Both the position numbers and the translations under genes were made by a program. The notes beneath the pieces are model-generated. The model was not told where the DNA came from. It made no database searches and saw only the letters and a list, made by a program, of their open reading frames with translations. This document shows, piece after piece, positions 1 through 64,000 of a stretch of 64,000 nucleotides of DNA. Within the stretch, counting starts at the first letter, position 1; each line of letters starts with the position of its first letter. The stretch is from Prevotella sp. (GTDB taxonomy: Bacteria > Bacteroidota > Bacteroidia > Bacteroidales > Bacteroidaceae). Where the stretch lies: positions 45,675-109,674 of the forward strand of contig JAFZBK010000004.1 of the NCBI GenBank assembly GCA_017561825.1, given 5' to 3'.

Positions 1-2
1 AG

Positions 3-797
3 ATGTCGAAGGACAACTTCACACCTGAGGCTATCAGGGATGTAGAGCAGATGTGGAAGACCAGCGCGATGAGCTGTCCGCCAGTGAGCATTATGAGTCG
101 TTGTCTGAAGACTTCCACGGGCTATCAGGTGCGTGGTATTCCTGTGGATATGGTGGAGGCCGACCAAGAGGAGTCACGACAGGAGCTGACGGTTGACTTC
201 ACCACCGACGGTCGTATATCTGGTGTGAGCATCTCGATCGACCTGCAGCGCTATGAGGAGATCATGGGACAGAAGGAGAGTGATCTTGACTATGCCCGCA
301 GACAGATCATTGTTGACTTCGTGGAGAACTTCCGCACGGCGTATAACCGTAAGGATATCGACTTGCTGAACAGTGTGTTCTCTGACAAGGCGCTGATCAT
401 CACGGGTAAGATCGTGAAGGAGAAGCCGAACAGTGACCTCACCCGCATGACACTCAATAATAATAAGGTGGTGTATATCAAGCAGTCGAAAGAGCAGTAT
501 ATTGCCAATCTCACCCGCGTATTCAAGAACACGAAGTATATCAACGTGAAGTTCGACGAGATAGAGGTGGTGCAGCACCCGAAGTATGATGATGTGTATG
601 GCGTCACACTGAAGCAGTACTGGCATACCTCTGGCTATAGCGACGAGGGTTATCTGTTCCTGATGATTGACTTCCGTGATGCTGATAACCCATTGATCCA
701 GGTGCGTACCTGGCAGCCGTACAAGAATGCGGAAGGACAGGTGGTTACCAAACGTGAGGATGTGTTCCACTTAGGATCGTTCAGGATCGTTAGATAA
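3..797 (+). CDS. Conserved hypothetical protein with NTF2-like domain, probably 5' truncated by the window
   Basis: The frame is open from the first base, so the Met at base 3 is probably internal and the true N-terminus, perhaps with a signal peptide, lies outside the window. Of the 264 residues visible, roughly 95-220 look like an NTF2/SnoaL-type cone: a helix (FVENFRTAYNRKD), a short strand (KALIITG) and alternating hydrophobic strands with conserved Tyr/Trp (LKQYWHTSGY, VRTWQPY). Such domains occur in many Bacteroidetes exported proteins of unknown role. No catalytic signature is visible and I assign no function. The gene ends with TAA and is followed by a tandem palindrome and a terminator-like hairpin, and it converges on the pilus operon. 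Confidence 0.6.
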   Translation: MSKDNFTPEAIRDVEQMWKTSAMSCPPVSIMSRCLKTSTGYQVRGIPVDMVEADQEESRQELTVDFTTDGRISGVSISIDLQRYEEIMGQKESDLDYARRQIIVDFVENFRTAYNRKDIDLLNSVFSDKALIITGKIVKEKPNSDLTRMTLNNNKVVYIKQSKEQYIANLTRVFKNTKYINVKFDEIEVVQHPKYDDVYGVTLKQYWHTSGYSDEGYLFLMIDFRDADNPLIQVRTWQPYKNAEGQVVTKREDVFHLGSFRIVR

Positions 798-803
798 AAA
801 CTA

Positions 804-862
804 TTCCCATGTTGGGAACAGATCGTTCCCAACGTGGGAATAAATAGTTCCCAACGTGGGAA
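804..862. repeat. Three palindromes in tandem, 22-bp period
   Basis: The 15-bp palindrome TTCCCAACGTGGGAA occurs at 826-840 and 848-862, and a variant TTCCCATGTTGGGAA at 804-818. The start-to-start distance is exactly 22 bp each time, about two helical turns. It lies in the spacer between two convergent genes, just upstream of a terminator-like hairpin. It could be a protein-binding array or a REP-type repeat. Confidence 0.75.
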
Positions 863-876
863 CAAAAACAAACAGT

Positions 877-917
877 AATGGCTCCCATATGTTAAACAAA
901 AACAATTGGGAGCCATT
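877..917. terminator. Bidirectional terminator-like hairpin between convergent genes
   Basis: AATGGCTCCCA (877-887) pairs perfectly with TGGGAGCCATT (907-917) across a 19-nt A/T-rich loop. It lies 80 bp after the first gene and 39 bp after the end of the TPR gene on the other strand, so it could end both transcripts. The U-tract is short. Confidence 0.55.
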
Positions 918-955
918 ATTGTTTGCCTTTGGCTGCTATAGCCAAGAGCCTTTTG

Positions 956-2335
956 TTAGAAGGCGAAGCCGATACCCAGACTGAAGCAATGCTGACCGAG
1001 GAAGTCCTTCAGTACATTGTTCAGGGCAAAGCGGTAGTTGTAGGCTACGCGAGCTGCGAAGAAGCTGTACTTCACGCAAAGACCGATCTCTGGATTCACT
1101 GACACGGCAGCGTTGAACTTCTGACCGTCCTCCAAGTCGATATCCTGCACATTGGCCTCCTTATTAGGATAGCCATGCTTATCGGGATGGGAGTTCTTGT
1201 CGATGGTCTCATAATCTCCATAGAAGCCCTTCATGGTAACACCAGGACCGAAGGTGATCCAGATGGGTACCTTTTCCGACTTCACGATATGCTTGGTCCA
1301 ACCCACACCGAAGTTCACCTCTGGGTGATCAGGAATGGCATTACCCGAGTTGCTCTGGATGGCACTGAAGCCCTTGGAGTTCACGTTCAGGTGCAGATAG
1401 ATACCCGCTTTGGTCTGGTTGTAACGACCGTAATGGATACCAATGGGCGCTCCATCCATCCACTCGTAGGTAACAACACTGGCGTGCTCTTCCTTGGCGG
1501 TGAGGTAGTTGGTGATACTGTTCAGACGCTCTGTTGATGTCTTGGCCTCAGGACAGCCGTTCTCAACCACACGTTGATAAAGGGCACGGGCCTTCTCGTA
1601 CAGACGGTTGTCGAAATAGGCCTCCGCCTGCTTGAATGTTACGGCACACTCAGAAGCGTAACGCTCATTACACTCCTTGAACCGCTGCACTGCATAGGCA
1701 TCATACGAGTTGATCTGCACGATGTTGTTATAGATCTCTGCGGCAGCACTGTAGTCGAGCATACGATACAGGATGTCAGCATCACTGCGCAACTTGATCA
1801 GCGAGTCAACCTTGGCGATATTCGCATCGTTCTCCTTTTCATCACAATCCGAGCACTGCTTGGCCACGTTGAACTGGTTGAGCGCCTCCTCGTAGTTGGC
1901 ATTCTGGATCTCACGAACACCCATGTTACGATGACCGCGATAGCAACCAGCGTCCACCATCGAGTTCGGGTCGTAGATCTTGAACGTGCGCAACTGTTTC
2001 GGCTCCAGGTCGAGCGGGATGTCGAGGGGGTTGAACCCTGGGGCTGTGATGGTGATCACACGACCGCGATACCTTGGACCAGCAGGGAATTCAATGAAAT
2101 ACACGGAATCCGTTCCCTGAATCTCGGTACTGAAGAGGTCAACCGACTTATCCATCGTTGAAGAGAACTGCAAGGGAATGGTGTGGTTACACCTGATTTC
2201 CACAGCAGCCTTCTCACCTTCGCTCGAATAGACAGCATTGGCTTGTGAGAGATCATCTACTTCGAGTACCCCTTGTGCCCTGACTGCGACTGCTGTCACA
2301 ACAAGCAGGAGTAATAGGATTGTTTTCTTTATCAT
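956..2335 (-). CDS. Exported TPR protein with possible outer-membrane C-terminal domain
   Basis: The predicted protein has 459 residues, starting at the ATG at 2335, which gives a clean signal peptide (MIKKTILLLLLVV, cleavage near VRAQG). An ATG 12 codons upstream would put charged residues in front and is less likely. Residues about 130-290 hold degenerate tetratricopeptide helices (NANYEEALNQFNVAKQC, YSAAAEIYNNIVQIN, LYEKARALYQRVVENG). The C-terminal third has alternating strands and ends in LGIGFAF, a terminal Phe typical of outer-membrane barrels. It is the last gene downstream of the fimbrillin cluster on the same strand, 40 bp after the last lipoprotein, so it may be a pilus assembly or anchoring factor. 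That role is inferred from position only. Confidence 0.6.
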   Translation of the reverse strand: MIKKTILLLLLVVTAVAVRAQGVLEVDDLSQANAVYSSEGEKAAVEIRCNHTIPLQFSSTMDKSVDLFSTEIQGTDSVYFIEFPAGPRYRGRVITITAPGFNPLDIPLDLEPKQLRTFKIYDPNSMVDAGCYRGHRNMGVREIQNANYEEALNQFNVAKQCSDCDEKENDANIAKVDSLIKLRSDADILYRMLDYSAAAEIYNNIVQINSYDAYAVQRFKECNERYASECAVTFKQAEAYFDNRLYEKARALYQRVVENGCPEAKTSTERLNSITNYLTAKEEHASVVTYEWMDGAPIGIHYGRYNQTKAGIYLHLNVNSKGFSAIQSNSGNAIPDHPEVNFGVGWTKHIVKSEKVPIWITFGPGVTMKGFYGDYETIDKNSHPDKHGYPNKEANVQDIDLEDGQKFNAAVSVNPEIGLCVKYSFFAARVAYNYRFALNNVLKDFLGQHCFSLGIGFAF

Positions 2336-2374
2336 AACGATATCTTGTATTTGAATTTTCGACATGCACATGGC

Positions 2375-3205
2375 TTAGTAAGTTGGATAAATAATCTTAT
2401 TGGTAATGAACCCTTTGTCTTCATCAACATCTACATAAAATTGTTCGTACGAATAGAAACTATTATTCCAACACCAAAACTCAAATCTGGTGCCAGGCTT
2501 AGTGATATAATAGTAGTATTCTCCAGTATTATACGGAATGGGGCAACTACCTTCCTCTTCTTCTTCGTTGTAAAAGTATGACCAGCTACCCATACTTGAA
2601 ATATCACTTATGATCTCATCGCTTTCCCAGTCATAGTAAGACATCCTTACCAATCCCATCTGATGGTCCATTGTGAACGAAACAGAAGCCGTCTCACTAT
2701 TGTCTATTCCCTTACCAATCATCAAGTCGCTGGCGTTGAAGTTTGCCAATGTGCTCTGGTCTAACAGAGGCTCCCATGATGAAATGAATGTGCTAAAGAA
2801 TTCCGTAGGAGCAGCGTCCATATAGGAATTAATCAAATAATACCAATCATCTTCGTCTTCTTTCTCCACATAGGGATAATAAGCATAATAGGAGCAGTTG
2901 GACGAATAGTAAACTTTATTCGATGAATCTACCAGATTCCATTTCGTGCCATCGTATTCATAGGCGACATTTTTCTTCATCATATCCCCAGAGGAATTAA
3001 TGACGAAGACACCAATCTTATCACCGCTTTCAAAAGAGGTAGTAACATCGTTGACAGTAGCACGCGTGGAAATGGAGGAAGGATGGTTTACCATCACTCG
3101 TAGCTCAGGCAATGTTCCTTCTTTCACCTGCTCCATTTCGTCTTGGGAACAGGCTGCAAGCAGGATAACTGTCATGCTCATGAAGAGATAATATATCTTT
3201 TTCAT
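2375..3205 (-). CDS. Fimbrillin-like lipoprotein (divergent, last of four)
   Basis: A lipoprotein signal is present with lipobox LLAAC and acylated Cys19 when started at the ATG at 3205; an ATG three codons upstream is possible. The mature part has the fimbrillin layout: a short linker, then STRAT with Arg48, a likely site for Arg-specific trimming, then SGDKIGVF, YAYYPY and DLMIGKG, motifs shared with the other fimbrillins here. It is unusual in having an acidic, Tyr-rich second half (EEEEE, YYYY) and in lacking the I-x-D-W tail seen in its three neighbours and in the DUF5119 protein. It could be a tip or minor subunit. Family assignment is good; the subunit role is inferred. Confidence 0.72.
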   Translation of the reverse strand: MKKIYYLFMSMTVILLAACSQDEMEQVKEGTLPELRVMVNHPSSISTRATVNDVTTSFESGDKIGVFVINSSGDMMKKNVAYEYDGTKWNLVDSSNKVYYSSNCSYYAYYPYVEKEDEDDWYYLINSYMDAAPTEFFSTFISSWEPLLDQSTLANFNASDLMIGKGIDNSETASVSFTMDHQMGLVRMSYYDWESDEIISDISSMGSWSYFYNEEEEEGSCPIPYNTGEYYYYITKPGTRFEFWCWNNSFYSYEQFYVDVDEDKGFITNKIIYPTY

Positions 3206-3223
3206 TATTCTCATTTCTTCCTT

Positions 3224-4183
3224 TTATTGATGTATCCTCCAGTCGTTTACAGATACAGGATCAAGTGTTTGTCCTTCAGGATTAACAAATCCGTCAACTG
3301 TGAGTTCCTTGTTCCTGATGGTGATATTGAAGGTGTTCACTGTTCCTGGATCGAAAGGTAATGGGCCATCAGGATCATACTCATATATTCCTCCCATGTA
3401 ATAGTAGATTGATCCGTCTAATAGGGTGATGGTAATAGCGAATGACTCGATGGGAGAGGGTAAGAGGATCGCTGAATAGGAAGCATCATACCCAGTAACC
3501 GTACTTACCTTGCAGGGAGTAATAGTCGTTGCTTCATCGTAATCAACATCGAAATAACCATGATTAGGATCAGCATCTTCATCATCATCATCAACGTAAG
3601 GCTCTGTGTAGGTTGCCTGATAAAATAGTGGGTTTTGGTTAACCATATCTCCTAATTCCACACTACTGATTTCTGCTGCTTCATCACATTTGATGTTGAT
3701 GTTCACGCGAGCCATCTGATGATAGAATTTCAGTTCGGGTGTTGCTGTCTTTCTGATCGTGGTGCTTGGGGCATAGAGGAAGTCGCTGTTGTAGTAATTC
3801 TGTTCATCACTTTGGTCTAACTCAACAGTAATTGTGCCATCCAAGGAATTAATTTCTTTCTTGGCAAAACTCCAAGCGGTAACGGTTATTGAAGTTCCTT
3901 CAAAATCTTCCCAGTAGAACGTGTTGCTCACATCAATACCTACGGCCTTCGGAGAGCCATCATCGTCAAAAGTGATCTTATATTGCTTGACATCCTCTCC
4001 CACCTTCACAAATATATAGTCGTCCTCAGACCACGTATTGTCTGTGATGGCACGCGTCTCTTGATAACCCATACTAACCTGGAAAGCCAGTTCGTGACGG
4101 GTTAAAGAGTCATCTTCCTCTGTTGTACAAGCAGAGAAGAATAACGCGCCTATGGCTATGATGAGAAGTTTGCTCAGCTTCAT
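3224..4183 (-). CDS. Fimbrillin family lipoprotein (Mfa/FimA-like)
   Basis: The 319-residue precursor has a lipobox FFSAC with Cys19 and then ETRAI with Arg44. In Porphyromonas type V pili the equivalent Arg is cut by gingipain so that the freed N-terminal strand can be exchanged between subunits. Later motifs match the family: a hydrophobic strand-rich core, YNSDFLYAP, KFYHQMARVNINI (the common F-x-H-x-x-A/L-V segment) and an end in PVSVNDWRIHQ. An acidic run near residue 200 (DDDDEDAD) is unusual. It lies third in a row of four paralogues with 15-20 bp spacers, so the genes are probably cotranscribed. Confidence 0.82.
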   Translation of the reverse strand: MKLSKLLIIAIGALFFSACTTEEDDSLTRHELAFQVSMGYQETRAITDNTWSEDDYIFVKVGEDVKQYKITFDDDGSPKAVGIDVSNTFYWEDFEGTSITVTAWSFAKKEINSLDGTITVELDQSDEQNYYNSDFLYAPSTTIRKTATPELKFYHQMARVNINIKCDEAAEISSVELGDMVNQNPLFYQATYTEPYVDDDDEDADPNHGYFDVDYDEATTITPCKVSTVTGYDASYSAILLPSPIESFAITITLLDGSIYYYMGGIYEYDPDGPLPFDPGTVNTFNITIRNKELTVDGFVNPEGQTLDPVSVNDWRIHQ

Positions 4184-4197
4184 ATCTTGTTTACTGA

Positions 4198-5160
4198 TTA
4201 CATCCTGTAAGCATCTCCGTCGGTTTCGCCAACATTATCCCAATCTGTAATAGTGATCGTGTCAATGGTAATATCCGACTTCCTAACCGTTAGGTTATAG
4301 GTATAGGCTTTTCCTGCTACAAATTCCACTTCATTAACTGTGGTTGGAATACTATAGCCATAGCTGGTCTGGTTAGTGGTGCTAATTCTGATAAACAGAG
4401 AACCTGCCGAAATTACTTGCGGTATAATGATTCCACTCATACCGATAGGTCCTGCTTCTTCTGTCACTGTCAGAGTACCTAAAGAAACAAAAGGCGATGC
4501 TGCTTGTCCTTGGCTTTCGAGAGCGGTTACTATACCTGTCTGAACATTAAAGGTGGCTTCATTCGTACGTGTATATATGGTAACTGTGGCGCCTTGAAGA
4601 TCACTTTCTAAGATTCCGTCACCCGCTGAGATGTTGACGTTAATCTTCGTCAGGCAATGCTTGAACTGTAGGGTAACATTGTTGGTGGTTCTATATACAA
4701 CCTTATCATTAGTAGTAGGAGAACCGACCATCAAATCACTGGCTTTGTAATTATCATCCGTACTCTGATCACTTTGTACTGAGAATTGCGCTGATTCATC
4801 TGTAACAAGTACACCGTTTTTAGTTGCATCTAAGGGATAGACGGCATAGATTGTGATACCGTTACCGTTCTGGGGGAAATACTGTGTTGTCGTAGTGGTA
4901 AGAGATCCATCTTCTCCGACTTCATATTCCAACGGCTGGGTGTAAGATGTGGAGGGCGATGAGGAGTTCTCATTGATATACACAGCCACTTCTGCCCCAC
5001 TATCAAAGGCTTCTGACTGGATGCCTTGAGCAGCTCGGGTTTGTACCAACAGGGTGGAATTCAGTTTGATCTCGCACTTCCCAATCTGCTCAAACTCTTC
5101 ATTACTGCTGCATGCTGCCAATGCTACGACAGCGGTTGCAAGAAATATATACTTCTTCAT
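4198..5160 (-). CDS. Fimbrillin family lipoprotein (Mfa/FimA-like)
   Basis: The 320-residue precursor starts MKKYIFLATAVVALAAC, with lipid-modified Cys17. QTRAA with Arg42 is the predicted processing site. The core carries GAEVAVYINE, GITIYAVYPLDA, ASDLMVGSP and LQFKHCLTKINVNI, the set of strands that recurs in the neighbouring fimbrillins. It ends ITITDWDNVGETDGDAYRM. It is well preserved and shares the C-terminal D-W tail, so it is a good candidate for a shaft subunit, although which paralogue is the main one cannot be told from sequence. The flanking spacers are 14 and 21 bp. Confidence 0.84.
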   Translation of the reverse strand: MKKYIFLATAVVALAACSSNEEFEQIGKCEIKLNSTLLVQTRAAQGIQSEAFDSGAEVAVYINENSSSPSTSYTQPLEYEVGEDGSLTTTTTQYFPQNGNGITIYAVYPLDATKNGVLVTDESAQFSVQSDQSTDDNYKASDLMVGSPTTNDKVVYRTTNNVTLQFKHCLTKINVNISAGDGILESDLQGATVTIYTRTNEATFNVQTGIVTALESQGQAASPFVSLGTLTVTEEAGPIGMSGIIIPQVISAGSLFIRISTTNQTSYGYSIPTTVNEVEFVAGKAYTYNLTVRKSDITIDTITITDWDNVGETDGDAYRM

Positions 5161-5181
5161 AACGAAAGTTTTTAATGGTGA

Positions 5182-6099
5182 TTAAATGGCATTACCGTCC
5201 TCGCCTCCGTTACCGTCTGCCCAGTCTTCAATGCGGGAATTAACGATCAAAGAGGTCTTGTTGATGGTGATGTCGTATTTGTACTTGTTTCCTGCAACGA
5301 ACGACTTAGATTTAGCTGCGCTATTCACAGTCCACTTGTATTCACCAGCTCCAGGAACACTGAAGGTCAGGATCATACCCGTTGTCGTTGTGGCAGGCAG
5401 AAGGATAGCCTCGCTGCTTGTTCCGTCGGCAGATGTCAGTAAGGTAATATCACCGGTAGCAGCACCTGTGCCAACAACTGCAGCATTGTTAATGATGTCG
5501 CAAGTACCGGTAGTCTGCTGACCGCTAATGGTCACAGTCATATAGGCCAGCTGATCAGAAGTGATACCATCACCAGGTTTCATGGTGAGGGCTATCTTCA
5601 CCAACTTGTGGTAGAAGTCGAGGGAGGCCACAGGACTAAGCTTGTTCACGCCGCTTACTGGGGCAGCCACAAGCAGGTCGATAGCCTCTTGATCATCTTG
5701 GTTGCTGACATCAATAGAGTAAGTTCCCGATGCGGCTGAGGCCGTGTAGGGATAGTAGGCAGCAATGGTGAAGTCTTTTCCATCGTAAGGCAGCATGATA
5801 GTCTGGTCTTCAGCGGTGGGTAGGAATTTACCATCACCTTCTTTCGTTGCGTAGCTTTTATTAATGTACTCCTGCGTACCTTCTTTCAAGGCGAAAACAC
5901 CGATTTTGTCACCTGCTGTCCATGCAGCATTGACGGCACGGGTGTTGATAGCGGAAACGATCTGTAGTTCCACAGGTTGTTGGTTCTCCATGTTCTGTTC
6001 GTCATCACTGCTACAAGAAGAGAACAGCACGGGGGTCATCATGGCACAAACGACTGTTGCCAATGAGACGCTTGTCATAAGGTTTCTTTTCATTTTCAT
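5182..6099 (-). CDS. Fimbrillin family lipoprotein (Mfa/FimA-like), first of the row
   Basis: The 305-residue precursor has a long signal peptide with lipobox FSSC and Cys29, then INTRAVN with Arg54 as likely trimming site, followed by AGDKIGVFALKEG, FTIAAYYPY, IDLLVAAPV and LDFYHKLVKIALTM. The C-terminus is INKTSLIVNSRIEDWADG. Of the four paralogues this is the most regular, and it is the first fimbrillin after the two accessory genes, the place often held by a major subunit; that ranking is inference. The start at 6099 gives MKMKRN; a second ATG two codons in is equivalent. A 57-bp A/T-rich spacer separates it from the DUF5119 gene. Confidence 0.85.
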   Translation of the reverse strand: MKMKRNLMTSVSLATVVCAMMTPVLFSSCSSDDEQNMENQQPVELQIVSAINTRAVNAAWTAGDKIGVFALKEGTQEYINKSYATKEGDGKFLPTAEDQTIMLPYDGKDFTIAAYYPYTASAASGTYSIDVSNQDDQEAIDLLVAAPVSGVNKLSPVASLDFYHKLVKIALTMKPGDGITSDQLAYMTVTISGQQTTGTCDIINNAAVVGTGAATGDITLLTSADGTSSEAILLPATTTTGMILTFSVPGAGEYKWTVNSAAKSKSFVAGNKYKYDITINKTSLIVNSRIEDWADGNGGEDGNAI

Positions 6100-6156
6100 A
6101 TTGTTTTTGTTTTATTATTGATTATTCCTAATATTATATTATGGTAATAAAATAGA

Positions 6157-7077
6157 TTATTTTATGTCGTGATGTCCTTCATCAATCACATGCCAGTCAA
6201 TGATAGAGGTACGAATTCCAGATTCTGTCTTGATAAAGTAGTCGAGTTCCACCTTTGTTACATCGTCTTTCTTACTGATATTGTCCAGAATGTTCTCAAG
6301 ATTGATGGTCATGGTAGCCTCCGTTCCATCACTATAGGTGATATGTAACTCCATAGGTTGTGTGGAGGAATGAATGATATCAATGATGCGGATGGTACAG
6401 GTATAGGTAGGTACCGACTGTCCCTGCAGCTCTTCCTCCTTACCGTTGTAAGGAGTATAGGTAAGGGTGAGAGGTAAAGAAATGATGCTATTATAGTCGG
6501 AAACAACCTCTCCGGTAGTAATATCAACAGCCTGTGCAATACCATCGATGGATCCCGTAATGCTTGAGATATACTGCTCGTCGCCTGGCCACATATAGAT
6601 GCTCACTGTTACTTCGTGTACCAACTGACGCATAACGAGGTTTACATAGGTGGTATCACTACGCATCACCTTGGCTTCTTCGAAGTTGGAAACCATCAGC
6701 GTACCTGGAGTACGCAGCAGGGTTCCATCTGACTCATTGTCAACCGTGGCCACATTATCTTCTATATGAATACCCTGCGGGTCGTAGTAGGCAAAGACAT
6801 TGTATGTCTCGGGGTGCATATGGCGAAAGATATTGGTAACACCTTCCGCTAAATATGTATCCTCATTCAGCAAGAGAAAATAGTTGTCTGAGGGTGCTAC
6901 ACCCAGATCAGTACGACTCCAGTCGGTATTAACAATCATGGTTCCCAGTTTCCACTCATCGGGATTGTAGTATTCAGGATCGTCTTCAGGCAATAAAAGG
7001 AGCCTATCTTTGACGCATGATGCCAAGAGGAGCATCACGACCATGCTGGTGAATATGTAAAAGATATGCCTTTTCAT
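6157..7077 (-). CDS. DUF5119 family lipoprotein, pilus accessory protein
   Basis: The start codon overlaps the stop of the upstream DUF3575 gene in a TAATG arrangement at 7075-7079, which fixes the start at 7077 and suggests translational coupling. The protein is a lipoprotein (LLLASCVKD) of about 306 residues. The N-terminal part after the Cys has PEYYNPDEWKLGTMIVNTDWS, then FRHMHPETYNVFAYYDP and LVMRQLVHEVTVSIY, and it ends near TSIIDWHVIDEGHHD. This layout and its place between DUF3575 and fimbrillin genes fit the DUF5119 group found in Bacteroidetes pilus loci, where such proteins are thought to be minor or anchoring subunits. No Thr-Arg-Ala processing motif is visible, unlike in the fimbrillins. 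Confidence 0.75.
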   Translation of the reverse strand: MKRHIFYIFTSMVVMLLLASCVKDRLLLLPEDDPEYYNPDEWKLGTMIVNTDWSRTDLGVAPSDNYFLLLNEDTYLAEGVTNIFRHMHPETYNVFAYYDPQGIHIEDNVATVDNESDGTLLRTPGTLMVSNFEEAKVMRSDTTYVNLVMRQLVHEVTVSIYMWPGDEQYISSITGSIDGIAQAVDITTGEVVSDYNSIISLPLTLTYTPYNGKEEELQGQSVPTYTCTIRIIDIIHSSTQPMELHITYSDGTEATMTINLENILDNISKKDDVTKVELDYFIKTESGIRTSIIDWHVIDEGHHDIK

Positions 7078-7676
7078 TACTTTGTCTTTTTTAAGAAATC
7101 CCACACAATAGCCACCGACAGCTTATTGATGCCGATGTAGTTCGAATTATCGTCGCCTGTCTTGTAGCGCACGCCGTCAATAGTCTTGTACTTCTCAATG
7201 GTTGCATGCGTAAAACCGAGTCCACCACCAAAGTCAATAAAGAACTTCTTGTTGTGCAGACGAAGACGGTAACCTGCTGTGATACCACCTCCCATATAGT
7301 CGCCCTGACGACCTCTTTCGGTAAGTCCGAAATTATACTGTCCGCCATGTACCATGATACCTGCGTACCAAGGACGCTGGGTTGACATATATCCCATATA
7401 GTGACGGATCTCACCGGCAAACTCCTTCTGGGCGAAACGGTGGCTATTGTCACTCCAGCTCCAGCGGGTATAGGTAGCATTCGCCAGAACGCTCCATTCC
7501 TTATTCAACTGCCACTCAATACCTACATCAGGGGTAAGGGTGGCCCAACGAAGTATATTAGCTCGCAAAAGAATGGATTCTTCCTTATCTTGAGCACACA
7601 CATAACAACAACACAACGTCATAAACGCTGTGAGCAAAATACCTTTGCATATGTGCCGTTTTACTATTTTATCCAC
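7077..7676 (-). CDS. DUF3575 family outer-membrane protein, first gene of the pilus operon
   Basis: The 199-residue precursor has a signal peptide (cleavage near CYVCAQDK) and a beta-barrel-like body: LLRANILRWATLTPDVGIEWQ, a strand pattern with many aromatic residues (WYAGIMVHGGQYNFG), GDYMGGGITAGYRLR and a final strand VAIVWDFLKK. The L-R-x-N-x-L-R-W opening and YMGGG motif are typical of DUF3575 proteins, which commonly precede DUF5119 and fimbrillin genes. Its stop overlaps the next start. It heads the operon, with a Bacteroidetes-type promoter about 60 bp upstream. A likely job is an outer-membrane partner of the pilus; this is inferred from context. Confidence 0.75.
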   Translation of the reverse strand: MDKIVKRHICKGILLTAFMTLCCCYVCAQDKEESILLRANILRWATLTPDVGIEWQLNKEWSVLANATYTRWSWSDNSHRFAQKEFAGEIRHYMGYMSTQRPWYAGIMVHGGQYNFGLTERGRQGDYMGGGITAGYRLRLHNKKFFIDFGGGLGFTHATIEKYKTIDGVRYKTGDDNSNYIGINKLSVAIVWDFLKKTK

Positions 7677-7731
7677 CTAGTAAGTTTAATTCGTTAGTAG
7701 TTTCGCGATATAAGTACTAGCTTATCCGACG

Positions 7732-7762
7732 CAAAGATAGTATAAAAAAATGAAACAACGAA
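7732..7762 (-). promoter_or_regulatory. Putative promoter of the pilus operon
   Basis: On the minus strand TATCTTTG (7732-7739) matches the Bacteroidetes -7 element. A weak -33 box (TTCG, 7759-7762) lies 19 nt upstream. The leader to the DUF3575 start is about 50 nt. Confidence 0.5.
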
Positions 7763-7820
7763 GAAAAAACGTGTTTTTTTGTTATTTGGTGGTACAAAAC
7801 AGACCGATTCTTGATTGATT

Positions 7821-8414
7821 TCAGATCCGTTTGCTCTCTCCGCGGAGAAGGTTCATGAACTCCTCACGTGTCTTTGCTTGGTTGAATGCACCACTGAAGT
7901 CACTGGTTGTCGTGATGGCATTTTGTTTCTCCACGCCCCGCATCTGCATGCACATGTGTTTGGCCTCAATCACCACCATGACTCCAAGCGGACGGAGTGT
8001 CTGCTGGATGCAGTCCTTGATCTGTTGGGTGAGTCGTTCCTGTACTTGAAGACGGTGACTGAAGATATCCACAACGCGGGCAATCTTTGATAATCCAGTG
8101 ATGTATCCGTTGGGAATGTATGCAACATGTACCTTTCCGTAGAACGGCAGCATGTGGTGCTCACAGAGGGAGAAGAAGTCGATATCCTTGACAATCACCA
8201 TCTGGTTGTATTTCTCCTCGAACAGCGCATCGGTGAGCACCTTGTTGGCATCTTGCTCATATCCTCGGGTCAGGATCTGCATAGCTTTGGCCACGCGGAG
8301 GGGAGTCTTTAGCAACCCTTCACGTTCCGTATCCTCTCCCAGCAGTTCCAAGATGCTCTTATAATGAGCAGCGAGTTCCTCGAGTCCTTCTCTGTATTCT
8401 GTTTCCGGATTCAT
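7821..8414 (-). CDS. folE: GTP cyclohydrolase I
   Basis: This 197-residue enzyme converts GTP to 7,8-dihydroneopterin triphosphate, the first step of folate (and possibly queuosine) synthesis. The zinc ligands are visible as Cys84 and His87 in [10 protein letters not shown] and Cys155 in KHMCMQMRG, with the same spacing as in E. coli FolE. Other family motifs are TPLRVAKA near 38-44, [27 protein letters not shown] at 103-129, and the [14 protein letters not shown] tail. It is the last gene of a minus-strand operon, 2 bp after the SPOR gene. FolK, another folate enzyme, is elsewhere in the window. Confidence 0.96.
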
Positions 8415-8416
8415 GG

Positions 8417-9043
8417 TTAATTCTGTACGGTAATCTTACCCTTGACGACACAAGCCTGCTTGTATCCCATGGCTTTTACTTTCTTGCAATAGTTGTTGGC
8501 TTCGTTGAAGGTACGGTAGTTACCCATACGACAAATCCAACGCGGAGAATAGAAATGCGTATAGATCGGCTGGTCGGGGAAGGCAGCTTTCAGCTTGTCA
8601 CGTATCTGCTCTGCCTGAACGCGGTCGTTGCGGGTGTTGCCTCCAGAGAAGACCTGTACACGGTAGCCATCTACCTTGTAACTGTTCTTCATCACCTTCT
8701 TACGAGTGTCGATGACAGGAATCTCCAGTTCACTCTCCTCCTTTTCCTTCTTTTCCTTTTCTGCCAGCAGTCGGGCCTTTTCGCGTTCTTTCTCAGCAGC
8801 CAGTCTAGCAGCTTCTTCCTTTTCCTTGGCTGCAGCAGCTGCGGCAGCAGCGGCCTTTTCTTCCTCCAGTTTCTTGGCAGCGAGGGCGGCAGCACCGTTT
8901 ACCAAGTCGGAAATCTCCTTGCTCTCGGTAACGGTAACCGTTCCTTGGCCTTGCTGTTTCTTCTGCAGTTCGTCAAGGAAATTCTGTGCGCTGGCTGTAG
9001 TAGCAGCGCACAGAATAAGTAGTATGGTTATTAGTTTCTTCAT
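8417..9043 (-). CDS. Secreted SPOR-domain protein with charged coiled-coil stretch
   Basis: The 208-residue protein has a signal peptide ([20 protein letters not shown]). Residues about 55-105 are an Ala/Glu/Lys-rich helix that includes a run of nine Ala, likely a rod or coiled coil. The C-terminal 80 residues match a SPOR domain: [62 protein letters not shown] domains bind denuded peptidoglycan at division sites. It sits between the tpiA and folE reading frames with 4-bp and 2-bp gaps, so it is in the same operon. Whether it has a cell-division role here is not shown. Confidence 0.85.
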
Positions 9044-9047
9044 TTTA

Positions 9048-9806
9048 TTATTTCCAAGCGTCGATGATTCCCTTGAAATCAGCCGCCTTCAATGATGCAC
9101 CGCCGATGAGGCCGCCATCGATATCGGGCTTGGCGAACAGTTCGGGAGCGTTGCTTGCCTTGCAGCTACCGCCATAGAGGATGGTTGTGTCGTCTGCTAC
9201 AGCCTGTCCGTATTTCTCAGCAATGATGCTGCGGATGTAGGCATGGATCTCTTCAGCCTGATCGCTGGTGGCAGTCTTACCAGTTCCAATAGCCCAGATA
9301 GGTTCGTAAGCGATGACGATCTTACGGAAGTCCTCCTCAGAGAGGTTGAATACGCTTCCTTCGAGTTCTGCCTTAACTACCTCGTTCTGCTTGCCAGCTT
9401 CGCGCTCTTCCAGACTCTCACCGATGCAGAAGATCACCTTCAGACCGTTCTTCTGTGCCAGGAGCACCTTCTCTTTCAGGATCTCTGGTGTTTCTTTGTA
9501 GTATTCGCGACGTTCAGAGTGTCCAAGGATCACATACTGGGCTCCAGTGCTCTTGATCATCTCAGCTGAAACCTCACCCGTGAAAGCACCCTTCTCCTTG
9601 TCAGCGCAGTTCTCAGCACCAAGACCGATGATGTCCTGATCGAGGAACTGTGCGATGGAAGCCAGATGGATGAACGGTGTGCAGATCACAACGCCACAGT
9701 TTGGCTTATCAGCTTTCAGTGTCTCATTCAGCTCTTTTGCCAGAGCGATACCCTCTTGCAGGTTCATGTTCATTTTCCAGTTACCTGCTACGATTTTCTT
9801 TCTCAT
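9048..9806 (-). CDS. tpiA: Triose-phosphate isomerase, from an internal start in the fused frame
   Basis: This is the usual 252-residue enzyme interconverting dihydroxyacetone phosphate and glyceraldehyde 3-phosphate. Catalytic residues are present: Lys11 in GNWKMN, His96 in LGHSERR and Glu168 in [12 protein letters not shown], plus the phosphate loop YGGS. The ATG at 9806 begins [12 protein letters not shown], exactly where this family starts, and the bases before it (aaaagaaaa) are the A-rich kind of leader favoured in Bacteroidetes. This makes an independent start plausible even though no stop separates it from the preceding DoxX-like region. It belongs to the DUF1599-DoxX-tpiA-SPOR-folE operon. 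Confidence 0.85.
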
Positions 9807-11117
9807 TTTTCTTTTATTATGTTTGTAATGGGTTATACTTGATTTTCTTTTGATCCATTTCGTCCAAGCCCAGAGTCTGTCAGCCAGTGTCAGCAGGAAG
9901 AGCGGTAAGGCGAATCCCATGAGGATGCCCAGGATCTTTCTCGGCGCGGAGTCTTTCGAAGAATGCCCGATGTCGAGTTTCTCTAGCGGCTGTGTGGCAA
10001 GTGCCGATTCAATGATCGGCAATCTGTTATGGCTCCATTTCCGAATCACTGTCCCATCTTTGATCAGCATCAGTCCGGGATTACTGCGGATCATGGTTTT
10101 GAGCGTAATCTCATCCATGGTATAGAAGGGGTATTCAGCCCCAGTAAGTTCTCTCCAACGGGCCACGGCCTTCTCGTTACTGGCGGTAAGACCATAGAAC
10201 GGATATCCGTTTGCCTGTGCGTATTCGTACAACTGATCGATCTCGCCAAAGTTTGTGTCACTGGCATCCTCTAGATGGGGTGAGATGAGTAAGAAGGTAT
10301 AGTCTTTGTTGCTTAGGACCTCTTCCGTGATATCCTCCCCAGAATCCATCGAGATGATGGAGAAGTCGTGTATAGGCGGCACATATCCTTCTTTCTTCAG
10401 TACGCTCTTGCTGTCGATGAACGTCCATGTGGAGTCAGGATAGTTCTCGAGTGTGAACGTTTCTCTCTTGCCATCTTTCTCCATGATGAAGGTTGTCTCG
10501 AACTCCGGCTGCTCCGCATCCTCGGGTATTTTCATTCCTTCTGGGATGTTGGCTCCTACATGATAGGGCCGGAAGTCAAAGAGCGGCAAGTCGTAGAGGC
10601 ACCAGATGCTTGACAGGATGATGAAAATGGCCGTATAGTTCTTCACGATCCATTGGTTGCTCTTGCTGATGAACCTCACCATCGAAAGCGGTTTCCATGC
10701 CATGAATCCCGCACATGCCAATAGCACCACGTTCTTCAATAACGTCTGTCCATTAGTCAGATGCACAGCATCGCCGAAGCAGCCGCAGTCGGTTATCGGG
10801 TTTGCCACCCACAGCCAGAAGGTAACGATGGTCATGATGACCATGAAGCCCACTGCCACACGACTCATCACTCTTCTGTTGATGGCGAAGAGCAGCATCA
10901 TTCCTGTGTAGAACTCCACTGCCGACAGCAATACCGAGATGCCCAGTGTCACGATGGGCGGAACGATCCCTTCACAGCCGAGGGCCTGAAGGTAGTCGTT
11001 AATCTTGTACTGCGTGCCCAGCGGATCGATGGCTTTCACGAATCCGGAGAAGATGAAAGTCAGCGCCACGATGAAACGGCAGACATTCACTCCTATCGAA
11101 ATCCACTTAGCCTTCAT
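9048..11117 (-). CDS. In-frame fusion: DoxX/MauE-like membrane protein plus triose-phosphate isomerase
   Basis: One uninterrupted frame of 689 codons joins two proteins that are normally separate. Residues 1-437 are a membrane protein of the Bacteroidetes BT_3928/DoxX type: four N-terminal helices, a TDCGCFGD motif near 110 as in MauE, a further membrane segment, then a long thioredoxin-like soluble part ([38 protein letters not shown]) and a last membrane helix. Residues 438-689 are a complete TpiA. The join ([19 protein letters not shown]) reads like translated spacer: stop codons are present in the +1 frame but none in the real one. The start at 11117 overlaps the DUF1599 stop. Either a true fusion is made or, more likely, TpiA is also made from its own ATG at 9806. 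Confidence 0.8.
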
Positions 11118-11668
11118 TCCTCACCTTTTAGTTTGATGGCTCCGAACACGGCATAGTTGATGATATCCATATAGTTGGCATCAATGCCCTCGCTCACCAG
11201 CGTGGCACCTGCGATGTCCTCGATTTCCTTTACGCGTTGTATCTTTGTTAAGATGAAGTCGGTATAGCTACTTACGCGCATTGAACGCCATGCTTCATCA
11301 TAGTCGTGGTTCTTCTTGAGCATCAGTTCCAGCGCCTCATTGGCATAGCGGTCGTAGAGCACCATGGCCTCATCGGGAGTCATATCTACAGTATCCACAT
11401 AATTGCGGTCGAGCTGGATCAGTCCTACAATACCGTAGTTGATGAGAGCGATGAACTCTGGTCGGATACCTTCTCCAACCAGTGATTCTTTCTTGATTTC
11501 CAACGACCGAATACGCTTAGCCTTGATGAACAGTTGATCAGTGAGCGACGATGGGCGCAAGATGCGCCACGAAGCTCCGTAGTCGTGCAACTTTTTCTCA
11601 AAGAGCGTGCGGCATTCAGCCATCACGTTTTTGAACTGTTCCTCTGTCTTATTTGTATTCTTCGACAT
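11114..11668 (-). CDS. DUF1599 family protein with two tandem repeats
   Basis: The 184-residue protein has no signal peptide. It is built of two copies of one unit: [25 protein letters not shown] (from about residue 25) and [25 protein letters not shown] (from about 118), each followed by an R-x-R/K-x-L/I-E helix and a GI-x-x-x-Y/F-x-x-I-N-Y segment. This double H-D-Y-x-x-x-W unit is characteristic of DUF1599, sometimes described as associated with nucleotide modification; the activity is unknown to me. It is the first gene of its operon, with a strong promoter 23 bp upstream, and its stop overlaps the next start by four bases. Confidence 0.82.
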
Positions 11669-11690
11669 GACTCATCTTATAAAGATGGTG

Positions 11691-11721
11691 CAAAGTTACG
11701 AATTAAAATTGAAACAGCAAA
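11691..11721 (-). promoter_or_regulatory. Promoter of the DUF1599-doxX-tpiA-SPOR-folE operon
   Basis: On the minus strand TTTG (11718-11721), 19 nt, then TAACTTTG (11691-11698): a full match to the Bacteroidetes -33/-7 consensus with a short leader before the gene at 11668. Confidence 0.75.
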
Positions 11722-11735
11722 GACAATTACCTATT

Positions 11736-12155
11736 TTATCTCTTTCCTGCGGCGGTAGTGTCTTTGGCAGACGTGTTTTTCTCGTTCCATAAGGCCATTT
11801 CCGACTGTCGTTTTCGGATATACTTGATCTTGGCACAAAGCATGTCAAACTGTGTTTTCAATGAGTCGCGATGCATCCGCATACGGGTCACTGCACGTAA
11901 CTGTTCCGCTGTGGCTGTCCCGGCATCATGTGCCACTTGTGCCTCGTGTTTCATCTGATTGTATTTCCTGTTCACTATTTGTATCTCCTTATCGAGCTCT
12001 TCCACTTCCTTTTGGGACGCTTTAAGGACGGAGTCTTGTTTGTGAATCAGTGCTTCTTTGCGCTGACGTATTTCTTCCTGCAACTTGGTATGCTTTGATT
12101 CACAGTTAATTAGCAGAAGTAATAGTGTAAATAATATGTATAGTCGGACTTTCAT
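11736..12155 (-). CDS. Small coiled-coil lipoprotein, unknown function
   Basis: The 139-residue precursor starts MKVRLYILFTLLLLLINC, with lipobox LINC and Cys18. The rest is strongly helical and charged: LQEEIRQRKEALIHKQDSVL, VEELDKEIQIVNRKYNQMKHEAQ, then a break (DAGTATAEQ) and a second helix, so it probably forms an antiparallel coiled coil on the periplasmic face of a membrane. It ends with a disordered Thr/Ala tail. I do not recognise a family. It has its own promoter and stops 15 bp before the next operon's -33 box, so it is likely a monocistronic gene. Confidence 0.7.
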   Translation of the reverse strand: MKVRLYILFTLLLLLINCESKHTKLQEEIRQRKEALIHKQDSVLKASQKEVEELDKEIQIVNRKYNQMKHEAQVAHDAGTATAEQLRAVTRMRMHRDSLKTQFDMLCAKIKYIRKRQSEMALWNEKNTSAKDTTAAGKR

Positions 12156-12170
12156 CTATAGAATTTTCTG

Positions 12171-12240
12171 CAAAGTTACGAAAAAACGAGTGTAATGCAA
12201 AAGAAAAACCGTTTTTTTCTTTTCATTGCCGAGTGCATTG
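12171..12240. promoter_or_regulatory. Promoter-bearing A/T palindrome upstream of the coiled-coil lipoprotein gene
   Basis: The minus-strand arm holds a full promoter for the gene at 12155: TTTG (12198-12201), 19 nt, TAACTTTG (12171-12178). The opposite arm mirrors it (ttttcattgccgagtgcattgtaactttgg) and ends in a plus-strand TAACTTTG with no good -33 box. The centre is an AAAGAAAAACC/GTTTTTTTCTTT hairpin. It is one of about six similar elements in the window. Confidence 0.6.
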
Positions 12241-12321
12241 TAACTTTGGCTGCGCCGAAGATACTCTCGTTCGGAAAAGTTCAAATAAATTTGGCTTTTC
12301 GCTCACTTATTGCATAAAATC

Positions 12322-12386
12322 TTCACGTTCGAGAAAACAAATATACTTGTTTTCTTCTCACTTACTCAGATTTTTCGTACCTTTGC
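12322..12386 (+). promoter_or_regulatory. Second palindromic element with the cca promoter
   Basis: A GAAAACAAATATACTTGTTTTC palindrome-like core, written here in two parts (GAAAACAAATA, TACTTGTTTTC), precedes TACCTTTG (12379-12386), a good -7 element. TTCT lies 19 nt upstream as a weak -33 box. The leader to the cca ATG at 12408 is only about 17 nt. Confidence 0.5.
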
Positions 12387-12407
12387 ACACCCAAACGAAG
12401 CGAAGTG

Positions 12408-13853
12408 ATGAAGCTATATAGTGACAAAGAATTAGCACAGATCCTTGATCAGGAGATCTTCCACCAGATTTCTGCCATAGCCGACAAACTGGGCGTGGAA
12501 TGCTATGTCGTGGGCGGATATGTCCGAGACATCTTCCTCGAACGACCCTCCAACGATATTGATGTCGTGGTTGTGGGCAGTGGGATTGCTGTGGCTCAGG
12601 CCTTGAAGAAGGAACTGGGCAGGAAGGCATATCTGAGTGTCTTCAAGAACTTCGGTACGGCACAAGTGAAGATCAGAGATAAGAAGCATGAAGAGATTGA
12701 GGTGGAGTTTGTGGGTGCCAGAAAGGAGAGCTATAGTCACGACTCGCGCAAACCGGTGGTGGAAGATGGTACCTTGGAAGATGATCAGTGCCGCCGCGAC
12801 TTCACCATCAATGCCCTGGCCATCTGCTTGAATCACGATCGTTTTGGGGAACTGGTTGATCCCTTCGATGGCATATACGACATGGAAGATGGTCTGATAC
12901 GTACACCGCTGGATCCCGATATCACCTTCTCCGACGATCCGTTGCGGATGCTTCGTTGTGTACGCTTTGCTACACAATTGCGCTTTGATATTGAGCAGGA
13001 GACGAAAGAGGCACTTCGCCGCAATGCCCAACGACTGAAGATTATCAGTGGGGAACGTATCGCCGAAGAGCTGAATAAGATCCTCTTGGCGGCGCATCCC
13101 AGTATTGGACTATTAGAGCTGCATGATAGCGGACTCCTCCAGCTGATCCTGCCTGAACTGTCAGCACTCGACATCGTGGAGACGCGCAACGGCAGGGCAC
13201 ATAAGAACAATTTCTACCATACCCTGGAAGTACTGGAAAACGTATGTAAGACCGACCAGTCACAGCTTTGGTTGCGTTGGGCGGCACTGTTGCACGATAT
13301 CGGTAAGACCAAGAGTAAACGCTGGGATGGTCAGCAGGGTTGGACTTTCCATAACCATAACTTCATCGGGGCGAAGATGGTGCCTGAGATATTCAGAAGA
13401 CTGAAACTGCCGTTGGATGCGAAGATGAAATATGTGCAGAAACTGGTAGATCTGCATATGCGCCCCATCGTGATTGCTGATAAGGAGGTGACCGACAGTG
13501 CTGTGCGCCGATTGATGAACGATGCGGGTGATGACATAGACGACTTGATGCTGCTCTGCGAGGCGGATATCACCAGTAAGAACGAGGTGCGCAAGAAACG
13601 CTTCCTGGAGAACTTCAGAATCGTCAGGGAAAAACTCACCGATCTGAAGGAAAAGGATTATAAACGCTTGCTGCAGCCGGTCATCGACGGGAATGAGATC
13701 ATGGAAATCTTCCACCTCCAGCCGTCACCTGCCGTGGGAAGACTGAAACAATACTTGAAAGATGCCGTGCTCGACAATCAGGTGCCAAACGAACGGGAAC
13801 CGCTGATGGAACTGCTGATGGCAAAGGCTAAGGAATTAGGTTTGCAGTCTTAA
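12408..13853 (+). CDS. cca: CCA tRNA nucleotidyltransferase with HD domain
   Basis: The 481-residue enzyme adds or repairs the 3' CCA of tRNAs. The class II nucleotidyltransferase core is clear: GGYVRD at 36-41, the metal-binding D50-x-D52 in SNDIDVVVVG, and RRDFTINALA at 129-138. The arm region and the RNA-binding helices follow (DDPLRMLRCVRFA, ISGERIAEEL). A C-terminal HD domain has LLHDIGK with H296-D297. I chose the ATG at 12408 rather than the GTG one codon earlier; both fit the short leader. The tRNA-Pro in this window encodes its CCA but the tRNA-Lys does not, so the enzyme is needed for synthesis as well as repair. Confidence 0.93.
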   Translation: MKLYSDKELAQILDQEIFHQISAIADKLGVECYVVGGYVRDIFLERPSNDIDVVVVGSGIAVAQALKKELGRKAYLSVFKNFGTAQVKIRDKKHEEIEVEFVGARKESYSHDSRKPVVEDGTLEDDQCRRDFTINALAICLNHDRFGELVDPFDGIYDMEDGLIRTPLDPDITFSDDPLRMLRCVRFATQLRFDIEQETKEALRRNAQRLKIISGERIAEELNKILLAAHPSIGLLELHDSGLLQLILPELSALDIVETRNGRAHKNNFYHTLEVLENVCKTDQSQLWLRWAALLHDIGKTKSKRWDGQQGWTFHNHNFIGAKMVPEIFRRLKLPLDAKMKYVQKLVDLHMRPIVIADKEVTDSAVRRLMNDAGDDIDDLMLLCEADITSKNEVRKKRFLENFRIVREKLTDLKEKDYKRLLQPVIDGNEIMEIFHLQPSPAVGRLKQYLKDAVLDNQVPNEREPLMELLMAKAKELGLQS

Positions 13854-13861
13854 CATTTGTT

Positions 13862-13883
13862 GCAAATATTCGTTAATATTTGC
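13862..13883. repeat. Perfect inverted repeat between cca and the efflux operon
   Basis: GCAAATATT (13862-13870) and AATATTTGC (13875-13883) form a perfect 9-bp stem with a CGTT loop, 8 bp after the cca stop and about 40 bp upstream of the efflux operon's -7 box. It could be a weak terminator or an operator. There is no T-run. Confidence 0.5.
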
Positions 13884-13924
13884 CAATAATGTCATATCTT
13901 TTACGCATGCTAAATAATAATGTG

Positions 13925-13932
13925 TATCTTTG
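13925..13932 (+). promoter_or_regulatory. Promoter -7 element of the RND efflux operon
   Basis: TATCTTTG matches the -7 consensus. Upstream TTTTACG gives only a rough -33 box at 20-22 nt. The leader to the first efflux gene is about 75 nt. No regulator gene is adjacent, so control, if any, is remote. Confidence 0.5.
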
Positions 13933-14011
13933 CAATTTGAAAAAACCGAAAGAAGAGCATTAGTTTTCAGGAGAAAGTAGGTTTGAAATAATAATTAATA
14001 ATAAAATAGGT

Positions 14012-15211
14012 ATGAAAAGAAACAAGATTTTAATGGTTGTGGCTATGGCTGTCGCCCTGGTCTCTTGTGGAGGCAAGGGAGGCGGTATGCCAAACTTTGG
14101 TGACAATGAGTTCCCGGTGCAGTCGGTGCAGACCTCAGATGCCTCGATGCAGACCACCTATCCCGCTACCATCAAAGGTGTGCAGGATGTTGAGATTCGT
14201 CCGAAAGCCTCAGGATTCATTACGCGAGTTTGTGTAAAGGAAGGTCAGGCGGTTGGCGTTGGTCAGCTGCTGTTCGTGATTGATAACGAGACCTATCAGG
14301 CGGCAGTTCGTCAGGCACAGGCTTCAGTAAATACAGCTACTGCCCAGTGCAACACAGCGAAGCTGACCTACGAGAACAACCAGAAACTGTTTGAGCAGAA
14401 CGTGATCGGACAATATGAGCTGGAGTCAGCCAAGAATACTTATGCCAGTGCTCAGGCACAGCTGTCATTGGCCAAGGCTACCTTGGCATCTGCCAAAGAG
14501 CAGCTGAGCTTCTGCTTCGTGAAGAGTCCTGCCGCAGGTGTTATCGCCAGTCTGCCTTATAAGGTAGGAGCCATGGTGAGCGCATCCAGCGTACCGGCTC
14601 TCACAACCGTATCAAATATCAGTAGCATGGAGGTATATTTCTCCATGACAGAGAAGGATATGCTAGAGCTGAGCAAGACTGCTGGTGGTACACAGGCTGC
14701 CATCAACTCCATTCCTTCCGTACGTCTCCAGTTGGCCGACGGTACTATGTATGGTCATGAGGGTAAAGTTACCAAGGCCAGCGGTGTGATAGATGCTTCC
14801 ACAGGTTCCGTTCAGCTGATTGCTCACTTCCCCAACCCCGAGCGCTTGCTGAAGAGCGGCGGTAGTGGTTCTATCATCATTTCCAAGAACGACAATTCTG
14901 CCATGATCATCCCGCAGTCATGCGTGTCTGAGGTGCAGGATAAGAAGTTCGTTTATGTGTTGGGTAAGGACAATAAGGTGAAATATACGGAGATTACCGT
15001 GGATCCCCAAACCGACGGTCTGAACTTCATCGTTCGCAGCGGTCTGAAACCTGGTGACAAGTACGTTACCAACGGTATCACCAAACTGTCAGACGGTATG
15101 GAGATCGTTCCCATTACGCCCGAGCAGTATCAGAAGAAGATTGAGGATGCCACCCAGATCAATGCCGGCGGCTCTGCCAAAGGCTTCGTGGATGCGATGA
15201 AAGGGAAGTAA
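14012..15211 (+). CDS. RND efflux periplasmic adaptor subunit (AcrA/MexA-like lipoprotein)
   Basis: The 399-residue precursor has a lipoprotein signal (MAVALVSC, Cys19). The membrane-fusion-protein layout is in order: a lipoyl-type half (ATIKGVQDVEIRPKASGFITRVCVKEGQAV at about 51-80), an alpha-hairpin rich in Ala/Gln (about 95-165), the second lipoyl half (FCFVKSPAAGVIASLPYKVGAMVS), then beta-barrel and membrane-proximal domains ending around GDKYVTNGITKLSDGMEIVPI. It links the inner-membrane pump encoded just downstream to the outer-membrane channel. The three genes are consecutive and on one strand. The exported substrates cannot be told from sequence. Confidence 0.93.
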   Translation: MKRNKILMVVAMAVALVSCGGKGGGMPNFGDNEFPVQSVQTSDASMQTTYPATIKGVQDVEIRPKASGFITRVCVKEGQAVGVGQLLFVIDNETYQAAVRQAQASVNTATAQCNTAKLTYENNQKLFEQNVIGQYELESAKNTYASAQAQLSLAKATLASAKEQLSFCFVKSPAAGVIASLPYKVGAMVSASSVPALTTVSNISSMEVYFSMTEKDMLELSKTAGGTQAAINSIPSVRLQLADGTMYGHEGKVTKASGVIDASTGSVQLIAHFPNPERLLKSGGSGSIIISKNDNSAMIIPQSCVSEVQDKKFVYVLGKDNKVKYTEITVDPQTDGLNFIVRSGLKPGDKYVTNGITKLSDGMEIVPITPEQYQKKIEDATQINAGGSAKGFVDAMKGK

Positions 15212-15219
15212 AGTTCAGT

Positions 15220-15246
15220 ATAGTTCATAGATCATAGTTCATAGTT
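15220..15246 (+). repeat. Heptamer array between adaptor and pump genes
   Basis: Units atagttc, atagatc, atagttc and atagtt follow one another with an exact 7-bp period and end just before the pump ATG at 15249. See the finding on 7-bp arrays. Confidence 0.8.
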
Positions 15247-15248
15247 AT

Positions 15249-18200
15249 ATGACATTTACGACATTTATCAAACGCCCGGTACTCTCCACGGTGATCTCCA
15301 TCGTGATTGTGCTTTTGGGTATTATCGGACTGACCACGCTGCCTATTGAGCAGTATCCGGACATTGCGCCGCCTACCGTTGTGGTCTTCACCAGCTATCC
15401 TGGTGCCGATGCAGAGACAGTAAAGAATTCCGTGCTCGTCCCACTGGAGGAGAGCATCAATGGTGTGGAGGGTATGGACTACCTCTCCTCATCAGCTGGC
15501 TCAGGTTCTGCCAGCATACAAGTGTTGTTCCGTCAAGGCATGAATGCCGATATGTGTGCGGTGAACGTTCAGAACCGTGTTCAGCAGGCATTGGCCTTAC
15601 TGCCGGCTGAGGTTACCCGTATCGGTGTGACGGTGATGAAGCGTCAGACCTCTCAGGTGATGATGTTCACGCTGACCTCCGATGGTCGTTACGATGACAA
15701 GTTCCTGACGAACTACTCTAATATCAACATCGTTCCCGCCATCAAGCGTATCCAGGGTGTGGGTGACGTGCAGTCGCCAGGTGTGAAAACCTACTCTATG
15801 CGTATCTGGTTGAAGCCCGAGGTGATGAAGCAGTACAACTTGATGCCGAGCGACATCAGTGGTGTACTGGCAGAACAGAATATCGAGGCGGCACCTGGTA
15901 AGTTCGGTGAAGAGTCGAACGTGGCCTTTGAGTATGCCATGCGCTATACGGGTCGTCTGAAGACTGAAGAGGAGTTTGGGAACATCGTTATCTCCAGTGA
16001 TGCCAATGGTAACACGCTGAAGTTGAAGGATGTGGCACGAATTGAGTTGGGTGGCTTGCAGTACAGCGTATCCATGAAGAACAACAACATCCCCTCAGTG
16101 ATGGGTATGGTACAGCAGATTGCCGGTTCCAACGCTAACGAGATTGCCAAGCAGGTGAAGGCCGAGCTGAATGAGCAGGCTAAGCTGTTCCCGCCGGGAA
16201 TGACCTACAAGATCAACTACGATGTAACGGAGTTCCTCTATGCCTCTATCGAGGAGGTGGTGTTCACGCTCATCATGACGCTGATCCTGGTGTTCCTTGT
16301 GGTGTATGTGTTCTTGCAGGACTTCCGTTCTACGCTCATCCCGCTGATTGCCGTACCAGTGTCATTGATTGGTACGTTCTTCTTCCTGAAGATCTTCGGA
16401 TTCTCCATCAACCTGCTTACGCTGTCGGCCTTGCTTCTGGCTATCGCCATCGTGGTGGATGACGCTATCGTGGTGGTGGAGGCGGTACATGCCAAGTTGG
16501 ATCAGGGATACAAGAGTTCACTTACCGCGTCTATCGATGCCATGAACGAGATTTCAGGCGCCATCATCTCCATCACCCTTGTGATGGCCTCAGTGTTCAT
16601 TCCTGTGTCGTTCATCGGTGGTACGAGCGGTACGTTCTATAGAGAGTTCGGTGTTACCATGGCGGTGTCAATCTTTATCTCGGCTTTGAACGCCTTGACC
16701 TTGTCACCTGCCCTCTGTGCTATTTTCCTGAAACCGCACGATGAGAACGGCAATGAAGTGAAGATGTCACGCATCGACCGTTTCCATGCTTCATTCAATA
16801 CTGCATACGACAAGGTGCTGGGCAAGTATAAGAATGGTGTGCAGAAACTGGTGCGTAAGCCGATCATCATCGGTCTTGCTGTCATCCTTGGTATCGCCGT
16901 ATTGGCCACCACAATGTTCACAACCAAGACAGGTCTGGTACCAAGCGAAGATACAGGTACGCTGTTTTGTACCATTTCCATGCCGCCGGCTACTTCTGTG
17001 GCAAGAACACGTCAGATCATCGATCAGGTTGACTCGATGCTTGCTACGAACCCCGCCATCCAGAGTCGTGAGCAGATCCAGGGTTATAACTTCGTTGCCG
17101 GTTCCGGTTCCGATCAGGCTACGTTCATCCTGAAACTGAAACCGTTCTCTGAACGACAGAAGGGATTCTGGTGGAAACTCTCAGGATTGTGGCAAGGCGA
17201 CGGAATCTATCGTTTCCTCGTCAATCCTTATGATGCCAACTCTGTGTTGGGATTGATTTATAAGCAGACCGCTGCCATCAAGGATGCTCAGGTACTGGCA
17301 TTTGCGCCGCCGATGATTCCTGGTTTCTCTGCCAGCAGTGGTGTGACATTGGTGATGCAGGACCGTACAGGTGGTAATCTGAACCGTTTCTTCGAGGTTA
17401 CTAAGGAGTATTTGGCCGAGCTGAATAAGCGTCCTGAGATCCAGACCGCCCAAACCAGTTACAACCCGAACTACCCACAGTATATGATTCATGTGGATGT
17501 TGCTAAATGTAAGCAGGCAGGCATATCACCGTCAACCATCCTCAGTACGCTGCAGGGTTACTATGGCGGTCTATATGCATCTAACTTCAATGCCTACGGT
17601 AAGCTCTACCGTGTGATGGTACAGGGTGATCCTTCCACACGAATGACTCCCGAGAGTCTGGGTAGTGTATATGTACGCACCCCGAACGGTATGTCACCGA
17701 TCTTGGAGTATTGTGAGTTGGAGCGTGTGTATGGTCCTTCGAACATCAACCGTTTCAACCTCTTCACCTCCATCAACGTGACAGCTACTGTGGCTAATGG
17801 CTATTCTTCCGGTGAGGCCATCAAGGCTTGTCAGGAGGTGGCTGCGCAGTACCTGCCCGCTGGTTATACCTATGATTATTCTGGTTTGACCCGTTCAGAG
17901 GCTGCTTCCAGCAATTCAACGGCATTGATCTTCGTACTCTGCTTCATCTTCATCTACCTGATTCTGAGTGCCCAGTACGAGAGTTATATCCTGCCGTTGG
18001 CCGTGGTGCTCTCTGTACCTTTCGGTTTGGCAGGTGCTTTCCTCTTCACGCAGCTGTTCGGTCATTCGAACGATATCTACATGCAGATCTCATTGATTAT
18101 GTTGATCGGTCTGTTGGCCAAGAACGCCATCTTGATCGTACAGTTCGCCTTGGAGCGCCGCGAAACAGGTATGGCCATTTCATGGTCAGCTGTGCTGGGT

Positions 18201-18506
18201 GCTGCCGCTCGTTTGCGTCCTATCCTCATGACGTCACTCGCCATGATCGTAGGTCTGCTGCCGATGATGTTCGCCACGGGTGTGGGTAAGAACGGTAGTC
18301 AGACGCTGGGTGCTGCCGCCGTGGGTGGTATGCTTATCGGTACGCTGCTCCAGATCTTCGTGGTGCCCACCTTGTTCGTCATCTTCCAGAATCTGCAGGA
18401 GAAGATCTCCCCGATGAAGTTCGATGATGAGGAGAATCCTGATGTAGCTGCCGAGCTGGCACAGTATGCACATTCTAAACCTGTGGACTACGAATTGGAG
18501 AAATAA
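15249..18506 (+). CDS. RND efflux inner-membrane transporter (HAE1 family, AcrB-like)
   Basis: The 1085-residue pump has the two-fold RND layout: TM1 (TFIKRPVLSTVISIVIVLLG), a large periplasmic loop, TM2-TM6, a second loop and TM7-TM12. Proton-relay residues Asp404-Asp405 are visible in TM4 (AIAIVVDDAIVVVEAVH), with the matching Lys958 in TM10 (GLLAKNAILIVQFA). Other signatures are SYPGADAETV and FIGGTSGTFYREFGVTMA. Length is normal for the HAE1 group. It expels drugs, bile salts or detergents by proton exchange as a trimer with the adaptor and channel encoded on either side. Confidence 0.95.
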   Translation: MTFTTFIKRPVLSTVISIVIVLLGIIGLTTLPIEQYPDIAPPTVVVFTSYPGADAETVKNSVLVPLEESINGVEGMDYLSSSAGSGSASIQVLFRQGMNADMCAVNVQNRVQQALALLPAEVTRIGVTVMKRQTSQVMMFTLTSDGRYDDKFLTNYSNINIVPAIKRIQGVGDVQSPGVKTYSMRIWLKPEVMKQYNLMPSDISGVLAEQNIEAAPGKFGEESNVAFEYAMRYTGRLKTEEEFGNIVISSDANGNTLKLKDVARIELGGLQYSVSMKNNNIPSVMGMVQQIAGSNANEIAKQVKAELNEQAKLFPPGMTYKINYDVTEFLYASIEEVVFTLIMTLILVFLVVYVFLQDFRSTLIPLIAVPVSLIGTFFFLKIFGFSINLLTLSALLLAIAIVVDDAIVVVEAVHAKLDQGYKSSLTASIDAMNEISGAIISITLVMASVFIPVSFIGGTSGTFYREFGVTMAVSIFISALNALTLSPALCAIFLKPHDENGNEVKMSRIDRFHASFNTAYDKVLGKYKNGVQKLVRKPIIIGLAVILGIAVLATTMFTTKTGLVPSEDTGTLFCTISMPPATSVARTRQIIDQVDSMLATNPAIQSREQIQGYNFVAGSGSDQATFILKLKPFSERQKGFWWKLSGLWQGDGIYRFLVNPYDANSVLGLIYKQTAAIKDAQVLAFAPPMIPGFSASSGVTLVMQDRTGGNLNRFFEVTKEYLAELNKRPEIQTAQTSYNPNYPQYMIHVDVAKCKQAGISPSTILSTLQGYYGGLYASNFNAYGKLYRVMVQGDPSTRMTPESLGSVYVRTPNGMSPILEYCELERVYGPSNINRFNLFTSINVTATVANGYSSGEAIKACQEVAAQYLPAGYTYDYSGLTRSEAASSNSTALIFVLCFIFIYLILSAQYESYILPLAVVLSVPFGLAGAFLFTQLFGHSNDIYMQISLIMLIGLLAKNAILIVQFALERRETGMAISWSAVLGAAARLRPILMTSLAMIVGLLPMMFATGVGKNGSQTLGAAAVGGMLIGTLLQIFVVPTLFVIFQNLQEKISPMKFDDEENPDVAAELAQYAHSKPVDYELEK

Positions 18507-18518
18507 AAGGATTTGAAT

Positions 18519-19928
18519 ATGAAGAAGATAGTATTAATGTCGTTTGCAGTCCTGCTACTGTCGGGCTGCGGACTCTATACCAAATATGAGCGCCCTGACG
18601 TGAATACCGAAGGCTTGGTTCGCGACCCGCTGAACCCCAACGATACGCTTTCTGTGGGAAGGATTATTGATGGACAATGGACAGCGGTGAGTGGGCAGGA
18701 TGAGAATTTCGGTAATATGCCATGGCGTAGCGTGTTCACTGATCCGAAACTGCAGGAACTGATCCAGCAGGGTCTGGATAAGAATGCCAACCTGCTCAAT
18801 GCCGCCCTCAACGTGAAGATGGTGGAGGAGCAACTGAAGGTGGCAAAGCTCGCTTTCATTCCTGGCTTCACGTTCTCTCCGCAGGGAACCATCTCCTCAT
18901 GGGATGGAAAGACCACCAAGGCTTACTCACTGCCTGTGACTGCTTCGTGGAGTGTTGACCTCTTTGGAAACTTGCTGAACCAGAAGCGTAGTGCGCAGAT
19001 GGCCCTGTTGGCCACCAAGGACTATCAGGTGGTGGTGAAGACCAATCTCATCAGCAATATCGCGAATCTCTATTATACACTGCTGATGCTCGACCGTCAG
19101 GTGGAGATTGTCAATAACATGAGCGACCTCACCAAAGACACCTGGGAGAAGATGAAGGTGATGAAGGAAACGAAGATTGGCTACCGTTCCACAGCAGTGC
19201 AGAGCGCTGAGGCGAACTATTATTCTGTAGAGGCACAGAAAACTGACTTGTTGCGACAGATCCGCGAGATGGAGAACTCTCTCTCCCTGCTCATCGGACA
19301 GCCTGCGCAGACCATTGCCCGTAGTACTTTGGAGGAGCAGTCACTGCCTACCAACCTTGCTACTGGCGTGGGTATCCAGATGCTGAACAACCGTGCTGAC
19401 GTGCACGCTGCCGAGATGCAGCTGGCTGGATGTTTCTATGACATCAATACTGCCCGCAGTCGTTTCTATCCCAACATTACGATTTCAGGAACAGGTAGCT
19501 ATACCAATAACAACGGATTGGTGAATCCGGGTAAGATCCTGCTGAGTGCTGTGGGTAGTCTGGTACAGCCCATCTTCCAGCATGGACAGATTGTTGCCGG
19601 ACTGAAAGTGGCAAAGATGAAGTACGAGCAGGCCTATAACACCTGGCAGCAGAGCGTGCTCGCTGCAGGTAGTGAGGTGAGCAACGCCCTTGTACTTTAC
19701 AACTCCAGTGCCGAGAAGAGTGCCATTGAAGCCAAGCAGATCGAGGTACTGCAGAAGAATGTAGAGGATACCAGAGCCTTGATGGCCAGCAGTAGCACCA
19801 CCTATCTCGAAGTAATCCAGGCGCAGAGCAGTCTGCTCAGTGCCCAGCTCTCGAAGGTGGCAGACGACTTCCATAAGATGCAGGCCGTTGTGAACTTGTA
19901 TCAGGCGTTGGGAGGAGGCGCAGAGTAA
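18519..19928 (+). CDS. Outer-membrane efflux channel (TolC/OprM family lipoprotein)
   Basis: Starting at the ATG at 18519, which lies 12 bp after the pump stop, the precursor has lipobox LLSGC with Cys17. The rest shows the duplicated OEP layout: two long-helix repeats (DPKLQELIQQGLDKNANLLNAALNVKMVEEQL and QMLNNRADVHAAEMQLAG), with strands such as LPVTASWSVDLFGNL and FYPNITISGTGSY between. A TTG two codons earlier would also be in frame but spoils the signal peptide start. It completes the tripartite pump with the preceding two genes. Confidence 0.93.
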   Translation: MKKIVLMSFAVLLLSGCGLYTKYERPDVNTEGLVRDPLNPNDTLSVGRIIDGQWTAVSGQDENFGNMPWRSVFTDPKLQELIQQGLDKNANLLNAALNVKMVEEQLKVAKLAFIPGFTFSPQGTISSWDGKTTKAYSLPVTASWSVDLFGNLLNQKRSAQMALLATKDYQVVVKTNLISNIANLYYTLLMLDRQVEIVNNMSDLTKDTWEKMKVMKETKIGYRSTAVQSAEANYYSVEAQKTDLLRQIREMENSLSLLIGQPAQTIARSTLEEQSLPTNLATGVGIQMLNNRADVHAAEMQLAGCFYDINTARSRFYPNITISGTGSYTNNNGLVNPGKILLSAVGSLVQPIFQHGQIVAGLKVAKMKYEQAYNTWQQSVLAAGSEVSNALVLYNSSAEKSAIEAKQIEVLQKNVEDTRALMASSSTTYLEVIQAQSSLLSAQLSKVADDFHKMQAVVNLYQALGGGAE

Positions 19929-19959
19929 ATTGAGAAGTTATAATTGAAAATTGAGAATT
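19928..19959 (+). repeat. Heptamer array between the channel gene and the LpxA-like gene
   Basis: Units aattgag, aagttat, aattgaa, aattgag and aatt run at a 7-bp period from the last base of one stop codon to the next ATG at 19960. Confidence 0.75.
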
Positions 19960-20742
19960 ATGGCAAGCGAAATAAGTCCTAAAGCCGAGATCAGTCCTAA
20001 GGCTCAAATCGGCGACAACTGTAAGATATTCCCCTTCGTGTATATCGAGGACGATGTGGTGATCGGCGACAACTGTATCATCTTCCCCTTCGTGAGCATC
20101 CTCAACGGTACACGCATGGGCAATGGAAACAAGATTCATCAGGGATCCGTCATTGCTGCCCTCCCGCAGGATTTTGATTTCCGTGGTGAGAAAACAGAAT
20201 GTGTGATTGGTAACAATAACATCATTCGCGAGAATGTGGTAATCAACCGCGCTACTCATACGGGTGGTCAGACCGTTATTGGCAGTGATAACGTACTGAT
20301 GGAAGGTGCCCATATCAGTCATGACACCAAGGTGGCCGATCGTTGTGTGTTCGGCTACGGTACGAAGATAGCAGGCGACTGCGAGATCGGCAATGGCGTT
20401 ATCTTCTCTTCGAGCGTGATTGAGAATGCGGCAACACGAGTAGGGGATGGTGCGATGATCCAGGCTGGTACAACCTTCTCAAAGGATGTTCCTCCATACA
20501 TCATCGCTGGTGGTACTCCTGTTGGCTACAATGGTGTGAATCAGACCATGTGCAAGAGTAATGGCGTCAGCGAGAAGGTACTGAAGCATATTGCTAATGC
20601 CTATCGATTGGTGTTCCACGGTCAGACCAGTCTGTTCGATGCCCTCATCCAAATTAAGGAACAGGTGGCTGACAGTCCTGAGATTCGTAATATCATCCAG
20701 TTCTTGGAGACTTCCAAGAAAGGTATTATCACCAAGATCTGA
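19960..20742 (+). CDS. LpxA-like acyl-ACP--UDP-N-acetylglucosamine O-acyltransferase
   Basis: The 260-residue protein is a left-handed parallel beta-helix: about ten hexapeptide turns (ISPKAEISPKAQIGDNCKI, IEDDVVIGDNCIIF, VIGSDNVLMEGAHISHD) and then an alpha-helical tail (SEKVLKHIANAYRLVFHG). His118 and His121 in HISHD correspond to the LpxA pair H122/H125, the latter being the general base, so the fold and active site favour LpxA-type O-acylation of UDP-GlcNAc in lipid A synthesis. It is not next to lpxB, lpxC, lpxD or fabZ here but behind an efflux operon, so it may be a second, specialised paralogue. Start is the ATG at 19960. Confidence 0.8.
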   Translation: MASEISPKAEISPKAQIGDNCKIFPFVYIEDDVVIGDNCIIFPFVSILNGTRMGNGNKIHQGSVIAALPQDFDFRGEKTECVIGNNNIIRENVVINRATHTGGQTVIGSDNVLMEGAHISHDTKVADRCVFGYGTKIAGDCEIGNGVIFSSSVIENAATRVGDGAMIQAGTTFSKDVPPYIIAGGTPVGYNGVNQTMCKSNGVSEKVLKHIANAYRLVFHGQTSLFDALIQIKEQVADSPEIRNIIQFLETSKKGIITKI

Positions 20743-20756
20743 TGCATCTTAAATAG

Positions 20757-20804
20757 AACAAGGAAACCTGACTTCCACATCCGTGTGAGTCAGGTTTTCT
20801 TGTT
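20757..20804. terminator. Strong bidirectional terminator
   Basis: A 17-bp stem, with one G-T wobble, is formed by AACAAGGAAACCTGACT (20757-20773) and AGTCAGGTTTTCTTGTT (20788-20804). The loop itself holds a CACA/TGTG mini-stem. It lies between the convergent LpxA-like and radical SAM genes and abuts the stop of the latter. Confidence 0.8.
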
Positions 20805-21607
20805 TAATAACTTGCCGTGCAGGGAATGCCCGCTGCTATCACTCGGTCGCGGATACGATCGAGCTCCTCCTTCGTGGCTTTCCGCAGGTTATGGTCGGGT
20901 GTCTCACGGTCGATGGTATAGATCATCACCTGTTGCGGAGCAATGGCCTTGACAGTCTCCAGCCACGGTGTAACATACTCATCACCAGTGTTATCTACAT
21001 TCACGCGTTTCGTACCCTCGTCCCCTTGTTCCACCGTCTTCTCTCCTTTCAAGAACATCGTTTGGATGATCAGATGACCGTTGAACTGTTTCATGTGCTC
21101 GATGATCTGCTGCACGTCGTACTGACCCGTAGGACGGTCAACCGTTTGGATATACTCAGGATTCACCGTATCCAGCTTTAGGATGTTGTTGTCAACGCGC
21201 ATCAAGGCGGCATGAACCTCAGGCTTATGAATCATCGTACTGTTGCTTAATACAGAAACCTTTGCCTCGGGGAAGTACTTGTCGCGCAATTGTATGGTAT
21301 CATTGATGATCTTGGGGAACTGCGGATTGGCAGTAGGTTCACCGTTGCCTGCAAAGGTGAACACATTGGGTACAGGACCGTTCTTCTGCATGTCCTGCAG
21401 ACGTCTCTCCAGAGCTTCTCTCACTTCCTTTCGTGTGGGCATCTTCCTTCGCGGACGGTGGTCGGCATTGAATCCGCACTCACAGTAGATGCAGTCGAAG
21501 GTGCACACCTTACCATCTGATGGCAGGAGGTTGATACCAAGAGAAACGCCGAGTCGGCGACTTTGTACGGGTCCGAATATCGGACCAGGATAGATAATCG
21601 TTGACAT
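20804..21607 (-). CDS. Radical SAM protein
   Basis: Started at the ATG at 21607 the protein has 267 residues; longer forms would run through the promoter. The cluster motif CTFDCIYCECG (CX3CX2C) binds the [4Fe-4S] that cleaves S-adenosylmethionine. It is followed by FTFAGNGEPTANP, the G-N-G-E-P variant of the SAM-binding glycine motif, and VSVLSNSTM. The N-terminus STIIYPGPIFGPVQSRRLGVSLGINLLP and the overall size fit a widespread group of uncharacterised radical SAM proteins related to the wyosine/MoaA-like branch. The substrate is unknown. It shares a palindromic promoter region with ftsX. Confidence 0.85.
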   Translation of the reverse strand: MSTIIYPGPIFGPVQSRRLGVSLGINLLPSDGKVCTFDCIYCECGFNADHRPRRKMPTRKEVREALERRLQDMQKNGPVPNVFTFAGNGEPTANPQFPKIINDTIQLRDKYFPEAKVSVLSNSTMIHKPEVHAALMRVDNNILKLDTVNPEYIQTVDRPTGQYDVQQIIEHMKQFNGHLIIQTMFLKGEKTVEQGDEGTKRVNVDNTGDEYVTPWLETVKAIAPQQVMIYTIDRETPDHNLRKATKEELDRIRDRVIAAGIPCTASY

Positions 21608-21624
21608 AATTTGCAAATTTACTG

Positions 21625-21705
21625 CAAAAGTACGGATAAGTGTGCACAATGCAAAAAGAAAAACCATTTTTTCTTTTGCATTGCACTCGTTTTTTTGTAA
21701 TTTTG
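21625..21705. promoter_or_regulatory. Divergent promoters within one palindrome (radical SAM and ftsX)
   Basis: Minus strand: TTTG (21652-21655), 19 nt, TACTTTTG (21625-21632). Plus strand: TTTG (21675-21678), 19 nt, TAATTTTG (21698-21705). The two -33 boxes lie in the arms of a central hairpin (aatgcaaaaagaaaa / ttcttttgcatt). Both promoters match the Bacteroidetes consensus, so one palindrome serves both genes. This is the cleanest example of the repeated promoter palindrome. Confidence 0.75.
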
Positions 21706-21736
21706 CAGGCAATAAGTTGTATACAACCTTTCTGAA

Positions 21737-22615
21737 ATGGGAAAGAAAAGAACGAAAACCCGCGACCACAAAGGATTGCAGGCTATTACTCTATGTATAA
21801 GTACGGCGATGGTGCTCATCTTGTTGGGCATGGTCGTTTTCTCCGTACTCACAGCCAAGAACCTTTCTACTTATGTTAAGGAGAACCTGACCGTGACGAT
21901 GATGTTGTCGGAGGATATGACGAATCCTGAAGCTTTGCGGCTCTGCAGGACCCTGAAGACACGTCCTTATGTCAGCGGTCTTACGTTCATCAGTAAGGAA
22001 GAGGTGCTCGAGGAACAGAAGCAGGAGCTGGGCGTGGATCCGAGTGAGTTTGCCGGAGGTAACCCCTATACTAGCAGTATTGAGTTACGGTTAGCTGCCG
22101 ACTATGCTAACCAGGACTCGCTGAAGTGGATTGCCAAGGAACTGAAAAAGAATACACAGGTGCAGGAGTTGGAATATCCATTGGACCTGATCAATGATGT
22201 GAACCGCACACTGAACAAAACCAACCTGGTGTTGCTGGTGCTGGCAATACTGCTCAGCATTGTTTCCTTCTCGCTGATCAACAACTCCGTGAAGCTGGGT
22301 ATTTATGCCCGTCGTTTCTCCATTCACACCATGAAACTGGTAGGTGCCTCATGGGGCTTCATTCGTCGTCCGTTCATGAAGAAGGCTTTCTTTATTGGCG
22401 TATGTGCGGCACTGATTGCCATTGCAGTTTTGGGCGCAGGAATCTATCTCCTCTATACTTATGAGCCTGGTGTATTGGCAGTCATTACTCCTGAGGTGAT
22501 GATTATCACGGCTGTAGCCGTTTTGGTGTTCGGTATTCTCATTACCATGCTCTGCTCCTATTTCTCAGTGAACAAGTTCCTGAAGATGAAGGCAGGCGAA
22601 CTATATAAAATATAA
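21737..22615 (+). CDS. ftsX: Cell division protein FtsX
   Basis: The 292-residue permease-like protein has the FtsX layout: a basic cytoplasmic N-terminus (MGKKRTKTRDHKG), TM1 near 17-38, an extracellular domain (about 40-155) with TVTMMLSEDM and YVSGLTFISKEEVLEEQKQELG, then TM2 (NLVLLVLAILLSIVSFSLINNSV), the RRFSIHTMKLVGAS loop, and TM3-TM4. FtsX pairs with FtsE to regulate peptidoglycan hydrolases at the septum. ftsE is not adjacent here, which is common in Bacteroidetes. It leads a run of plus-strand genes including uppP, another cell-wall gene. Confidence 0.88.
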   Translation: MGKKRTKTRDHKGLQAITLCISTAMVLILLGMVVFSVLTAKNLSTYVKENLTVTMMLSEDMTNPEALRLCRTLKTRPYVSGLTFISKEEVLEEQKQELGVDPSEFAGGNPYTSSIELRLAADYANQDSLKWIAKELKKNTQVQELEYPLDLINDVNRTLNKTNLVLLVLAILLSIVSFSLINNSVKLGIYARRFSIHTMKLVGASWGFIRRPFMKKAFFIGVCAALIAIAVLGAGIYLLYTYEPGVLAVITPEVMIITAVAVLVFGILITMLCSYFSVNKFLKMKAGELYKI

Positions 22616-22655
22616 TTGATAATTGACAATTGACAATTGATAATTAAGAATTGAC
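22614..22655 (+). repeat. Heptamer array (six units) between ftsX and the DUF3098 gene
   Basis: aattgat, aattgac, aattgac, aattgat, aattaag and aattgac follow with an exact 7-bp period. The array starts at the ftsX stop and ends 3 bp before the next ATG, filling the whole spacer. Confidence 0.85.
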
Positions 22656-22658
22656 AAT

Positions 22659-22883
22659 ATGGACAAGAGAAATTTCGCATTCGACCGTATGAACTATATC
22701 CTGCTGGCAGTGGGTGTGGCTGTGGTAATCCTCGGCTTTATCCTGATGAGCGGCAGCGGTTCAACAGAGGAGTCGTTTAATCCAGAGATATTCAGTGCCA
22801 TGCATATCAAGGTGGCACCCGTGGTAACCTTCCTCGGATTTGTGTCAATCGTATATGCTATCATGCATAAGCCTAAGAAGTAA
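22659..22883 (+). CDS. DUF3098 family small membrane protein
   Basis: The 74-residue protein has two transmembrane segments ([19 protein letters not shown] and [18 protein letters not shown]) separated by a short polar loop ([21 protein letters not shown]) and ends KPKK, so both ends probably face the cytoplasm. The N-terminal F-x-x-x-NY and the F-N-P-E-I-F-S loop are typical of DUF3098, a Bacteroidetes family usually found between ftsX and uppP as here. Function unknown. Its stop overlaps the uppP start by one base (TAATG), so the two are translationally coupled. Confidence 0.82.
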
Positions 22884-23695
22884 TGGACTGGTTAGAATCG
22901 TTAATACTTGGTCTTGTACAAGGCCTTACCGAATATCTGCCTGTGAGCAGTAGCGGTCATCTCACCATCGGTCAGGAACTCCTGGGCGTTAGTGGGGCAG
23001 ATAACCTTACCTTCGACGTAGCTGTTCATGTGGCCACCGTATGCAGTACGCTCGTAGTGTTATGGAGTGAGGTGAAATGGCTCTTCAAGGGTCTTTTCAA
23101 GTGTGAATCACGTGGCAAGATGAATGCCGAACAGAAATACATGCTGAACATCCTCGTGTCGATGATTCCTGTGGGCATTGTCGGCGTGTTCTTCAAGGAC
23201 AAGGTGGAGGAGATTTTTGGCTCCGGTCTGGTTATTGTAGGACTGATGCTGTTGGTAACAGCTGCCCTGCTGATCTTCTCCTATTACGCCAAGCCGCGCA
23301 AGAAAGAGCATATCAGCATCAAGGATGCGTTCATTATCGGTATCGCACAGGCCTGTGCTGTCATGCCGGGTTTGTCGCGCTCAGGAAGTACCATTGCCAC
23401 AGGACTCCTGTTGGGCAACAAGAAGGAGTCATTAGCGCAGTTCTCTTTCCTAATGGTTATCCCGCCTATTCTTGGTGAGGCATTACTCGATGTGGTGAAA
23501 GCCATCAAAGGCGAAGAGGTGTTTGGCAACATCGGCGTGTTCCCCTTGGTGGTGGGCTTCCTGGCCGCCTTCCTCTCAGGCTGTCTTGCCTGCAAGTGGA
23601 TGATCAGTATCGTCAAGAAAGGCAAGCTGGTGTACTTCGGTATCTACTGTGCCATCGTGGCATTAGTGGTCCTTGGCATCACGTTGATGAAATAG
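22883..23695 (+). CDS. uppP: Undecaprenyl-diphosphatase
   Basis: The 270-residue membrane enzyme (UppP/BacA) dephosphorylates undecaprenyl diphosphate to recycle the lipid carrier for peptidoglycan and O-antigen; loss or gain changes bacitracin sensitivity. Signatures are Glu17 and the LPVSSSGHL motif at 19-27 and [10 protein letters not shown] at 161-170, with several hydrophobic helices between and after. Length is normal. It overlaps the DUF3098 stop by one base, and a conserved ftsX-DUF3098-uppP-truB-queA order is seen. Confidence 0.95.
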
Positions 23696-23705
23696 TATTT
23701 GAAAG

Positions 23706-24413
23706 ATGAATTTCCGTACAGGAGAGATACTCTACATCGATAAGCCCTATGCCATGTCAAGCTTTGGCGCGTTGGCACATATCCGCTATCTGCTGACGAA
23801 GAAGATGCGGTATAAGGTGAAGGTCGGTCATGCGGGAACATTGGATCCGCTGGCCACAGGAGTGCTGATACTCTGTACAGGGAAGAAGACTAAAGAGATA
23901 GAGACACTGCAAGCGCATACCAAGGAGTATGTGGCAACCCTGCAGTTGGGCGCATCAACTGCCAGTCATGACATGGAGCATCCTGTGGATGAGGTGTTCC
24001 CCACGGAGCAGATCACTCGTGAGCGCGTGGAGCAGGTACTCACCTCGTTTGTGGGCGATGTAGAACAGGTGCCGCCTATATACAGCGCCGTCTGTGTGAA
24101 CGGCAAACGAGCCTACCAGCTCAGTCGTAAGGGAAAGGACTTTGAGATCAAGGCCAAGACAGTGCACATCGAGGAAATCGAGTTGCTGCACTTCGATGAG
24201 GAGATGATGCAGATGAGCATCCGGGTGGTATGCGGTAAAGGAACCTATATCCGTTCGTTGGCCCGCGATATCGGTGAGGCGCTCGACTCTGCCGCCTATC
24301 TCACCTCCCTCTGCAGGACACGGGTGGGGGATGTGCAACTGGCACAATGCATTACGTTGGAACAGTTTCCACAATGGCTGGAGCAGCAGGAACTTGCAGA
24401 ATTAAAGAATTAA
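23706..24413 (+). CDS. truB: tRNA pseudouridine(55) synthase
   Basis: The 235-residue enzyme makes pseudouridine 55 in the T-loop of tRNAs. The catalytic Asp47 is in [14 protein letters not shown], preceded by a YIDKP opening. [16 protein letters not shown] near 177-192 is the second conserved motif. The protein is shorter than E. coli TruB because it lacks most of the C-terminal PUA region, which is usual for Bacteroidetes. It follows uppP by 10 bp and precedes queA, another tRNA modification gene. Confidence 0.94.
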
Positions 24414-24427
24414 AAGAACCATACAAT

Positions 24428-25546
24428 ATGAAGTTATCACAGTTTAAGTTTAAGTTACCAGAGGAGCAGATCGCACTGAACCCGCCGTATCATCGGGATG
24501 AGTGCCGACTGATGGTCCTCCATCGTAAGTCGCAGACCATCGACATGTACAAAAAGGACGAGAACGGTGAACCGTTGAAAGATGAGGAGGGCAATCCTGT
24601 CTTTCTGGATTTCCGTCATGTTCTGGAGTATTTCGGCGAGGGAGACGTTTTCGTGTTCAACGATACCAAGGTGTTCCCCGCTCGTCTGTATGGAACGAAG
24701 GAGAAGACCGATGCAAAGATCGAGGTGTTCCTGCTGAGGGAACTCAATAAGGAGATGCGCCTGTGGGATGTGCTTGTAGAGCCGGCACGAAAGATCCGTA
24801 TCGGTAACAAGCTGTTCTTCGACGACAGTGGTACGATGGTGGCCGAGGTGATCGACAATACCACCAGTAGAGGGCGCACGCTGCGGTTCCTGTACGACTG
24901 TCCTCACGAGGAGTTCAAACGTGAGCTCTATGCCCTCGGTGAGGCTCCGCTGCCACACTATATCGTTGACCGTCGTCAGGCAACCGAAGAGGATCTGGAG
25001 GACTTCCAGTGCATCTATGCCAAGAACGAAGGTGCTGTAACGGCTCCGGCCAGCGGTCTGCATTTCTCTCGCGAGATGCTGAAGCGCATGGAGATCAAGG
25101 GAATCGAGTTCGCTTATATCACCCTGCACTGTGCCTTGGGTAACTTCCACGATATTGAAGTGGAAGACCTGACCAAGCACAAGATGGATTCCGAGCAGAT
25201 GTTCGTGGAGAAGGAAGCTTGCGACATTGTGAACAACGCCAAGCAGAAGGGATTCCATGTGTGCGCCGTCGGCACCAGCGTGGTGAAGGCTACTGAGACC
25301 GCTGTGGGTACTGACAAGATGCTGAAGGAGTACGAGGGATGGACCAATAAGTTCATCTTCCCGCCGTATGAGTTTGGAGTGGCCGATTGCATGATTGCCA
25401 ACTTCTATCACCCACTGTCAACACTCCTCATGGAAACGGCTGCCTTTGGTGGCTACGATCTGGTAATGGAAGCGTATAACAAGGCCGTGAAGAACGGTTA
25501 CCGCTTCGGCTGCTATGGGGATGCCATGCTCATCTTGGATGATTAA
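24428..25546 (+). CDS. queA: S-adenosylmethionine:tRNA ribosyltransferase-isomerase
   Basis: QueA transfers and isomerises the ribosyl part of S-adenosylmethionine to the preQ1 base of tRNA, giving epoxyqueuosine. Started at the ATG at 24428 ([16 protein letters not shown]) the protein has 372 residues, close to the family size; a longer frame into truB is an overlap artefact. Conserved blocks include [36 protein letters not shown] (the active-site loop), [21 protein letters not shown] and [20 protein letters not shown]. It lies 14 bp after truB in what looks like the same operon. Confidence 0.95.
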
Positions 25547-25547
25547 T

Positions 25548-25575
25548 AGATGAGAGATGAAAGATGAGAGATGAA
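25548..25575 (+). repeat. Heptamer array at the start of folK
   Basis: agatgag, agatgaa, agatgag and agatgaa repeat with a 7-bp period. The array begins 1 bp after the queA stop and covers the ATG at 25564 used for folK, so the first codons of folK are repeat-derived. Confidence 0.8.
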
Positions 25576-26106
25576 AGATTGGGAGTCAGACATAAGGTGT
25601 ATTTAGGTCTGGGTAGTAACTTGGGCGACTGCCAAGCGAACATCGAACGGGCCATTGAGTTGATTAGCGAACGAGTGGGGGAGGTAATCCGTCGCTCGTC
25701 GCTCATTGAGACTGAACCCTGGGGCTTCGACTCGGAGAACAAGTTCCTCAATGGCGTCATCCTCTGCGAAACCACCCTCACACCTCGACAAGTACTGCGC
25801 AAGACCCAAAAGATTGAAAGCGACATGGGGCGCAAAAAGAAAACTGCCCCCTCTGCTTCACCACTTTGCTCATCAAAGAATTCTCAATTGTCAATTGTCA
25901 ATTGTCAATTAGTAGATGCGAAACCTCGCATCTACTCCGATCGTCCCATCGACATAGATATCCTGCTCTATGACGATCTTACCGTGGATGAACCCGATCT
26001 GAAGATTCCACATCCGCTGATGCAGGAACGTGAGTTTGTGATGATACCACTTAAAGAAATTGGAGATTCTCACTTAATCACGACCTTTTTACCTTTGAAG
26101 ATATAG
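25564..26106 (+). CDS. folK: 2-amino-4-hydroxy-6-hydroxymethyldihydropteridine pyrophosphokinase with repeat insert and altered C-terminus
   Basis: FolK activates the pterin for folate synthesis. Family motifs are YLGLGSNLGD at 13-22, ETEPWGF and FLNGV, RPIDIDILLYDDL at 127-139 and IPHPLMQEREF at 148-158. Between the usually adjacent segments SDMGRKKKT and YSDRPIDID there is an extra stretch of about 28 residues (near 94-121) containing NSQLSIVNCQL, the translation of a tcaattg heptamer array, still in frame. The C-terminus (SHLITTFLPLKI) is antisense to a remnant gene end. The N-terminus is uncertain, since the ATG lies in another heptamer array and the GTG for Val12 is an alternative. The active-site motifs are intact, so the enzyme may still work. 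Confidence 0.87.
   Translation: MRDERLGVRHKVYLGLGSNLGDCQANIERAIELISERVGEVIRRSSLIETEPWGFDSENKFLNGVILCETTLTPRQVLRKTQKIESDMGRKKKTAPSASPLCSSKNSQLSIVNCQLVDAKPRIYSDRPIDIDILLYDDLTVDEPDLKIPHPLMQEREFVMIPLKEIGDSHLITTFLPLKI
25884..25910 (+). repeat. Heptamer array inside folK
   Basis: tcaattg three times, then tcaatt, with a 7-bp period, lies within the folK reading frame and is kept open in frame. Three 7-bp units equal seven codons. Confidence 0.85.
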
Positions 26107-26132
26107 ATACCCTTACCCGTGGGCTTTTTACG
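26070..26132 (-). pseudogene. 3' remnant of a secreted-protein gene (T9SS-type C-terminal tail)
   Basis: Read on the minus strand these bases give KKPTGKGIYIFKGKKVVIK followed by TGA. This resembles the last strand of the C-terminal sorting domain of type IX secretion cargo (G-I-Y-I/V, short turn, G-K-K-V-V-V/I-K, stop). Upstream on the minus strand the frame continues for about ten unlike residues and then enters a repeat, so only the tail survives. It overlaps the folK 3' end by 37 bp. The rest of the gene was lost, perhaps when the repeat-rich scar next to it formed. Confidence 0.55.
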
Positions 26133-26173
26133 AAAACCGCACCGACTCTCACGAGCTAGTTTAGGAATGGCGA

Positions 26174-26199
26174 CCCCCAGTCCCTCCAAAGGGAGGGGT
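26174..26199 (-). repeat. REP-like GC-rich hairpin, copy 1
   Basis: On the minus strand CCCCTCCCTTTGGAGGGA is followed by CTGGGGG. This is one of four related hairpins in the window (also 32189, 48140 and 58054). Confidence 0.65.
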
Positions 26200-26209
26200 G
26201 AATAGATTA

Positions 26210-26369
26210 CTCCGCTAAGTCCTTTAACTATCTATATATCAGAAAGATGATGGCGGAGGAATTCTTTCATTCAGAGGTGAATAAAGCCTCCAAGCGTGTC
26301 GAATGTAATCATTCCAATTTCTCCGCCATCATCTTTTTAGTTTACAGGCAATTAGAGAGTTTAGCGGAG
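26210..26369. repeat. Nested inverted repeats
   Basis: Inner arms of 21 bp lie at 26243-26263 and 26316-26336 (core AAGATGATGGCGGAG and its complement, one mismatch) with a 52-nt loop. Outer arms CTCCGCTAA (26210-26218) and TTAGCGGAG (26361-26369) enclose them. A structured RNA or a MITE-like element is possible. Confidence 0.65.
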
Positions 26370-26380
26370 AAATATACCAT

Positions 26381-26512
26381 CTCAAACCAGGCTGATTAAG
26401 CATAGAAACTAGGCTACTTTCTCATAGAAACTAGGCTGATTACCACCTCAAACTAGGCCACTTTCCAGCATAGACTACGGCACTTTAAGGCACAAACTAT
26501 GGCACTTTAGAA
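26381..26512. repeat. Six degenerate repeats of 20-24 bp, possible IS21-type end
   Basis: Units start at 26381, 26401, 26423, 26447, 26469 and 26491 with a consensus near catagaaactaggctacttt. On the minus strand this reads like AAAGTGGCCTAGTTTGAGG repeated, reminiscent of the multiple repeats at the ends of IS21-family elements. No transposase gene is adjacent. The relation to IS21 is from memory of such ends and is unproven. Confidence 0.5.
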
Positions 26513-26545
26513 TCTTTAACGTTTTAGGCCAAATTTGAGAATTTT

Positions 26546-26632
26546 GCGTTTTTAACCCACCAACCCACCTAATGTGCCTGAAACGCCCATAAACAAAGGG
26601 GGAATGATAGGTGGGTTGGTGGGTTGAAACGC
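26546..26632. repeat. Large hairpin with 18-bp perfect arms
   Basis: AACCCACCAACCCACCTA (26554-26571) is perfectly complementary to 26608-26625. Flanking GCGTTT (26546-26551) and AAACGC (26627-26632) extend the pairing. The loop is 36 nt. Confidence 0.75.
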
Positions 26633-26914
26633 GATAAAAGTTCCTTCGTACCCCCGTTGTGCATAACCATTCGCTAAAATGAATACATATTCATAGCGCC
26701 TTACTCGCTTTGAGAGAAAACGTCGCTCACTGGGAGAGAGTGACGTTCTCACTCCCTCCAAATGACGTTCCCGCTCCAAGCTTGTTTTTGCGAATGCATA
26801 AGTATACAATTGGTGAGGTTGAGCTACTTGCATTCGGCTTAGCTCACTTCAATACATTTTTTACCTTTATATATATATATGCCGGATTATTCAGATTTTC
26901 CAGGTTCATCCCAA

Positions 26915-27607
26915 TTATTCTGTCTCTTTGAGAATCTCTTTCAGACGGGCATTCTCTTTGCGCAGGGCAGCAATTTCCGCTGCCTGCCGCTCGATGATTT
27001 GTCGCTGTGTCTCACGTTGTCCCAAACGGGCAGCAGTCATGCGCTCGCGGATACCTCCTTCTGTAGTAAACTCACGGTCTTTGCGCTCTAGATACTTGGC
27101 CATCGCCCTATCCACCTGATGACACAGGCAGATAGCCATGTTGGCCAGCTCCTCATCATTCATGCGCACTGTTAAGGGGCGGTAGTCGTCCCAACGGGTG
27201 TGCTCCTGGCAGAAGCGGTGCAGACGGTCGAAGCGCTCGTTTTTTCCGAACCATTCCGTCATTCCCTTTCGTTTCAAGTAGTCCAGGTAATCCTCCAGAA
27301 GTTCCAGGTTACTGCCCCGTGCTATGCCCAGCAGTTTTAGTTCCGACTCGGTGGATGTTTGGCCGTCTGCACTGCCTTCGGCAATATTCTGCTTAGTGCT
27401 CCTGGCAGCCTGTATCATCTGGTCAACCGTGCGGTCGCCATAACGGGGCAGATAGCGCTGACAAAACAGTTGTGTGAGTTGATACAAGACGTCGCTGCGC
27501 TGGAAGAAACGCAGTTCAGTGAATACCACCGCCTTGCGCATCACGCTGGCAGTACCGTCAGCATAGTGCTGGATGTTCGGTTGCGTTGTTCGGGAAGAGT
27601 TGTTCAT
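26915..27607 (-). CDS. Four-helix-bundle suffix-domain protein
   Basis: The 230-residue protein is helical throughout. The first two thirds hold the four-helix-bundle signature known from 23S rRNA intervening-sequence proteins and relatives (RSTKQNIAEGSADG near 69-82, then SELKLLGIARGSNLELLEDYLDYL). The last 60 residues are a charged coiled coil (RETQRQIIERQAAEIAALRKENARLKEILKE). Relatives with such a C-terminal extension are annotated as four helix bundle suffix domain proteins; their function is unknown, although some bundle proteins assist diversity-generating retroelements or sit at mobile junctions. No reverse transcriptase is nearby. It has its own consensus promoter and lies beside the repeat scar. 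Confidence 0.8.
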   Translation of the reverse strand: MNNSSRTTQPNIQHYADGTASVMRKAVVFTELRFFQRSDVLYQLTQLFCQRYLPRYGDRTVDQMIQAARSTKQNIAEGSADGQTSTESELKLLGIARGSNLELLEDYLDYLKRKGMTEWFGKNERFDRLHRFCQEHTRWDDYRPLTVRMNDEELANMAICLCHQVDRAMAKYLERKDREFTTEGGIRERMTAARLGQRETQRQIIERQAAEIAALRKENARLKEILKETE

Positions 27608-27657
27608 ATAATTGATCTAAGCGTTTTATGATCTTTTTGTTTTTCAATTGATGCGTG

Positions 27658-27720
27658 CAAAGATACGAAAAACTAAGAACAATTCAAAAGGGAAACGGCT
27701 TTTTCTTTTGAATTGTGTTA
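27658..27720. promoter_or_regulatory. Promoter palindrome for the four-helix-bundle gene
   Basis: Minus strand: TTTG (27685-27688), 19 nt, TATCTTTG (27658-27665), a consensus promoter. The other arm (ctttttcttttgaattgtgtta) mirrors the first around gggaaacggct, as in the other promoter palindromes, but does not lead to a recognisable plus-strand -7 box. Confidence 0.65.
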
Positions 27721-27783
27721 TTCCGGATTATCCGGATTATCCGGAATCTCCGGATTTTCTGGAATTTCCGGAGTCTCTAATTT
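27721..27783 (+). repeat. 9-bp tandem array with TCCGGA cores
   Basis: Units ttccggatt, atccggatt, atccggaat, ctccggatt, ttctggaat, ttccggagt and ctctaattt have an exact 9-bp period. Five contain a C-C-G-G core, most as TCCGGA. It lies upstream of the patatin gene, about 50 bp before its -7 box. It may be a slipped repeat or a set of binding sites. Confidence 0.7.
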
Positions 27784-27836
27784 TTCCAATTGAACAAATT
27801 TTTTACGAAAAATGATAAAACTATACATTTTTTGTT

Positions 27837-27844
27837 TATCTTTG
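27837..27844 (+). promoter_or_regulatory. Promoter -7 element of the patatin gene
   Basis: TATCTTTG at the right place, 20 nt before the ATG at 27864. No clear TTTG -33 box is seen 19-20 nt upstream, so activation through the upstream repeat region is conceivable. Confidence 0.45.
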
Positions 27845-27863
27845 TGCTCAAATACAACAAACT

Positions 27864-30167
27864 ATGAACTATAGAAAGTCTATTCTTACGCTGCTGGTGA
27901 TGATAGCAGCCTCTGTGTCAGCACAGGAACTGAAAGTTGTTGACAAGGACTCCACAAGGAAAACGGTGGCCGTCGTACTCAGTGGCGGCGGTGCGAAAGG
28001 TATGGCGCATATCGGTGTGCTAAAGGTGCTGGAGAAGGCTGGTATTCCCATTGACATCGTTACCGGTACATCGATGGGTAGCATCATCGGCGGACTCTAT
28101 TCCATCGGCTATAACGCCAACTCGCTCGACTCGATGGTGCGGGTGCAGGATTGGAGTTACGTCATCACCGACAAGGAAGATCTGAGTAGTCAGAGTCTCA
28201 TCGACCGTAAGAAACAGAATACCTATTTCTATACCACTGGTCTGACCTTTGGTAAGCGTGACGTGAATGCGGGTGGTATCATCAAGGGTAAGAACCTGGC
28301 AGAACTGTTCCAACAGCTATGTCTGGGCTTTACCGACTCGCTCGACTTCAGTAGCGACCTGCCCAAACATTTTGCCTGCGTGGCCACGGATATTATTGAT
28401 AATAGTGAGATTGTCTTCCATAGCGGTAGGCTGCCGCAGGCCATGCGTGCCTCGATGGCCATCCCCGCCGCCTTCTCGCCCGTCAGAATGGGTGACAAGG
28501 TACTGGTGGACGGTGGTTTGAAGAACAACTACCCGGCAGATATCGCCCGCGAGATGGGTGCCGACATCATCATCGGCGTATCCGTGCAGGGCGCACCGAA
28601 GACGGCCGAGGAGATAGGAGGAACGATGAGCATACTCAATCAGATTATCGATATAAACTGTAAGAACAAGTACGACGAGAACGTGGCTATCACAGATCTG
28701 CACATGAAGGTGGACACCAAGGGCTACACCCCTGCCAGCTTCTCACAGGCCGCCATTGATACGCTGATACGTCGTGGCGAGGAGGAAGCCATGCGCCACT
28801 GGGACGAGATTGTCGCCCTGAAGGAGCGCATCGGTATGAAAAAGGATTCCTTTCCTGAACTCCTGCATCCCTTCCGTCCTGGGGTGATGACCGATAAACA
28901 CCGCATCCTCGGCTATACGTTTGAGAACATGACACCGCAGGATGAGCGCTTCCTTCGTCAGAAATTCGGTCTGAACAAGAGGGATAGTATCGATGCCAAG
29001 CTGGAACAGGAACTCACGACTTCCATGCGCATGGATCTGTTCTACCAGACTGCAGAATGTCACTTGATACCTGAGAGGTTACCCGAGGTTACCCGACGCA
29101 TGAGAATTCCTGGCATCTGGCATCAACAAGATAGCATCTGGAATTATTCCAATGGTGTACGTGTGGTGCTTACTGCAGGCGAACGCAAGTCCGTGCAGTT
29201 GCATGGCGGTGTGCGCTATGACAATGAGGAATACGCTGCTATGCAATTGGGTCTCGACATCCCGCTGAAGTCGAAGACACCTATCAATACTGATATCACC
29301 CTGCGTTTGGGCAAACGACTGATGGCACGCGGTGAACTCACCATCCATCCCAGTAGCTTTACCCGTCCTACGCTCAGCTACTCCTTCCGTCGTAACGACG
29401 TGGATATCTACAGCAATGGCGACCTCGACTATAACATCCGCTATAACCAGTTCCAGGCTGAGCTCCTGCCTATCAACTTCAGCTTCCGTCAAATCAACCT
29501 GATGATGGGTCTTCGCTGGGATTTTATGCACTACCGCGACAAACTCGGATCGGAGTCATCCATGCAGGTGGAACTCGAGAACGAGCATTTCTATAGCTAT
29601 CGTGCCCGTCTGAATTTCAACAGCGAGAACAACTGGAACTTCCCTACAAGCGGCGTGCGGTTCAATGCGGAATATGCCTACCTGACCGACAACTTCACTA
29701 AACTCGATGACAAGGCGGGATTGAGTGAGGTCAGTGCCGACTGGCGCATATCGTTCCCCTTCGGCAGTCGTTTTGCCATCCAGCCCATGCTCTATGGTCG
29801 TCTTCTCTTTGGCTCCGTAGTTCCTCCCGTCTTTGGTAACACCATCGGTGGCGACTGGTTTGGCCACTACGTCGAGCAGCAGATGCCCTTCGCCGGCATT
29901 GGAAACATGGAGTATGTGAAGCACCAGCTCCTGGCCGCCCAGGTTCAGGCTCAGCAGCATATCGGCTCCAGCAGCTACGTACTGTTCAAAGTGGCTGTTG
30001 CCCAGCATGCTGACAAGGTGAAGCAATTGCTTGACAACCGTACACTCGTGGGTGTTCAAGGTTCGTATTTCTATAATACCATGTTCGGTCCTGTTGGTGG
30101 CTCTCTCGGCTACAGCAACCGTACCAAGAAGCCTTACATCTTCCTGAACATCGGTTTTGTGTTCTAA
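27864..30167 (+). CDS. Patatin-like phospholipase with C-terminal outer-membrane barrel
   Basis: The 767-residue precursor has a signal peptide (cleavage near SVSAQEL). Residues about 33-230 are a patatin domain: oxyanion loop GGGAKG at 41-46, nucleophile Ser70 in GTSMGS and catalytic Asp216 in VDGGLKNNYP. The rest includes a POTRA-like linker (HRILGYTFENMTPQDERFL) and strands of a BamA/ShlB-type barrel that end in FLNIGFVF. This is the layout of PlpD-type phospholipases that either span or pass the outer membrane. Lipid substrate unknown. It ends just before a bidirectional terminator shared with tRNA-Pro. Confidence 0.9.
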   Translation: MNYRKSILTLLVMIAASVSAQELKVVDKDSTRKTVAVVLSGGGAKGMAHIGVLKVLEKAGIPIDIVTGTSMGSIIGGLYSIGYNANSLDSMVRVQDWSYVITDKEDLSSQSLIDRKKQNTYFYTTGLTFGKRDVNAGGIIKGKNLAELFQQLCLGFTDSLDFSSDLPKHFACVATDIIDNSEIVFHSGRLPQAMRASMAIPAAFSPVRMGDKVLVDGGLKNNYPADIAREMGADIIIGVSVQGAPKTAEEIGGTMSILNQIIDINCKNKYDENVAITDLHMKVDTKGYTPASFSQAAIDTLIRRGEEEAMRHWDEIVALKERIGMKKDSFPELLHPFRPGVMTDKHRILGYTFENMTPQDERFLRQKFGLNKRDSIDAKLEQELTTSMRMDLFYQTAECHLIPERLPEVTRRMRIPGIWHQQDSIWNYSNGVRVVLTAGERKSVQLHGGVRYDNEEYAAMQLGLDIPLKSKTPINTDITLRLGKRLMARGELTIHPSSFTRPTLSYSFRRNDVDIYSNGDLDYNIRYNQFQAELLPINFSFRQINLMMGLRWDFMHYRDKLGSESSMQVELENEHFYSYRARLNFNSENNWNFPTSGVRFNAEYAYLTDNFTKLDDKAGLSEVSADWRISFPFGSRFAIQPMLYGRLLFGSVVPPVFGNTIGGDWFGHYVEQQMPFAGIGNMEYVKHQLLAAQVQAQQHIGSSSYVLFKVAVAQHADKVKQLLDNRTLVGVQGSYFYNTMFGPVGGSLGYSNRTKKPYIFLNIGFVF

Positions 30168-30200
30168 GCGGGACTACATTGGCTACAAATTGAAAAATAA

Positions 30201-30234
30201 AGAATCCAAACCACATTTTCGTGGTTTGGATTCT
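30201..30234. terminator. Bidirectional terminator between the patatin gene and tRNA-Pro
   Basis: A perfect 14-bp stem (AGAATCCAAACCAC, 30201-30214, with 30221-30234) has a 6-nt loop and is flanked by an A-run on the left and a T-run on the right, so it works in both directions. Confidence 0.85.
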
Positions 30235-30240
30235 TATTTT

Positions 30241-30316
30241 TGGTCGGGATTACTGGACTCGAACCAGCGACCTCGCGCCCCCCAGACGTGTGCGCTACCA
30301 ACTGCGCTAAATCCCG
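30241..30316 (-). tRNA. tRNA-Pro (anticodon GGG), CCA encoded
   Basis: The cloverleaf runs from C1 at 30316: acceptor CGGGATT/AATCCCG with the C1-G72 pair typical of bacterial tRNA-Pro, D-arm GCGC AGTTGGTA GCGC, anticodon loop CTGGGGG giving GGG, T-arm GCTGG TTCGAGT CCAGT, discriminator A73 and an encoded CCA at 30241-30243. The anticodon stem has an A28-C42 mismatch and a T31-G39 wobble. A consensus promoter lies upstream and a strong terminator follows. Confidence 0.93.
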
Positions 30317-30336
30317 ATCCTTGCGTTTTGCGGGTG

Positions 30337-30368
30337 CAAAGTTAGTGGTTTTCGTCGATATATGCAAA
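30337..30368 (-). promoter_or_regulatory. Promoter of tRNA-Pro
   Basis: Minus strand: TTTG (30365-30368), 20 nt, TAACTTTG (30337-30344), about 20 nt before the tRNA 5' end. Confidence 0.65.
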
Positions 30369-30461
30369 TTTATGAGCAGAAAAAACAAAAGAAGTTTTAA
30401 GTTTTGACAATAGTTAGTATTTATTTCCTGATTGATGTGGCTATTACGAAATAAATTCGTA

Positions 30462-30469
30462 CATTTGCA
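30462..30469 (+). promoter_or_regulatory. Promoter -7 element of aroA
   Basis: TACATTTG fits the -7 consensus and lies 20 nt before the ATG at 30489. It rules out the earlier in-frame start, which would be upstream of transcription. The -33 box is weak. Confidence 0.5.
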
Positions 30470-30488
30470 GGAAAAACAGAAAGTATCC

Positions 30489-31751
30489 ATGCAATATGCT
30501 ATTTATGCACCCAAACATTTGGGTAATACCATACAACTGCCAGCCTCGAAAAGCATCAGTAACCGCGCACTGATTTTACATGCCCTATCTGGCGGTCATA
30601 CCCTTCCACAGAACCTGAGCGACTGCGATGACACTGAAGTCATGGTAAGGGCGCTGCGTGACTGGCCCGATGTGATTGACATCAAGGCTGCAGGTACGGC
30701 TATGCGCTTCTTGACCGCTTATCTGAGCGTAACCCCAGGAAGTAGTCATACACTTACCGGTACTGAACGCATGAAACACCGTCCCATCAAGGTATTGGTA
30801 GATGCCCTCTCCTACTTAGGAGCAGAGATCAAGTATCTGGGCGAAGAGGGATTCCCACCGCTGCGCGTTACAGGTCATGCGCTTGAAGGCGGCACCATAG
30901 AGATTCCCGGCGATGTGAGTTCACAGTATATCTCGGCCCTGCTGATGATCGGTCCTGCCCTGAAAAACGGACTGGAACTGAAGCTCACGGGGAATATCGT
31001 CTCACGACCGTATATCGACCTGACCATGCATACCATGCACGACTATGGCTTGAAGATTGAATGGACGGATTACAATACGATCTTTGCGCCTCATCAGGAG
31101 TATCAGCAGAAAGAGTATGTGATTGAGAACGACTGGAGTGCGTCGAGTTATTGGTATGAGATCATGGCATTGAGTGACGATTACGACAATGAGATCAAGC
31201 TGACGGGATTGACAGACGGATCCAGACAAGGCGACTCTGTGGTGCGTTACCTGTTCTCTATGCTGGGTGTGAAGACTTCATTCGAGAATACCGAACCTGG
31301 GGTGATGACTACCGTGACACTGAAGAAGGTCCGCACACGACTGCCCCGTCTTGATTACGACTTCATCAACCAGCCCGACTTGGCGCAGACGTTCGTGGTT
31401 TGCTGTGCCGTGATGGGTATCCCCTTCCACTTCAAAGGTCTTTCCTCATTGAAGATCAAGGAGACCGACCGTATGGCTGCCTTGCAGAAGGAGATGAAGA
31501 AACTGGGATATGTGATTCGCGACATCAACGGAGAAGAACTGCTATGGGACGGTGAACGATGTGAAGCCTCTATGGAGGCCATCGACACCTATGAGGACCA
31601 CCGCATGGCCTTGTCGTTTGCCCCTGTATGCATCAAGATTCCCGGATTGAAAATGAACAATCCAGAGGTGGTGAGCAAGTCGTATCCCAAGTTCTGGGAT
31701 GACATCCGCTCGGTGGGATTCACCATCGAAGAAACACCTGACAATTCCTAA
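30489..31751 (+). CDS. aroA: 3-phosphoshikimate 1-carboxyvinyltransferase (EPSP synthase)
   Basis: AroA joins shikimate 3-phosphate and phosphoenolpyruvate on the way to chorismate. Started at 30489 the protein has 420 residues. Motifs are LPASKSISNRALILHALSGG (phosphate binding), AAGTAMRFLTAYL, SSQYISALLMIGPAL, KIKETDRMAALQKEMKKLG and YEDHRMALSFAP. The GTAMR segment departs from the N-A-G-T-A-x-R of the glyphosate-sensitive class I enzymes by reading KAAGTAMR, as in the shorter Bacteroidetes enzymes. The next gene starts 13 bp downstream. Confidence 0.93.
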   Translation: MQYAIYAPKHLGNTIQLPASKSISNRALILHALSGGHTLPQNLSDCDDTEVMVRALRDWPDVIDIKAAGTAMRFLTAYLSVTPGSSHTLTGTERMKHRPIKVLVDALSYLGAEIKYLGEEGFPPLRVTGHALEGGTIEIPGDVSSQYISALLMIGPALKNGLELKLTGNIVSRPYIDLTMHTMHDYGLKIEWTDYNTIFAPHQEYQQKEYVIENDWSASSYWYEIMALSDDYDNEIKLTGLTDGSRQGDSVVRYLFSMLGVKTSFENTEPGVMTTVTLKKVRTRLPRLDYDFINQPDLAQTFVVCCAVMGIPFHFKGLSSLKIKETDRMAALQKEMKKLGYVIRDINGEELLWDGERCEASMEAIDTYEDHRMALSFAPVCIKIPGLKMNNPEVVSKSYPKFWDDIRSVGFTIEETPDNS

Positions 31752-31764
31752 ACAAATACCATTT

Positions 31765-32151
31765 ATGACCTATCTTCTGCTCGCATTAGTGGCTCTGGGC
31801 GTATTTTCCGCTATCATAGCCCTACTCTCACACAATAAAGAAGGGGGCGGAGACGTTGTGATATATGGGAACGATTGTTCCACATGCAACGGCGACAACG
31901 AGAAATGCGAACAGGAATGCATGATGGAAGCTGCTATCCGCGACATCGAGTATTTCGATGACGAGGAACTGGATGCGTTCAAAGGCAGAACGGCCAACAA
32001 CTACTCAGACGAGGAGGCGGAGCAGTTCCGCGAGATTCTCTATTCCATGCGCCAAGAGGAAGTAAAGGACTGGTCCCGCAGTCTGGTACTCAGAGGTATT
32101 GAACTTCCCGACCAGGTGAAGGACGAAGTGTATTTAATGCATAATTCATAA
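31765..32151 (+). CDS. Small membrane-anchored protein with Cys cluster, unknown function
   Basis: From the ATG at 31765 the protein has 128 residues: one N-terminal transmembrane helix (MTYLLLALVALGVFSAIIALL), then a compact Cys-rich segment (CSTCNGDNEKCEQEC, at about residues 37-51) and an acidic helical part (DIEYFDDEELDAFKG, DEEAEQFREILYSM). The four Cys in C-x2-C-x6-C-x3-C spacing could bind a metal. I do not recognise a named family. It sits between aroA and porW, and its stop is directly followed by the porW TTG start, so it is probably cotranscribed with porW and porX. Confidence 0.65.
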   Translation: MTYLLLALVALGVFSAIIALLSHNKEGGGDVVIYGNDCSTCNGDNEKCEQECMMEAAIRDIEYFDDEELDAFKGRTANNYSDEEAEQFREILYSMRQEEVKDWSRSLVLRGIELPDQVKDEVYLMHNS

Positions 32152-35100
32152 TTGAAGAAAGGTAAGATCATACGGAGCTTCTTTGTTGCCCCTCCTCATG
32201 GAGGGGTTGGGGTGGCCTTATCTCTTATCTCTCATCTCTCATCTCTCATCTTCTTCCTTCTCCTCCTTGTTTCCTGCTCCAACGATAAGAATACGGCGCA
32301 GTCGCGTTGGTGGCATTCCTTCAACGCCAAATACAATACCTATTTTAATGGTTCGCAAGCCTATATCGATGCTTCTTTGGAAAAGGAGAACAGTCATCGT
32401 GACAACTTCACGGAGATGATTCCCCTCTACCCTGTCAGTAACAAGAACAGTATGGAAATCGGTAAGGGCAACTACAACAAGGCCATTGAGAAGAGTCAGA
32501 AGGCCATCAAGCGCCATAGCATCACCAGACGACCCGAATGGACCAAGAGTAGAAAGAAGACGGAACGTGACATCGAGTGGCTCAACCGCAGCGAATACAA
32601 CCCCTTCCTATGGAAAGCGTGGATGCTGATGGGAAGATCGCAATTTCATCAAGGAGCCTTTGATGAGGCGGCTTCCACGTTTGCCTATATGAGCCGACTG
32701 TACCAGACGCAGCCTGCTATCTACGGAAAGGCGCGGGCTTGGCTGGCCAAGTGCTACATCGAGCAGGACTGGATCTACGATGCTGAGGATGGGATCAATA
32801 AGATGAAACGCGACTCGCTCGACTGGCGGGCCGTGAAGGAATGGGACTATACCTTGGCTGACTACTATATCCATACGCAACGTTACGAGGAGGCTATCCC
32901 CTATCTGAAGAAGGTGATCAAACATGAGATGCGGAAGAAGCAGAAAGCACGCGAGTGGTATCTGTTAGGTCAGATAGAAGCGGCACTGGGACATCGCGAC
33001 AACGCCTATCAGGCTTTCCGACACGTTATCCGTCAGAGTCCTCCCTACGAACTGGAATTCAATGCCCGCATCGCCATGACCGAGGTGATGGCAGGTACGA
33101 AGGATAAGCAGATGATCAGCCGACTGAAACGTATGGCGGCGTCTGACAAGAACAAGGATTATCTCGACCAGGTGTATTACGCCATCGGTAACATCTATCT
33201 CTCCAAACGCGACACACTGAAAGCTATTGAGGCCTATGAGAAAGGTAACACCAAAGCTACACGCTCGGGCATTGAGAAAGGTGTGCTGCTGCTTCATTTA
33301 GGTGATCTCTATTGGGCGCGTGAGAACTTCAGTGATGCGCGTCGTTGCTATGGCGAGGCTATTGGTCTGCTCGACAAGGACCGTGATGACTATGAGCAAC
33401 TGTCGAATCGTTCGAAGGTTCTCGACGAGCTGGTGCCGCATACGGATGCCATCCATCTGCAGGACTCGCTGCAGGCACTGGCTAAGATGAGCGAGGATGA
33501 CCGTAATGCTGCTATCGACCGTGTGATTGAAGCACTGAAGAAGAAGGAGAAGGAAGAACGTAACCGACTGGCAGAGGAGGAGGTAAGAAAACAGCAGGCT
33601 GGCGGTGAGAACTTTGATGATATCATCCCCAACGACGGTCCTACAGCTGCTCGACAGCAACAGCCTCAGCAGCAACAGGGCAACAGCATCTGGTATTTCT
33701 ACAACCCAACAGCCGTGAACCAAGGTAAGAGTAACTTCCAACGACTGTGGGGAAAGCGTGAGAATGTGGATGACTGGCAGCGTATAAACAAAACCGTTGT
33801 GGCTGGTCCAACGGATCTTGCTGACATGACTGACGAGCAGCGGGATTCATTGGAACAGGCCACGTTGGCTGCTGACTCCTTAGCACAGGCAACTGACAGT
33901 GTGCAGAACGATCCGCATAAACGGGAGTACTATCTGGCACAGATTCCTTTCACTGAGGAGCAGGTGGAAGAGAGTAATATGATCATCAAAGATGGCCTCT
34001 ATCACAGTGGCGTGATCTTCAAGGATAAGCTCGATAACCTGCGTTTGAGTGAGAAACAGCTGCGCCGTCTGACGGATCAGTATCCTGACTTTGAGCACAT
34101 GGATGATGTGTTCTATCACCTGTGGCTGCTCTACCAGCGGAAGTTGCAACCGCAGATAGCTGATACGTATCTCGACCAACTGAAAGAACACTATCCAGAG
34201 AGTCAGTGGACAACCTTGCTCAATGATCCGTACTTCGAAGAGAATGCCCGATTCGGGGCACATATCGAGGACTCGCTCTATGCGGCTACCTATGCGGCCT
34301 TCAAGGCGGGACGACTGACGGAGGTGCGTACAAATACCATCCTATCTGCCCAACGATTCCCCATAGGCGAACATAGGGATAAGTTCATCTTTATCGGTGG
34401 ACTGGCTAAGCTGAACGATGGTGACGGCAAGGGCTGCGTGGAGGATATGCAGAAGGTTGTGAGCGATTATCCGCAGAGCGATGTGAGTGCCTTGGCAGGT
34501 ATGATCATCAATGGTGTGAATGCCGGCAGACGACTCCATGGGGGTAAGTTCGACATGGGTGATGTGTGGACCAGACGGTCGGAGGTGCTGCAAGACAGCG
34601 ACTCTATTGCCGCAAGGGTGTTTACTGCGGAACGTAACGACCGCTTCGTCTTCATGATGGCCTATGAGCCTGATTCAGTCAACGAGAACCAACTGCTCTA
34701 TGAGATGGCTCGCTTTAACTTCACCAGTTTCATGGTGCGTAACTTCGATATTGAAGTAGAGGATCTCGATGGTCTGCACAGGATGAGACTCAGTGGGTTC
34801 CTGAACTACGACGAGGCATGGCAATATGCACGTCAGCTGTATAAGAACGAGGCGGTTACACGACTGCTCAGGAAGGCGCGAATGATTCTTATCAGTGAGC
34901 CGAACCTTGAATTGCTCGGCACACAATATAGCTATAATGACTATGATAAGTTCTACGAAGAGCATTTCGTACCGCTGAAGATCAGTACGGTACAACTGCT
35001 CACGGAACCGGCTGACCTTCCTGTAGAAGAGGAACCTGCCTCATCAACAACGCAGGAACAGGAAGAGATCCTCAACGGTGGCGTCTTGGATGACAATACC

Positions 35101-35505
35101 CTTATCGACTTAGGTATCGATCCAAACCCATCCGTGGAATTAGAGGTTCCAGAGGAGAAGAATGAGGTTCCCGCAGAAGAACCCACTCAACCTACTCCTG
35201 CTCCGCAGCAACCCGAAGTGGGCATCGAGATCCCTGCTGAGGAGCCTTCGCAGCCAGAGGTCGGCATAGAAATACCTAGTGAAGATATAGAGATTCCTAG
35301 TGATGTCATAGAAGTTCCTAGCAACAATGTAGAGATTCCAAGTGATATCATTGAAATCCCTAACGAAGAGCCTGTCAGCAAGCCTGCTACACAACCCCTT
35401 GATGAGCCCGTCTTTGAGATTACCGATGATCCTGCGGAAACTCCCGCCCCGAGCGGAACAGTGGTTGATATCGAGGATGAGTACTACGAACTGGATGGAT
35501 TCTAA
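32152..35505 (+). CDS. porW: PorW/SprE-like TPR lipoprotein of the type IX secretion system
   Basis: A 1117-residue lipoprotein (LLLVSC, Cys42) whose mature start, RWWHSFNAKYNTYFNGSQAY, followed by EMIPLYPV, matches the PorW/SprE family. Multiple TPR-type helices fill residues about 90-420 and 560-900. The family is needed for type IX secretion of surface adhesins and proteases. The only start is the TTG at 32152, right after the upstream stop. The signal peptide is odd: APPHGGVGVA is read from a REP-like hairpin and SLISHLSSLI from a tctcatc heptamer array. The C-terminal 130 residues are acidic, with a seven-residue repeat (IEIPSED-like). porX follows, which supports the assignment. Confidence 0.8.
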   Translation: MKKGKIIRSFFVAPPHGGVGVALSLISHLSSLIFFLLLLVSCSNDKNTAQSRWWHSFNAKYNTYFNGSQAYIDASLEKENSHRDNFTEMIPLYPVSNKNSMEIGKGNYNKAIEKSQKAIKRHSITRRPEWTKSRKKTERDIEWLNRSEYNPFLWKAWMLMGRSQFHQGAFDEAASTFAYMSRLYQTQPAIYGKARAWLAKCYIEQDWIYDAEDGINKMKRDSLDWRAVKEWDYTLADYYIHTQRYEEAIPYLKKVIKHEMRKKQKAREWYLLGQIEAALGHRDNAYQAFRHVIRQSPPYELEFNARIAMTEVMAGTKDKQMISRLKRMAASDKNKDYLDQVYYAIGNIYLSKRDTLKAIEAYEKGNTKATRSGIEKGVLLLHLGDLYWARENFSDARRCYGEAIGLLDKDRDDYEQLSNRSKVLDELVPHTDAIHLQDSLQALAKMSEDDRNAAIDRVIEALKKKEKEERNRLAEEEVRKQQAGGENFDDIIPNDGPTAARQQQPQQQQGNSIWYFYNPTAVNQGKSNFQRLWGKRENVDDWQRINKTVVAGPTDLADMTDEQRDSLEQATLAADSLAQATDSVQNDPHKREYYLAQIPFTEEQVEESNMIIKDGLYHSGVIFKDKLDNLRLSEKQLRRLTDQYPDFEHMDDVFYHLWLLYQRKLQPQIADTYLDQLKEHYPESQWTTLLNDPYFEENARFGAHIEDSLYAATYAAFKAGRLTEVRTNTILSAQRFPIGEHRDKFIFIGGLAKLNDGDGKGCVEDMQKVVSDYPQSDVSALAGMIINGVNAGRRLHGGKFDMGDVWTRRSEVLQDSDSIAARVFTAERNDRFVFMMAYEPDSVNENQLLYEMARFNFTSFMVRNFDIEVEDLDGLHRMRLSGFLNYDEAWQYARQLYKNEAVTRLLRKARMILISEPNLELLGTQYSYNDYDKFYEEHFVPLKISTVQLLTEPADLPVEEEPASSTTQEQEEILNGGVLDDNTLIDLGIDPNPSVELEVPEEKNEVPAEEPTQPTPAPQQPEVGIEIPAEEPSQPEVGIEIPSEDIEIPSDVIEVPSNNVEIPSDIIEIPNEEPVSKPATQPLDEPVFEITDDPAETPAPSGTVVDIEDEYYELDGF
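32189..32217 (+). repeat. REP-like hairpin, copy 2, inside the porW signal sequence
   Basis: CCCCTCC (32189-32195), tcat, GGAGGGG (32200-32206), then TTGGGGTGGCC. It is part of the coding sequence and gives APPHGGVGVA. Confidence 0.75.
32221..32255 (+). repeat. Heptamer array inside the porW signal sequence
   Basis: atctctc repeats at a 7-bp period from 32227, with a degenerate unit before. It encodes the SLISHLSSLI part of the signal peptide. Confidence 0.8.
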
Positions 35506-35531
35506 ATGAACAACCTTCAAGAGAGCGCGAT

Positions 35532-37094
35532 ATGACGAACGGATTACTATTATGGGTTGATGACGAGATTGAACTCCTGAAAGCACATATCTTCTTCTTG
35601 GAGAAGAAAGGCTATGAGGTGGTGACCGTCAGCAACGGCACGGATGCTATCGATCTGTGTCGGCAGAAAACCTTCGACCTGATCCTGTTGGATGAGATGA
35701 TGCCTGGTATCAGCGGACTGGAAACGCTGCAGATCATCAAGGAGATCCAGCCGGCCACACCTGTGGTGATGGTTACTAAAAGCGAGGAGGAGAACATCAT
35801 GGACCAAGCCATTGGATCCAAGATAGCCGACTACCTCATCAAACCCGTGAATCCCAATCAAATCCTGCTCACCCTGAAGAAGAACATCCATCGCAAAGAG
35901 ATAGAGACGGAGGTTACCCAAAGCGGTTACCAGCAGAGCTTTATGGATATCTCCATGCAGATTGACAACTGCGACTCCTGGAACGACTGGACCGAGATAT
36001 ACAAGAAACTGGTGCGCTGGGAACTAGAGTTGAGCAGTACTGATAGTAGCATGACCGAGATGCTTCGCATGCAAAAGGAGGAGGCGAACAACGGCTTTGC
36101 GAAGTTCATCAAGAAGAACTACATGGAATGGATGGAGAACAGGGGGAAGCAACAAGCATCCCAAGTGCCTGTCATCTCGCCTGATCTCTTCAAGACCTTT
36201 ATCTTCCCGCGTCTTGACAAAGGGGAGAAGGTTTTCCTGATTGTTATTGATAACTTCCGTTACGACCAATGGCGCATCCTCTCGCAAGAGATTGGTGACC
36301 AGTTTGTCATCGAGGAACAGCTGTATATGAGTATCCTGCCTACTGCCACACAGTATGCCCGCAATGCCATCTTCAGCGGACTCATGCCGAACAAGATTGC
36401 GGAGATGTTTCCCGACCTGTGGGTGGATGAGGATGAAGAAGAAGGGAAGAACCTCAATGAAGGACCGCTGATCCAGACACAGCTTGACAGATACCGCAGA
36501 AAGAATTCGTTCTCGTATCATAAAATCAACGACTCAGTAGCTGGTGACCGATTCCTGCAACAGTTCAATAACCTGCACGTCAACGACCTGAACGTGCTCG
36601 TGGTGAACTTCATCGATATGCTCAGTCATGCCCGCACGGAATCGAAGATGGTACGCGAGTTGGCCAATAACGAGAGTGCGTTCCGCAGCATCACCCTCAG
36701 CTGGTTCCGACATAGTGTGTTGGCTGACCTCTTCAAGTTGCTGGCTCAGGACGACTATACCGTCATCATTACCACGGATCATGGTAGCATCCGTGCTGAC
36801 AAGCCCGTGAAGATTATCGGTGACCGTAACACGAACACCAACCTGCGCTACAAACTGGGCAAGAACCTGAACTACAACCCCAAGGAGGTGTTCGTCATCA
36901 AGGATCCGCAGCAGGCCTTCCTGCCCGCCCCGAACCTCTCCACCAGCTATGTGTTCGCGACAGGTAATACGTTCTTCGCTTATCCGAACAACTATAATTA
37001 CTACGTAAGCTATTACAAAGATACCTTCCAGCACGGCGGCATCTCGATGGAAGAGATGATCATCCCTGTTGTCGTGATGAAAGGAAGGAAATAA
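35532..37094 (+). CDS. porX: PorX-type response regulator with PglZ phosphodiesterase domain
   Basis: The 520-residue protein has a receiver domain (residues 1-125: acidic pocket Asp10-Asp11, phosphoacceptor Asp54 in LILLDEMMPG, Lys in LIKPVNP) linked by a helical bundle to an alkaline-phosphatase-fold PglZ domain. Metal-site segments are LIVIDNFRYDQW, NFIDMLSHAR, TTDHGSIR and FQHGGISMEE. In Porphyromonas gingivalis PorX with the kinase PorY and sigma factor SigP controls type IX secretion genes, and the PglZ domain is reported to bind zinc and act as a phosphodiesterase on nucleotides. Its place directly after porW links sensor output and secretion machinery. No PorY is present in the window. 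Confidence 0.9.
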   Translation: MTNGLLLWVDDEIELLKAHIFFLEKKGYEVVTVSNGTDAIDLCRQKTFDLILLDEMMPGISGLETLQIIKEIQPATPVVMVTKSEEENIMDQAIGSKIADYLIKPVNPNQILLTLKKNIHRKEIETEVTQSGYQQSFMDISMQIDNCDSWNDWTEIYKKLVRWELELSSTDSSMTEMLRMQKEEANNGFAKFIKKNYMEWMENRGKQQASQVPVISPDLFKTFIFPRLDKGEKVFLIVIDNFRYDQWRILSQEIGDQFVIEEQLYMSILPTATQYARNAIFSGLMPNKIAEMFPDLWVDEDEEEGKNLNEGPLIQTQLDRYRRKNSFSYHKINDSVAGDRFLQQFNNLHVNDLNVLVVNFIDMLSHARTESKMVRELANNESAFRSITLSWFRHSVLADLFKLLAQDDYTVIITTDHGSIRADKPVKIIGDRNTNTNLRYKLGKNLNYNPKEVFVIKDPQQAFLPAPNLSTSYVFATGNTFFAYPNNYNYYVSYYKDTFQHGGISMEEMIIPVVVMKGRK

Positions 37095-37113
37095 ACGTAT
37101 AAGGAATACAACA

Positions 37114-37545
37114 ATGGAAATCATCATACAAGACCCACAGCACATCCGCGAAGCAGCACGCGCATTTATTCAGAACATGCCAGCAAGTACCGTCTATGCC
37201 TTCTATGGTAAGATGGGAGCGGGTAAGACAACATTCATCAAAGCAATCTGTCTAGAGCTGGGTGTGGAAGAAGAGGTAACCTCACCTACCTTTGCCATTG
37301 TCAACGAATACGGTATTGATAAAGGTCAAAGGTCAAAAGTCAAAGGTCAATGTATTTACCACTTCGACTTCTACCGCATCAAACGACTGGAGGAAGCTTA
37401 CGACATTGGTTTCGATGATTATATCGATAGTGGAAACCTGTGTTTCATCGAATGGCCGGAACTCATCGAGGACCTTCTGCCTGATGATGCTACACGCGTG
37501 GAAATAGAAGAAACGGACAATGGTTCGCGCATCGTCCGTTTCTAA
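37114..37545 (+). CDS. tsaE: tRNA threonylcarbamoyladenosine biosynthesis ATPase TsaE with repeat insert
   Basis: The 143-residue ATPase works with TsaB and TsaD to make the t6A base at position 37 of ANN-decoding tRNAs. Walker A is GKMGAGKTT at 32-40. Switch-like VTSPTFAIVNEY and YHFDFYRI follow, then the FIEWPELIEDLLP motif. Between NEYG and YHFDFYRI there are extra residues KGQRSKVKGQ (near 70-79), read from four ggtcaaa-type heptamers. That loop is variable in the family, so activity is probably kept. It starts 19 bp after porX. Confidence 0.92.
   Translation: MEIIIQDPQHIREAARAFIQNMPASTVYAFYGKMGAGKTTFIKAICLELGVEEEVTSPTFAIVNEYGIDKGQRSKVKGQCIYHFDFYRIKRLEEAYDIGFDDYIDSGNLCFIEWPELIEDLLPDDATRVEIEETDNGSRIVRF
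37324..37351 (+). repeat. Heptamer array inside tsaE
   Basis: ggtcaaa, ggtcaaa, agtcaaa and ggtcaat follow with an exact 7-bp period in frame in the tsaE coding sequence. Confidence 0.85.
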
Positions 37546-37574
37546 TCCTTTTCTATTACCGTACGTCCTCAGAC

Positions 37575-37889
37575 TTACAGTAACGCTTCGAACTTCTCCT
37601 GAATCTTAGCCTTGGCGGCGGCTCCAATCATCTTATCCACGACCTCACCGTTCTTGAAGAACAGGATGGTGGGGATATTGCGGATACCGAAATCCATGGC
37701 CAGATCATCATTCTCTTCCACATCGCACTTGCCAACGACGATACGTCCATCGTACTCCTTGGCCAGCTCAGCGATGATAGGACCGATCATGCGGCAAGGA
37801 CCGCACCAGGTTGCCCAGAAATCGACTACCAACGGCAGATCACCGTTTTTCAAAGTCTCAAAGTTCTCGTTTGTAATTGTTACTTCCAT
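37575..37889 (-). CDS. trxA: Thioredoxin
   Basis: The 104-residue protein is a classical cytoplasmic thioredoxin: DFWATWCGPCR with redox-active Cys29 and Cys32, Asp23 in the buried acidic position, and the cis-proline loop RNIPTILFF near residues 70-78. There is no signal peptide. It reduces disulfides in ribonucleotide reductase, methionine sulfoxide reductases and other targets. It lies after dnaE on the same strand with a 36-bp spacer, so it may be cotranscribed with dnaE. Confidence 0.95.
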   Translation of the reverse strand: MEVTITNENFETLKNGDLPLVVDFWATWCGPCRMIGPIIAELAKEYDGRIVVGKCDVEENDDLAMDFGIRNIPTILFFKNGEVVDKMIGAAAKAKIQEKFEALL

Positions 37890-37925
37890 TGTCGTAGTAT
37901 TTTAGTGAATAATCTTGTCGAATGA

Positions 37926-40900
37926 CTAATTGATTTTGAATGACATTCCCTCTGTGGCATGCAGGAAGGCAATCAGATTACGCTTCACATCTATCGAACG
38001 GTTCCTGCTGCGCAGTGTGATGGGGCGTTTGGTCTCTGTATCCCTGATCTGAATGTACAGCTGCGTGTTTCCCGGGTTCTCCATGAGGATGGTACTGAGA
38101 TCAGTAATGGCCACATCATCCAGCAAGTCAGAGTCTATGGTGATGGTGATCTTCTCCACCTTTTGTTCCTTGACGGTCTGCAGGTACTGGATATCATTGA
38201 TCCTGATGTAGTATTTGTTATTATACTTTCCTTGCGAGCACTTACCAGAGATAAACACCGTACTGTCTGCCGAGAGGAAGCCCTGCCAGCGCCCCCACTC
38301 TTCTCCGAACACCGTCAGCTCGCCACGACCTTCGAAGTCCTCTATGGTCACAACCCCCAACTTCTTCCCATCCTTAGTCATACGTTCCTTGACATCCGTC
38401 ACGATACCGCCCAGATAGAAGTTATCGCGTTTGGCCAGCTCTTCCCTGTCTTCCAGTTCGTCGCAATGGGTGTTACACAAGCCTTCGAGCACCACACTGA
38501 ACTCATCCAGCGGATGGGCGGAGATATAGAATCCCACCAGTTCGCGCTCCTTGTTCAATCGTTCAATACTGCTCCACTCCTCTGCCTGAGGCGGTTGCGG
38601 CTTAGCCAGCTCCACATCATTCATTCCTCCGAAGAGGGAGTTTACGTTCATCTGCTTCTCAGCCTGATACACGGTACCATAGCGGAACAAGGTATCGAGG
38701 AACACATCACCTTTGTTGTTATAGCCGAAATACTGCTCACGAGGGATACCAAAACTGTCGAAACAGCCACTCAGCGTCATACTCTCAAAGGCCTTACGGT
38801 TACAACTGGAGAAACTCACGCGCTGATAGACATCGTATATCGACTGGTAAGGACCGTTCTTCTCACGCTCGTCGATGATGGCATTGGCAGCCGAGACACC
38901 CATGCCCTTGATGGCTGCCAGACCGAAGCGTATCTCACCCTTGCTATTCACACTGAACTCCAGACGACTCTCGTTGACGTCTGGACCTAAGGTGTGGATA
39001 CCCATAGCCCGACACTCATCCATGAGCTTCGTCACCTCCGTGATATTCTCCAGGTTCCGACTCATCACTGCCGCCATATACTCAGCAGGATAGTGCGCCT
39101 TGAGATAGGCCGTCTGATAGGCTACCCATGAATAGCAGGTGGCATGACTCTTATTGAAGGCATACGAGGCGAACTTCTTCCAGTCCTCCCAGATCTTGTT
39201 CAGTACCTTCTTGTCATACCCGTTCTTGGTACCGCCCTCATAGAACAGCTTCTCCAGCTTCTCCATGTCGGCAATCTTCTTCTTACCCATCGCCTTACGC
39301 AACGAGTCAGACTGTCCTCGGGTGAAGTTAGCGAGAAGTCGGGAAAGAAGCATGACCTGCTCCTGATAGACAGTGATACCGTATGTATCCTTGAGGTACT
39401 TCTCCATGCAGGGAAGATCGTACTTGATCTTCGACGGATCCCGCTTTCGTGCAATGAAGTCGGGGATATAGTCCATTGGTCCTGGACGATACAGCGCATT
39501 CATAGCGATCAGGTCCTCAAAGACCGTCGGCTGCAGTTCCCTGAGGTATTTCTGCATACCTGCCGACTCAAACTGGAAGGTACCCACGGTGCGTCCCTGT
39601 CGGTAAAGCTCATATGTCAGGTCATCATCAATGGGGATATTGTCCAGATCTATCACATCTCCTGTGGATAGTCTGACGTTCTCCACAGCGGTCTTCAAGA
39701 TAGAGAGCGTCTTCAGTCCGAGGAAGTCCATCTTGATCAGACCCGTTGACTCAATCACATGACCGTCGTACTGTGTACACCTTAGTTTATGTCCAGGATC
39801 TGTTTTATCTTCTGCCACCGATACCGGCACCCAGTCGCTGATCGGGTCACGACAGATGATGAATCCGCAGGCATGGATACCTGTGCCTCGAACTGTTCCC
39901 TCCAGCATCCTGGCATATTTGATGGTGTTCCGCAACCGCTCATCATTCGATACCTCTGCTTCGCGCAGTTCGGGTACGCACTTGATGGCATTCGGGAGGT
40001 TCATCTTCATGCCGTCAGGCAATCGGTCGGGAATCTGCTTACACAGTGTATTCACCACATCGAGCGGCACTCCTTCCACACGAGCCACATCCTTGATGGA
40101 GTTCTTGGTGGCCATCGTACCGTAGGTGATGATATGTGCGCACTTATCATGCCCGTATTTATCCTCCACCCATTCCAGCACCCTTCCACGACCGTCGTCG
40201 TCGAAGTCGGTATCGATATCAGGAAGTGAGATACGGTCAGGATTCAGGAAACGCTCGAACAGCAGGTCGTATTTGATCGGGTCAATCTTCGTGATACCCA
40301 GACAGTAGGCCACCACACTACCTGCCGCAGAGCCACGACCCGGTCCTACCATCACGCCCAGCTCTTTCTGGGCTGAGTTGATGAAATCCTGCACGATGAG
40401 GAAGTAGCCCGGGAAACCCATGGTCTTCATGATATGCAGCTCAAAGCGGATACGGTCATCCACCTCCTTCGTCAACTCCCCATAGCGTCTCTTCGCACCA
40501 TCATATGCCAGCTTACCCAGGTAGTCAGCCTCGAACTTGATGCGGTACAACTTATCAATACCGCCCAGCTTCTTGATCTTCTTCTCCCCTTCCTCTAGTG
40601 GCAACGGGTTCTCGCCGTTCTCATCCGAAGTAAACTCCTTGAACAGTTCCTCGGGAGTAATCCTTTTCCTGTATTCCTCTTCAGTACCGAACTCCTCAGG
40701 AATGGGGAAGAACGGCATGATGGGCTCATGGTCGATATTGTAGGCCTCAACCTTGTTCAAGATCTCCACCGTGTTGGCCATGGCCTCGGGTACATCCTGG
40801 AACACCTCCCACATCTCCTCCTTTGTCTTGAACCACTCCTGCTTGGAGTAGAGCAGACGGGTGGGATCATCAAGATCCTTTCCCGTTGACAAGCACAGCA

Positions 40901-41627
40901 GGTGATCATGGGCCTCAGCATTCTCCTGATCCACAAAATGCGCATCATTGGTGCATACCAATTTGATGCCATACTCGCGGGCCAGCTCGATCAGTACCCT
41001 GTTGGCCTGCTGTTGCATTGGGAACGTCTCACGGTTTGCACGGATATGCGGATCCTTCACCTCATGGCGCTGTAGCTCCAGATAGTAATCGTCACCGAAC
41101 ACACGCTGGTGCCACTCAATAGCCTCACGGGCCCCTGCGATATCACCTTGCAGGATCTTTGCGGGCACCTCACCGGCAATACAAGCCGAACAGATGATCA
41201 GTCCTTCGTGGAACTGCTCCAGGTCAGCACGGTCGGTACGGGGGCGCATATAATGACCATCCACCCACGACCTGCTCACTAACTTGATCAGGTTCTTGTA
41301 ACCTTGGTAGTTCTTGGCCAGTACGATGAGGTGGTAACCACCCATGTCCGACTTGTCTATCTTGCGCGACTTATCCCCGTTTCGGGCTACGTACATCTCA
41401 CAGCCGAAGATGGGTTTGAAGGGTTCCTTCCCCTCTTCCTTCAGCTTTCCGTTCACCTTATTACAATAGTCGAAGAACTCCTTAATACCGAACATATCAC
41501 CATGATCGGTAATAGCCATGCCACGCATGCCGTTGCCAATCGCCTTGTCAACAAGTCGTGAAATGCTCGATTGTCCATCAAGTATTGAATAATAGGTATG
41601 TACGTGCAAGTGTACGAAGTCTTCCAT
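37926..41627 (-). CDS. dnaE: DNA polymerase III alpha subunit
   Basis: The 1233-residue replicative polymerase starts with a PHP domain (FVHLHVHTYYSILDG, then AITDHGDMFG), continues with the palm whose catalytic Asp residues lie in LPDIDTDFDDDGR near residue 470, the GRGSAAGSVVAYCLGI finger motif before it, then fingers (YKLGxT-type region FNKSHATCYSWVAYQTAYLKAHYPAEY), the helix-hairpin-helix region and an OB domain (YLGGIVTDVKERMTKDGK). Length and order are those of the DnaE1 class. It has a consensus promoter within a promoter palindrome. Confidence 0.96.
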   Translation of the reverse strand: MEDFVHLHVHTYYSILDGQSSISRLVDKAIGNGMRGMAITDHGDMFGIKEFFDYCNKVNGKLKEEGKEPFKPIFGCEMYVARNGDKSRKIDKSDMGGYHLIVLAKNYQGYKNLIKLVSRSWVDGHYMRPRTDRADLEQFHEGLIICSACIAGEVPAKILQGDIAGAREAIEWHQRVFGDDYYLELQRHEVKDPHIRANRETFPMQQQANRVLIELAREYGIKLVCTNDAHFVDQENAEAHDHLLCLSTGKDLDDPTRLLYSKQEWFKTKEEMWEVFQDVPEAMANTVEILNKVEAYNIDHEPIMPFFPIPEEFGTEEEYRKRITPEELFKEFTSDENGENPLPLEEGEKKIKKLGGIDKLYRIKFEADYLGKLAYDGAKRRYGELTKEVDDRIRFELHIMKTMGFPGYFLIVQDFINSAQKELGVMVGPGRGSAAGSVVAYCLGITKIDPIKYDLLFERFLNPDRISLPDIDTDFDDDGRGRVLEWVEDKYGHDKCAHIITYGTMATKNSIKDVARVEGVPLDVVNTLCKQIPDRLPDGMKMNLPNAIKCVPELREAEVSNDERLRNTIKYARMLEGTVRGTGIHACGFIICRDPISDWVPVSVAEDKTDPGHKLRCTQYDGHVIESTGLIKMDFLGLKTLSILKTAVENVRLSTGDVIDLDNIPIDDDLTYELYRQGRTVGTFQFESAGMQKYLRELQPTVFEDLIAMNALYRPGPMDYIPDFIARKRDPSKIKYDLPCMEKYLKDTYGITVYQEQVMLLSRLLANFTRGQSDSLRKAMGKKKIADMEKLEKLFYEGGTKNGYDKKVLNKIWEDWKKFASYAFNKSHATCYSWVAYQTAYLKAHYPAEYMAAVMSRNLENITEVTKLMDECRAMGIHTLGPDVNESRLEFSVNSKGEIRFGLAAIKGMGVSAANAIIDEREKNGPYQSIYDVYQRVSFSSCNRKAFESMTLSGCFDSFGIPREQYFGYNNKGDVFLDTLFRYGTVYQAEKQMNVNSLFGGMNDVELAKPQPPQAEEWSSIERLNKERELVGFYISAHPLDEFSVVLEGLCNTHCDELEDREELAKRDNFYLGGIVTDVKERMTKDGKKLGVVTIEDFEGRGELTVFGEEWGRWQGFLSADSTVFISGKCSQGKYNNKYYIRINDIQYLQTVKEQKVEKITITIDSDLLDDVAITDLSTILMENPGNTQLYIQIRDTETKRPITLRSRNRSIDVKRNLIAFLHATEGMSFKIN

Positions 41628-41651
41628 TTTCCCTTTCCTTGTTTTGAGCTA

Positions 41652-41746
41652 CAAAGATACGCATAAGCGAGCACAATACAAAATAAAATAGAGTTTATTT
41701 TTATTGTCGAGAGAAAGTACCTTCGACGAAGTCATAGATAAGGAAA
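41652..41746. promoter_or_regulatory. Promoter-bearing palindromic element upstream of dnaE
   Basis: Minus strand: TTTG (41679-41682), 19 nt, TATCTTTG (41652-41659), the dnaE promoter. The far arm (ttgtcgagagaaagtacc, then ttcgacgaagtca) is nearly identical to the far arm of the element at 47396-47481, and the whole element is about 85-95 bp. Confidence 0.7.
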
Positions 41747-41782
41747 AAATCCGTGAATAACAAAATCTATAGAGTAATTTCA

Positions 41783-41813
41783 TTGCCCGAATGAAAAAAA
41801 ATGATTACCTTTG
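41783..41813 (+). promoter_or_regulatory. Promoter of psd-pssA
   Basis: TTGC (41783-41786), 19 nt, TACCTTTG (41806-41813). It is 28 nt before the psd ATG at 41841. Confidence 0.6.
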
Positions 41814-41840
41814 CACACGGTTAGAGCACCACAGACTACT

Positions 41841-42542
41841 ATGGGTGAGAAAATAAAGAGAATCAAGCGAATCAAGAATATAAGACTGCATCGCGAAGGT
41901 AGCAATACGTTGCTTTATGTAGGCATCGGATTGGTTGCCGTGGGTGCTCTGTTATGGCATGTCGGAGGCAACAGTCTGTTCTTCAAGGCTTTTGTTTTAC
42001 TTTCCGCTGTAGCCTATGCTATCCTCATCAACTTCTTCCGTTGCCCCATCCGCTATTTCCCTGGCGACACCGAGAATATTGTGGTGGCACCGGCTGACGG
42101 TCGTGTGGTGGTGATCGAGGAAGTGGTGGAAGATGAGTATTTCCACGATAAGCGTTTGATGATCAGTATCTTCATGAGTCTGTTCAATGTTCACGCCAAC
42201 TGGTTCCCTGTGGATGGAAGGGTGAAGTTCGTGCATCACCAGAACGGGAACTACCACAAGGCCTGGCTGCCCAAGGCGAGCGAAGAAAACGAGCATGCTG
42301 ACATCATGTTGGAGACAGATGACGGTCGTGAGATCCTGTGCCGACAGATTGCCGGTGCCGTTGCCCGCCGTATCGTCACCTATGCCAAAGATGGTGAAGA
42401 TTGCTATATCGACGAGCACTTGGGATTCATCAAGTTCGGTTCCCGCGTGGATGTCTATCTGCCGCTGGGTACTGAGGTGTGCGTGAAGATGGGACAGAGC
42501 ACTACTGGTGACCAAACCGTGATTGCCAAACTCAAGGATTGA
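41841..42542 (+). CDS. psd: Phosphatidylserine decarboxylase (short type)
   Basis: The enzyme makes phosphatidylethanolamine. Started at the ATG at 41841, downstream of the promoter, the precursor has 233 residues: two N-terminal membrane segments (near 24-40 and 46-64), then [26 protein letters not shown] and the self-cleavage site Gly200-Ser201 in [10 protein letters not shown], which yields the pyruvoyl group on the small subunit. This is the short, archaeal-like or PSD-2 class normal for Bacteroidetes. It is followed directly by pssA, the preceding step. Confidence 0.94.
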
Positions 42543-42547
42543 GCTTA

Positions 42548-42578
42548 AAGTTCAAAGCTCAAAGTTCAAAGTTCAAAA
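42548..42578 (+). repeat. Heptamer array between psd and pssA
   Basis: aagttca, aagctca, aagttca, aagttca and aaa run with a 7-bp period in the short spacer and end at the pssA ATG (42580). Confidence 0.85.
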
Positions 42579-42579
42579 T

Positions 42580-43275
42580 ATGAAAAAGCATATCCCCAAT
42601 ATGATCACCTGCTGCAACCTGATCTCAGGCTGCATTGCCGTGACGTTTGCCCTCTTCGGCAACCTTCCCATGGCCTTGGCATGGATTGTAATCGGAGCCC
42701 TTTTTGATTTCTTCGACGGTATGACAGCCCGTCTGCTACACGTATCATCATCTATCGGTAAGGAGTTGGATTCATTAGCTGATGATGTGACATTCGGTGT
42801 GGCCCCTGCAGCCATGGTTTATCATGAGCTGACCATCATGGACTACCCCATAGCCCTTGAGCCGTTGCGTCCTTACCTGCCCTACATCGCTTTCGTCATG
42901 GCTGCCTTCTCTGCCTTACGACTGGCCAAGTTCAACCTTGATGAGCGTCAAACCAGCTCTTTCATCGGTCTGCCCACCCCTGCCAATGCTTTGTTCTGGG
43001 GTTCACTGCTCGTCGGCGCAGGTCATCTGCTGGAGTCAACCCCTGTTTACATGCCCGCCTTGGTAGTGATGCTGTTGATCAGCTGTTACCTGCTGGTAAG
43101 CGAGATTCCGATGTTCGCGCTGAAGTTCAAGCAATGGGGATGGAAAGGGAATGAGGTAAGATACCTGTTCCTGATTACCTCCGCCATTCTGCTATTATTG
43201 TTCCGCGTCAAAGGAATCGCATTGGTCATTGCTTGGTATATCTTCCTTTCTGCGTGCACTTCTCGTAAGTCGTAA
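42580..43275 (+). CDS. pssA: CDP-diacylglycerol--serine O-phosphatidyltransferase
   Basis: The 231-residue membrane enzyme makes phosphatidylserine, the substrate of the psd product encoded upstream. The CDP-alcohol phosphotransferase motif is complete: D46-G47-x2-A50-R51-x8-G60-x3-D64-x3-D68 in FFDGMTARLL...IGKELDSLADD. About six hydrophobic helices follow. A longer frame upstream passes through the heptamer array and gives KVQSSKFKVQN, so the ATG at 42580 (MKKHIPNMITCCN) is the right start. Confidence 0.95.
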   Translation: MKKHIPNMITCCNLISGCIAVTFALFGNLPMALAWIVIGALFDFFDGMTARLLHVSSSIGKELDSLADDVTFGVAPAAMVYHELTIMDYPIALEPLRPYLPYIAFVMAAFSALRLAKFNLDERQTSSFIGLPTPANALFWGSLLVGAGHLLESTPVYMPALVVMLLISCYLLVSEIPMFALKFKQWGWKGNEVRYLFLITSAILLLLFRVKGIALVIAWYIFLSACTSRKS

Positions 43276-43292
43276 CCCTTTCCACTACCACT

Positions 43293-43553
43293 ATGTTCAT
43301 CATCAAGGCCATACTCTTCATCCTGTTGGCAGGTTTACTGCTGATTGGCTTCCTGGTACTGAGCGTATTAGGTGTCTTGAACCGTGCCCGTCGTCAGTTC
43401 TTTGGAAAGGGAGAAGGACAACAACAGGAGTCCGTCAACAACAAAACCACGCGTGACGGTCAAGTGATTACCGACACGCGTGATCCGCAAACCGTCAACC
43501 GCAAGATCATTGCAGATGACGAGGGTGAATATGTGGAATACGAGGAGGGTTAG
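43293..43553 (+). CDS. DUF4834 family small membrane protein
   Basis: The 86-residue protein has one N-terminal transmembrane helix (MFIIKAILFILLAGLLLIGFLVLSVLGV), a basic segment (NRARRQFFGKG) and a polar tail ending DDEGEYVEYEEG. The layout and the V-I-T-D-T-R-D-P-Q-x-V-N-R-K-I-I segment fit DUF4834, a Bacteroidetes family often found near pssA. Function unknown. It starts 17 bp after pssA and its end overlaps the pyrH end by four bases on the other strand, so there is no room for a terminator between them. Confidence 0.72.
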   Translation: MFIIKAILFILLAGLLLIGFLVLSVLGVLNRARRQFFGKGEGQQQESVNNKTTRDGQVITDTRDPQTVNRKIIADDEGEYVEYEEG

Positions 43554-44260
43554 CTGTGTACCAGCGTTCCAATCTCCTCACCATCCATTACCTTCTTTAA
43601 GTTACCCACCACATCCATGTTGAAGACATAGATGGGCAGATGGTTGTCGTTGCACATCACGACAGCCGAGAGGTCCATTACCTTCAGATTCCTTGCCAAC
43701 ACTTCCTCGTAGGTGATGTCGGTGAACTTCGTAGCCGTGGGATCCTTTTCGGGATCAGCCGTATAGATACCATCCACACGTGTACCCTTCAGCATCACAT
43801 CAGCCTCAATCTCTACACCACGCAGTGAAGAACCTGTGTCGGTGGTGAAATAAGGTGAGCCCGTACCTGCCGAGAAGATACATACATACCCATCGTTCAT
43901 AGCGTCAATGGCCTTCCATTTGCTGTAGAACTCACCCACGGGTTCCATGCGGATAGCCGTCAGCACCTTGTTCTTCACTCCTGCCGCATCCAGGGCACTA
44001 CTCAGCGCCAATGAATTGATCACCGTAGCCATCATACCCATCTGGTCGCCTTTCACTCGATCGAACCCTTTCTGAGCACCGCTCAAACCGCGGAAGATGT
44101 TACCACCGCCAATCACGATACCGATCTGCACACCCATCTCGTGCACCTCCTTGATCTGTGCTGCATACTCAGCCAGACGCTGCGGGTCGATACCCGTCTT
44201 ACCACCAGCGGCGAGACTCTCACCGCTCAGTTTCAACAATATCCTTTTAAATCTTGCCAT
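43550..44260 (-). CDS. pyrH: Uridylate kinase
   Basis: The 236-residue bacterial UMP kinase of the amino-acid-kinase fold makes UDP from UMP. Motifs are RILLKLSGESLAAGG (phosphate-binding Lys and Gly loop), IGIVIGGGNIFRG, DQMGMMATVINSLAL, VCIFSAGTGSPYFTTDTG and EADVMLKGTRVDGIYTADP. It is the target of UTP and GTP control in most bacteria. It follows birA on the minus strand after a 47-bp spacer filled in part by heptamers. Confidence 0.96.
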   Translation of the reverse strand: MARFKRILLKLSGESLAAGGKTGIDPQRLAEYAAQIKEVHEMGVQIGIVIGGGNIFRGLSGAQKGFDRVKGDQMGMMATVINSLALSSALDAAGVKNKVLTAIRMEPVGEFYSKWKAIDAMNDGYVCIFSAGTGSPYFTTDTGSSLRGVEIEADVMLKGTRVDGIYTADPEKDPTATKFTDITYEEVLARNLKVMDLSAVVMCNDNHLPIYVFNMDVVGNLKKVMDGEEIGTLVHS

Positions 44261-44280
44261 ATTATTTGTTTAATAATCTC

Positions 44281-44308
44281 TTGCTTCTTGCTTCTCACCT
44301 CTCACCTC
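44281..44308. repeat. Heptamer array between birA and pyrH
   Basis: ttgcttc, ttgcttc, tcacctc and tcacctc run with a 7-bp period and end at the birA stop codon. Confidence 0.8.
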
Positions 44309-45036
44309 TAATCTACCACAAACTGTATTTCCTTAAAGGCGAACGAGAGCAACTCGCGTCCGCATAGCAGTAACAGATGACCGTCATCAGTCACGTCCAC
44401 TAACGTCATTCGCTCCATGATGCCGTCAGGATAACGGTAGTCGTGTATCTCCCCTCTCCTATACAGTGCCGAACGGTAATTCGAACGAATCGAATGCCAG
44501 TCTCCTTTCACCACCTTATTATTATAATAGTCCCATCGTGCCACAATCTTCTCCAGCATCTCCTTCCGGTCAACCTCATGACCCAGGATCTGTACCAGCG
44601 ACACGGGGTTCGGAGCATCGCTATGGAACACCTGCTGATTCACGTTGATACCCGTACCGATGATACAGTCCTTGATCTCACTGCCCTGCAGCTTCGTCTC
44701 AATCAGCGTTCCGCCAATCTTCTGGTCGTTCCAATAGATATCGTTCGGCCACTTGATCTTGATACCGTCGGTATAGCTGTCAAGCACATCTTTCAGCGCC
44801 AAGGCATTGGCCATGGAGAGGATGAACTGATCCTTTGCGGGCACCTGCGGGTGGAGAAGGATACTGAACATGAGGTTCTTCCCAGCCTCACTCTCCCAAT
44901 GGTTTGAACCACAGCCACGACCAGCCGACTGATAGTCGGTTGTCACGACTGTCATGTCCTCACCCTCCTCAGACTGATATCCTTTCAGCCAGTCGTTGGT
45001 GGAATCCGTCTCTTTAAGATATATCGTCTTGTTCAC
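44308..45036 (-). CDS. birA: Biotin--[acetyl-CoA-carboxylase] ligase (no repressor domain)
   Basis: The 242-residue enzyme activates biotin to biotinyl-AMP and attaches it to the carrier protein. Motifs are LKETDSTNDWLK, SAGRGCGSNHWES (the biotinyl-AMP loop, G-R-G-C-G in place of the usual G-R-G-R-x-G), IKWPNDIYWN with the lysine that follows, KIGGTLIE and IIGTGINVNQ. There is no N-terminal helix-turn-helix, so this is the group I monofunctional enzyme and not a regulator. Divergent promoters lie between it and tadA. Confidence 0.93.
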   Translation of the reverse strand: MNKTIYLKETDSTNDWLKGYQSEEGEDMTVVTTDYQSAGRGCGSNHWESEAGKNLMFSILLHPQVPAKDQFILSMANALALKDVLDSYTDGIKIKWPNDIYWNDQKIGGTLIETKLQGSEIKDCIIGTGINVNQQVFHSDAPNPVSLVQILGHEVDRKEMLEKIVARWDYYNNKVVKGDWHSIRSNYRSALYRRGEIHDYRYPDGIMERMTLVDVTDDGHLLLLCGRELLSFAFKEIQFVVD

Positions 45037-45059
45037 TTCCTTACTGGCTTAGGTTAGGG

Positions 45060-45128
45060 CAAAGATACGATTTTTTACGTTCTTCTCCAAGCATCATTTG
45101 ATTTTTTAGAGAAAAAAGTGTATTTTTG
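45060..45128. promoter_or_regulatory. Divergent promoters of birA and tadA
   Basis: Minus: TTGG (45087-45090), 19 nt, TATCTTTG (45060-45067). Plus: TTTG (45097-45100), 20 nt, TATTTTTG (45121-45128). The two -33 boxes are only 6 bp apart, so the two polymerases would compete. Confidence 0.65.
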
Positions 45129-45146
45129 CAGACAAAAGAGAAAGGT

Positions 45147-45602
45147 ATGACGAAGACCGAAGAACAACAGAAGAAGGACGAGTTCTATATGCAGCGGGCA
45201 CTCGACGAGGCAAAAAAGGCGTTCGACGAGGGTGAGATTCCCGTGGGAGCCGTCGTGGTGTGCAAGGACCGTATCATAGCCCGCGGTCATAATCTAACCG
45301 AGACACTCACGGACGTTACCGCCCACGCTGAGATGCAGGTCATCACCGCGGCCGCCAATGCCCTCGGTGGGAAATACCTTACCGACTGCACCTTATATGT
45401 CACCGTAGAACCCTGTGTGATGTGTGCTGGTGCTATCGGCTGGGCACAAATCCGTCGTATCGTCTATGGCTGCGAGGATGAGAAACGTGGATTCCACCTG
45501 TTTGCCCCACAAGCCCTGCACCCCAAAGCCACAGTGTTGAGTGGAGTATTGGAAGATGATTGCCGGAAACTGATGCAGGAGTTCTTCCAGAAAAAGAGAT
45601 AA
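45147..45602 (+). CDS. tadA: tRNA-specific adenosine deaminase
   Basis: TadA makes inosine 34 in tRNA-Arg(ACG). Zinc and catalytic residues are seen as VTAHAEMQ (His and the proton-shuttling Glu) and EPCVMCAGAI (two Cys), with GAVVVCKDRIIARGHN before. I chose the ATG at 45147, which follows AAAGGT and lies about 15 nt after the promoter; an earlier in-frame start overlaps the promoter and is not usable. Predicted length is 151 residues. A hairpin terminator follows directly. Confidence 0.92.
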   Translation: MTKTEEQQKKDEFYMQRALDEAKKAFDEGEIPVGAVVVCKDRIIARGHNLTETLTDVTAHAEMQVITAAANALGGKYLTDCTLYVTVEPCVMCAGAIGWAQIRRIVYGCEDEKRGFHLFAPQALHPKATVLSGVLEDDCRKLMQEFFQKKR

Positions 45603-45609
45603 AAAAATA

Positions 45610-45633
45610 CGCCAAGGAATCAAATCCTTGGCG
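45610..45633. terminator. Terminator after tadA
   Basis: CGCCAAGGA (45610-45618) pairs with TCCTTGGCG (45625-45633) around a 6-nt loop, with an A-run before and a T-rich stretch after, so it can act on tadA and on the convergent lipoprotein gene. A hairpin with a similar surround follows tdk (48078-48102). Confidence 0.75.
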
Positions 45634-45655
45634 CACCTTTAAATTTTTTATCAAT

Positions 45656-46504
45656 TTACTTAACCAAAACAACCAAGTACTTGCTCGTACTCCAGAACAA
45701 CTGCGGGTTGTTAATCTTGAGGATATACTGCTTGTTAGCATCCTGTGTCAGCGTGTAGCTGCTTGAAGGGTGCATGGTCAACAGTTTAGCCGACTTCGAA
45801 TACAGCTTGATCTCCTTGTCAACACGGATATCAATCTTGGTGAAGTAGTTCTTGTTGAAGTTACCCTGCAGCACCTTACCATCTTTCAGGATGCCCTGCT
45901 CCTTCAGCTCGTTCTTCGTACCGAACACGAACCAAGCGGTATTCAACTGCTTGTCCTGTGTATTGATCGTCTCAGTCTTCTGCTCACTCTCAGTCTTCAG
46001 ATTCTTAATATCTGTATTCTGATTAGCGATGGTCTCATCGAGCTCAGAGATATGGATATCCTTAGCATCCAACTCAGCACGAAGCTGCTGCAATGTCTCG
46101 TTGCTCTGCTCCAGCTGCTTGGTCAGGTTGATGATGGTCTTCTGGAACTCATCGCCCTTCACGGTGCTCTCACGCATCTGCTGCTGCAGTTTCTTGATCA
46201 GCTCACGGTTCTGAGCCATGCGCTGTGAGATGAACTGGATGTTCTCACGGATCTGCTGAGCCTTGTTAGCGCGCTCACCGTCTTTCACAACATTGACACG
46301 GTTCTCTGCCTCATTGATCTCGCGGAAACCTTCCTGGATCTCATTCAGCGTACCCATCATGTCGTTAATCTCATTGTCCTTCTGCTCAATAATGCGCTGA
46401 AGGGAATCGTTCTGACCACCGTCCGGTAAAATCGGAGCAGGCTTCTCATTTGTACAAGCAACGAAGGCCACCAGACCCAGCGCTGCGAACAACATTTTCT
46501 TCAT
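45656..46504 (-). CDS. Coiled-coil lipoprotein, unknown function
   Basis: From the ATG at 46504 the precursor has 282 residues with lipobox AFVAC (Cys17). Residues about 35-190 are nearly continuous heptad coiled coil (IIEQKDNEINDMMGTLNEIQEGF, IRENIQFISQRM, LIKKLQQQMRES, ETLQQLRAELDAKDIHISEL, IKNLKTESEQKTETI). The C-terminal 90 residues form a small strand-rich domain (TAWFVFGTKNELKEQGILK, YTLTQDANKQYILKINNPQLFWSTSKYLVVLVK). The layout recalls periplasmic rod-and-cap lipoproteins in Bacteroidetes. No name can be given. It lies downstream of rsmI on the minus strand, after a heptamer array. Confidence 0.75.
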   Translation of the reverse strand: MKKMLFAALGLVAFVACTNEKPAPILPDGGQNDSLQRIIEQKDNEINDMMGTLNEIQEGFREINEAENRVNVVKDGERANKAQQIRENIQFISQRMAQNRELIKKLQQQMRESTVKGDEFQKTIINLTKQLEQSNETLQQLRAELDAKDIHISELDETIANQNTDIKNLKTESEQKTETINTQDKQLNTAWFVFGTKNELKEQGILKDGKVLQGNFNKNYFTKIDIRVDKEIKLYSKSAKLLTMHPSSSYTLTQDANKQYILKINNPQLFWSTSKYLVVLVK

Positions 46505-46550
46505 ACTTGTCAATTATTATGTTTAATCTTTATTTTAATGTTTAATGTTT

Positions 46551-46634
46551 CATCTCTCATCTTTCATCTCTCATCTCTCATCTCTCATCTTTCATCTCTC
46601 ATCTCTCATCTCTCATCTTTCATCTCTCATCTAC
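46551..46634. repeat. Longest heptamer array: twelve units with a 28-bp super-period
   Basis: Twelve 7-bp units run from 46551 to 46634. Most are catctct, and catcttt occurs at 46558, 46586 and 46614, exactly every fourth unit, so a 28-bp block has itself been repeated about three times. The last unit covers the rsmI stop codon. Confidence 0.9.
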
Positions 46635-47299
46635 GCTCCGCCCAGCACAATCACGAACTCGCCTTTCGGCTCCTTCTCGGTGAAATGAGCAATGACCTCG
46701 GTCAGCGTACCGCGCACACTTTCTTCGTGTACCTTACTGATTTCGCGACAGCAGCACACCTTCCGGTCCTCGCCGAACACCTCGGCAAACTGCTTCAGGG
46801 TCTTGAGCACCCTGTAGGGCGACTCATAGAACACCATCGTTCGCTCCTCGTTGCGCAGGTTCTCTAACCGCGTCTTCCTACCTTTCTTCTGCGGCAGGAA
46901 ACCCTCGAAGCAGAAACGGTCGTCGGGCAATCCACTTGAAACCAGTGCGGGCACGAATGCCGTGGCACCTGGCAGACACTGCACCTCTTGTCCTGCCGCT
47001 ACCGCCTCGCGTACCAGGAAGAACCCTGGGTCGCTGATTCCCGGTGTACCCGCGTCACTGATCAGTGCAATGGTGGCCCCCGCTTTCAGGCGTTCCACGA
47101 TTCCTGCCGTCGTACCATGCTCGTTGAACTTATGATGCGACATCAGCTGATTCTTAATCTCATAGTGCTTCAGCAGAATACCCGATGTACGGGTATCTTC
47201 TGCCAAGATCAGATCAGCCTCTTTCAGGATCCTGATGGCCCTGAAGGTCATATCCTCCATATTGCCCACAGGGGTGGGAACCACATACAAAATGCCCAT
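46631..47299 (-). CDS. rsmI: 16S rRNA (cytidine(1402)-2'-O)-methyltransferase
   Basis: The 222-residue SAM-dependent enzyme 2'-O-methylates C1402 in the decoding centre of 16S rRNA. Motifs of the RsmI family are LYVVPTPVGNMEDMTFRAI, ADLILAEDTRTSGILLKHY, IALISDAGTPGISDPGF and FYESPYRVLKTL, with GEFVIVLGG at the end. The stop codon lies inside the 46.6-kb heptamer array. Length is close to the Bacteroidetes norm, which lacks the extra C-terminal domain of the E. coli protein. Confidence 0.94.
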   Translation of the reverse strand: MGILYVVPTPVGNMEDMTFRAIRILKEADLILAEDTRTSGILLKHYEIKNQLMSHHKFNEHGTTAGIVERLKAGATIALISDAGTPGISDPGFFLVREAVAAGQEVQCLPGATAFVPALVSSGLPDDRFCFEGFLPQKKGRKTRLENLRNEERTMVFYESPYRVLKTLKQFAEVFGEDRKVCCCREISKVHEESVRGTLTEVIAHFTEKEPKGEFVIVLGGA

Positions 47300-47395
47300 T
47301 CAGTCGGCAAAATTACAAAAATATTGAGAAAATGGTACCAATAACAAAGAATTATGTAAGAATTTAAGCATAATTATAAATTATTGTTGTATCTT

Positions 47396-47481
47396 TGACT
47401 TCGTCGAAGATACTTTCACTCGACAAAACAAAAGAAAAACCGCTTTTTCTTTTGTTTTGTGCTCGTTTAATCGTATCTTTG
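47396..47481. promoter_or_regulatory. Promoter-bearing palindromic element upstream of tdk
   Basis: Plus strand: TTTG (47451-47454), 19 nt, TATCTTTG (47474-47481). It is the inverse of the element at 41652-41746: reading its minus strand from 47481 gives the same order (caaagatacg, cgagcacaa, aaaagaaaa, the hairpin turn, ttgtcgag, ttcgacgaagtca). Stem arms surround aaaaccgcttttt. Confidence 0.7.
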
Positions 47482-47486
47482 TCCCC

Positions 47487-48071
47487 ATGATGACAGCATT
47501 CACAGGCGAGAAACGCCATCAGGGTCGCATTGAGGTGATCTGCGGCTCGATGTTCTCGGGAAAGACAGAAGAACTGATCCGTCGTTTGAAAAGGGCCAAG
47601 TTCGCAAAGCAGCAGGTGGAGATCTTCAAGCCCTCCATCGATACCCGCTATAGTGATAACGATGTGGTGAGTCACGACCAGAACAGCATCCCCAGCACAC
47701 CCATCAGCGCATCATCGAGCATCCTGCTGCTGGCAGGTGACAATGATGTGATTGGCATTGATGAGGCGCAGTTCTTGGATGAAGGACTGGTGGATGTGTG
47801 CAACCAACTGGCCAACCGTGGCGTACGTGTGATCGTGGCAGGGTTGGACATGGACTACAAGGGCGTACCCTTCGGTCCTATGCCTGGCTTATGTGCCATT
47901 GCCGATGAAGTGACCAAGGTACACGCCATCTGTGTGAAGTGCGGCGCTCTGGCGTACGTCAGTCATCGACTGGTGGAAAACGACAAGCGCGTACTTCTTG
48001 GCGAAACCCAGGAATACGAACCCCTGTGCCGCGAGTGTTATCAGCGGGCGATTGCGGAGCAATCCGAATAA
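47487..48071 (+). CDS. tdk: Thymidine kinase (type II), possibly leaderless
   Basis: The enzyme phosphorylates thymidine for salvage. The P-loop is [19 protein letters not shown], followed by [18 protein letters not shown] with the catalytic Glu, [15 protein letters not shown] and a zinc site ([12 protein letters not shown]). I start it at the ATG at 47487, with another ATG next to it. The -7 box ends at 47481, so transcription should begin within a few bases of the start codon. The mRNA would then be leaderless or nearly so. An earlier start would fall in the promoter. Length is 194 residues, normal for the family. Confidence 0.93.
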
Positions 48072-48077
48072 AAATCA

Positions 48078-48102
48078 CGCCAGGGCTTTGATGCCCTGAG
48101 CG
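48078..48102 (+). terminator. Hairpin after tdk
   Basis: CAGGGC (48081-48086) pairs with GCCCTG (48093-48098), extended by CGC/GCG with one bulged base. Like the tadA hairpin it is preceded by an A-run and followed by gtacctt, but there is no T-tract. Confidence 0.5.
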
Positions 48103-48139
48103 TACCTTAATGAACGAGCGACGAGAAGGAGCGGTTGAG

Positions 48140-48170
48140 CCCCTCCATATAGGGAGGGGATGGGGGTAGG
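48140..48170 (+). repeat. REP-like hairpin, copy 3
   Basis: CCCCTCC (48140-48146), atata, AGGGAGGGG, then ATGGGGGTAGG. It is in the spacer upstream of the AI-2E transporter gene. Confidence 0.75.
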
Positions 48171-48186
48171 TGGATGTTTCTTTTGC

Positions 48187-48279
48187 CTCTTTTCTTTGCG
48201 CCAAAGAAAAAGAGGGGAAGAAGTTTCTTTTCTCTGCGCCAAAGAAAAGAGGGAAGAAAAAGTTTGTTTCTTTACAAAG
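48187..48279 (+). repeat. Tandem palindromes TTTCTTTGCGCCAAAGAAA before the transporter gene
   Basis: One perfect palindrome lies at 48191-48209, a near copy (tttctctgcgccaaagaaa) begins about 38 bp later, and a shorter form (tttctttacaaagaaa) ends near 48279. They precede an AAAAAGGATATT ribosome site and ATG. This spacer also translates as an open frame by chance, which I do not use. Confidence 0.7.
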
Positions 48280-48292
48280 AAAAAAGGATATT

Positions 48293-49477
48293 ATGCATAA
48301 GGAAATAACATTTGATCGATTCATACGCTGGGCAGGCGTAGCCCTGCTGGTAGTAGGCATACTATTCGCCATGAACTACCTCAGTAAAGTACTGCTGCCC
48401 TTCTTCGTAGCCTGGCTACTGGCCTACCTCATCTACCCACTGGTGAAGTTCGTGCAGGAGAAATGTCATGTGCCTACACGCGCCCTGAGCATCATCGTCA
48501 CCCTGATCTTCGTCATCGCCATTCTTGCTCTGATCATCTACCTGATCATCCCGCCGATGATTGCACAGTTCGGCAAGCTCAGTCAGCTGATTACCCAGTA
48601 CGTGCAACAGCAGACCAACACGAGCGACCTCTCCCAGCTGATCAAAGATTGGATCACTGAACACCGTGAACAGATCGAGAAGGTACTCAAGAGTCCGGAT
48701 ATGACCGAGGCGCTGAAGGCAGCCGTGCCGCAGCTCTTCAACGTGGTAGGACATACCGCGAACATCATCATCAGTATCGTGGGCTCCATGATCACCTTAT
48801 TATATATGTTCTTCATCCTGCTCGACTACGAGTACCTGACCGACAACTGGATCCGTATCTTCCCGAAGAAGGCACGTCCCTTCTGGAGCGAGCTCGCAGG
48901 TGATGTAGAGAAAGCACTGAACTCTTATATCCGCGGTCAAGGACTGGTGGCGCTCTGCATGGGAATCCTGTTCTGCATCGGTTTCACCATCATCGACTTC
49001 CCCATGGCCATCGGCTTGGGAATCCTCATCGGCATCATGGACCTGGTTCCTTATCTCCATACCTTCGCCCTCATCCCCACCGCGTTCCTAGCTTTACTGA
49101 AGGCTGCTGATACAGGACAGAACTTCTGGGTGATCTTAGCATCTGCCGTGGCTATCTTCATCATCGTGCAGATCATCATCGATATGATTATCACCCCGAA
49201 GATCATGGGTAAGGCCATGGGCCTCAACCCCGCCATCCTCCTGCTTTCCCTGTCGGTATGGGGTGCCCTGTTAGGGTTCATCGGACTTATCATTGCGCTG
49301 CCGCTCACCACTATCATCATTGCCTACTATAAACGGTACGTCACCAAGGATGAAGATGATATTGTGATAGATACGCCGGAAGAGACAGAGGAAATAAAGG
49401 CCGAAGAGAGAAAGGAGGCACTCGAGGTGATTGAGCATGTGGTTTATCACCCCGATGAAGAAAAAACTCCCGAATAA
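48293..49477 (+). CDS. AI-2E family (TqsA/PerM-like) transporter
   Basis: The 394-residue membrane protein has the family's eight helices: paired N-terminal ones (ALLVVGILFAMNYL, VLLPFFVAWLLAYLIYPLV), a central amphipathic segment (residues about 90-150) and then GSMITLLYMFFILLDYEYL, SYIRGQGLVALCMGILFCIGF, MAIGLGILIGIMDLVPYL and a last helix with PAILLLSLSVWGALLGFIGLIIALPLTTIII. The C-terminus is acidic and helical. I start it at the ATG at 48293, next to a clear AAGGA site, and not at the distant in-frame ATG in the repeats. The substrate is unknown; the family name comes from an E. coli protein tied to quorum signals. Confidence 0.88.
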   Translation: MHKEITFDRFIRWAGVALLVVGILFAMNYLSKVLLPFFVAWLLAYLIYPLVKFVQEKCHVPTRALSIIVTLIFVIAILALIIYLIIPPMIAQFGKLSQLITQYVQQQTNTSDLSQLIKDWITEHREQIEKVLKSPDMTEALKAAVPQLFNVVGHTANIIISIVGSMITLLYMFFILLDYEYLTDNWIRIFPKKARPFWSELAGDVEKALNSYIRGQGLVALCMGILFCIGFTIIDFPMAIGLGILIGIMDLVPYLHTFALIPTAFLALLKAADTGQNFWVILASAVAIFIIVQIIIDMIITPKIMGKAMGLNPAILLLSLSVWGALLGFIGLIIALPLTTIIIAYYKRYVTKDEDDIVIDTPEETEEIKAEERKEALEVIEHVVYHPDEEKTPE

Positions 49478-49509
49478 TTTGTGTGTTTCAAAAAAACATC
49501 GTACCTTTG
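49478..49509 (+). promoter_or_regulatory. Promoter of tRNA-Lys
   Basis: TTTG (49478-49481), 20 nt, TACCTTTG (49502-49509). Between it and the tRNA is a small inverted repeat (gcgattttttagaaaatc). Confidence 0.65.
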
Positions 49510-49552
49510 CAGGCGATTTTTTAGAAAATCACCTGCCATTATGGGCATTGAT

Positions 49553-49625
49553 GATCCGTTAGCTCAGCTGGTAGAGCACAACACTTTTAATGTTGGGGTC
49601 TTGGGTTCGAGCCCCAAACGGATCA
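49553..49625 (+). tRNA. tRNA-Lys (anticodon TTT)
   Basis: A full cloverleaf: acceptor GATCCGT/ACGGATC, D-arm GCTC AGCTGGTA GAGC, anticodon arm CAACA CTTTTAA TGTTG with TTT, T-arm TTGGG TTCGAGC CCCAA, discriminator A. The 3' CCA is not encoded (next bases CAA), so it needs the CCA-adding enzyme. Confidence 0.97.
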
Positions 49626-49626
49626 C

Positions 49627-49658
49627 AAAAAAGAGGTCTTCACGACCTCTTTTTTTTA
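49627..49658 (+). terminator. Terminator after tRNA-Lys
   Basis: GAGGTC (49633-49638) pairs with GACCTC (49644-49649), extended by A/T pairs and followed by eight T. It overlaps the 3' end of the GH5 gene on the other strand by a few bases. Confidence 0.85.
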
Positions 49659-50807
49659 TTTCTCGAGAGCCTTCCTGCTCATCAGCAACTCCACAAGCGG
49701 TCTATCCTTATAGCTATGGCGCTGCTGATCCCAGAAACCGAAGTCAGCATCGTAGCACCAAGTGGTCCAGGCGATATCGAACTCATCGAACACCGTAAGC
49801 ATATCCTTTGTCCACTGGTACGCCAACTCACGGTCAACAGGCTCATACACGCCCCACTCGCCGCAGAACAGCTGCAATCCGTATTTCTTCGCCACTTCGA
49901 TGGCATCTTTGAAGTCAGCCCTGATGCGGTCGATGTTAAACTCCTCCTTGGTAAAGGGCTCCAGTTGCGGTTTGATTGAGTCAGGCGCTGCGTCATAGTC
50001 ATCTTTCGACACGAGCACACCTGGATAGTTCACCTTTCCCTTGTACTGACCGATAGGAGTCCACCATGCCCCGTAGTGTGTCAGGATCATCGGGTTATAG
50101 TAGTGGAACGAGAGGATGATGTTCTTGTCGCCCTCGGGCACCTTCAAGTACTTCATCGTCTCATATCCCTGCCAGCGGTTCGAACCCACCACGAGTGTAC
50201 GCTGTGGTTCCCGTTCCCTCAGTGCCTTATGCACCTTGGCCACCAGTTGGTTCCACTGCTCATGCTCGTCGGCCACGGGCTCGTTCATGAACTCATAAGC
50301 CACCCAGTCGGTACTGTAGTCCTTAAGCGCGTCAGACAGCTGATACCACAGGTTGATCAGTCCTTGCTGCGCCTCCTCAGAGGTGAATAGCGTGTTGGCC
50401 GCCTTATCCCCTTCGTTCACCGCATTGAAGTAATGCGAACGAATGATATGCAGGTCAACGATAGCCCGCAGGTTATGCTTTCTGGCCAGATCGAGCGCGT
50501 TGGTCAGCAGCCCCCATGCCTCCTCCAGCTTGTTCCCCTGCTCATCCCAGAACTGCACCTCGTCGATGGGGATACGCACGAAGTCGAACCCCAGCTGTTG
50601 CAACCGCTCGAAGTCATCCTCCTGGATATGCAGTTTACGCATCTCACCTCTGGCCTCCGACTGTGACAGCCAGTGACTCAAGTTCGTTCCTCTCTTAATG
50701 CGGAAGTTGTTCACTCCGTCATTGCTCTTGTTACCGCATGCTACGGTCATTAGGGCAACGGCGCAAATCACCGCACCCCTCAACATCTTCTTTCCAATAC
50801 TCCTCAT
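49656..50807 (-). CDS. Glycoside hydrolase family 5-like lipoprotein
   Basis: The precursor (383 residues from the ATG at 50807) has lipobox MTVAC with Cys24. The TIM barrel shows GH5 features: KRGTNLSHWLSQ, FDFVRIPIDEVQFWDE, RAIVDLHIIRSHYF, the acid/base Glu176 in AYEFMNEPVAD, HYYNP and the nucleophile Glu317 in FCGEWGVYEP, then TWCYDADFGFWD. The family includes endoglucanases, mannanases and related enzymes; the substrate is not decided by sequence alone. It sits at the downstream end of the hybrid-regulator gene cluster, suggesting a role in a deacetylated or acetylated polysaccharide. A TTG in the heptamer array upstream would be a false start. Confidence 0.88.
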   Translation of the reverse strand: MRSIGKKMLRGAVICAVALMTVACGNKSNDGVNNFRIKRGTNLSHWLSQSEARGEMRKLHIQEDDFERLQQLGFDFVRIPIDEVQFWDEQGNKLEEAWGLLTNALDLARKHNLRAIVDLHIIRSHYFNAVNEGDKAANTLFTSEEAQQGLINLWYQLSDALKDYSTDWVAYEFMNEPVADEHEQWNQLVAKVHKALREREPQRTLVVGSNRWQGYETMKYLKVPEGDKNIILSFHYYNPMILTHYGAWWTPIGQYKGKVNYPGVLVSKDDYDAAPDSIKPQLEPFTKEEFNIDRIRADFKDAIEVAKKYGLQLFCGEWGVYEPVDRELAYQWTKDMLTVFDEFDIAWTTWCYDADFGFWDQQRHSYKDRPLVELLMSRKALEK

Positions 50808-50809
50808 AA

Positions 50810-50831
50810 TTTTCAATTTTCAATTTTCAAT
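50810..50831. repeat. Heptamer array between the GH5 and metallo-beta-lactamase genes
   Basis: ttttcaa three times with a 7-bp period fills the spacer between two minus-strand genes. Confidence 0.8.
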
Positions 50832-50832
50832 T

Positions 50833-51576
50833 CTACTGATAGTTTCGGATGCGTACTTCCGTACTACTATTCTCTAGCAGATCCGCTACTTTCTGAATCT
50901 CCGTATTCGAGTAATGATACGGGAAGAGCACCTTGGGCTGAACGATACGCGCCGCGTTCGCCACCTGCTCCGGTGTCATCGTATAAGGCTGGTTACACGG
51001 CATGAAGGCCACGTCGATATCCTTGATGGCAGCCATCTCCGGAATATCCTCCGTATCACCTGCGATATAGATACGCAGACCGTCGAGCGTGATGATGAAC
51101 CCGTTATCGCGCCCCTTCGGATGGAATTGCTCGCGCCCCGGGGTACAGTTATATGCCGGCACCGCCTCCACCTGGATGTCAGCCGCGAGTGTCAACTGAT
51201 CGCCGTTCGCCATCACCTTCCCGTAGCCCAGCATCTCCGCGCATCGCTGATTAGTGATCAGCTGCGTCTGCTCCTTGGTGAGCGCGGCAATGGCCTGTTT
51301 GTCAAGGTGGTCGCCATGCTCATGCGTCACGAAGATATAGTCAGCCTTCGGCATGGTGGAATAGTCGGTAGCGGGCGGGATATTCGTCACGGGGTCAATC
51401 TCGATCTCTTTCCCGTCGTAGCAAATGCGTATGCTACCGTGTTTGATACAGTGGAACACCACCTCTTTGCCAGTAGGTGTTTTGAACACGTCCACGCCTT
51501 CTGTCTCAGCAGGTTTCGTGGCTTTGCAGGAAAACAACGCCATAACGCTTAGTAGTAATACATAAATCCTTTTCAT
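50833..51576 (-). CDS. Metallo-beta-lactamase-fold lipoprotein (UlaG/L-ascorbate lactonase-like)
   Basis: The 247-residue precursor has lipobox ALFSC with Cys17. The metallo-beta-lactamase motif THEHGDHLD gives His85, His87, Asp89 and His90. The later segment IYIAGDTEDIPEM supplies the bridging Asp, and FPYHYSNTE the last His. Such UlaG-like proteins hydrolyse lactone or phosphodiester bonds; the substrate is unknown here. It is between the PIG-L and GH5 genes with short spacers, in what looks like one operon starting from the hybrid-regulator gene region. Confidence 0.85.
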   Translation of the reverse strand: MKRIYVLLLSVMALFSCKATKPAETEGVDVFKTPTGKEVVFHCIKHGSIRICYDGKEIEIDPVTNIPPATDYSTMPKADYIFVTHEHGDHLDKQAIAALTKEQTQLITNQRCAEMLGYGKVMANGDQLTLAADIQVEAVPAYNCTPGREQFHPKGRDNGFIITLDGLRIYIAGDTEDIPEMAAIKDIDVAFMPCNQPYTMTPEQVANAARIVQPKVLFPYHYSNTEIQKVADLLENSSTEVRIRNYQ

Positions 51577-51609
51577 ATCCTATATTTTTCAATTCTCAAT
51601 TTAGTGGCA

Positions 51610-52746
51610 TCATCGATGCCACTCAACAAACGCCTCCATGGCCTCATAGCAGGCCAGACCAAGGGCATCGTATTTCTTGGCCGTCTCACGGTTACGATCC
51701 TCGGCGCGTTGCCAGAACAGACGTTCGTCGTTACCCAAGAACGGGGCACTCTCCATCTGACTCTGATGGCGCAGGATGGCGTTCCGTTTCTCGCGCAGTT
51801 CCTCAGGACTCATCGGCACGCACATCTCAATGTCGGCCACATCCCATTCTGCCCATGCGCCGCGGTACATCCATACACGGCAATCGTCGAGCCATGCAGC
51901 ACCCCTGTTGTGTTCCTCATCGATGGCCGCCAGTACGGCATCAGTGCATTTTCGGTGCGTACCGTGCGGATCAGCCAGGTCGGCCGCCACATAAATCTGA
52001 TGAGGCTGAATGGTGCTGATCAAGTCGATGATGGGCAGCACATCGCGTTCGCTCATCGGCAGTTTCTCGATCTTCCCACTCTCGTAGAAGGGTAGGTCGA
52101 GGAAGTGGATATGCTTACTGTCGATCCCATTGTATTCGCATGCCAGTCGTGCTTCGCCCCTACGGATCAGTCCTTTGAGTCTCAGAATCTGCTCATTGTC
52201 ATAGTCACCCTCCTGCTTGTTTTTCAGGAACTCCTTCACCCACTGGTAATAATGTTTGATCACCTCGTCGGAACCATTGGCAAAGATGGTGTTGAAACCG
52301 TTGGTGAAATGCATGAACCGCCGCACTTCCTCGTCACCCACGGCGATGTTCCCTGATGTCTCGTAGGCCACATGTACATCGTGTCCCTGCTGCATCAGTC
52401 GTCGGATGGTGCCACCCATGGAGATTACGTCATCGTCGGGATGCGGCGAGAACACGATCACCCGTTTGGGGTAGGGAAGAGCCCGTTCCGGTCGCAGCGT
52501 ATCATCGGCATCGGGCTTTCCTCCAGGCCATCCCGTGATGGTGTGCTGCAGTTCGTTGAACACCTCGATGTTCACCAGTCCGGCTTTCCCATCGAACTGT
52601 TCCACGAGGTGCATCATACCGTTATCTACATAGTCTTTGGTGGAGAGCTTCAGCAACGGCTTCCCCACTTTCTCACAAAGCGCGATCACTTGTCGGCGCA
52701 ACTGATGGTCGGGCATCTTGATCCCGGAAGTCAGATTCAAATTCAT
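51610..52746 (-). CDS. PIG-L-type deacetylase corresponding to the C-terminal half of Bacteroidetes NagB-like proteins
   Basis: The 378-residue protein carries the PIG-L motif FSPHPDDDVISMGG with His102, Asp104 and Asp105, YETSGN and the second His in ADPHGTH. The flanking segments VNIEVFNELQHTITGWPGGKP, RPERALPYPKRV and MCVPMSPEELREKRNAILRHQSQMESAPFLG match, as I recall it, the C-terminal half of a Bacteroidetes glucosamine-6-phosphate deaminase-like protein whose N-terminal half is a NagB domain. Here only the linker (LRRQVIALCEKVGKPLLKLSTKDY) precedes it and the NagB domain is absent. It likely deacetylates an N-acetyl sugar. The ATG at 52746 directly follows a spacer array. Confidence 0.8.
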   Translation of the reverse strand: MNLNLTSGIKMPDHQLRRQVIALCEKVGKPLLKLSTKDYVDNGMMHLVEQFDGKAGLVNIEVFNELQHTITGWPGGKPDADDTLRPERALPYPKRVIVFSPHPDDDVISMGGTIRRLMQQGHDVHVAYETSGNIAVGDEEVRRFMHFTNGFNTIFANGSDEVIKHYYQWVKEFLKNKQEGDYDNEQILRLKGLIRRGEARLACEYNGIDSKHIHFLDLPFYESGKIEKLPMSERDVLPIIDLISTIQPHQIYVAADLADPHGTHRKCTDAVLAAIDEEHNRGAAWLDDCRVWMYRGAWAEWDVADIEMCVPMSPEELREKRNAILRHQSQMESAPFLGNDERLFWQRAEDRNRETAKKYDALGLACYEAMEAFVEWHR

Positions 52747-52753
52747 TTTAGTT

Positions 52754-52788
52754 GATAATTTTCAATTTTCAATTATCAATTTTCAATT
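52754..52788. repeat. Heptamer array between the PIG-L and esterase genes
   Basis: gataatt, ttcaatt, ttcaatt, atcaatt and ttcaatt follow at a 7-bp period from 52754. Confidence 0.85.
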
Positions 52789-52811
52789 TGGCTTGCGGCA
52801 TGGCCAAGCCA

Positions 52812-53918
52812 TTACCACCATTTCATTATCATTCGCAGGTAAGCAGTGAGCTCACCCGCCATTTTCTCATGTTGCCAGATACTGGGATGCCAGCTGGCGC
52901 CGTAGTACAGTTCTCCCGTCTGTGGTGTAAAGTCGAAGCGGTACACCTCCTTGTCACCGTTCTTGTACGCCTCATCCCTCAACTCGTTGAGCGTTGCCTG
53001 TTGCAGCTCCATCTCCTTTCCGTTGAGCATTGAACCCGTCAGCAGCACGATCTTCGCGTTGGGGTAATGACCGCGAACGGTCTTCAGGAATTTCCTGTAC
53101 GCCTCGGTAAACAGCTTGATGTCGAAGTTCGGTGTGGAAAGGTCGTTGGTGCCCAGGTTGATGCACACCAGGTCGGGCTGGTAGCGCTGGAAATCCCACC
53201 ATTCGCGCTTGTCGTTGAACAGCGTGTATTCGTACAGCGCGGGCATGTTATCGGGGTTACCCGTTCTCGGACCGTTATAGTTTCTGTATATGCCGATGCC
53301 GCTGCGTGCCACCACCCAGTGCTGCGCCTTCAGGTTCCGTGCTGTGATGGCGGCGTACGAGTAGTAGTGGTTCTCCGTCTCGTACTCAAACGGGTCGCTC
53401 CTCTCGATACTCTCGTTACCGTAGCCGCAGGTGATAGAGTTCCCGATGAACTCGATCTTGCGTTGTGGTAGAGCGGGTGGCGGAGCTAACTGTCTACCCT
53501 CATCGAGGATGAACCCTTTGAACACCGGCTTCAAGTCGAGTCCTTCCACGATGTACATCAGCTTCACTAAATGCCTGCCCTCGGGCAGGGCTGTGGCGAT
53601 GGTCACCACTGAGTCCTTGGGCGCAAGAAAGCCCACCTTGAACGGCTCGGCCTGATCGATCTGTGCCATGAAGTATCCGCTCATGGGTTTCGCCATCACC
53701 TTGAGTGATGTGCCCTCGAAGCACGCCATAATCTGCGTTCCCGGGTACGAGAACGTCGGCGCGTCGGGATTCGCAAAACTGATGCGCCCCGTATAGACAA
53801 TCCGCGGGTCGGATGCTTTAATCACAGTTCCCTTCAGCGGGATTGTTGTCGAAGCCATTACTGCTCCGCTCATCATCAAGCAGCACACAGCTGCAATCAC
53901 ACGTTCGATATTAATCAT
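52812..53918 (-). CDS. CE2-type SGNH esterase (acetyl polysaccharide esterase)
   Basis: The 368-residue precursor has a signal peptide (cleavage near MASTTIPL). Residues about 25-140 form the jelly-roll domain of carbohydrate esterase family 2 (YTGRISFANPDAPTFSYPGTQI, then FKGFILDEG). The SGNH part has Ser161 in EFIGNSITCGYG, NLGTND with the Asn and Asp, and His344 in ASWHPSIW, with no Asp partner visible as in other CE2 enzymes. CE2 enzymes remove acetyl groups from mannan or xylan chains. The start codon region overlaps a heptamer array. It is probably in one operon with the PIG-L, metallo-beta-lactamase and GH5 genes, downstream of the regulator gene. Confidence 0.88.
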   Translation of the reverse strand: MINIERVIAAVCCLMMSGAVMASTTIPLKGTVIKASDPRIVYTGRISFANPDAPTFSYPGTQIMACFEGTSLKVMAKPMSGYFMAQIDQAEPFKVGFLAPKDSVVTIATALPEGRHLVKLMYIVEGLDLKPVFKGFILDEGRQLAPPPALPQRKIEFIGNSITCGYGNESIERSDPFEYETENHYYSYAAITARNLKAQHWVVARSGIGIYRNYNGPRTGNPDNMPALYEYTLFNDKREWWDFQRYQPDLVCINLGTNDLSTPNFDIKLFTEAYRKFLKTVRGHYPNAKIVLLTGSMLNGKEMELQQATLNELRDEAYKNGDKEVYRFDFTPQTGELYYGASWHPSIWQHEKMAGELTAYLRMIMKWW

Positions 53919-53957
53919 TAATTATTTATACTTAATCTTAAATTTTTAATCTTTAAT
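53911..53957. repeat. Heptamer array at the esterase start codon
   Basis: ttaatca, ttaatta, tttatac, ttaatct, taaattt, ttaatct and ttaattt run at a 7-bp period and cover the ATG of the esterase (53916-53918, minus strand). Confidence 0.7.
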
Positions 53958-53970
53958 TTGTCACAGCCAC

Positions 53971-56900
53971 TTATTCTTCGCTCATTGCCGAATGCTCCTT
54001 CATATAGTCACGCGGCGACATGCCGTAGAACTTCTTAAAGATGGTGGAGAAGGAGGCCGCGTTACTGAATCCACAGGCGTACATCACCTCGGTGACGTTC
54101 TGATGCTGGTTGGCCAGCAGGTTCGCCGCCTGCTTCAGTCGCAGGTTACGGATAAAGTCGTGCGGTGTCTGGTTCGTCAGCTCCTTCATCTTACGGTGGA
54201 GGTGTACACGACTGATTCCCACCTCATCGGCAATCATGTCCACGCTGAGGTCGGAGTTGTTGATATTTTTGTTGATCACGTTCATCACGCGCTCCAACAG
54301 CTTCTCGTCGGGTGACTTCATCTTCACCTCTTCCACCTTGCTCTCCTGACTCTCGTTTCCGGTGTACTTGAATCGCATCACCTTACGGGCTTCGGTCAAG
54401 TTGATTATGGTGCGACGCAGGATCTCCATATTGAACGGCTTCACCAAGAAGGCATCGGCACCAGTCTCAAGACCCTGCAGACGGTCCTCGTCGCGGTTCT
54501 TCGCTGTGAGCAGTACCACGGGGATATGGTTGGTATTCACGTTCGCCTTGATGCGCGAGCAGAGCGTGTTACCGTCCATCTCAGGCATCATGATATCGCT
54601 GATCACCACATCGGGCACCTGTGTCAGGATCACGGGCAACGCCTCCTTACCATTCTTGAATGTCCTCACGGTGTAGTCATGCTCCAGCTCCGTGCGCAGG
54701 TATTCGGCAATCTCGTTGTCATCCTCCACCACCACCACGAACAAGTCCTTGCGGTTCCGCATGACAGGCTCCGAATCCAATTCCTCGGGTTGCTCAATAA
54801 GGCTTTCCAGCTCATGCAGTGCCTCCTCCTGCTGTTCGTCCACGATCATCTCCTCGGGTTTCAGATGAGCCGTACCCAATGGTATGGTCACGGTGAACTC
54901 GCAGCCCTTGCCGTCGCTGTTGTTCTTAACAGCGATGGTACCATGGTGCAGCTCCACCAACGAGCGCGTCAGGTCGAGTCCGATGCCCGTACCGATATTC
55001 ATATCGTTCACCGTCGAGGTGGTCTGGTAAAAACGTTCGAAGATCTTCTCCAGCTTGTCGGCGGGAATACCCTCGCCTGTATCCTTGATATGCAGTCGTG
55101 CCACTTTGTCGTCGTGCTCCAAGCTGATACCCACCTTTCCTCCCGGGGGCGTGAATTTAAAGGCGTTCGACAACAGGTTCACCACGACCTTATCGAAGTT
55201 CTTACGATCGATCCATACCGGCAACCGGTCGGTGTCGTGCACATAGCTCAGTTCGATGTTCTTACTGCGCGCCTGCACCTCGAAGAGCGAGTACAGATCC
55301 TGCACGAACGACACGAAGTCGGTCTTGCTCATGCGCATCATCATCTGTCCCTTCTCGATCTTCCGCAGGTCCATCATCTGGTTGATCAGGTGCAGGATAC
55401 GCTCCGCGTTGCGCTGCACAGTCTTGTACATGCCGTGGCGGTGTGGGTCGGTGTCCTCCTTGATGAGCGACATTATCGGGGTGAGAATGAGTGTCATCGG
55501 AGTGCGTATCTCATGACTGATATTCATGAAGAATCGCAGCTTGGCCTCGCTCATCTCCTCGGCATGGATATGCTCCTGCAAGCGCAGACGAGCCTGTTCC
55601 TGACGACGACGGTAGGTCAGATACAGATAAAGTCCTAAGGCAATCAGCATGAAGTACAGCAGACGGGCCCATGTGGAGAGATACCATACGGGGTGTATCT
55701 TCACCGTGAACTCCTTGATGTCCGACTCGGTGTCGTTGATAATCGCCTTCACGCGGAAGCGGTAGGTGCCCGAAGGCATATGACTGAACGCGAGCTCGTG
55801 GTTGCCTGGGGGCATAGTGATCCATGGCTCGCCGTTAATACTGTATTCGTAGGTAATATGGTCGGGATAGTCGAACGTTAGCGTGGAGAGGTTCAGCGAG
55901 AACGAGTTGTCCTGATGCGCCAGCTCGAAGCGGTTGGAGTTGATCACGGTACTGTCGGTGATCACGTAGCCGCCCGACTTCTGTCCGGGGCGCACAAACG
56001 ATCCGTTGAGGCTCATGCCGGTGATATGTACTGAGAACTTACGGCCTATCGGACGGAGATCAGCAGGTTTGAACCACGTGATGCCCTGCATGCCGCCGAA
56101 GATCAGACTACCATCTTTATCGGCAAACGATACGCCCTCCGAGAACTCATTGTCCTGCAGACCATCGTCGGCGAAGTAGTTGATGGTCTTGCCCGTTTCG
56201 GGATCCATCTGACTCAGTCCATGACCGGTGCTCACCCATATCTGTCCCTTGTTCGACAGCTCGATACCTGCTATATACTCATCGGTCAGTCCCGACCGTT
56301 TGTTATACAAGTCGGTCTTGCCACTCTTCAGTTCATAGCAGTACAATCCCTCGCTGGTACCAGCCCATATTCTGCCCTTGCTGTCCTCCTGAATGGTATT
56401 GATCTGAATGTCGCGGATGATACCGTTCGTTTGGAACACTTTCGTCCAGCTGTTCGTAGCCAGGTCGAGACAGGCCAGTCCGATACACGTACCCACATAC
56501 AGGCGCTTGCCGTCTGGCGACAGCTTCAGCTGTGCGATATAGTCGTTCAGCAGACAGTTGCTCAGACTGTCGCTGTTGGTGTTCAGTTGCGATCTATACG
56601 TACGTTCCTCGCCCGTATTCAGGTTCACACGCTTCAGTCCGTCGCCCATGCTGCCAATCCATAGGATATCATCCTTGGTGATGGCCACGTCGAACACGCT
56701 CTCGCATTCGGTCTGCGTCGAAGGCAAACGGTGATATGCACCCGTCTGCTTGTCCACCCATCCGCAGCCGTTGCGGTAGGTGCCCACCCATAGCTTGCCT
56801 GAGTTGTCTTCGGCCATGCCTAACACCGTAATAGGGAGTTCGCCCTGCTGTTCCAACCTGAAATGGCGCACGTTCTGCCTATCGGACGATATGGCATAGA

Positions 56901-57981
56901 GTCCATCGTTGTCGCCAGCCACCCACAGCAGACCGTCGCTGGTCTTCATCACGCTCATCACACAGGCGTCGCCGATGGTGTTCAGTGCCCCGTTTTTCCT
57001 TCCTAAGTAGCCAAAGCTATTCGTTCGCAGGGGTTGCATATACACGCCCTTCTGCAGCAGACCTATCCATAGGTTACCGCCCTTATCCTCTATCACGCTC
57101 ACAGCCTTACTCTTGTTCAGGTCGATCTCCGGACTCACATACGAGATGGTGCCCACCGCCCCGTCTTTCACGTTATACTGCATCACGCCCTGACCGTCGC
57201 AGCCTAACAGCAGATTCCCGTCGTCCTTCAGTGTGAGCGTAGCGATATGCAGACCTTCCGTAGAGGGGATCTGCTGGAACCCTTCGCTGCTGTGGGGGAT
57301 GAAGCGGTAGAGTCCGTTGTTGTCGCTGCCCAAGAACACACGATCCATCTTATCGATGCAGATGGATGTGAAATGACGCTTCATGTCACCGCGATGCATG
57401 AACTGTCGCCTGCTGGCCCCGTTGAACATAAACACGCCGCTGTCCTCAGTCACCACCCAAATGCGGTGCCCGCGATCCTCGGCGATGCGGTGGGCGTATT
57501 TGATGTCGGCAAACGAGTTCTCCAGCTGGTGCGCCTTCTTCATATCATCGTCCATGCGGTAGATGCCGTAGCCCGAGGTAGTGATCAGTATCTCCCCGTT
57601 GCTGCGTTCTACGATGCAGGTAACAAAGGCTGCCACCTTCTGTCCGGTGCGGTCAATCATCGGGATCTCGATGAACCCCTTGCTTTCGTAGCGTTGCAGG
57701 GCGTTGGCCATACCTATATATATATCACCGTTACGCACCTGTGTGATACAGTTCACGCTGTTGTTGGCTAACCCCCTCGATCTCTTGAAGGTGCGGAAAG
57801 TATAGCCGTCGTAAACGTTCAATCCGTTCATCGTGGCTATCCAGATGCGCCCCTTTTGATCCTGGTACACCTGATTGATGATACTACTCGACAGTTTGTC
57901 GCTGGTCGTGTAGAGACGCCCCGTCTGAGCAAACGCTCCGACGGTAAAAAGTAACACAATAAATAATATATTCCGTTTCAT
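53971..57981 (-). CDS. Hybrid two-component system sensor/regulator (HTCS)
   Basis: The roughly 1336-residue protein fuses a sensor and its regulator. Order: signal peptide (start at the ATG at 57981), a periplasmic beta-propeller made of repeats such as DQKGRIWIATMNGLNVYDGY and NGQIWVSTGHGLSQMD (residues about 20-650), a Y_Y_Y domain, one TM helix near 775-795, HisKA with the phosphorylated His in FMNISHEIRTPMTL near 822, HATPase (HIKDTGEGIPADKLEKIFERFYQ near 965), a receiver with Asp in VVISDIMMPEMDG near 1126, and an AraC-type DNA-binding domain (ISRVHLHRKMKELTNQTPHDF to the end). HTCS proteins bind sugar fragments and switch on nearby polysaccharide-use genes. Here the downstream genes are an esterase, a PIG-L protein, a metallo-beta-lactamase and a GH5, with no SusC/SusD pair. 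Confidence 0.93.
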   Translation of the reverse strand: MKRNILFIVLLFTVGAFAQTGRLYTTSDKLSSSIINQVYQDQKGRIWIATMNGLNVYDGYTFRTFKRSRGLANNSVNCITQVRNGDIYIGMANALQRYESKGFIEIPMIDRTGQKVAAFVTCIVERSNGEILITTSGYGIYRMDDDMKKAHQLENSFADIKYAHRIAEDRGHRIWVVTEDSGVFMFNGASRRQFMHRGDMKRHFTSICIDKMDRVFLGSDNNGLYRFIPHSSEGFQQIPSTEGLHIATLTLKDDGNLLLGCDGQGVMQYNVKDGAVGTISYVSPEIDLNKSKAVSVIEDKGGNLWIGLLQKGVYMQPLRTNSFGYLGRKNGALNTIGDACVMSVMKTSDGLLWVAGDNDGLYAISSDRQNVRHFRLEQQGELPITVLGMAEDNSGKLWVGTYRNGCGWVDKQTGAYHRLPSTQTECESVFDVAITKDDILWIGSMGDGLKRVNLNTGEERTYRSQLNTNSDSLSNCLLNDYIAQLKLSPDGKRLYVGTCIGLACLDLATNSWTKVFQTNGIIRDIQINTIQEDSKGRIWAGTSEGLYCYELKSGKTDLYNKRSGLTDEYIAGIELSNKGQIWVSTGHGLSQMDPETGKTINYFADDGLQDNEFSEGVSFADKDGSLIFGGMQGITWFKPADLRPIGRKFSVHITGMSLNGSFVRPGQKSGGYVITDSTVINSNRFELAHQDNSFSLNLSTLTFDYPDHITYEYSINGEPWITMPPGNHELAFSHMPSGTYRFRVKAIINDTESDIKEFTVKIHPVWYLSTWARLLYFMLIALGLYLYLTYRRRQEQARLRLQEHIHAEEMSEAKLRFFMNISHEIRTPMTLILTPIMSLIKEDTDPHRHGMYKTVQRNAERILHLINQMMDLRKIEKGQMMMRMSKTDFVSFVQDLYSLFEVQARSKNIELSYVHDTDRLPVWIDRKNFDKVVVNLLSNAFKFTPPGGKVGISLEHDDKVARLHIKDTGEGIPADKLEKIFERFYQTTSTVNDMNIGTGIGLDLTRSLVELHHGTIAVKNNSDGKGCEFTVTIPLGTAHLKPEEMIVDEQQEEALHELESLIEQPEELDSEPVMRNRKDLFVVVVEDDNEIAEYLRTELEHDYTVRTFKNGKEALPVILTQVPDVVISDIMMPEMDGNTLCSRIKANVNTNHIPVVLLTAKNRDEDRLQGLETGADAFLVKPFNMEILRRTIINLTEARKVMRFKYTGNESQESKVEEVKMKSPDEKLLERVMNVINKNINNSDLSVDMIADEVGISRVHLHRKMKELTNQTPHDFIRNLRLKQAANLLANQHQNVTEVMYACGFSNAASFSTIFKKFYGMSPRDYMKEHSAMSEE

Positions 57982-58004
57982 GGATGTAGTAAAACTGTTC
58001 AAAT

Positions 58005-58032
58005 GTTAAGAGTGGAAAGTGTAGAGTGTAGA
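58005..58032. repeat. Heptamer array upstream of the hybrid regulator
   Basis: gttaaga, gtggaaa, gtgtaga and gtgtaga follow at a 7-bp period in the leader of the regulator gene. Confidence 0.7.
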
Positions 58033-58053
58033 ATTTGCGCCACTGCACCTTCG

Positions 58054-58086
58054 TTCCCTCCCTATGGGAGAGGACTAGGGAGGGGA
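58054..58086 (+). repeat. REP-like hairpin, copy 4
   Basis: CCCTCCC, tat, GGGAGAGG, then ACTAGGGAGGGG. Same family as the copies at 26174, 32189 and 48140. Confidence 0.7.
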
Positions 58087-58124
58087 TTCCCTTACTCCTA
58101 ACTCCACATTCCTCATTCCACTGG

Positions 58125-58132
58125 CAAAGGTA
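58125..58132 (-). promoter_or_regulatory. Promoter -7 element of the hybrid regulator gene
   Basis: Minus strand TACCTTTG. The -33 region is poor. The leader of about 140 nt contains the heptamer and REP-like repeats. Confidence 0.45.
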
Positions 58133-58280
58133 TGAAATAAAAACCGAAAACTTTCATATTTGTTTCATTTTTTTTCGTTTCTGTGTATTTTCCACCTTTT
58201 TGTTGCAAAAAAATCTTGCATACAACATAAAAAACAAAGTGCTTGTAACTTTTCAATAAGTTTCTTTCATAAAATACCTA

Positions 58281-58398
58281 TACCTTTGCATGTGTTCATG
58301 AAAATCTTTGTAAAACAATGACAACGTGGACCGTAGTAAAATTGTTATAGATTCTACTGAGGGAGCGATATCGTGAGATATCGTTCCTTTATTGTTTT
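58281..58398 (+). ncRNA. Candidate small RNA of about 105 nt
   Basis: A plus-strand -7 element TACCTTTG (58281-58288) is followed about 75 nt later by a good terminator: GGAGCGATATC (58362-58372), gtga, GATATCGTTCC (58377-58387), then a T-rich tail. There is no plus-strand gene downstream, and the next gene is on the other strand. The span between has only a seven-codon frame (MKIFVKQ) and internal ACAAT/ATTGT pairing. A short independent transcript is the simplest reading. No known RNA family is claimed. Confidence 0.45.
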
Positions 58399-58433
58399 CG
58401 TCTTATCCTCTTTGATACAACAAAAAAAAAGAT

Positions 58434-58472
58434 ACTACAAAAAAAGTGTGCCTATGATTCATAGCACACTTT
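58434..58472 (-). terminator. Terminator of the DUF3244 gene
   Basis: AAAGTGTG (58443-58450) and CACACTTT (58465-58472) pair around an inner CTATGA/TCATAG stem. On the minus strand a run of seven or more U follows. Confidence 0.8.
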
Positions 58473-58513
58473 CCGTGTTCATCCCTGCGGGATGTGTTGT
58501 GTTCTTATAGTAA

Positions 58514-58927
58514 TCAATCCAAGTTTATGACAGAGAATACCTTTCCCTGGGAAACCACATACAGCACCATTCCTGTATTGTTCCCGTCGTTTCCTACCGG
58601 TATTATGTATTCGTTACCTGCTACGGCATCACCTATATACCAATTCATCATCATCCCATTCTTCCAGATCTGTACATTCACGTTCGCGAGCGATTTGTTG
58701 AACGCTATCTCCACCGTTCCGCTTCCCACATTAAACTCAGCACTTGCCAACGGTTTGTTCTGCGGAGATCTATGGGGACCGTGCACAAGAATCGGAATTT
58801 CATCGTCATCATCATCTAAATCATCATCATCAACAGGGTAAAACCCATAGTTACCAGCCACCATACTCATCGGCCAGGCCAACAACGTCGCCAAAGCGAC
58901 AATAATCATTTGTTTTTTCTTCATCAT
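58514..58927 (-). CDS. DUF3244 family small secreted protein
   Basis: The 137-residue precursor has a signal peptide (cleavage near SMVAGN). A very acidic stretch (DDDDLDDDDDE, about residues 33-44) precedes a small strand-rich domain: SAEFNVGSGTVEIAFNKSLANVNVQIWKNG, then YIIPVGNDG, TGMVLYVVSQGKVFSVINLD. This is the DUF3244 layout, a short Ig-like secreted domain common in Bacteroidales. Function unknown. It lies downstream of a TPR membrane regulator on the same strand, with its own promoter and terminator. Such pairs suggest that the small protein may be a ligand or target of the regulator; that is inference. Confidence 0.78.
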   Translation of the reverse strand: MMKKKQMIIVALATLLAWPMSMVAGNYGFYPVDDDDLDDDDDEIPILVHGPHRSPQNKPLASAEFNVGSGTVEIAFNKSLANVNVQIWKNGMMMNWYIGDAVAGNEYIIPVGNDGNNTGMVLYVVSQGKVFSVINLD

Positions 58928-58956
58928 AATTTATTCTTGATTAAAATTAACGGCCG

Positions 58957-58987
58957 CAAAAGTACAAAGAATGTAAATACCATGCAA
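58957..58987 (-). promoter_or_regulatory. Promoter of the DUF3244 gene
   Basis: Minus strand TACTTTTG (58957-58964) with TTGC (58984-58987) about 19 nt upstream as a weak -33 box. It is independent of the TPR gene because a terminator lies between. Confidence 0.5.
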
Positions 58988-59012
58988 CTCTTTTCTTAAT
59001 TATTTTTTTGGG

Positions 59013-59075
59013 GGCGCTGCATGGCTTTTTTGCGCAAATAGCTGTAAACAAACGAATTGCAAAAAAAGCAGCGCC
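59013..59075. terminator. Long hairpin terminator after the TPR regulator gene
   Basis: GGCGCTGC (59013-59020) pairs with GCAGCGCC (59068-59075), and inside it GCTTTTTTGC pairs with GCAAAAAAAGC with one bulge. On the minus strand the stem is followed by a U-run (atttttttggg complement), consistent with termination. Confidence 0.65.
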
Positions 59076-59103
59076 AAAAGGCACTTAAAATGCAGCACTT
59101 AAC

Positions 59104-60663
59104 CTATACTACACTCCCTTTTACTCTCGTTTTAATAGCTCTTCTTGTACTATTACTAATCCCCATGATACGAGCTACTTCTTGATCGTCCTTGCCTATA
59201 TGGTATAAAATCTCGAAGAACTGATAGCGAGGTGAGAGTTGGTGATAATCATTCTCCAGATGGGTGACAAAGGACTGGTCGAGTAGCTTGTAATACTCGA
59301 TGAAATGGGTATAATCTTCTTTGACCCATCGTGCTACAGTACCCCCCTGCATGATATGATCGTAATTCTTCCTGCCCTCGATATGAATTTGTATCTGACG
59401 CTCACTGATCCATGTAATTTCCTTTGACAGACTGCGCACTATAGATTCCATATTTTGATTTGACAACTTGAGATCCTCTATCTTCTGACTATATATATTA
59501 ATAAGGAATTGGTTTTGAATGGCCTTTTTGCTGTTCTGGCTCTTGTTGTAGTGATAGTAGAGCAAAATGAAGGCGATGACAAGAGCCGCCACAACGAGGG
59601 CGGAGATAGCACAGATAATCTTCTGCCGATACTGCAGGTTTTGCATCTCAGAGTCATAGGTGGCCTGTACATTATGCACATTATGCTTCTCACGCAGTTT
59701 CGCTTCTGCATCCCATACCTCCATTAACGTCTTACTGGTTTGGAAAGCCTTGTCGTAGCGTTCTTGGGCCTCGTAGAGAATCATGTTTTGTTGGAGCGCG
59801 TAGATTTTTTCAGACGGCGTGGTCACAAGATGTAGGGCTTTCTCGCATAGGCTGTCAACAGCATCACCATCACGCTCTAAGTAACATATCTGCGATAGAG
59901 TGGCATAACTCATACTGTTGGGACGGATGGAATTGCCTTTCATGGCATATCTGCGTGCCGTAGCAAGATTGTTAGAACGTATGTTGAAAGCCGCAATATA
60001 GTTATAGAAAGCGACACGCTGGGAGTCGGGAACATCGGTCATATAGGTGATGCACTTGTCGAGATATTGACTCGCGCTGTCGCGCTGACCCATGCCAGCA
60101 TAGATCTGCGAGATGAACACCAGGGCATAGGCTATCCAGTTGTTGTTATTGGCCATGGTTGACAGCGCGAGGTTCCTCTTGCCGTAGGTCATGGCCAGCT
60201 GGTATTGGTGCTCAGACATGTTCCAGTCAGTAAGACTCTCGATGATTTTATGACGAATGCTCAAGTCATCGATACCATTAGCAATCTCCTCTGCTTTCTT
60301 CATTTCCGTGAACGCCTGCGGCACATGACCCTCTTCATAGTCGGTTACCGCCTGATAGTAAAGACTCTCCGCCAGTCGTTCCTTATCATCGTATTTTGTG
60401 AACGCGTCGATGCATGATCGGATGAGGGTATCGGAGGTGAGGGGACGGTAGCTCAGATGGTTGAGCTTAACGATGATGAGATTATAGAGCGCCTCATCGT
60501 AAGGGGATAAGTCGGACGGACTGACATGGTTGAGACAGAGCTGGGCCGTGTCGAGTCGATTGTCGTTCAAAAAACTGTTGATCTCCATTAGACGGTCGCG
60601 GTTGGATCTGCAGGCTGTAAGTACACAGAGTATTGCCGCGAAAATGAGTAATGTTCTTTTCAT
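59104..60663 (-). CDS. TPR membrane lipoprotein with cytoplasmic helix-turn-helix-like domain
   Basis: The 519-residue precursor has lipobox VLTAC with Cys18. Residues about 25-330 are a TPR superhelix (NRLDTAQLCLNHV, ESLYYQAVTDYEEGHVPQAFTEMKKAEE, AYALVFISQIYAGMGQRDSASQYLDKC). A TM helix near 348-370 (IICAISALVVAALVIAFILLYYHY) is followed by a coiled coil and a C-terminal domain ending in QEVARIMGISNSTRRAIKTRVKG, a helix-turn-helix-like end. This layout (periplasmic TPR, one TM, cytoplasmic DNA-binding-like tail) resembles Bacteroidetes one-component regulators. The downstream DUF3244 secreted gene may be its target. No catalytic residue is seen. Confidence 0.75.
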   Translation of the reverse strand: MKRTLLIFAAILCVLTACRSNRDRLMEINSFLNDNRLDTAQLCLNHVSPSDLSPYDEALYNLIIVKLNHLSYRPLTSDTLIRSCIDAFTKYDDKERLAESLYYQAVTDYEEGHVPQAFTEMKKAEEIANGIDDLSIRHKIIESLTDWNMSEHQYQLAMTYGKRNLALSTMANNNNWIAYALVFISQIYAGMGQRDSASQYLDKCITYMTDVPDSQRVAFYNYIAAFNIRSNNLATARRYAMKGNSIRPNSMSYATLSQICYLERDGDAVDSLCEKALHLVTTPSEKIYALQQNMILYEAQERYDKAFQTSKTLMEVWDAEAKLREKHNVHNVQATYDSEMQNLQYRQKIICAISALVVAALVIAFILLYYHYNKSQNSKKAIQNQFLINIYSQKIEDLKLSNQNMESIVRSLSKEITWISERQIQIHIEGRKNYDHIMQGGTVARWVKEDYTHFIEYYKLLDQSFVTHLENDYHQLSPRYQFFEILYHIGKDDQEVARIMGISNSTRRAIKTRVKGSVV

Positions 60664-61010
60664 CTTTTCTATTATTCTTAAATATTTAATACTATTGGGA
60701 GTTATCGGTATTTAACGGAAGTTTGTTGTTTTCAGCGGCGGGAGTTAAAGCGCAAAAAAACAGCGCCGACCTCACGGCCCACGCTGGATACAACATAACT
60801 AACAAAATAACCTAATAAAAACTTCTAAATATAATTTAAAAACCAAAACATAACATATATAACTAACTGCTAAACAATCTAATTGATGAATCTTTCTCAG
60901 ATTTCCGGTGCAAAGATACAACCTTTTCCCTAACTACTCTTCATCTCTTGTTACAGTAACTTTATTTTTGGTATACAAAACCAAAATTCTACAAATCATA
61001 CCCCTTTTCG
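60664..61010. other. Spacer of about 350 bp with promoter and long leader of the TPR gene
   Basis: No gene is seen. The minus-strand -7 box TATCTTTG lies at 60911-60918, so the leader is about 240 nt. The leader carries GCGCAAAAAAACAGCGCC (60750-60767), close to the terminator sequence GCAAAAAAAGCAGCGCC at 59059-59075. The rest is A/T-rich, with ttttggtatacaaaaccaaaa near 60967 as a possible weak terminator of rsgA. Confidence 0.55.
60911..60918 (-). promoter_or_regulatory. Promoter -7 element of the TPR regulator gene
   Basis: Minus-strand TATCTTTG, with no clear TTTG box 19-20 nt upstream. Confidence 0.5.
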
Positions 61011-61988
61011 TTACATTTGATTATTGTAACTACTACGGTATTTCCCTTCTTCCTTATCTTCGAGCATGCTGAGGTAGCTGTTGTAACGACTCTCGGCGAT
61101 GTAGTGTTCTTCGAGTGCTTTTCGTACGGCGCAACCTGGCTCATGGGTGTGGGTGCAGTTGCGGAAACGACAGTTCTTGGAGAAGTGGAAGATCTCCTTG
61201 AAGTAGCCGCAGATCTCTTCGGGCTCCATGTCGAAGGTGCCGAAGCCTTTGATGCCGGGAGTGTCGATTAACCAAGACTGTTCGATACAGTCTTGGTTAA
61301 TAGTGGAATGTGGAATGTGGAATGTGGAATGAGATATGGGGATCATTTCGGAGAAGGTGGTGGTGTGCATGCCGGCGTTATGGGCCTCGGAAATTTCGGC
61401 AGTGCGGAGGTTGGCTTCTGGTACGATTTTATTTAACAAAGTTGACTTCCCCACTCCACTGTTTCCACTGAACACTGTGATCTTCCCTTCGAGAAGCGGG
61501 AGCAGCTGATCCATACCCTGCCCCGTTACTGCTGACACCTGCAGACACTGGTAGCCCACGGTCTCGTACAGGTTCACCATCAGATCCTGGTAATGACGTT
61601 CATCATCATCGAGCAAATCGGTCTTGTTAAAGAGCAAGATGACAGGCACCCGATACGCCTCTGCAGACGCAAGGAAGCGGTCGATGAAGGTAGTGCTGGT
61701 CTGGGGATAATTTACCGTTACCACCAACACGGCTTGATCCACGTTAGCAGCAATGATATGACTCTGTTTACTAAGATTCGGCGACTTGCGAATGATGTAG
61801 TTTTTGCGGTCGGCTATCTCCGTGATAAAGCCTTCTGAAACCTCCACTCGGTCGCCCACAGCCACAGGATTCGTGCTCCGTATGCCGCGCAGACGGAAGT
61901 TTCCTTTTATTTTACAATCGGCCGTGGTACCATCGTCGAAAAGGACGGTGTACCACGAGCCGGTATTTTTAATTACTAAGCCTGTCAA
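61011..61988 (-). CDS. rsgA: Ribosome small subunit-dependent GTPase A with repeat insert
   Basis: RsgA is a circularly permuted GTPase that helps mature the 30S subunit. Order: OB domain (1-75), NKTD (G4) at 121-124, G5 region, GNSGVGKST (G1) at 175-183, HTTT (G2-like) at 208-211, DTPG (G3) at 242-245 and a zinc knuckle C273-x4-C278-x-H280-x5-C286. Between SEMIP and WLIDTPG there are about 20 extra residues (near 219-238, [21 protein letters not shown]), read from four tggaatg heptamers and a perfect 14-bp inverted repeat. The frame is intact. Length (325) exceeds the family norm by the insert. It ends the frr-rsgA pair. Confidence 0.93.
61268..61331. repeat. Inverted repeat plus heptamer array inside rsgA
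   Basis: TTAACCAAGACTGT (61268-61281) is the exact complement of 61287-61300 with a TCGAT loop. Four tggaatg units (61304-61331) follow at a 7-bp period. Together they encode the extra RsgA loop. Confidence 0.85.
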
Positions 61989-61993
61989 CTGAA

Positions 61994-62554
61994 TTAGACC
62001 GTCATGATTTCCTTGTTCTTCGCATCGATGAGCGCATCAATCTTCTTGATGAACTTATCGTGGATCTTCTGGAGTTCGAGCTCGGCATCCTTCTCGTTGT
62101 CCTCGCTGAGTCCGTCCTTGATGGCCTTCTTCAGCTTCTCCTTGATGTCACCACGAACGTTGCGCACCTCTACCTTAGCCTTCTCAGCAATCTTGTTGCA
62201 CTGCTTGGTGAGTTCGCGACGGCGCTCCTCGGTGGGCTGCGGGATGTTGAGACGGATGATCTCGCCGTTGTTCTCGGGGGTGATACCTACATCGCTATCC
62301 ATGATGGCCTTCTCGATGTCGCGAATCGCCTTCTTGTCCCAAGGACGAATAGCGATGGTGCGGGCATCAGGACAGTTTACGTTGGCCACCTGGTTCAGGG
62401 GCACCATGGAGCCGTAGGAGTTCACCTTCACGCCGTCGAGGATGGCCACGTTGGCACGTCCGGCACGGATGCGGTTCAGACTCTCCTCAAGGAAGAGGGC
62501 TGCCATCTCCATTCTTTCTTCACTCTCTGCTAATGTTGCTTTTACGTCAATCAT
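61994..62554 (-). CDS. frr: Ribosome recycling factor
   Basis: The 186-residue protein splits post-termination ribosomes together with EF-G. Started at the ATG at 62554 ([16 protein letters not shown]) it has the standard length; a longer frame begins inside the promoter. Motifs are [59 protein letters not shown] and [13 protein letters not shown]. rsgA follows 5 bp later on the same strand, and both act on ribosomes. Confidence 0.96.
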
Positions 62555-62581
62555 ATTGATGGTATTAAAGTTTTCTTTTGA

Positions 62582-62612
62582 CAAAGTTAGCGCATTTTTT
62601 TGAAACCGCCAA
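62582..62612 (-). promoter_or_regulatory. Promoter of frr-rsgA
   Basis: Minus strand: TTGG (62609-62612), 19 nt, TAACTTTG (62582-62589). The leader to frr is about 25 nt. Confidence 0.65.
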
Positions 62613-62693
62613 CTTTTTCGGGAAAAAACTTGATTTAGATTTTGTGGAAAGAGTAAGGTTATTTTTTTCGAGTAAGAGGAAGGATTTATTTTC

Positions 62694-62721
62694 GAGTAAG
62701 GAGGAAGGAGTAAGGAGGAAG
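62694..62721. repeat. Heptamer array upstream of frr
   Basis: gagtaag, gaggaag, gagtaag and gaggaag alternate with a 7-bp period. Confidence 0.8.
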
Positions 62722-62783
62722 GAGAATAGTTTTCAGAAACAGGCTCTATGTCATGGTTACTTATAACTCAGTACATATCTCCT

Positions 62784-62839
62784 TACTCCATCGTCCCTAC
62801 TCCTTACTCCATCGTCCCTACTCCCTACTCCATCGTCCT
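62784..62839. repeat. Heptamer array running into the methionine sulfoxide reductase gene
   Basis: tactcca, tcgtccc, tactcct, tactcca, tcgtccc, tactccc, tactcca and tcgtcct follow at a 7-bp period. The reductase stop codon (62825-62827) and its last few codons (RTME) lie in the array. Confidence 0.85.
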
Positions 62840-63289
62840 CAAACTTGTTAAAGTTTGCATCATCCGTTCCAAGTAGTACTGATCCGTAGTGTCGAAGGTG
62901 GCGAGGTCAGTGCTGTCGATATCTAGGACGGCGGTGACATCACCGTTCTGATTGAACACAGGCACCACAATCTCTGATCTGCTCAAGGAACTGCAGGCAA
63001 TATGACCAGGGAACTGATCCACATCCTCAACGATGACTGTCGCACGACGGCTCCATGCTGTGCCGCACACGCCCTTGTTACAGGGAATGCGGAAGCAGGC
63101 TACGCTGCCCTGAAAGGGTCCTAACACCAGTTCATCGCCTTGCACCAGATAGAAGCCTACCCAGAAAAAGTGCATCGTATCGTGGATGGCCGCGGTGACA
63201 TTTGCCAGTACGCCTACCCAGTTTGTTTCTCCTGCTACCAGACTCTCCACCTGCTGGAGCAGCATTTCATATTTTTCTTTCTTTGACAT
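62825..63289 (-). CDS. msrC: Free methionine-(R)-sulfoxide reductase (GAF domain)
   Basis: The 154-residue single GAF domain has the fRMsr cysteines: Cys65, Cys75 and Cys99 at the same spacing as Cys84, Cys94 and Cys118 of the E. coli enzyme, in VACFRIPCNKGVCGTAW and GHIACSSLSRSEIVVPV, plus an extra Cys70. It reduces free Met-R-sulfoxide using thioredoxin. GPFQGSVACFRIP and AVLDIDST are further family motifs. The last residues RTME are encoded by the heptamer array, so the natural C-terminus may have been changed. Confidence 0.9.
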   Translation of the reverse strand: MSKKEKYEMLLQQVESLVAGETNWVGVLANVTAAIHDTMHFFWVGFYLVQGDELVLGPFQGSVACFRIPCNKGVCGTAWSRRATVIVEDVDQFPGHIACSSLSRSEIVVPVFNQNGDVTAVLDIDSTDLATFDTTDQYYLERMMQTLTSLRTME

Positions 63290-63298
63290 ATTCTTATA

Positions 63299-63976
63299 TT
63301 ATATAACTGCGAAGCAGAGCAACGCTACTATCGTGAGAACAAACACCACGATGATGGGCCACGGCTCCCCTTTATCAAACTGCTGTTCAAACGGGGGAAG
63401 GTTCCATTTCGACGATAGCCGTTTGTACACATATTTATAAAGATGATACACCACCACGGCAATACATGTTCCGATGATGGCACCCACCAAGATGTCTGTG
63501 GGGAAGTGAACCCCTAAGTACATCCGCGAATAGCAGGAACCAATCGCCCATAGGAAGGCACATGCGGCAACGATCTTTCGGCGATATAGCAGCGTGAGCA
63601 TCGTAGCGGTGGCGAACCCGTTACTGGCGTGGTTCGAAGGGAACCCGTACAAGCCCCCATGGTAGTTATTCACGTAATGGAGGATATTCATGATGTTCGC
63701 ATCGTGCGAAGGACGGAGGCGACCAAAGATCGGTTTAAAGTGCGCCAGGACAAAGTCGCTCAAGAAGAACAGCAATCCGACGGCAGCCAACAGCAACAAC
63801 GCGCTGCGCCAGTTGGTACGACGGAACAGACAGAAAAGGATGACCAACACGAAGGGTATCCATGTCATCTTGTCGGAATAGGCGAACCAGAAGGCATCAT
63901 ACGCCGTAGGTCCTGGAAAGTTTATCGCATCCAGCACCTGGTAGTCAAAATCCTTCACGGCTTCAATCATATCCAT
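63299..63976 (-). CDS. PAP2-family membrane phosphatase
   Basis: The 225-residue membrane protein has the three PAP2 motifs in order: KPIFGRLRP, YGFPSNHASNG (PSNH) and SRMYLGVHFPTDILVG, placed on about six helices. The enzyme removes phosphate from lipid phosphates such as undecaprenyl diphosphate or phosphatidic acid. It starts 24 bp from the window end region at 63976, 9 bp upstream of the reductase gene, so the two are likely cotranscribed; the promoter may lie outside the window. Confidence 0.9.
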   Translation of the reverse strand: MDMIEAVKDFDYQVLDAINFPGPTAYDAFWFAYSDKMTWIPFVLVILFCLFRRTNWRSALLLLAAVGLLFFLSDFVLAHFKPIFGRLRPSHDANIMNILHYVNNYHGGLYGFPSNHASNGFATATMLTLLYRRKIVAACAFLWAIGSCYSRMYLGVHFPTDILVGAIIGTCIAVVVYHLYKYVYKRLSSKWNLPPFEQQFDKGEPWPIIVVFVLTIVALLCFAVI

Positions 63977-64000
63977 TATGGTTGTTATTTTTTTATTCGA

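What the first reader, a model, noticed from the sequence alone, without database searches (positions are those of the whole stretch)
15220..62839. Sequence-diverse arrays with a constant 7-bp unit at about twenty gene junctions
Short tandem arrays fill many spacers: atagttc at 15220, aattgag at 19928, aattgac at 22614, agatgaa at 25548, tcaattg at 25884, ggtcaaa at 37324, aagttca at 42548, ttgcttc/tcacctc at 44281, catctct at 46551, ttttcaa at 50810, ttcaatt at 52754, ttaatct at 53911, gtgtaga at 58005, gagtaag at 62694, tactcca at 62784, tggaatg at 61304. The sequences are unrelated but each unit is 7 bp, and arrays abut start or stop codons. Cyanobacterial STRR repeats are also heptamers; a Bacteroidetes counterpart would be worth describing.
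Basis: partly seen in the sequence, partly recalled or inferred. Interest (0 to 1): 0.78.

Follow-up and report, generated by a model that had tools for sequence, protein, structure and literature searches.

The report
Seven-base repeats forming inserted DNA hairpins
This Prevotella bacterium carries many short 7-letter DNA repeats; some are the two matching arms of small hairpin-like insertions that sit just behind genes, or inside genes without breaking their reading frame, and whose repeat letters change together while the middle stays much the same.

Summary
All 16 listed arrays are found, 4 of them weak. Period 7 dominates: 51 arrays against 0-4 at every other period from 5 to 13 in 459 kb of this genome, none in a shuffle; in spacers 24 against 0.22 expected. 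A 7-nt mode is already known elsewhere, so unit length alone is not new.

(1) 14 of 51 arrays lie inside called genes, in frame, e.g. LysS, TsaE, RsgA, FolK, MiaB. (2) Turnover is fast: of 21 arrays with an ortholog in sister genome G118, 1 shares a 14-mer, 9 have another array, 11 scored none. (3) Some G+A-rich arrays are complementary arms of ~100-130 bp stem-loop elements; both arms change together (42 double-change cells, shuffles 16) and the core is inverted in 2 of 4 shared copies. Copies cluster near stop codons; some are in frame (KsgA, ArgC). AT-rich arrays, the majority here, lack this core.

Best reading: tolerated selfish or mutational insertions, heptamers homogenised by slippage and hairpin template switching. 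Mobilising enzyme unknown.

The parts
15220..15246 (+). ATAGTTC array in the spacer between RND adaptor (14012-15211) and RND permease (15249-18506)
   Evidence: TRF 3.9 copies; genes by NCBIfam
19927..19959 (+). weak AAATTGA array between the NodT-type outer-membrane gene and lpxA
   Evidence: TRF score 31; NCBIfam
22603..22658 (+). AATTGAC/AATTGAT array just after ftsX, before a short unscanned frame that precedes uppP (22883-23695)
   Evidence: G118 scored no array but shows a shorter degenerate heptamer run plus other sequence
25548..25579 (+). AGATGAG/AGATGAA array just after the queA stop codon
25879..25936 (+). AATTGTC array followed by an 11-bp-stem hairpin, in frame inside folK (25564-26106)
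   Evidence: folK TIGR01498; the G118 ortholog is 72 bp shorter here
32217..32251 (+). ATCTCTC array at the start of porW/sprE; read in frame it supplies part of a hydrophobic lipoprotein-like signal (LSLISHLSSLIFFLLLLVSCS; which start codon is used is uncertain)
37318..37352 (+). AAAGGTC array in frame inside tsaE, between NEY and YHFDFYR
   Evidence: G118 has AAAGTTC units at equal length, 42 vs 42 bp
42542..42579 (+). AAAGTTC array filling the psd|pssA junction
   Evidence: the one array that shares a 14-mer with its G118 ortholog
44279..44314 (-). GAGGTGA/GAAGCAA (coding-strand) array between birA and pyrH
46519..46632 (-). longest array (11.9 units, GAGATGA/AAGATGA on the coding strand, with TAAACAT-type units) between rsmI and a lipoprotein gene
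   Evidence: G118 ortholog has no array scored
50804..50834 (-). TTGAAAA (coding-strand) array at the junction of genes 50833-51576 and 49656-50816
   Evidence: no array scored in G118
52752..52789 (-). TTGAAAA/TTGATAA (coding-strand) array upstream of the glucosamine-6-phosphate deaminase-like gene
53910..53957 (-). weak degenerate AGATTAA-type array
   Evidence: TRF 73% matches, score 33
58009..58121 (.). two opposed short arrays (GTGTAGA ... TCCACAT) around a G+C-rich palindrome
61267..61338 (-). 15-bp-stem hairpin plus GTGGAAT array, in frame inside rsgA; the array runs into GAGATATG, as at one end of the element core
   Evidence: in G118 the units are GTGGAGT and the site is 15 bp shorter
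   Evidence: covariance-model hit G000:C41:108380-108471 = window 62706-62797; in G118 the core is inverted and the arms are GAAGCAA/GAGGTGA

Best explanation
The arrays come from a 7-bp-biased amplification process plus insertion, and they persist where insertion is tolerated: in the stop-start gap between genes, in length-variable parts of proteins, in a signal peptide.

Two populations exist. AT-rich solo arrays (TTGACAA, TTGAAAA, AAAGTTC types) sit in more than half of cases between co-directional genes and have no core of the kind described here. Among the G+A-rich arrays, some are the arms, and some probably leftover single arms, of small dispersed stem-loop elements: outer tip often TTTCGAG, heptamer arm of about 3-5 units, core GAGAATAG...CATATCTC of about 40-70 nt, complementary heptamer arm.

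Shown: the 7-bp excess, the in-frame positions, differences in presence and unit between sister species, arm covariation, core inversion, copies in several species. Inferred: slippage homogenises units within an arm; hairpin-templated (quasi-palindrome) synthesis or recombination copies one arm onto the other and flips the core; an unidentified activity inserts new copies. They are probably mostly selfish or neutral for the host.
For: Period 7 dominates. 14 of 51 own arrays lie in 12 called genes. Nine of the 12 were scanned and carry recognised domains: GSCFA, guanine deaminase-type, SpoU, LysS, DegT, MiaB, FolK, TsaE, RsgA; three were not scanned. One 7-bp step shifts the frame. Of 8 in-gene own arrays with a G118 ortholog, 6 differ in length by a multiple of 3 (FolK 72, TsaE 0, RsgA 15, LysS 27, MiaB 42, a HAD-type gene 99 bp); 2 do not (91 and 59 bp), both near the called gene start.

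One place in TsaE is a trap: of 96 distinct loops from 110 loci, 70 have 6-9 residues and 24 have 12 or more; 7 of those 24 are 7-periodic, with different units; some others hold G+C palindromes, judged by eye. Own and G118 TsaE arrays have equal length, and all four units differ at the same letter.

Inverted pairs with 7-periodic arms: 6 of 36 in own, 19 of 64 in G118; other periods tested give 1 (5), 1 (6) and 1 (8), 4 (9). On 15 aligned elements (13 from G118, 2 own): 92.3% of cells paired, 12 of 20 pairs with changes on both sides, 42 such cells against 16.2 in shuffles (0 of 500) and 1-11 when slid. Own L307 shares 90% of its core with a G118 copy, but its units are GAGGAAC/GAGGAAG and not GTGGAGT (arms 70 and 73% alike). 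The core is inverted between own and G118 at 2 of 4 shared elements. Own L016 has one arm ending in the core letters GAGAAT, and own L022 one arm alone, where G118 has full elements. Full elements in frame: KsgA, ArgC (another core family) and an M6-peptidase-type gene in G118, an M16 peptidase and a sulfatase-domain gene in own. Model matches, both strands counted, 150 candidates scored per genome: G118 96, G006 74, own 40, G034 13 (the model was built mostly from G118). 28 of 120 genus genomes match at 1e-5; ten hits viewed in ten other genomes all have inverted 7-periodic arms.
Against: Hairpins are not enriched beside arrays in general (3 of 51 within 5 bp against 1.7 expected). A common origin of AT-rich solo arrays and stem-loop elements is not shown: 1 of 42 own and 0 of 24 G118 AT-rich solo arrays carry a core or tip motif. 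Even among G+A-rich solo arrays only 6 of 22 in G118 do, and 2 of these 6 are arms of an element that the inversion scan missed. In the ten other genomes viewed, the core is recognisable in only one (G080); the others share the arm type, not the core.

No target-site duplication was seen by eye at the sites compared, and some had lost bases. No mobilising enzyme was found. One own copy (L344) has arms of period 8, so 7 is not absolute. LysS shows replacement of a native segment, not pure insertion. Some sites scored 'no array' in G118 still show short degenerate heptamers. Independent insertion at the same place could explain the frr locus. That inserts lie in external loops is inferred from alignments; no structure was predicted. 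Confidence was lowered from 0.6 to 0.55 after the recount of core inversions (2 of 4, not 2 of 3) and of single-arm remnants.
Confidence: 0.55

Rival explanations
1. Plain replication slippage. Each array grew in place from chance local sequence because the polymerase favours 7-nt slips; elements and dispersal are not needed.
For: [quoted passage not shown] PMC4692102, passages). PMC6749651 (passages) treats short-repeat satellites as local duplication errors. Arrays are degenerate and local. Own and G118 TsaE arrays show in-place unit change. AT-rich solo arrays, the majority, have no element core.
Against: Arrays in frame in needed genes cannot be built by single 7-bp steps. Units recur at many loci (18 places for one AATTGAC-family 20-mer, control 0). 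Conserved cores with complementary arms are dispersed over own, sister and G006 genomes.
Confidence: 0.22
2. Cis-regulatory elements. Arrays at stop-start junctions bind an RNA- or DNA-binding protein or tune translation, as proposed for TAACTGA repeats; stem-loops act as 3' UTR structures.
For: Arrays occupy 26 of 234 co-directional and 5 of 35 convergent but 1 of 30 divergent junctions in own; 15 of 21 intergenic two-armed elements (own and G118) lie within 30 nt of a stop codon.
Against: The unit changes or no array is scored at 20 of 21 orthologous places. Strand bias (31 purine-rich to 7) is not beyond that of array-free AT-rich spacers (91 to 36, Fisher p 0.29). Flanking genes have diverse functions. 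Arrays also sit inside coding sequence.
Confidence: 0.12
3. Phase-variation (contingency) loci: changes in the number of 7-bp units switch genes on and off.
For: A heptanucleotide array does this in neuO of E. coli K1, full length only when the count is divisible by 3 (PMC13001214, passages).
Against: Most recognised genes hit are housekeeping (LysS, TsaE, FolK, RsgA, MiaB, KsgA), arrays are short and impure, and 6 of 8 in-gene length differences keep the frame.
Confidence: 0.05
4. The stem-loop elements are ordinary MITEs or REPINs moved by a known transposase, and heptamers are incidental.
For: About 100-130 bp, terminal inverted repeats, many copies, recurrent tips TTTCGAG, mostly intergenic, some in frame.
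Against: G118, the richest in model matches and 99% complete, is not among the 73 of 120 genus genomes with a Y1_Tnp match; own has one weak match, 24 bits. No target-site duplication seen by eye. Terminal repeats of ordinary MITEs are not known to me to be rewritten copy by copy (recalled). Other transposase families were not searched.
Confidence: 0.2

Closest known systems
Xanthomonas/Nostoc G-rich heptamer repeats (GGGAATC, GGGGA(C/T)T; Rehm et al. 2015, PMC4692102, passages read)
   Same: Dispersed 7-nt arrays, mostly between aligned genes; 70 and 75 convergent (inverted) pairs in two Xanthomonas genomes
   Different: One G4-forming unit type; 83% kept in the same gene context between two relatives. 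Here units differ between copies, 20 of 21 orthologous sites differ, and paired arrays in one clade share a conserved core.
TAACTGA repeats of Beggiatoaceae, Cyanobacteria and five Bacteroidetes (MacGregor 2015, PMC4679880, abstract, sections 3 and 12, passages)
   Same: Heptamer arrays near start codons, present in some Bacteroidetes; some missing from the orthologous spacers of near relatives
   Different: One fixed unit, not seen as consensus among our 51 arrays; no inverted element with a core in what was read
Rickettsia palindromic elements (RPE; via PMC10969869 and PMC3733652, passages)
   Same: Short palindromic elements inserted in frame in many unrelated genes
   Different: RPE stems are not described there as heptamer arrays; here arms vary between copies and co-vary around a core
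Cyanobacterial STRR heptamers and small dispersed repeats embedded in them (Mazel 1990; Elhai 2008; recalled, not read)
   Same: Several heptamer families in one genome; small elements lying within heptamer arrays (compare TsaE of L118 and L127)
   Different: Other phylum; complementary heptamer arms around a conserved core not recalled
REPIN/RAYT doublets (search listing of PMC3116915; PMC3733652 passages)
   Same: Two inverted repeats around a middle, high copy
   Different: No Y1 transposase match in the richest genome; stems are 7-bp arrays
BrickBuilt MITE of Porphyromonas gingivalis (PMC4596501, abstract)
   Same: Element of a related genus combining tandem repeats and inverted ends
   Different: 23-nt minisatellite in the body, not 7-nt arms; always intergenic
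Chloroflexus (GATAGRA)n satellites (PMC6749651, passages)
   Same: A heptamer repeat family at 22 places in one genome
   Different: Single unit type; no two-armed element in the passages seen

Membership tests
Heptameric simple sequence repeats (Mrazek LSSR class, STRR-like) | Significant excess of 7-nt unit tandem arrays | tested here: met
   51 vs 0-4 at periods 5, 6 and 8-13; spacers 24 vs 0.22 shuffled
Heptameric simple sequence repeats (Mrazek LSSR class, STRR-like) | Mainly intergenic | tested here: met
   37 of 51 own and 45 of 60 G118 arrays not inside called genes, while 91.5% of the own sample is called coding by my simple gene caller
TAACTGA repeats (MacGregor) | Unit TAACTGA | tested here: not met
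   No array with this consensus among the 51 listed
MITE | Short non-coding element with terminal inverted repeats, many copies | tested here: met
   19 inverted pairs with 7-periodic arms in 383 kb of G118; 96 model matches over both strands
MITE | Target-site duplication | tested here: inconclusive
   None seen by eye at the sites compared, but flanks are diverged and sites damaged
MITE | Parent insertion sequence with the same ends | not tested
   No search for full-length elements with TTTCGAG ends was made
REPIN/RAYT | Y1 (RAYT) transposase in the genome | tested here: not met
   G118 (99% complete) not among the 73 of 120 with a PF01797 match; one 24-bit match in own
Rickettsia-type palindromic element | In-frame insertion into conserved genes | tested here: met
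   Full elements in KsgA, ArgC and an M16 peptidase; arrays or arms in LysS, TsaE, RsgA, FolK, MiaB
Rickettsia-type palindromic element | Sequence relation to RPE families (CGTC end) | not tested
   No RPE sequence was fetched
Phase-variable contingency repeat | Copy number varies within a population | not testable with these tools
   One genome per species held
Known structured RNA (Rfam) | Match at gathering score | tested here: not met
   Only tRNAs in window, L291, L292, L295 and L008, the five sources given

The most novel reading that the evidence does not exclude
A class of self-rewriting mobile hairpins: ~100-130 bp elements whose stems are heptamer arrays that switch, both arms together, to new 7-letter units, sometimes to an 8-letter unit, while the core stays and flips. 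Stem identity would be defined by repetition and complementarity instead of sequence, and the scattered heptamer arrays of Bacteroidota and perhaps of other phyla would be their single-arm debris.
Probability: 0.22. Interest if true: 0.8.

Novelty: new variant of a known kind. Interest (0 to 1): 0.6.

Why it matters
Heptameric repeats have been noted in scattered bacteria for years without a settled account of where they come from. Here two sister species give matched sites with and without elements, in-frame copies in housekeeping genes, and arms that change together around a conserved core. That makes the origin testable: long reads of one population should show slippage, arm copying and core flipping as separate events. 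The in-frame copies also show natural tolerance for inserts in TsaE, RsgA, LysS, KsgA and others, which matters for annotation and for protein evolution.

Tried and rejected
Hairpins as a general partner of arrays: 3 of 51 arrays have one within 5 bp against 1.7 at random intergenic places; rejected as a general rule. Arrays seeded exactly at stop codons: the stop codon often matched the repeat register (15 of 18 own cases with 2 or 3 of 3 letters), but the left boundary is spread around the stop; not claimed. Transcription-linked orientation of AT-rich arrays: 31 to 7, but ordinary AT-rich spacers show 91 to 36; dropped. RAYT mobilisation: speaks against it. Phage or plasmid origin of the core: an exact 20-mer is absent from IMG/VR, and one 141-bp G118 element has no match in plasmids or phages; an AATTGAC 27-mer hits 11 viral contigs, not followed up. 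A common letter skeleton for all heptamers was considered and not claimed, since 14 rotations make a chance fit likely. In one search arms were compared at fixed offset, which gives meaningless low values where the inner boundary differs; only L307 is used. In one search the script called five loci shared; L297:8144 was dropped because ordinary gene sequence lies between its arms and own lacks the second arm. In the reverse half, six of 66 rows are duplicates from overlapping loci and were dropped from the count given in the full report. Structure prediction was not run.


Full report
Observation. Tandem Repeats Finder shows a period-7 row at each of the 16 listed places, four of them weak. 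In 459,111 bp of this genome (window plus 20 stretches, about 15% of a 2.98-Mb, 69-contig, 88% complete assembly), a tolerant scan finds 51 arrays at period 7, against 0, 3, 2, 4, 1, 2, 4 and 1 at periods 5, 6, 8, 9, 10, 11, 12 and 13, and none at 7 in one Markov shuffle. Exact runs of 10 or more tell the same: 61 at lag 7, at most 7 at any other lag from 4 to 20 except the multiple 14. In spacers alone: 24 arrays against a shuffled mean of 0.22. E. coli K-12, 100 kb: none.

Breadth. The genome is taken for a Prevotella because its nearest named relatives at PorX are mostly ruminant-derived Prevotella or Prevotellaceae assemblies. Other members of its genus and neighbours differ strongly: 743,996 bp of same-genus stretches hold 27 arrays at 7 against 11, 8 and 8 at 6, 8 and 9; 1,377,302 bp of named loci hold 59 against 29, 23 and 31; stretches from 20 other families of the order (380,861 bp) hold 7 against 3, 1 and 3. 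Several single-contig or isolate genomes have none in the part sampled. G118, a sister (LysS 99% aa; matched flanks about 77-94% nt), has 60 against 1, 6 and 17 in 383,214 bp.

Where they sit. Arrays occupy 26 of 234 co-directional, 5 of 35 convergent and 1 of 30 divergent junctions in own, and 25 of 189, 3 of 27 and 1 of 26 in G118. So they follow gene ends more than divergent promoter regions. 14 of 51 own arrays lie inside 12 called genes. Nine of these genes were scanned and have recognised domains: LysS, MiaB, RsgA, TsaE, FolK, SpoU methylase, DegT aminotransferase, guanine deaminase type, GSCFA; three were not scanned. One array supplies letters of a PorW signal sequence. Genes were called by a simple script of mine.

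Why in-gene arrays matter. A single 7-bp step changes the frame, so such arrays are unlikely to have grown unit by unit in a needed gene. Of the 8 in-gene own arrays with a G118 ortholog, 6 length differences are multiples of three (FolK 72, TsaE 0, RsgA 15, LysS 27, MiaB 42, HAD type 99 bp); two are not (91 and 59 bp), both near the called gene start. The TsaE segment between NEY and YHFDFYR is a natural trap: 96 distinct versions from 110 loci, 70 with 6-9 residues, 24 with 12 or more; of these 24, 7 are best explained by lag 7, and some others contain G+C-rich palindromes. L118 and L127 share one inserted palindrome flanked on both sides by different heptamers (AATGTTC in one, AACTCTC/AATTTTC in the other). 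RsgA has a similar place with heptamers or palindromes in other species.

Turnover. Of 51 own arrays, 21 have an ortholog among the G118 stretches: 11 scored no array, 9 an array sharing no 14-mer, 1 an array sharing one. Some of the 11 still show short degenerate heptamers below the threshold, and some of the 9 differ by one letter per unit. The reverse comparison, duplicates dropped, gives 19 of 60 with ortholog: 9 none, 9 different, 1 same. At TsaE both species keep 42 bp but all four units differ at the same letter (one unit at a second letter too), which is concerted change inside an array.

The two-armed element. Scanning for inverted pairs shows that some G+A-rich arrays are arms: 6 of 36 inverted pairs in own and 19 of 64 in G118 have 7-periodic arms; other periods tested give 1 each at 5 and 6 (own) and 1 at 8, 4 at 9 (G118). 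By array count, 4 of 51 own and 14 of 60 G118 arrays lie in such pairs. The common core reads GAGAATAG...CATATCTC, the outer tips often TTTCGAG/CTCGAAA. On an alignment of 15 copies the 20-bp stem has 92.3% of cells paired, 12 pairs with changes on both sides and 42 such cells (shuffles 16.2, 0 of 500 reach it; slid versions 1-11). Arms are GTGGAGT/GAGGAGT in most G118 copies, GAAGCAA/GAGGCAA in the G006 copies viewed, GAGAGGA in G034 and mixed in own; own L307 has 90% of a G118 core but GAGGAAC/GAGGAAG arms; own L344 has the same core type with arms of period 8. Model R1 finds 40 matches in own, 96 in G118, 74 in G006, 13 in G034, 1 in G007 and 0 in G059, both strands counted, 150 candidates scored per genome; it was built from 13 G118 and 2 own copies, so it favours G118. 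With stricter filters and 35 candidates per genome, 28 of 120 genus genomes, own among them, match at 1e-5. Ten hits viewed in ten other genomes all have inverted 7-periodic arms; the core is recognisable only in G080. Rfam has no match in the five loci searched but tRNAs.

Behaviour. Between own and G118, four elements are shared: at two the core is inverted (upstream of frr = window 62694-62823, and own C1:23865), at two it is not (own L010:18522, and one inside an M6-peptidase-type gene). Six cores seen in G118 are missing in own: at two sites own has a single arm, at one only a unit-sized remnant, at one (KsgA) no element, at one an empty site near a stop codon, at one an unrelated longer spacer. 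In own rsgA the array runs into GAGATATG, as at one core end. Of 21 intergenic two-armed elements, 15 lie within 30 nt of a stop codon and 4 within 30 nt of a start. Full elements lie in frame in KsgA (355 aa; PF00398 spread over 270 residues for 231 profile positions), ArgC (366 for 341; a different core family) and an M16 peptidase (211 for 178).

What is not explained. AT-rich solo arrays, 42 of 51 in own and 24 of 60 in G118, carry no core or tip motif apart from one; of 22 G+A-rich solo arrays in G118 only 6 do, two of them arms of an element the scan missed. The purine-rich sense strand of AT-rich arrays is that of ordinary spacers. Whether they are debris of other two-armed families (cores with TTGACA-, TGTTGCA- or TGCAAAA-type arms exist: L291:3680, L304:2278, L086, L130) or pure slippage is open. 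No duplication of target letters was seen by eye. The Y1 transposase family has no match in G118; other enzyme families were not searched.

Known ground. That heptanucleotides are the most abundant category among long-unit repeats of many bacteria, with a polymerase-slippage account of it, is in print (PMC4679880, section 3; PMC4692102 passages). Heptamers in Bacteroidetes are in print for TAACTGA, heptamer inverted pairs for Xanthomonas, heptamer-derived satellites for other bacteria (PMC6749651 passages), in-frame palindromic elements for Rickettsia. The rows listed by eight searches of the held library showed nothing on heptamer-armed elements with a conserved core or on such repeats in Prevotella; only 10-30 rows per search were seen, most subscription papers are not held, and I read abstracts, passages or single sections only.

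Verdict. The new part is the anatomy: complementary heptamer arms that change together around a conserved, sometimes inverted core, and in-frame residence in housekeeping genes.

Noticed in passing
window 26384-26509 (also L020 about 12131-12214): Tandem 22-bp repeats (AAACTAGGCTGATTAAGCATAG type); period 22 gives 15 arrays in the own sample
   Followed up: partly
window 41642-41748, 47389-47498, 21624-21715: Dispersed ~60-110 bp repeats, partly self-complementary, with many matches in G118 on both strands
   Followed up: no
window 48061-48285: ~150-200 bp dispersed repeat containing TTTCTTTTCTCTGCGCCAAAGAAAAGAGG, with copies in L008, L021 and G118
   Followed up: no
window about 32189-32216, 48139-48160, 58053-58090: G+C-rich palindrome (CCCCTCC..GGAGGGG followed by GGGGTGG-like sequence), also seen by eye in TsaE, RsgA and MiaB inserts of several species
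   Followed up: partly
L130:12333-13460: ~300-bp units, repeated, bounded by inverted TGCAAAA heptamer arrays
   Followed up: partly
L086:11999-12194, L181, L304:2278-2467: TGTTGCA heptamer arms in inverted orientation around an AT-rich palindromic middle, in two different genomes
   Followed up: partly
L344:220-347: Own copy of the element core with arms of period 8 (GCGGTGGC/T) instead of 7
   Followed up: no
window 27722-27777: 9-bp TCCGGATTA tandem repeat (also 18 and 27 bp periods) upstream of the gene at 27864
   Followed up: no
L358-L368: Eleven IMG/VR contigs hold an exact AATTGAC 27-mer array
   Followed up: no
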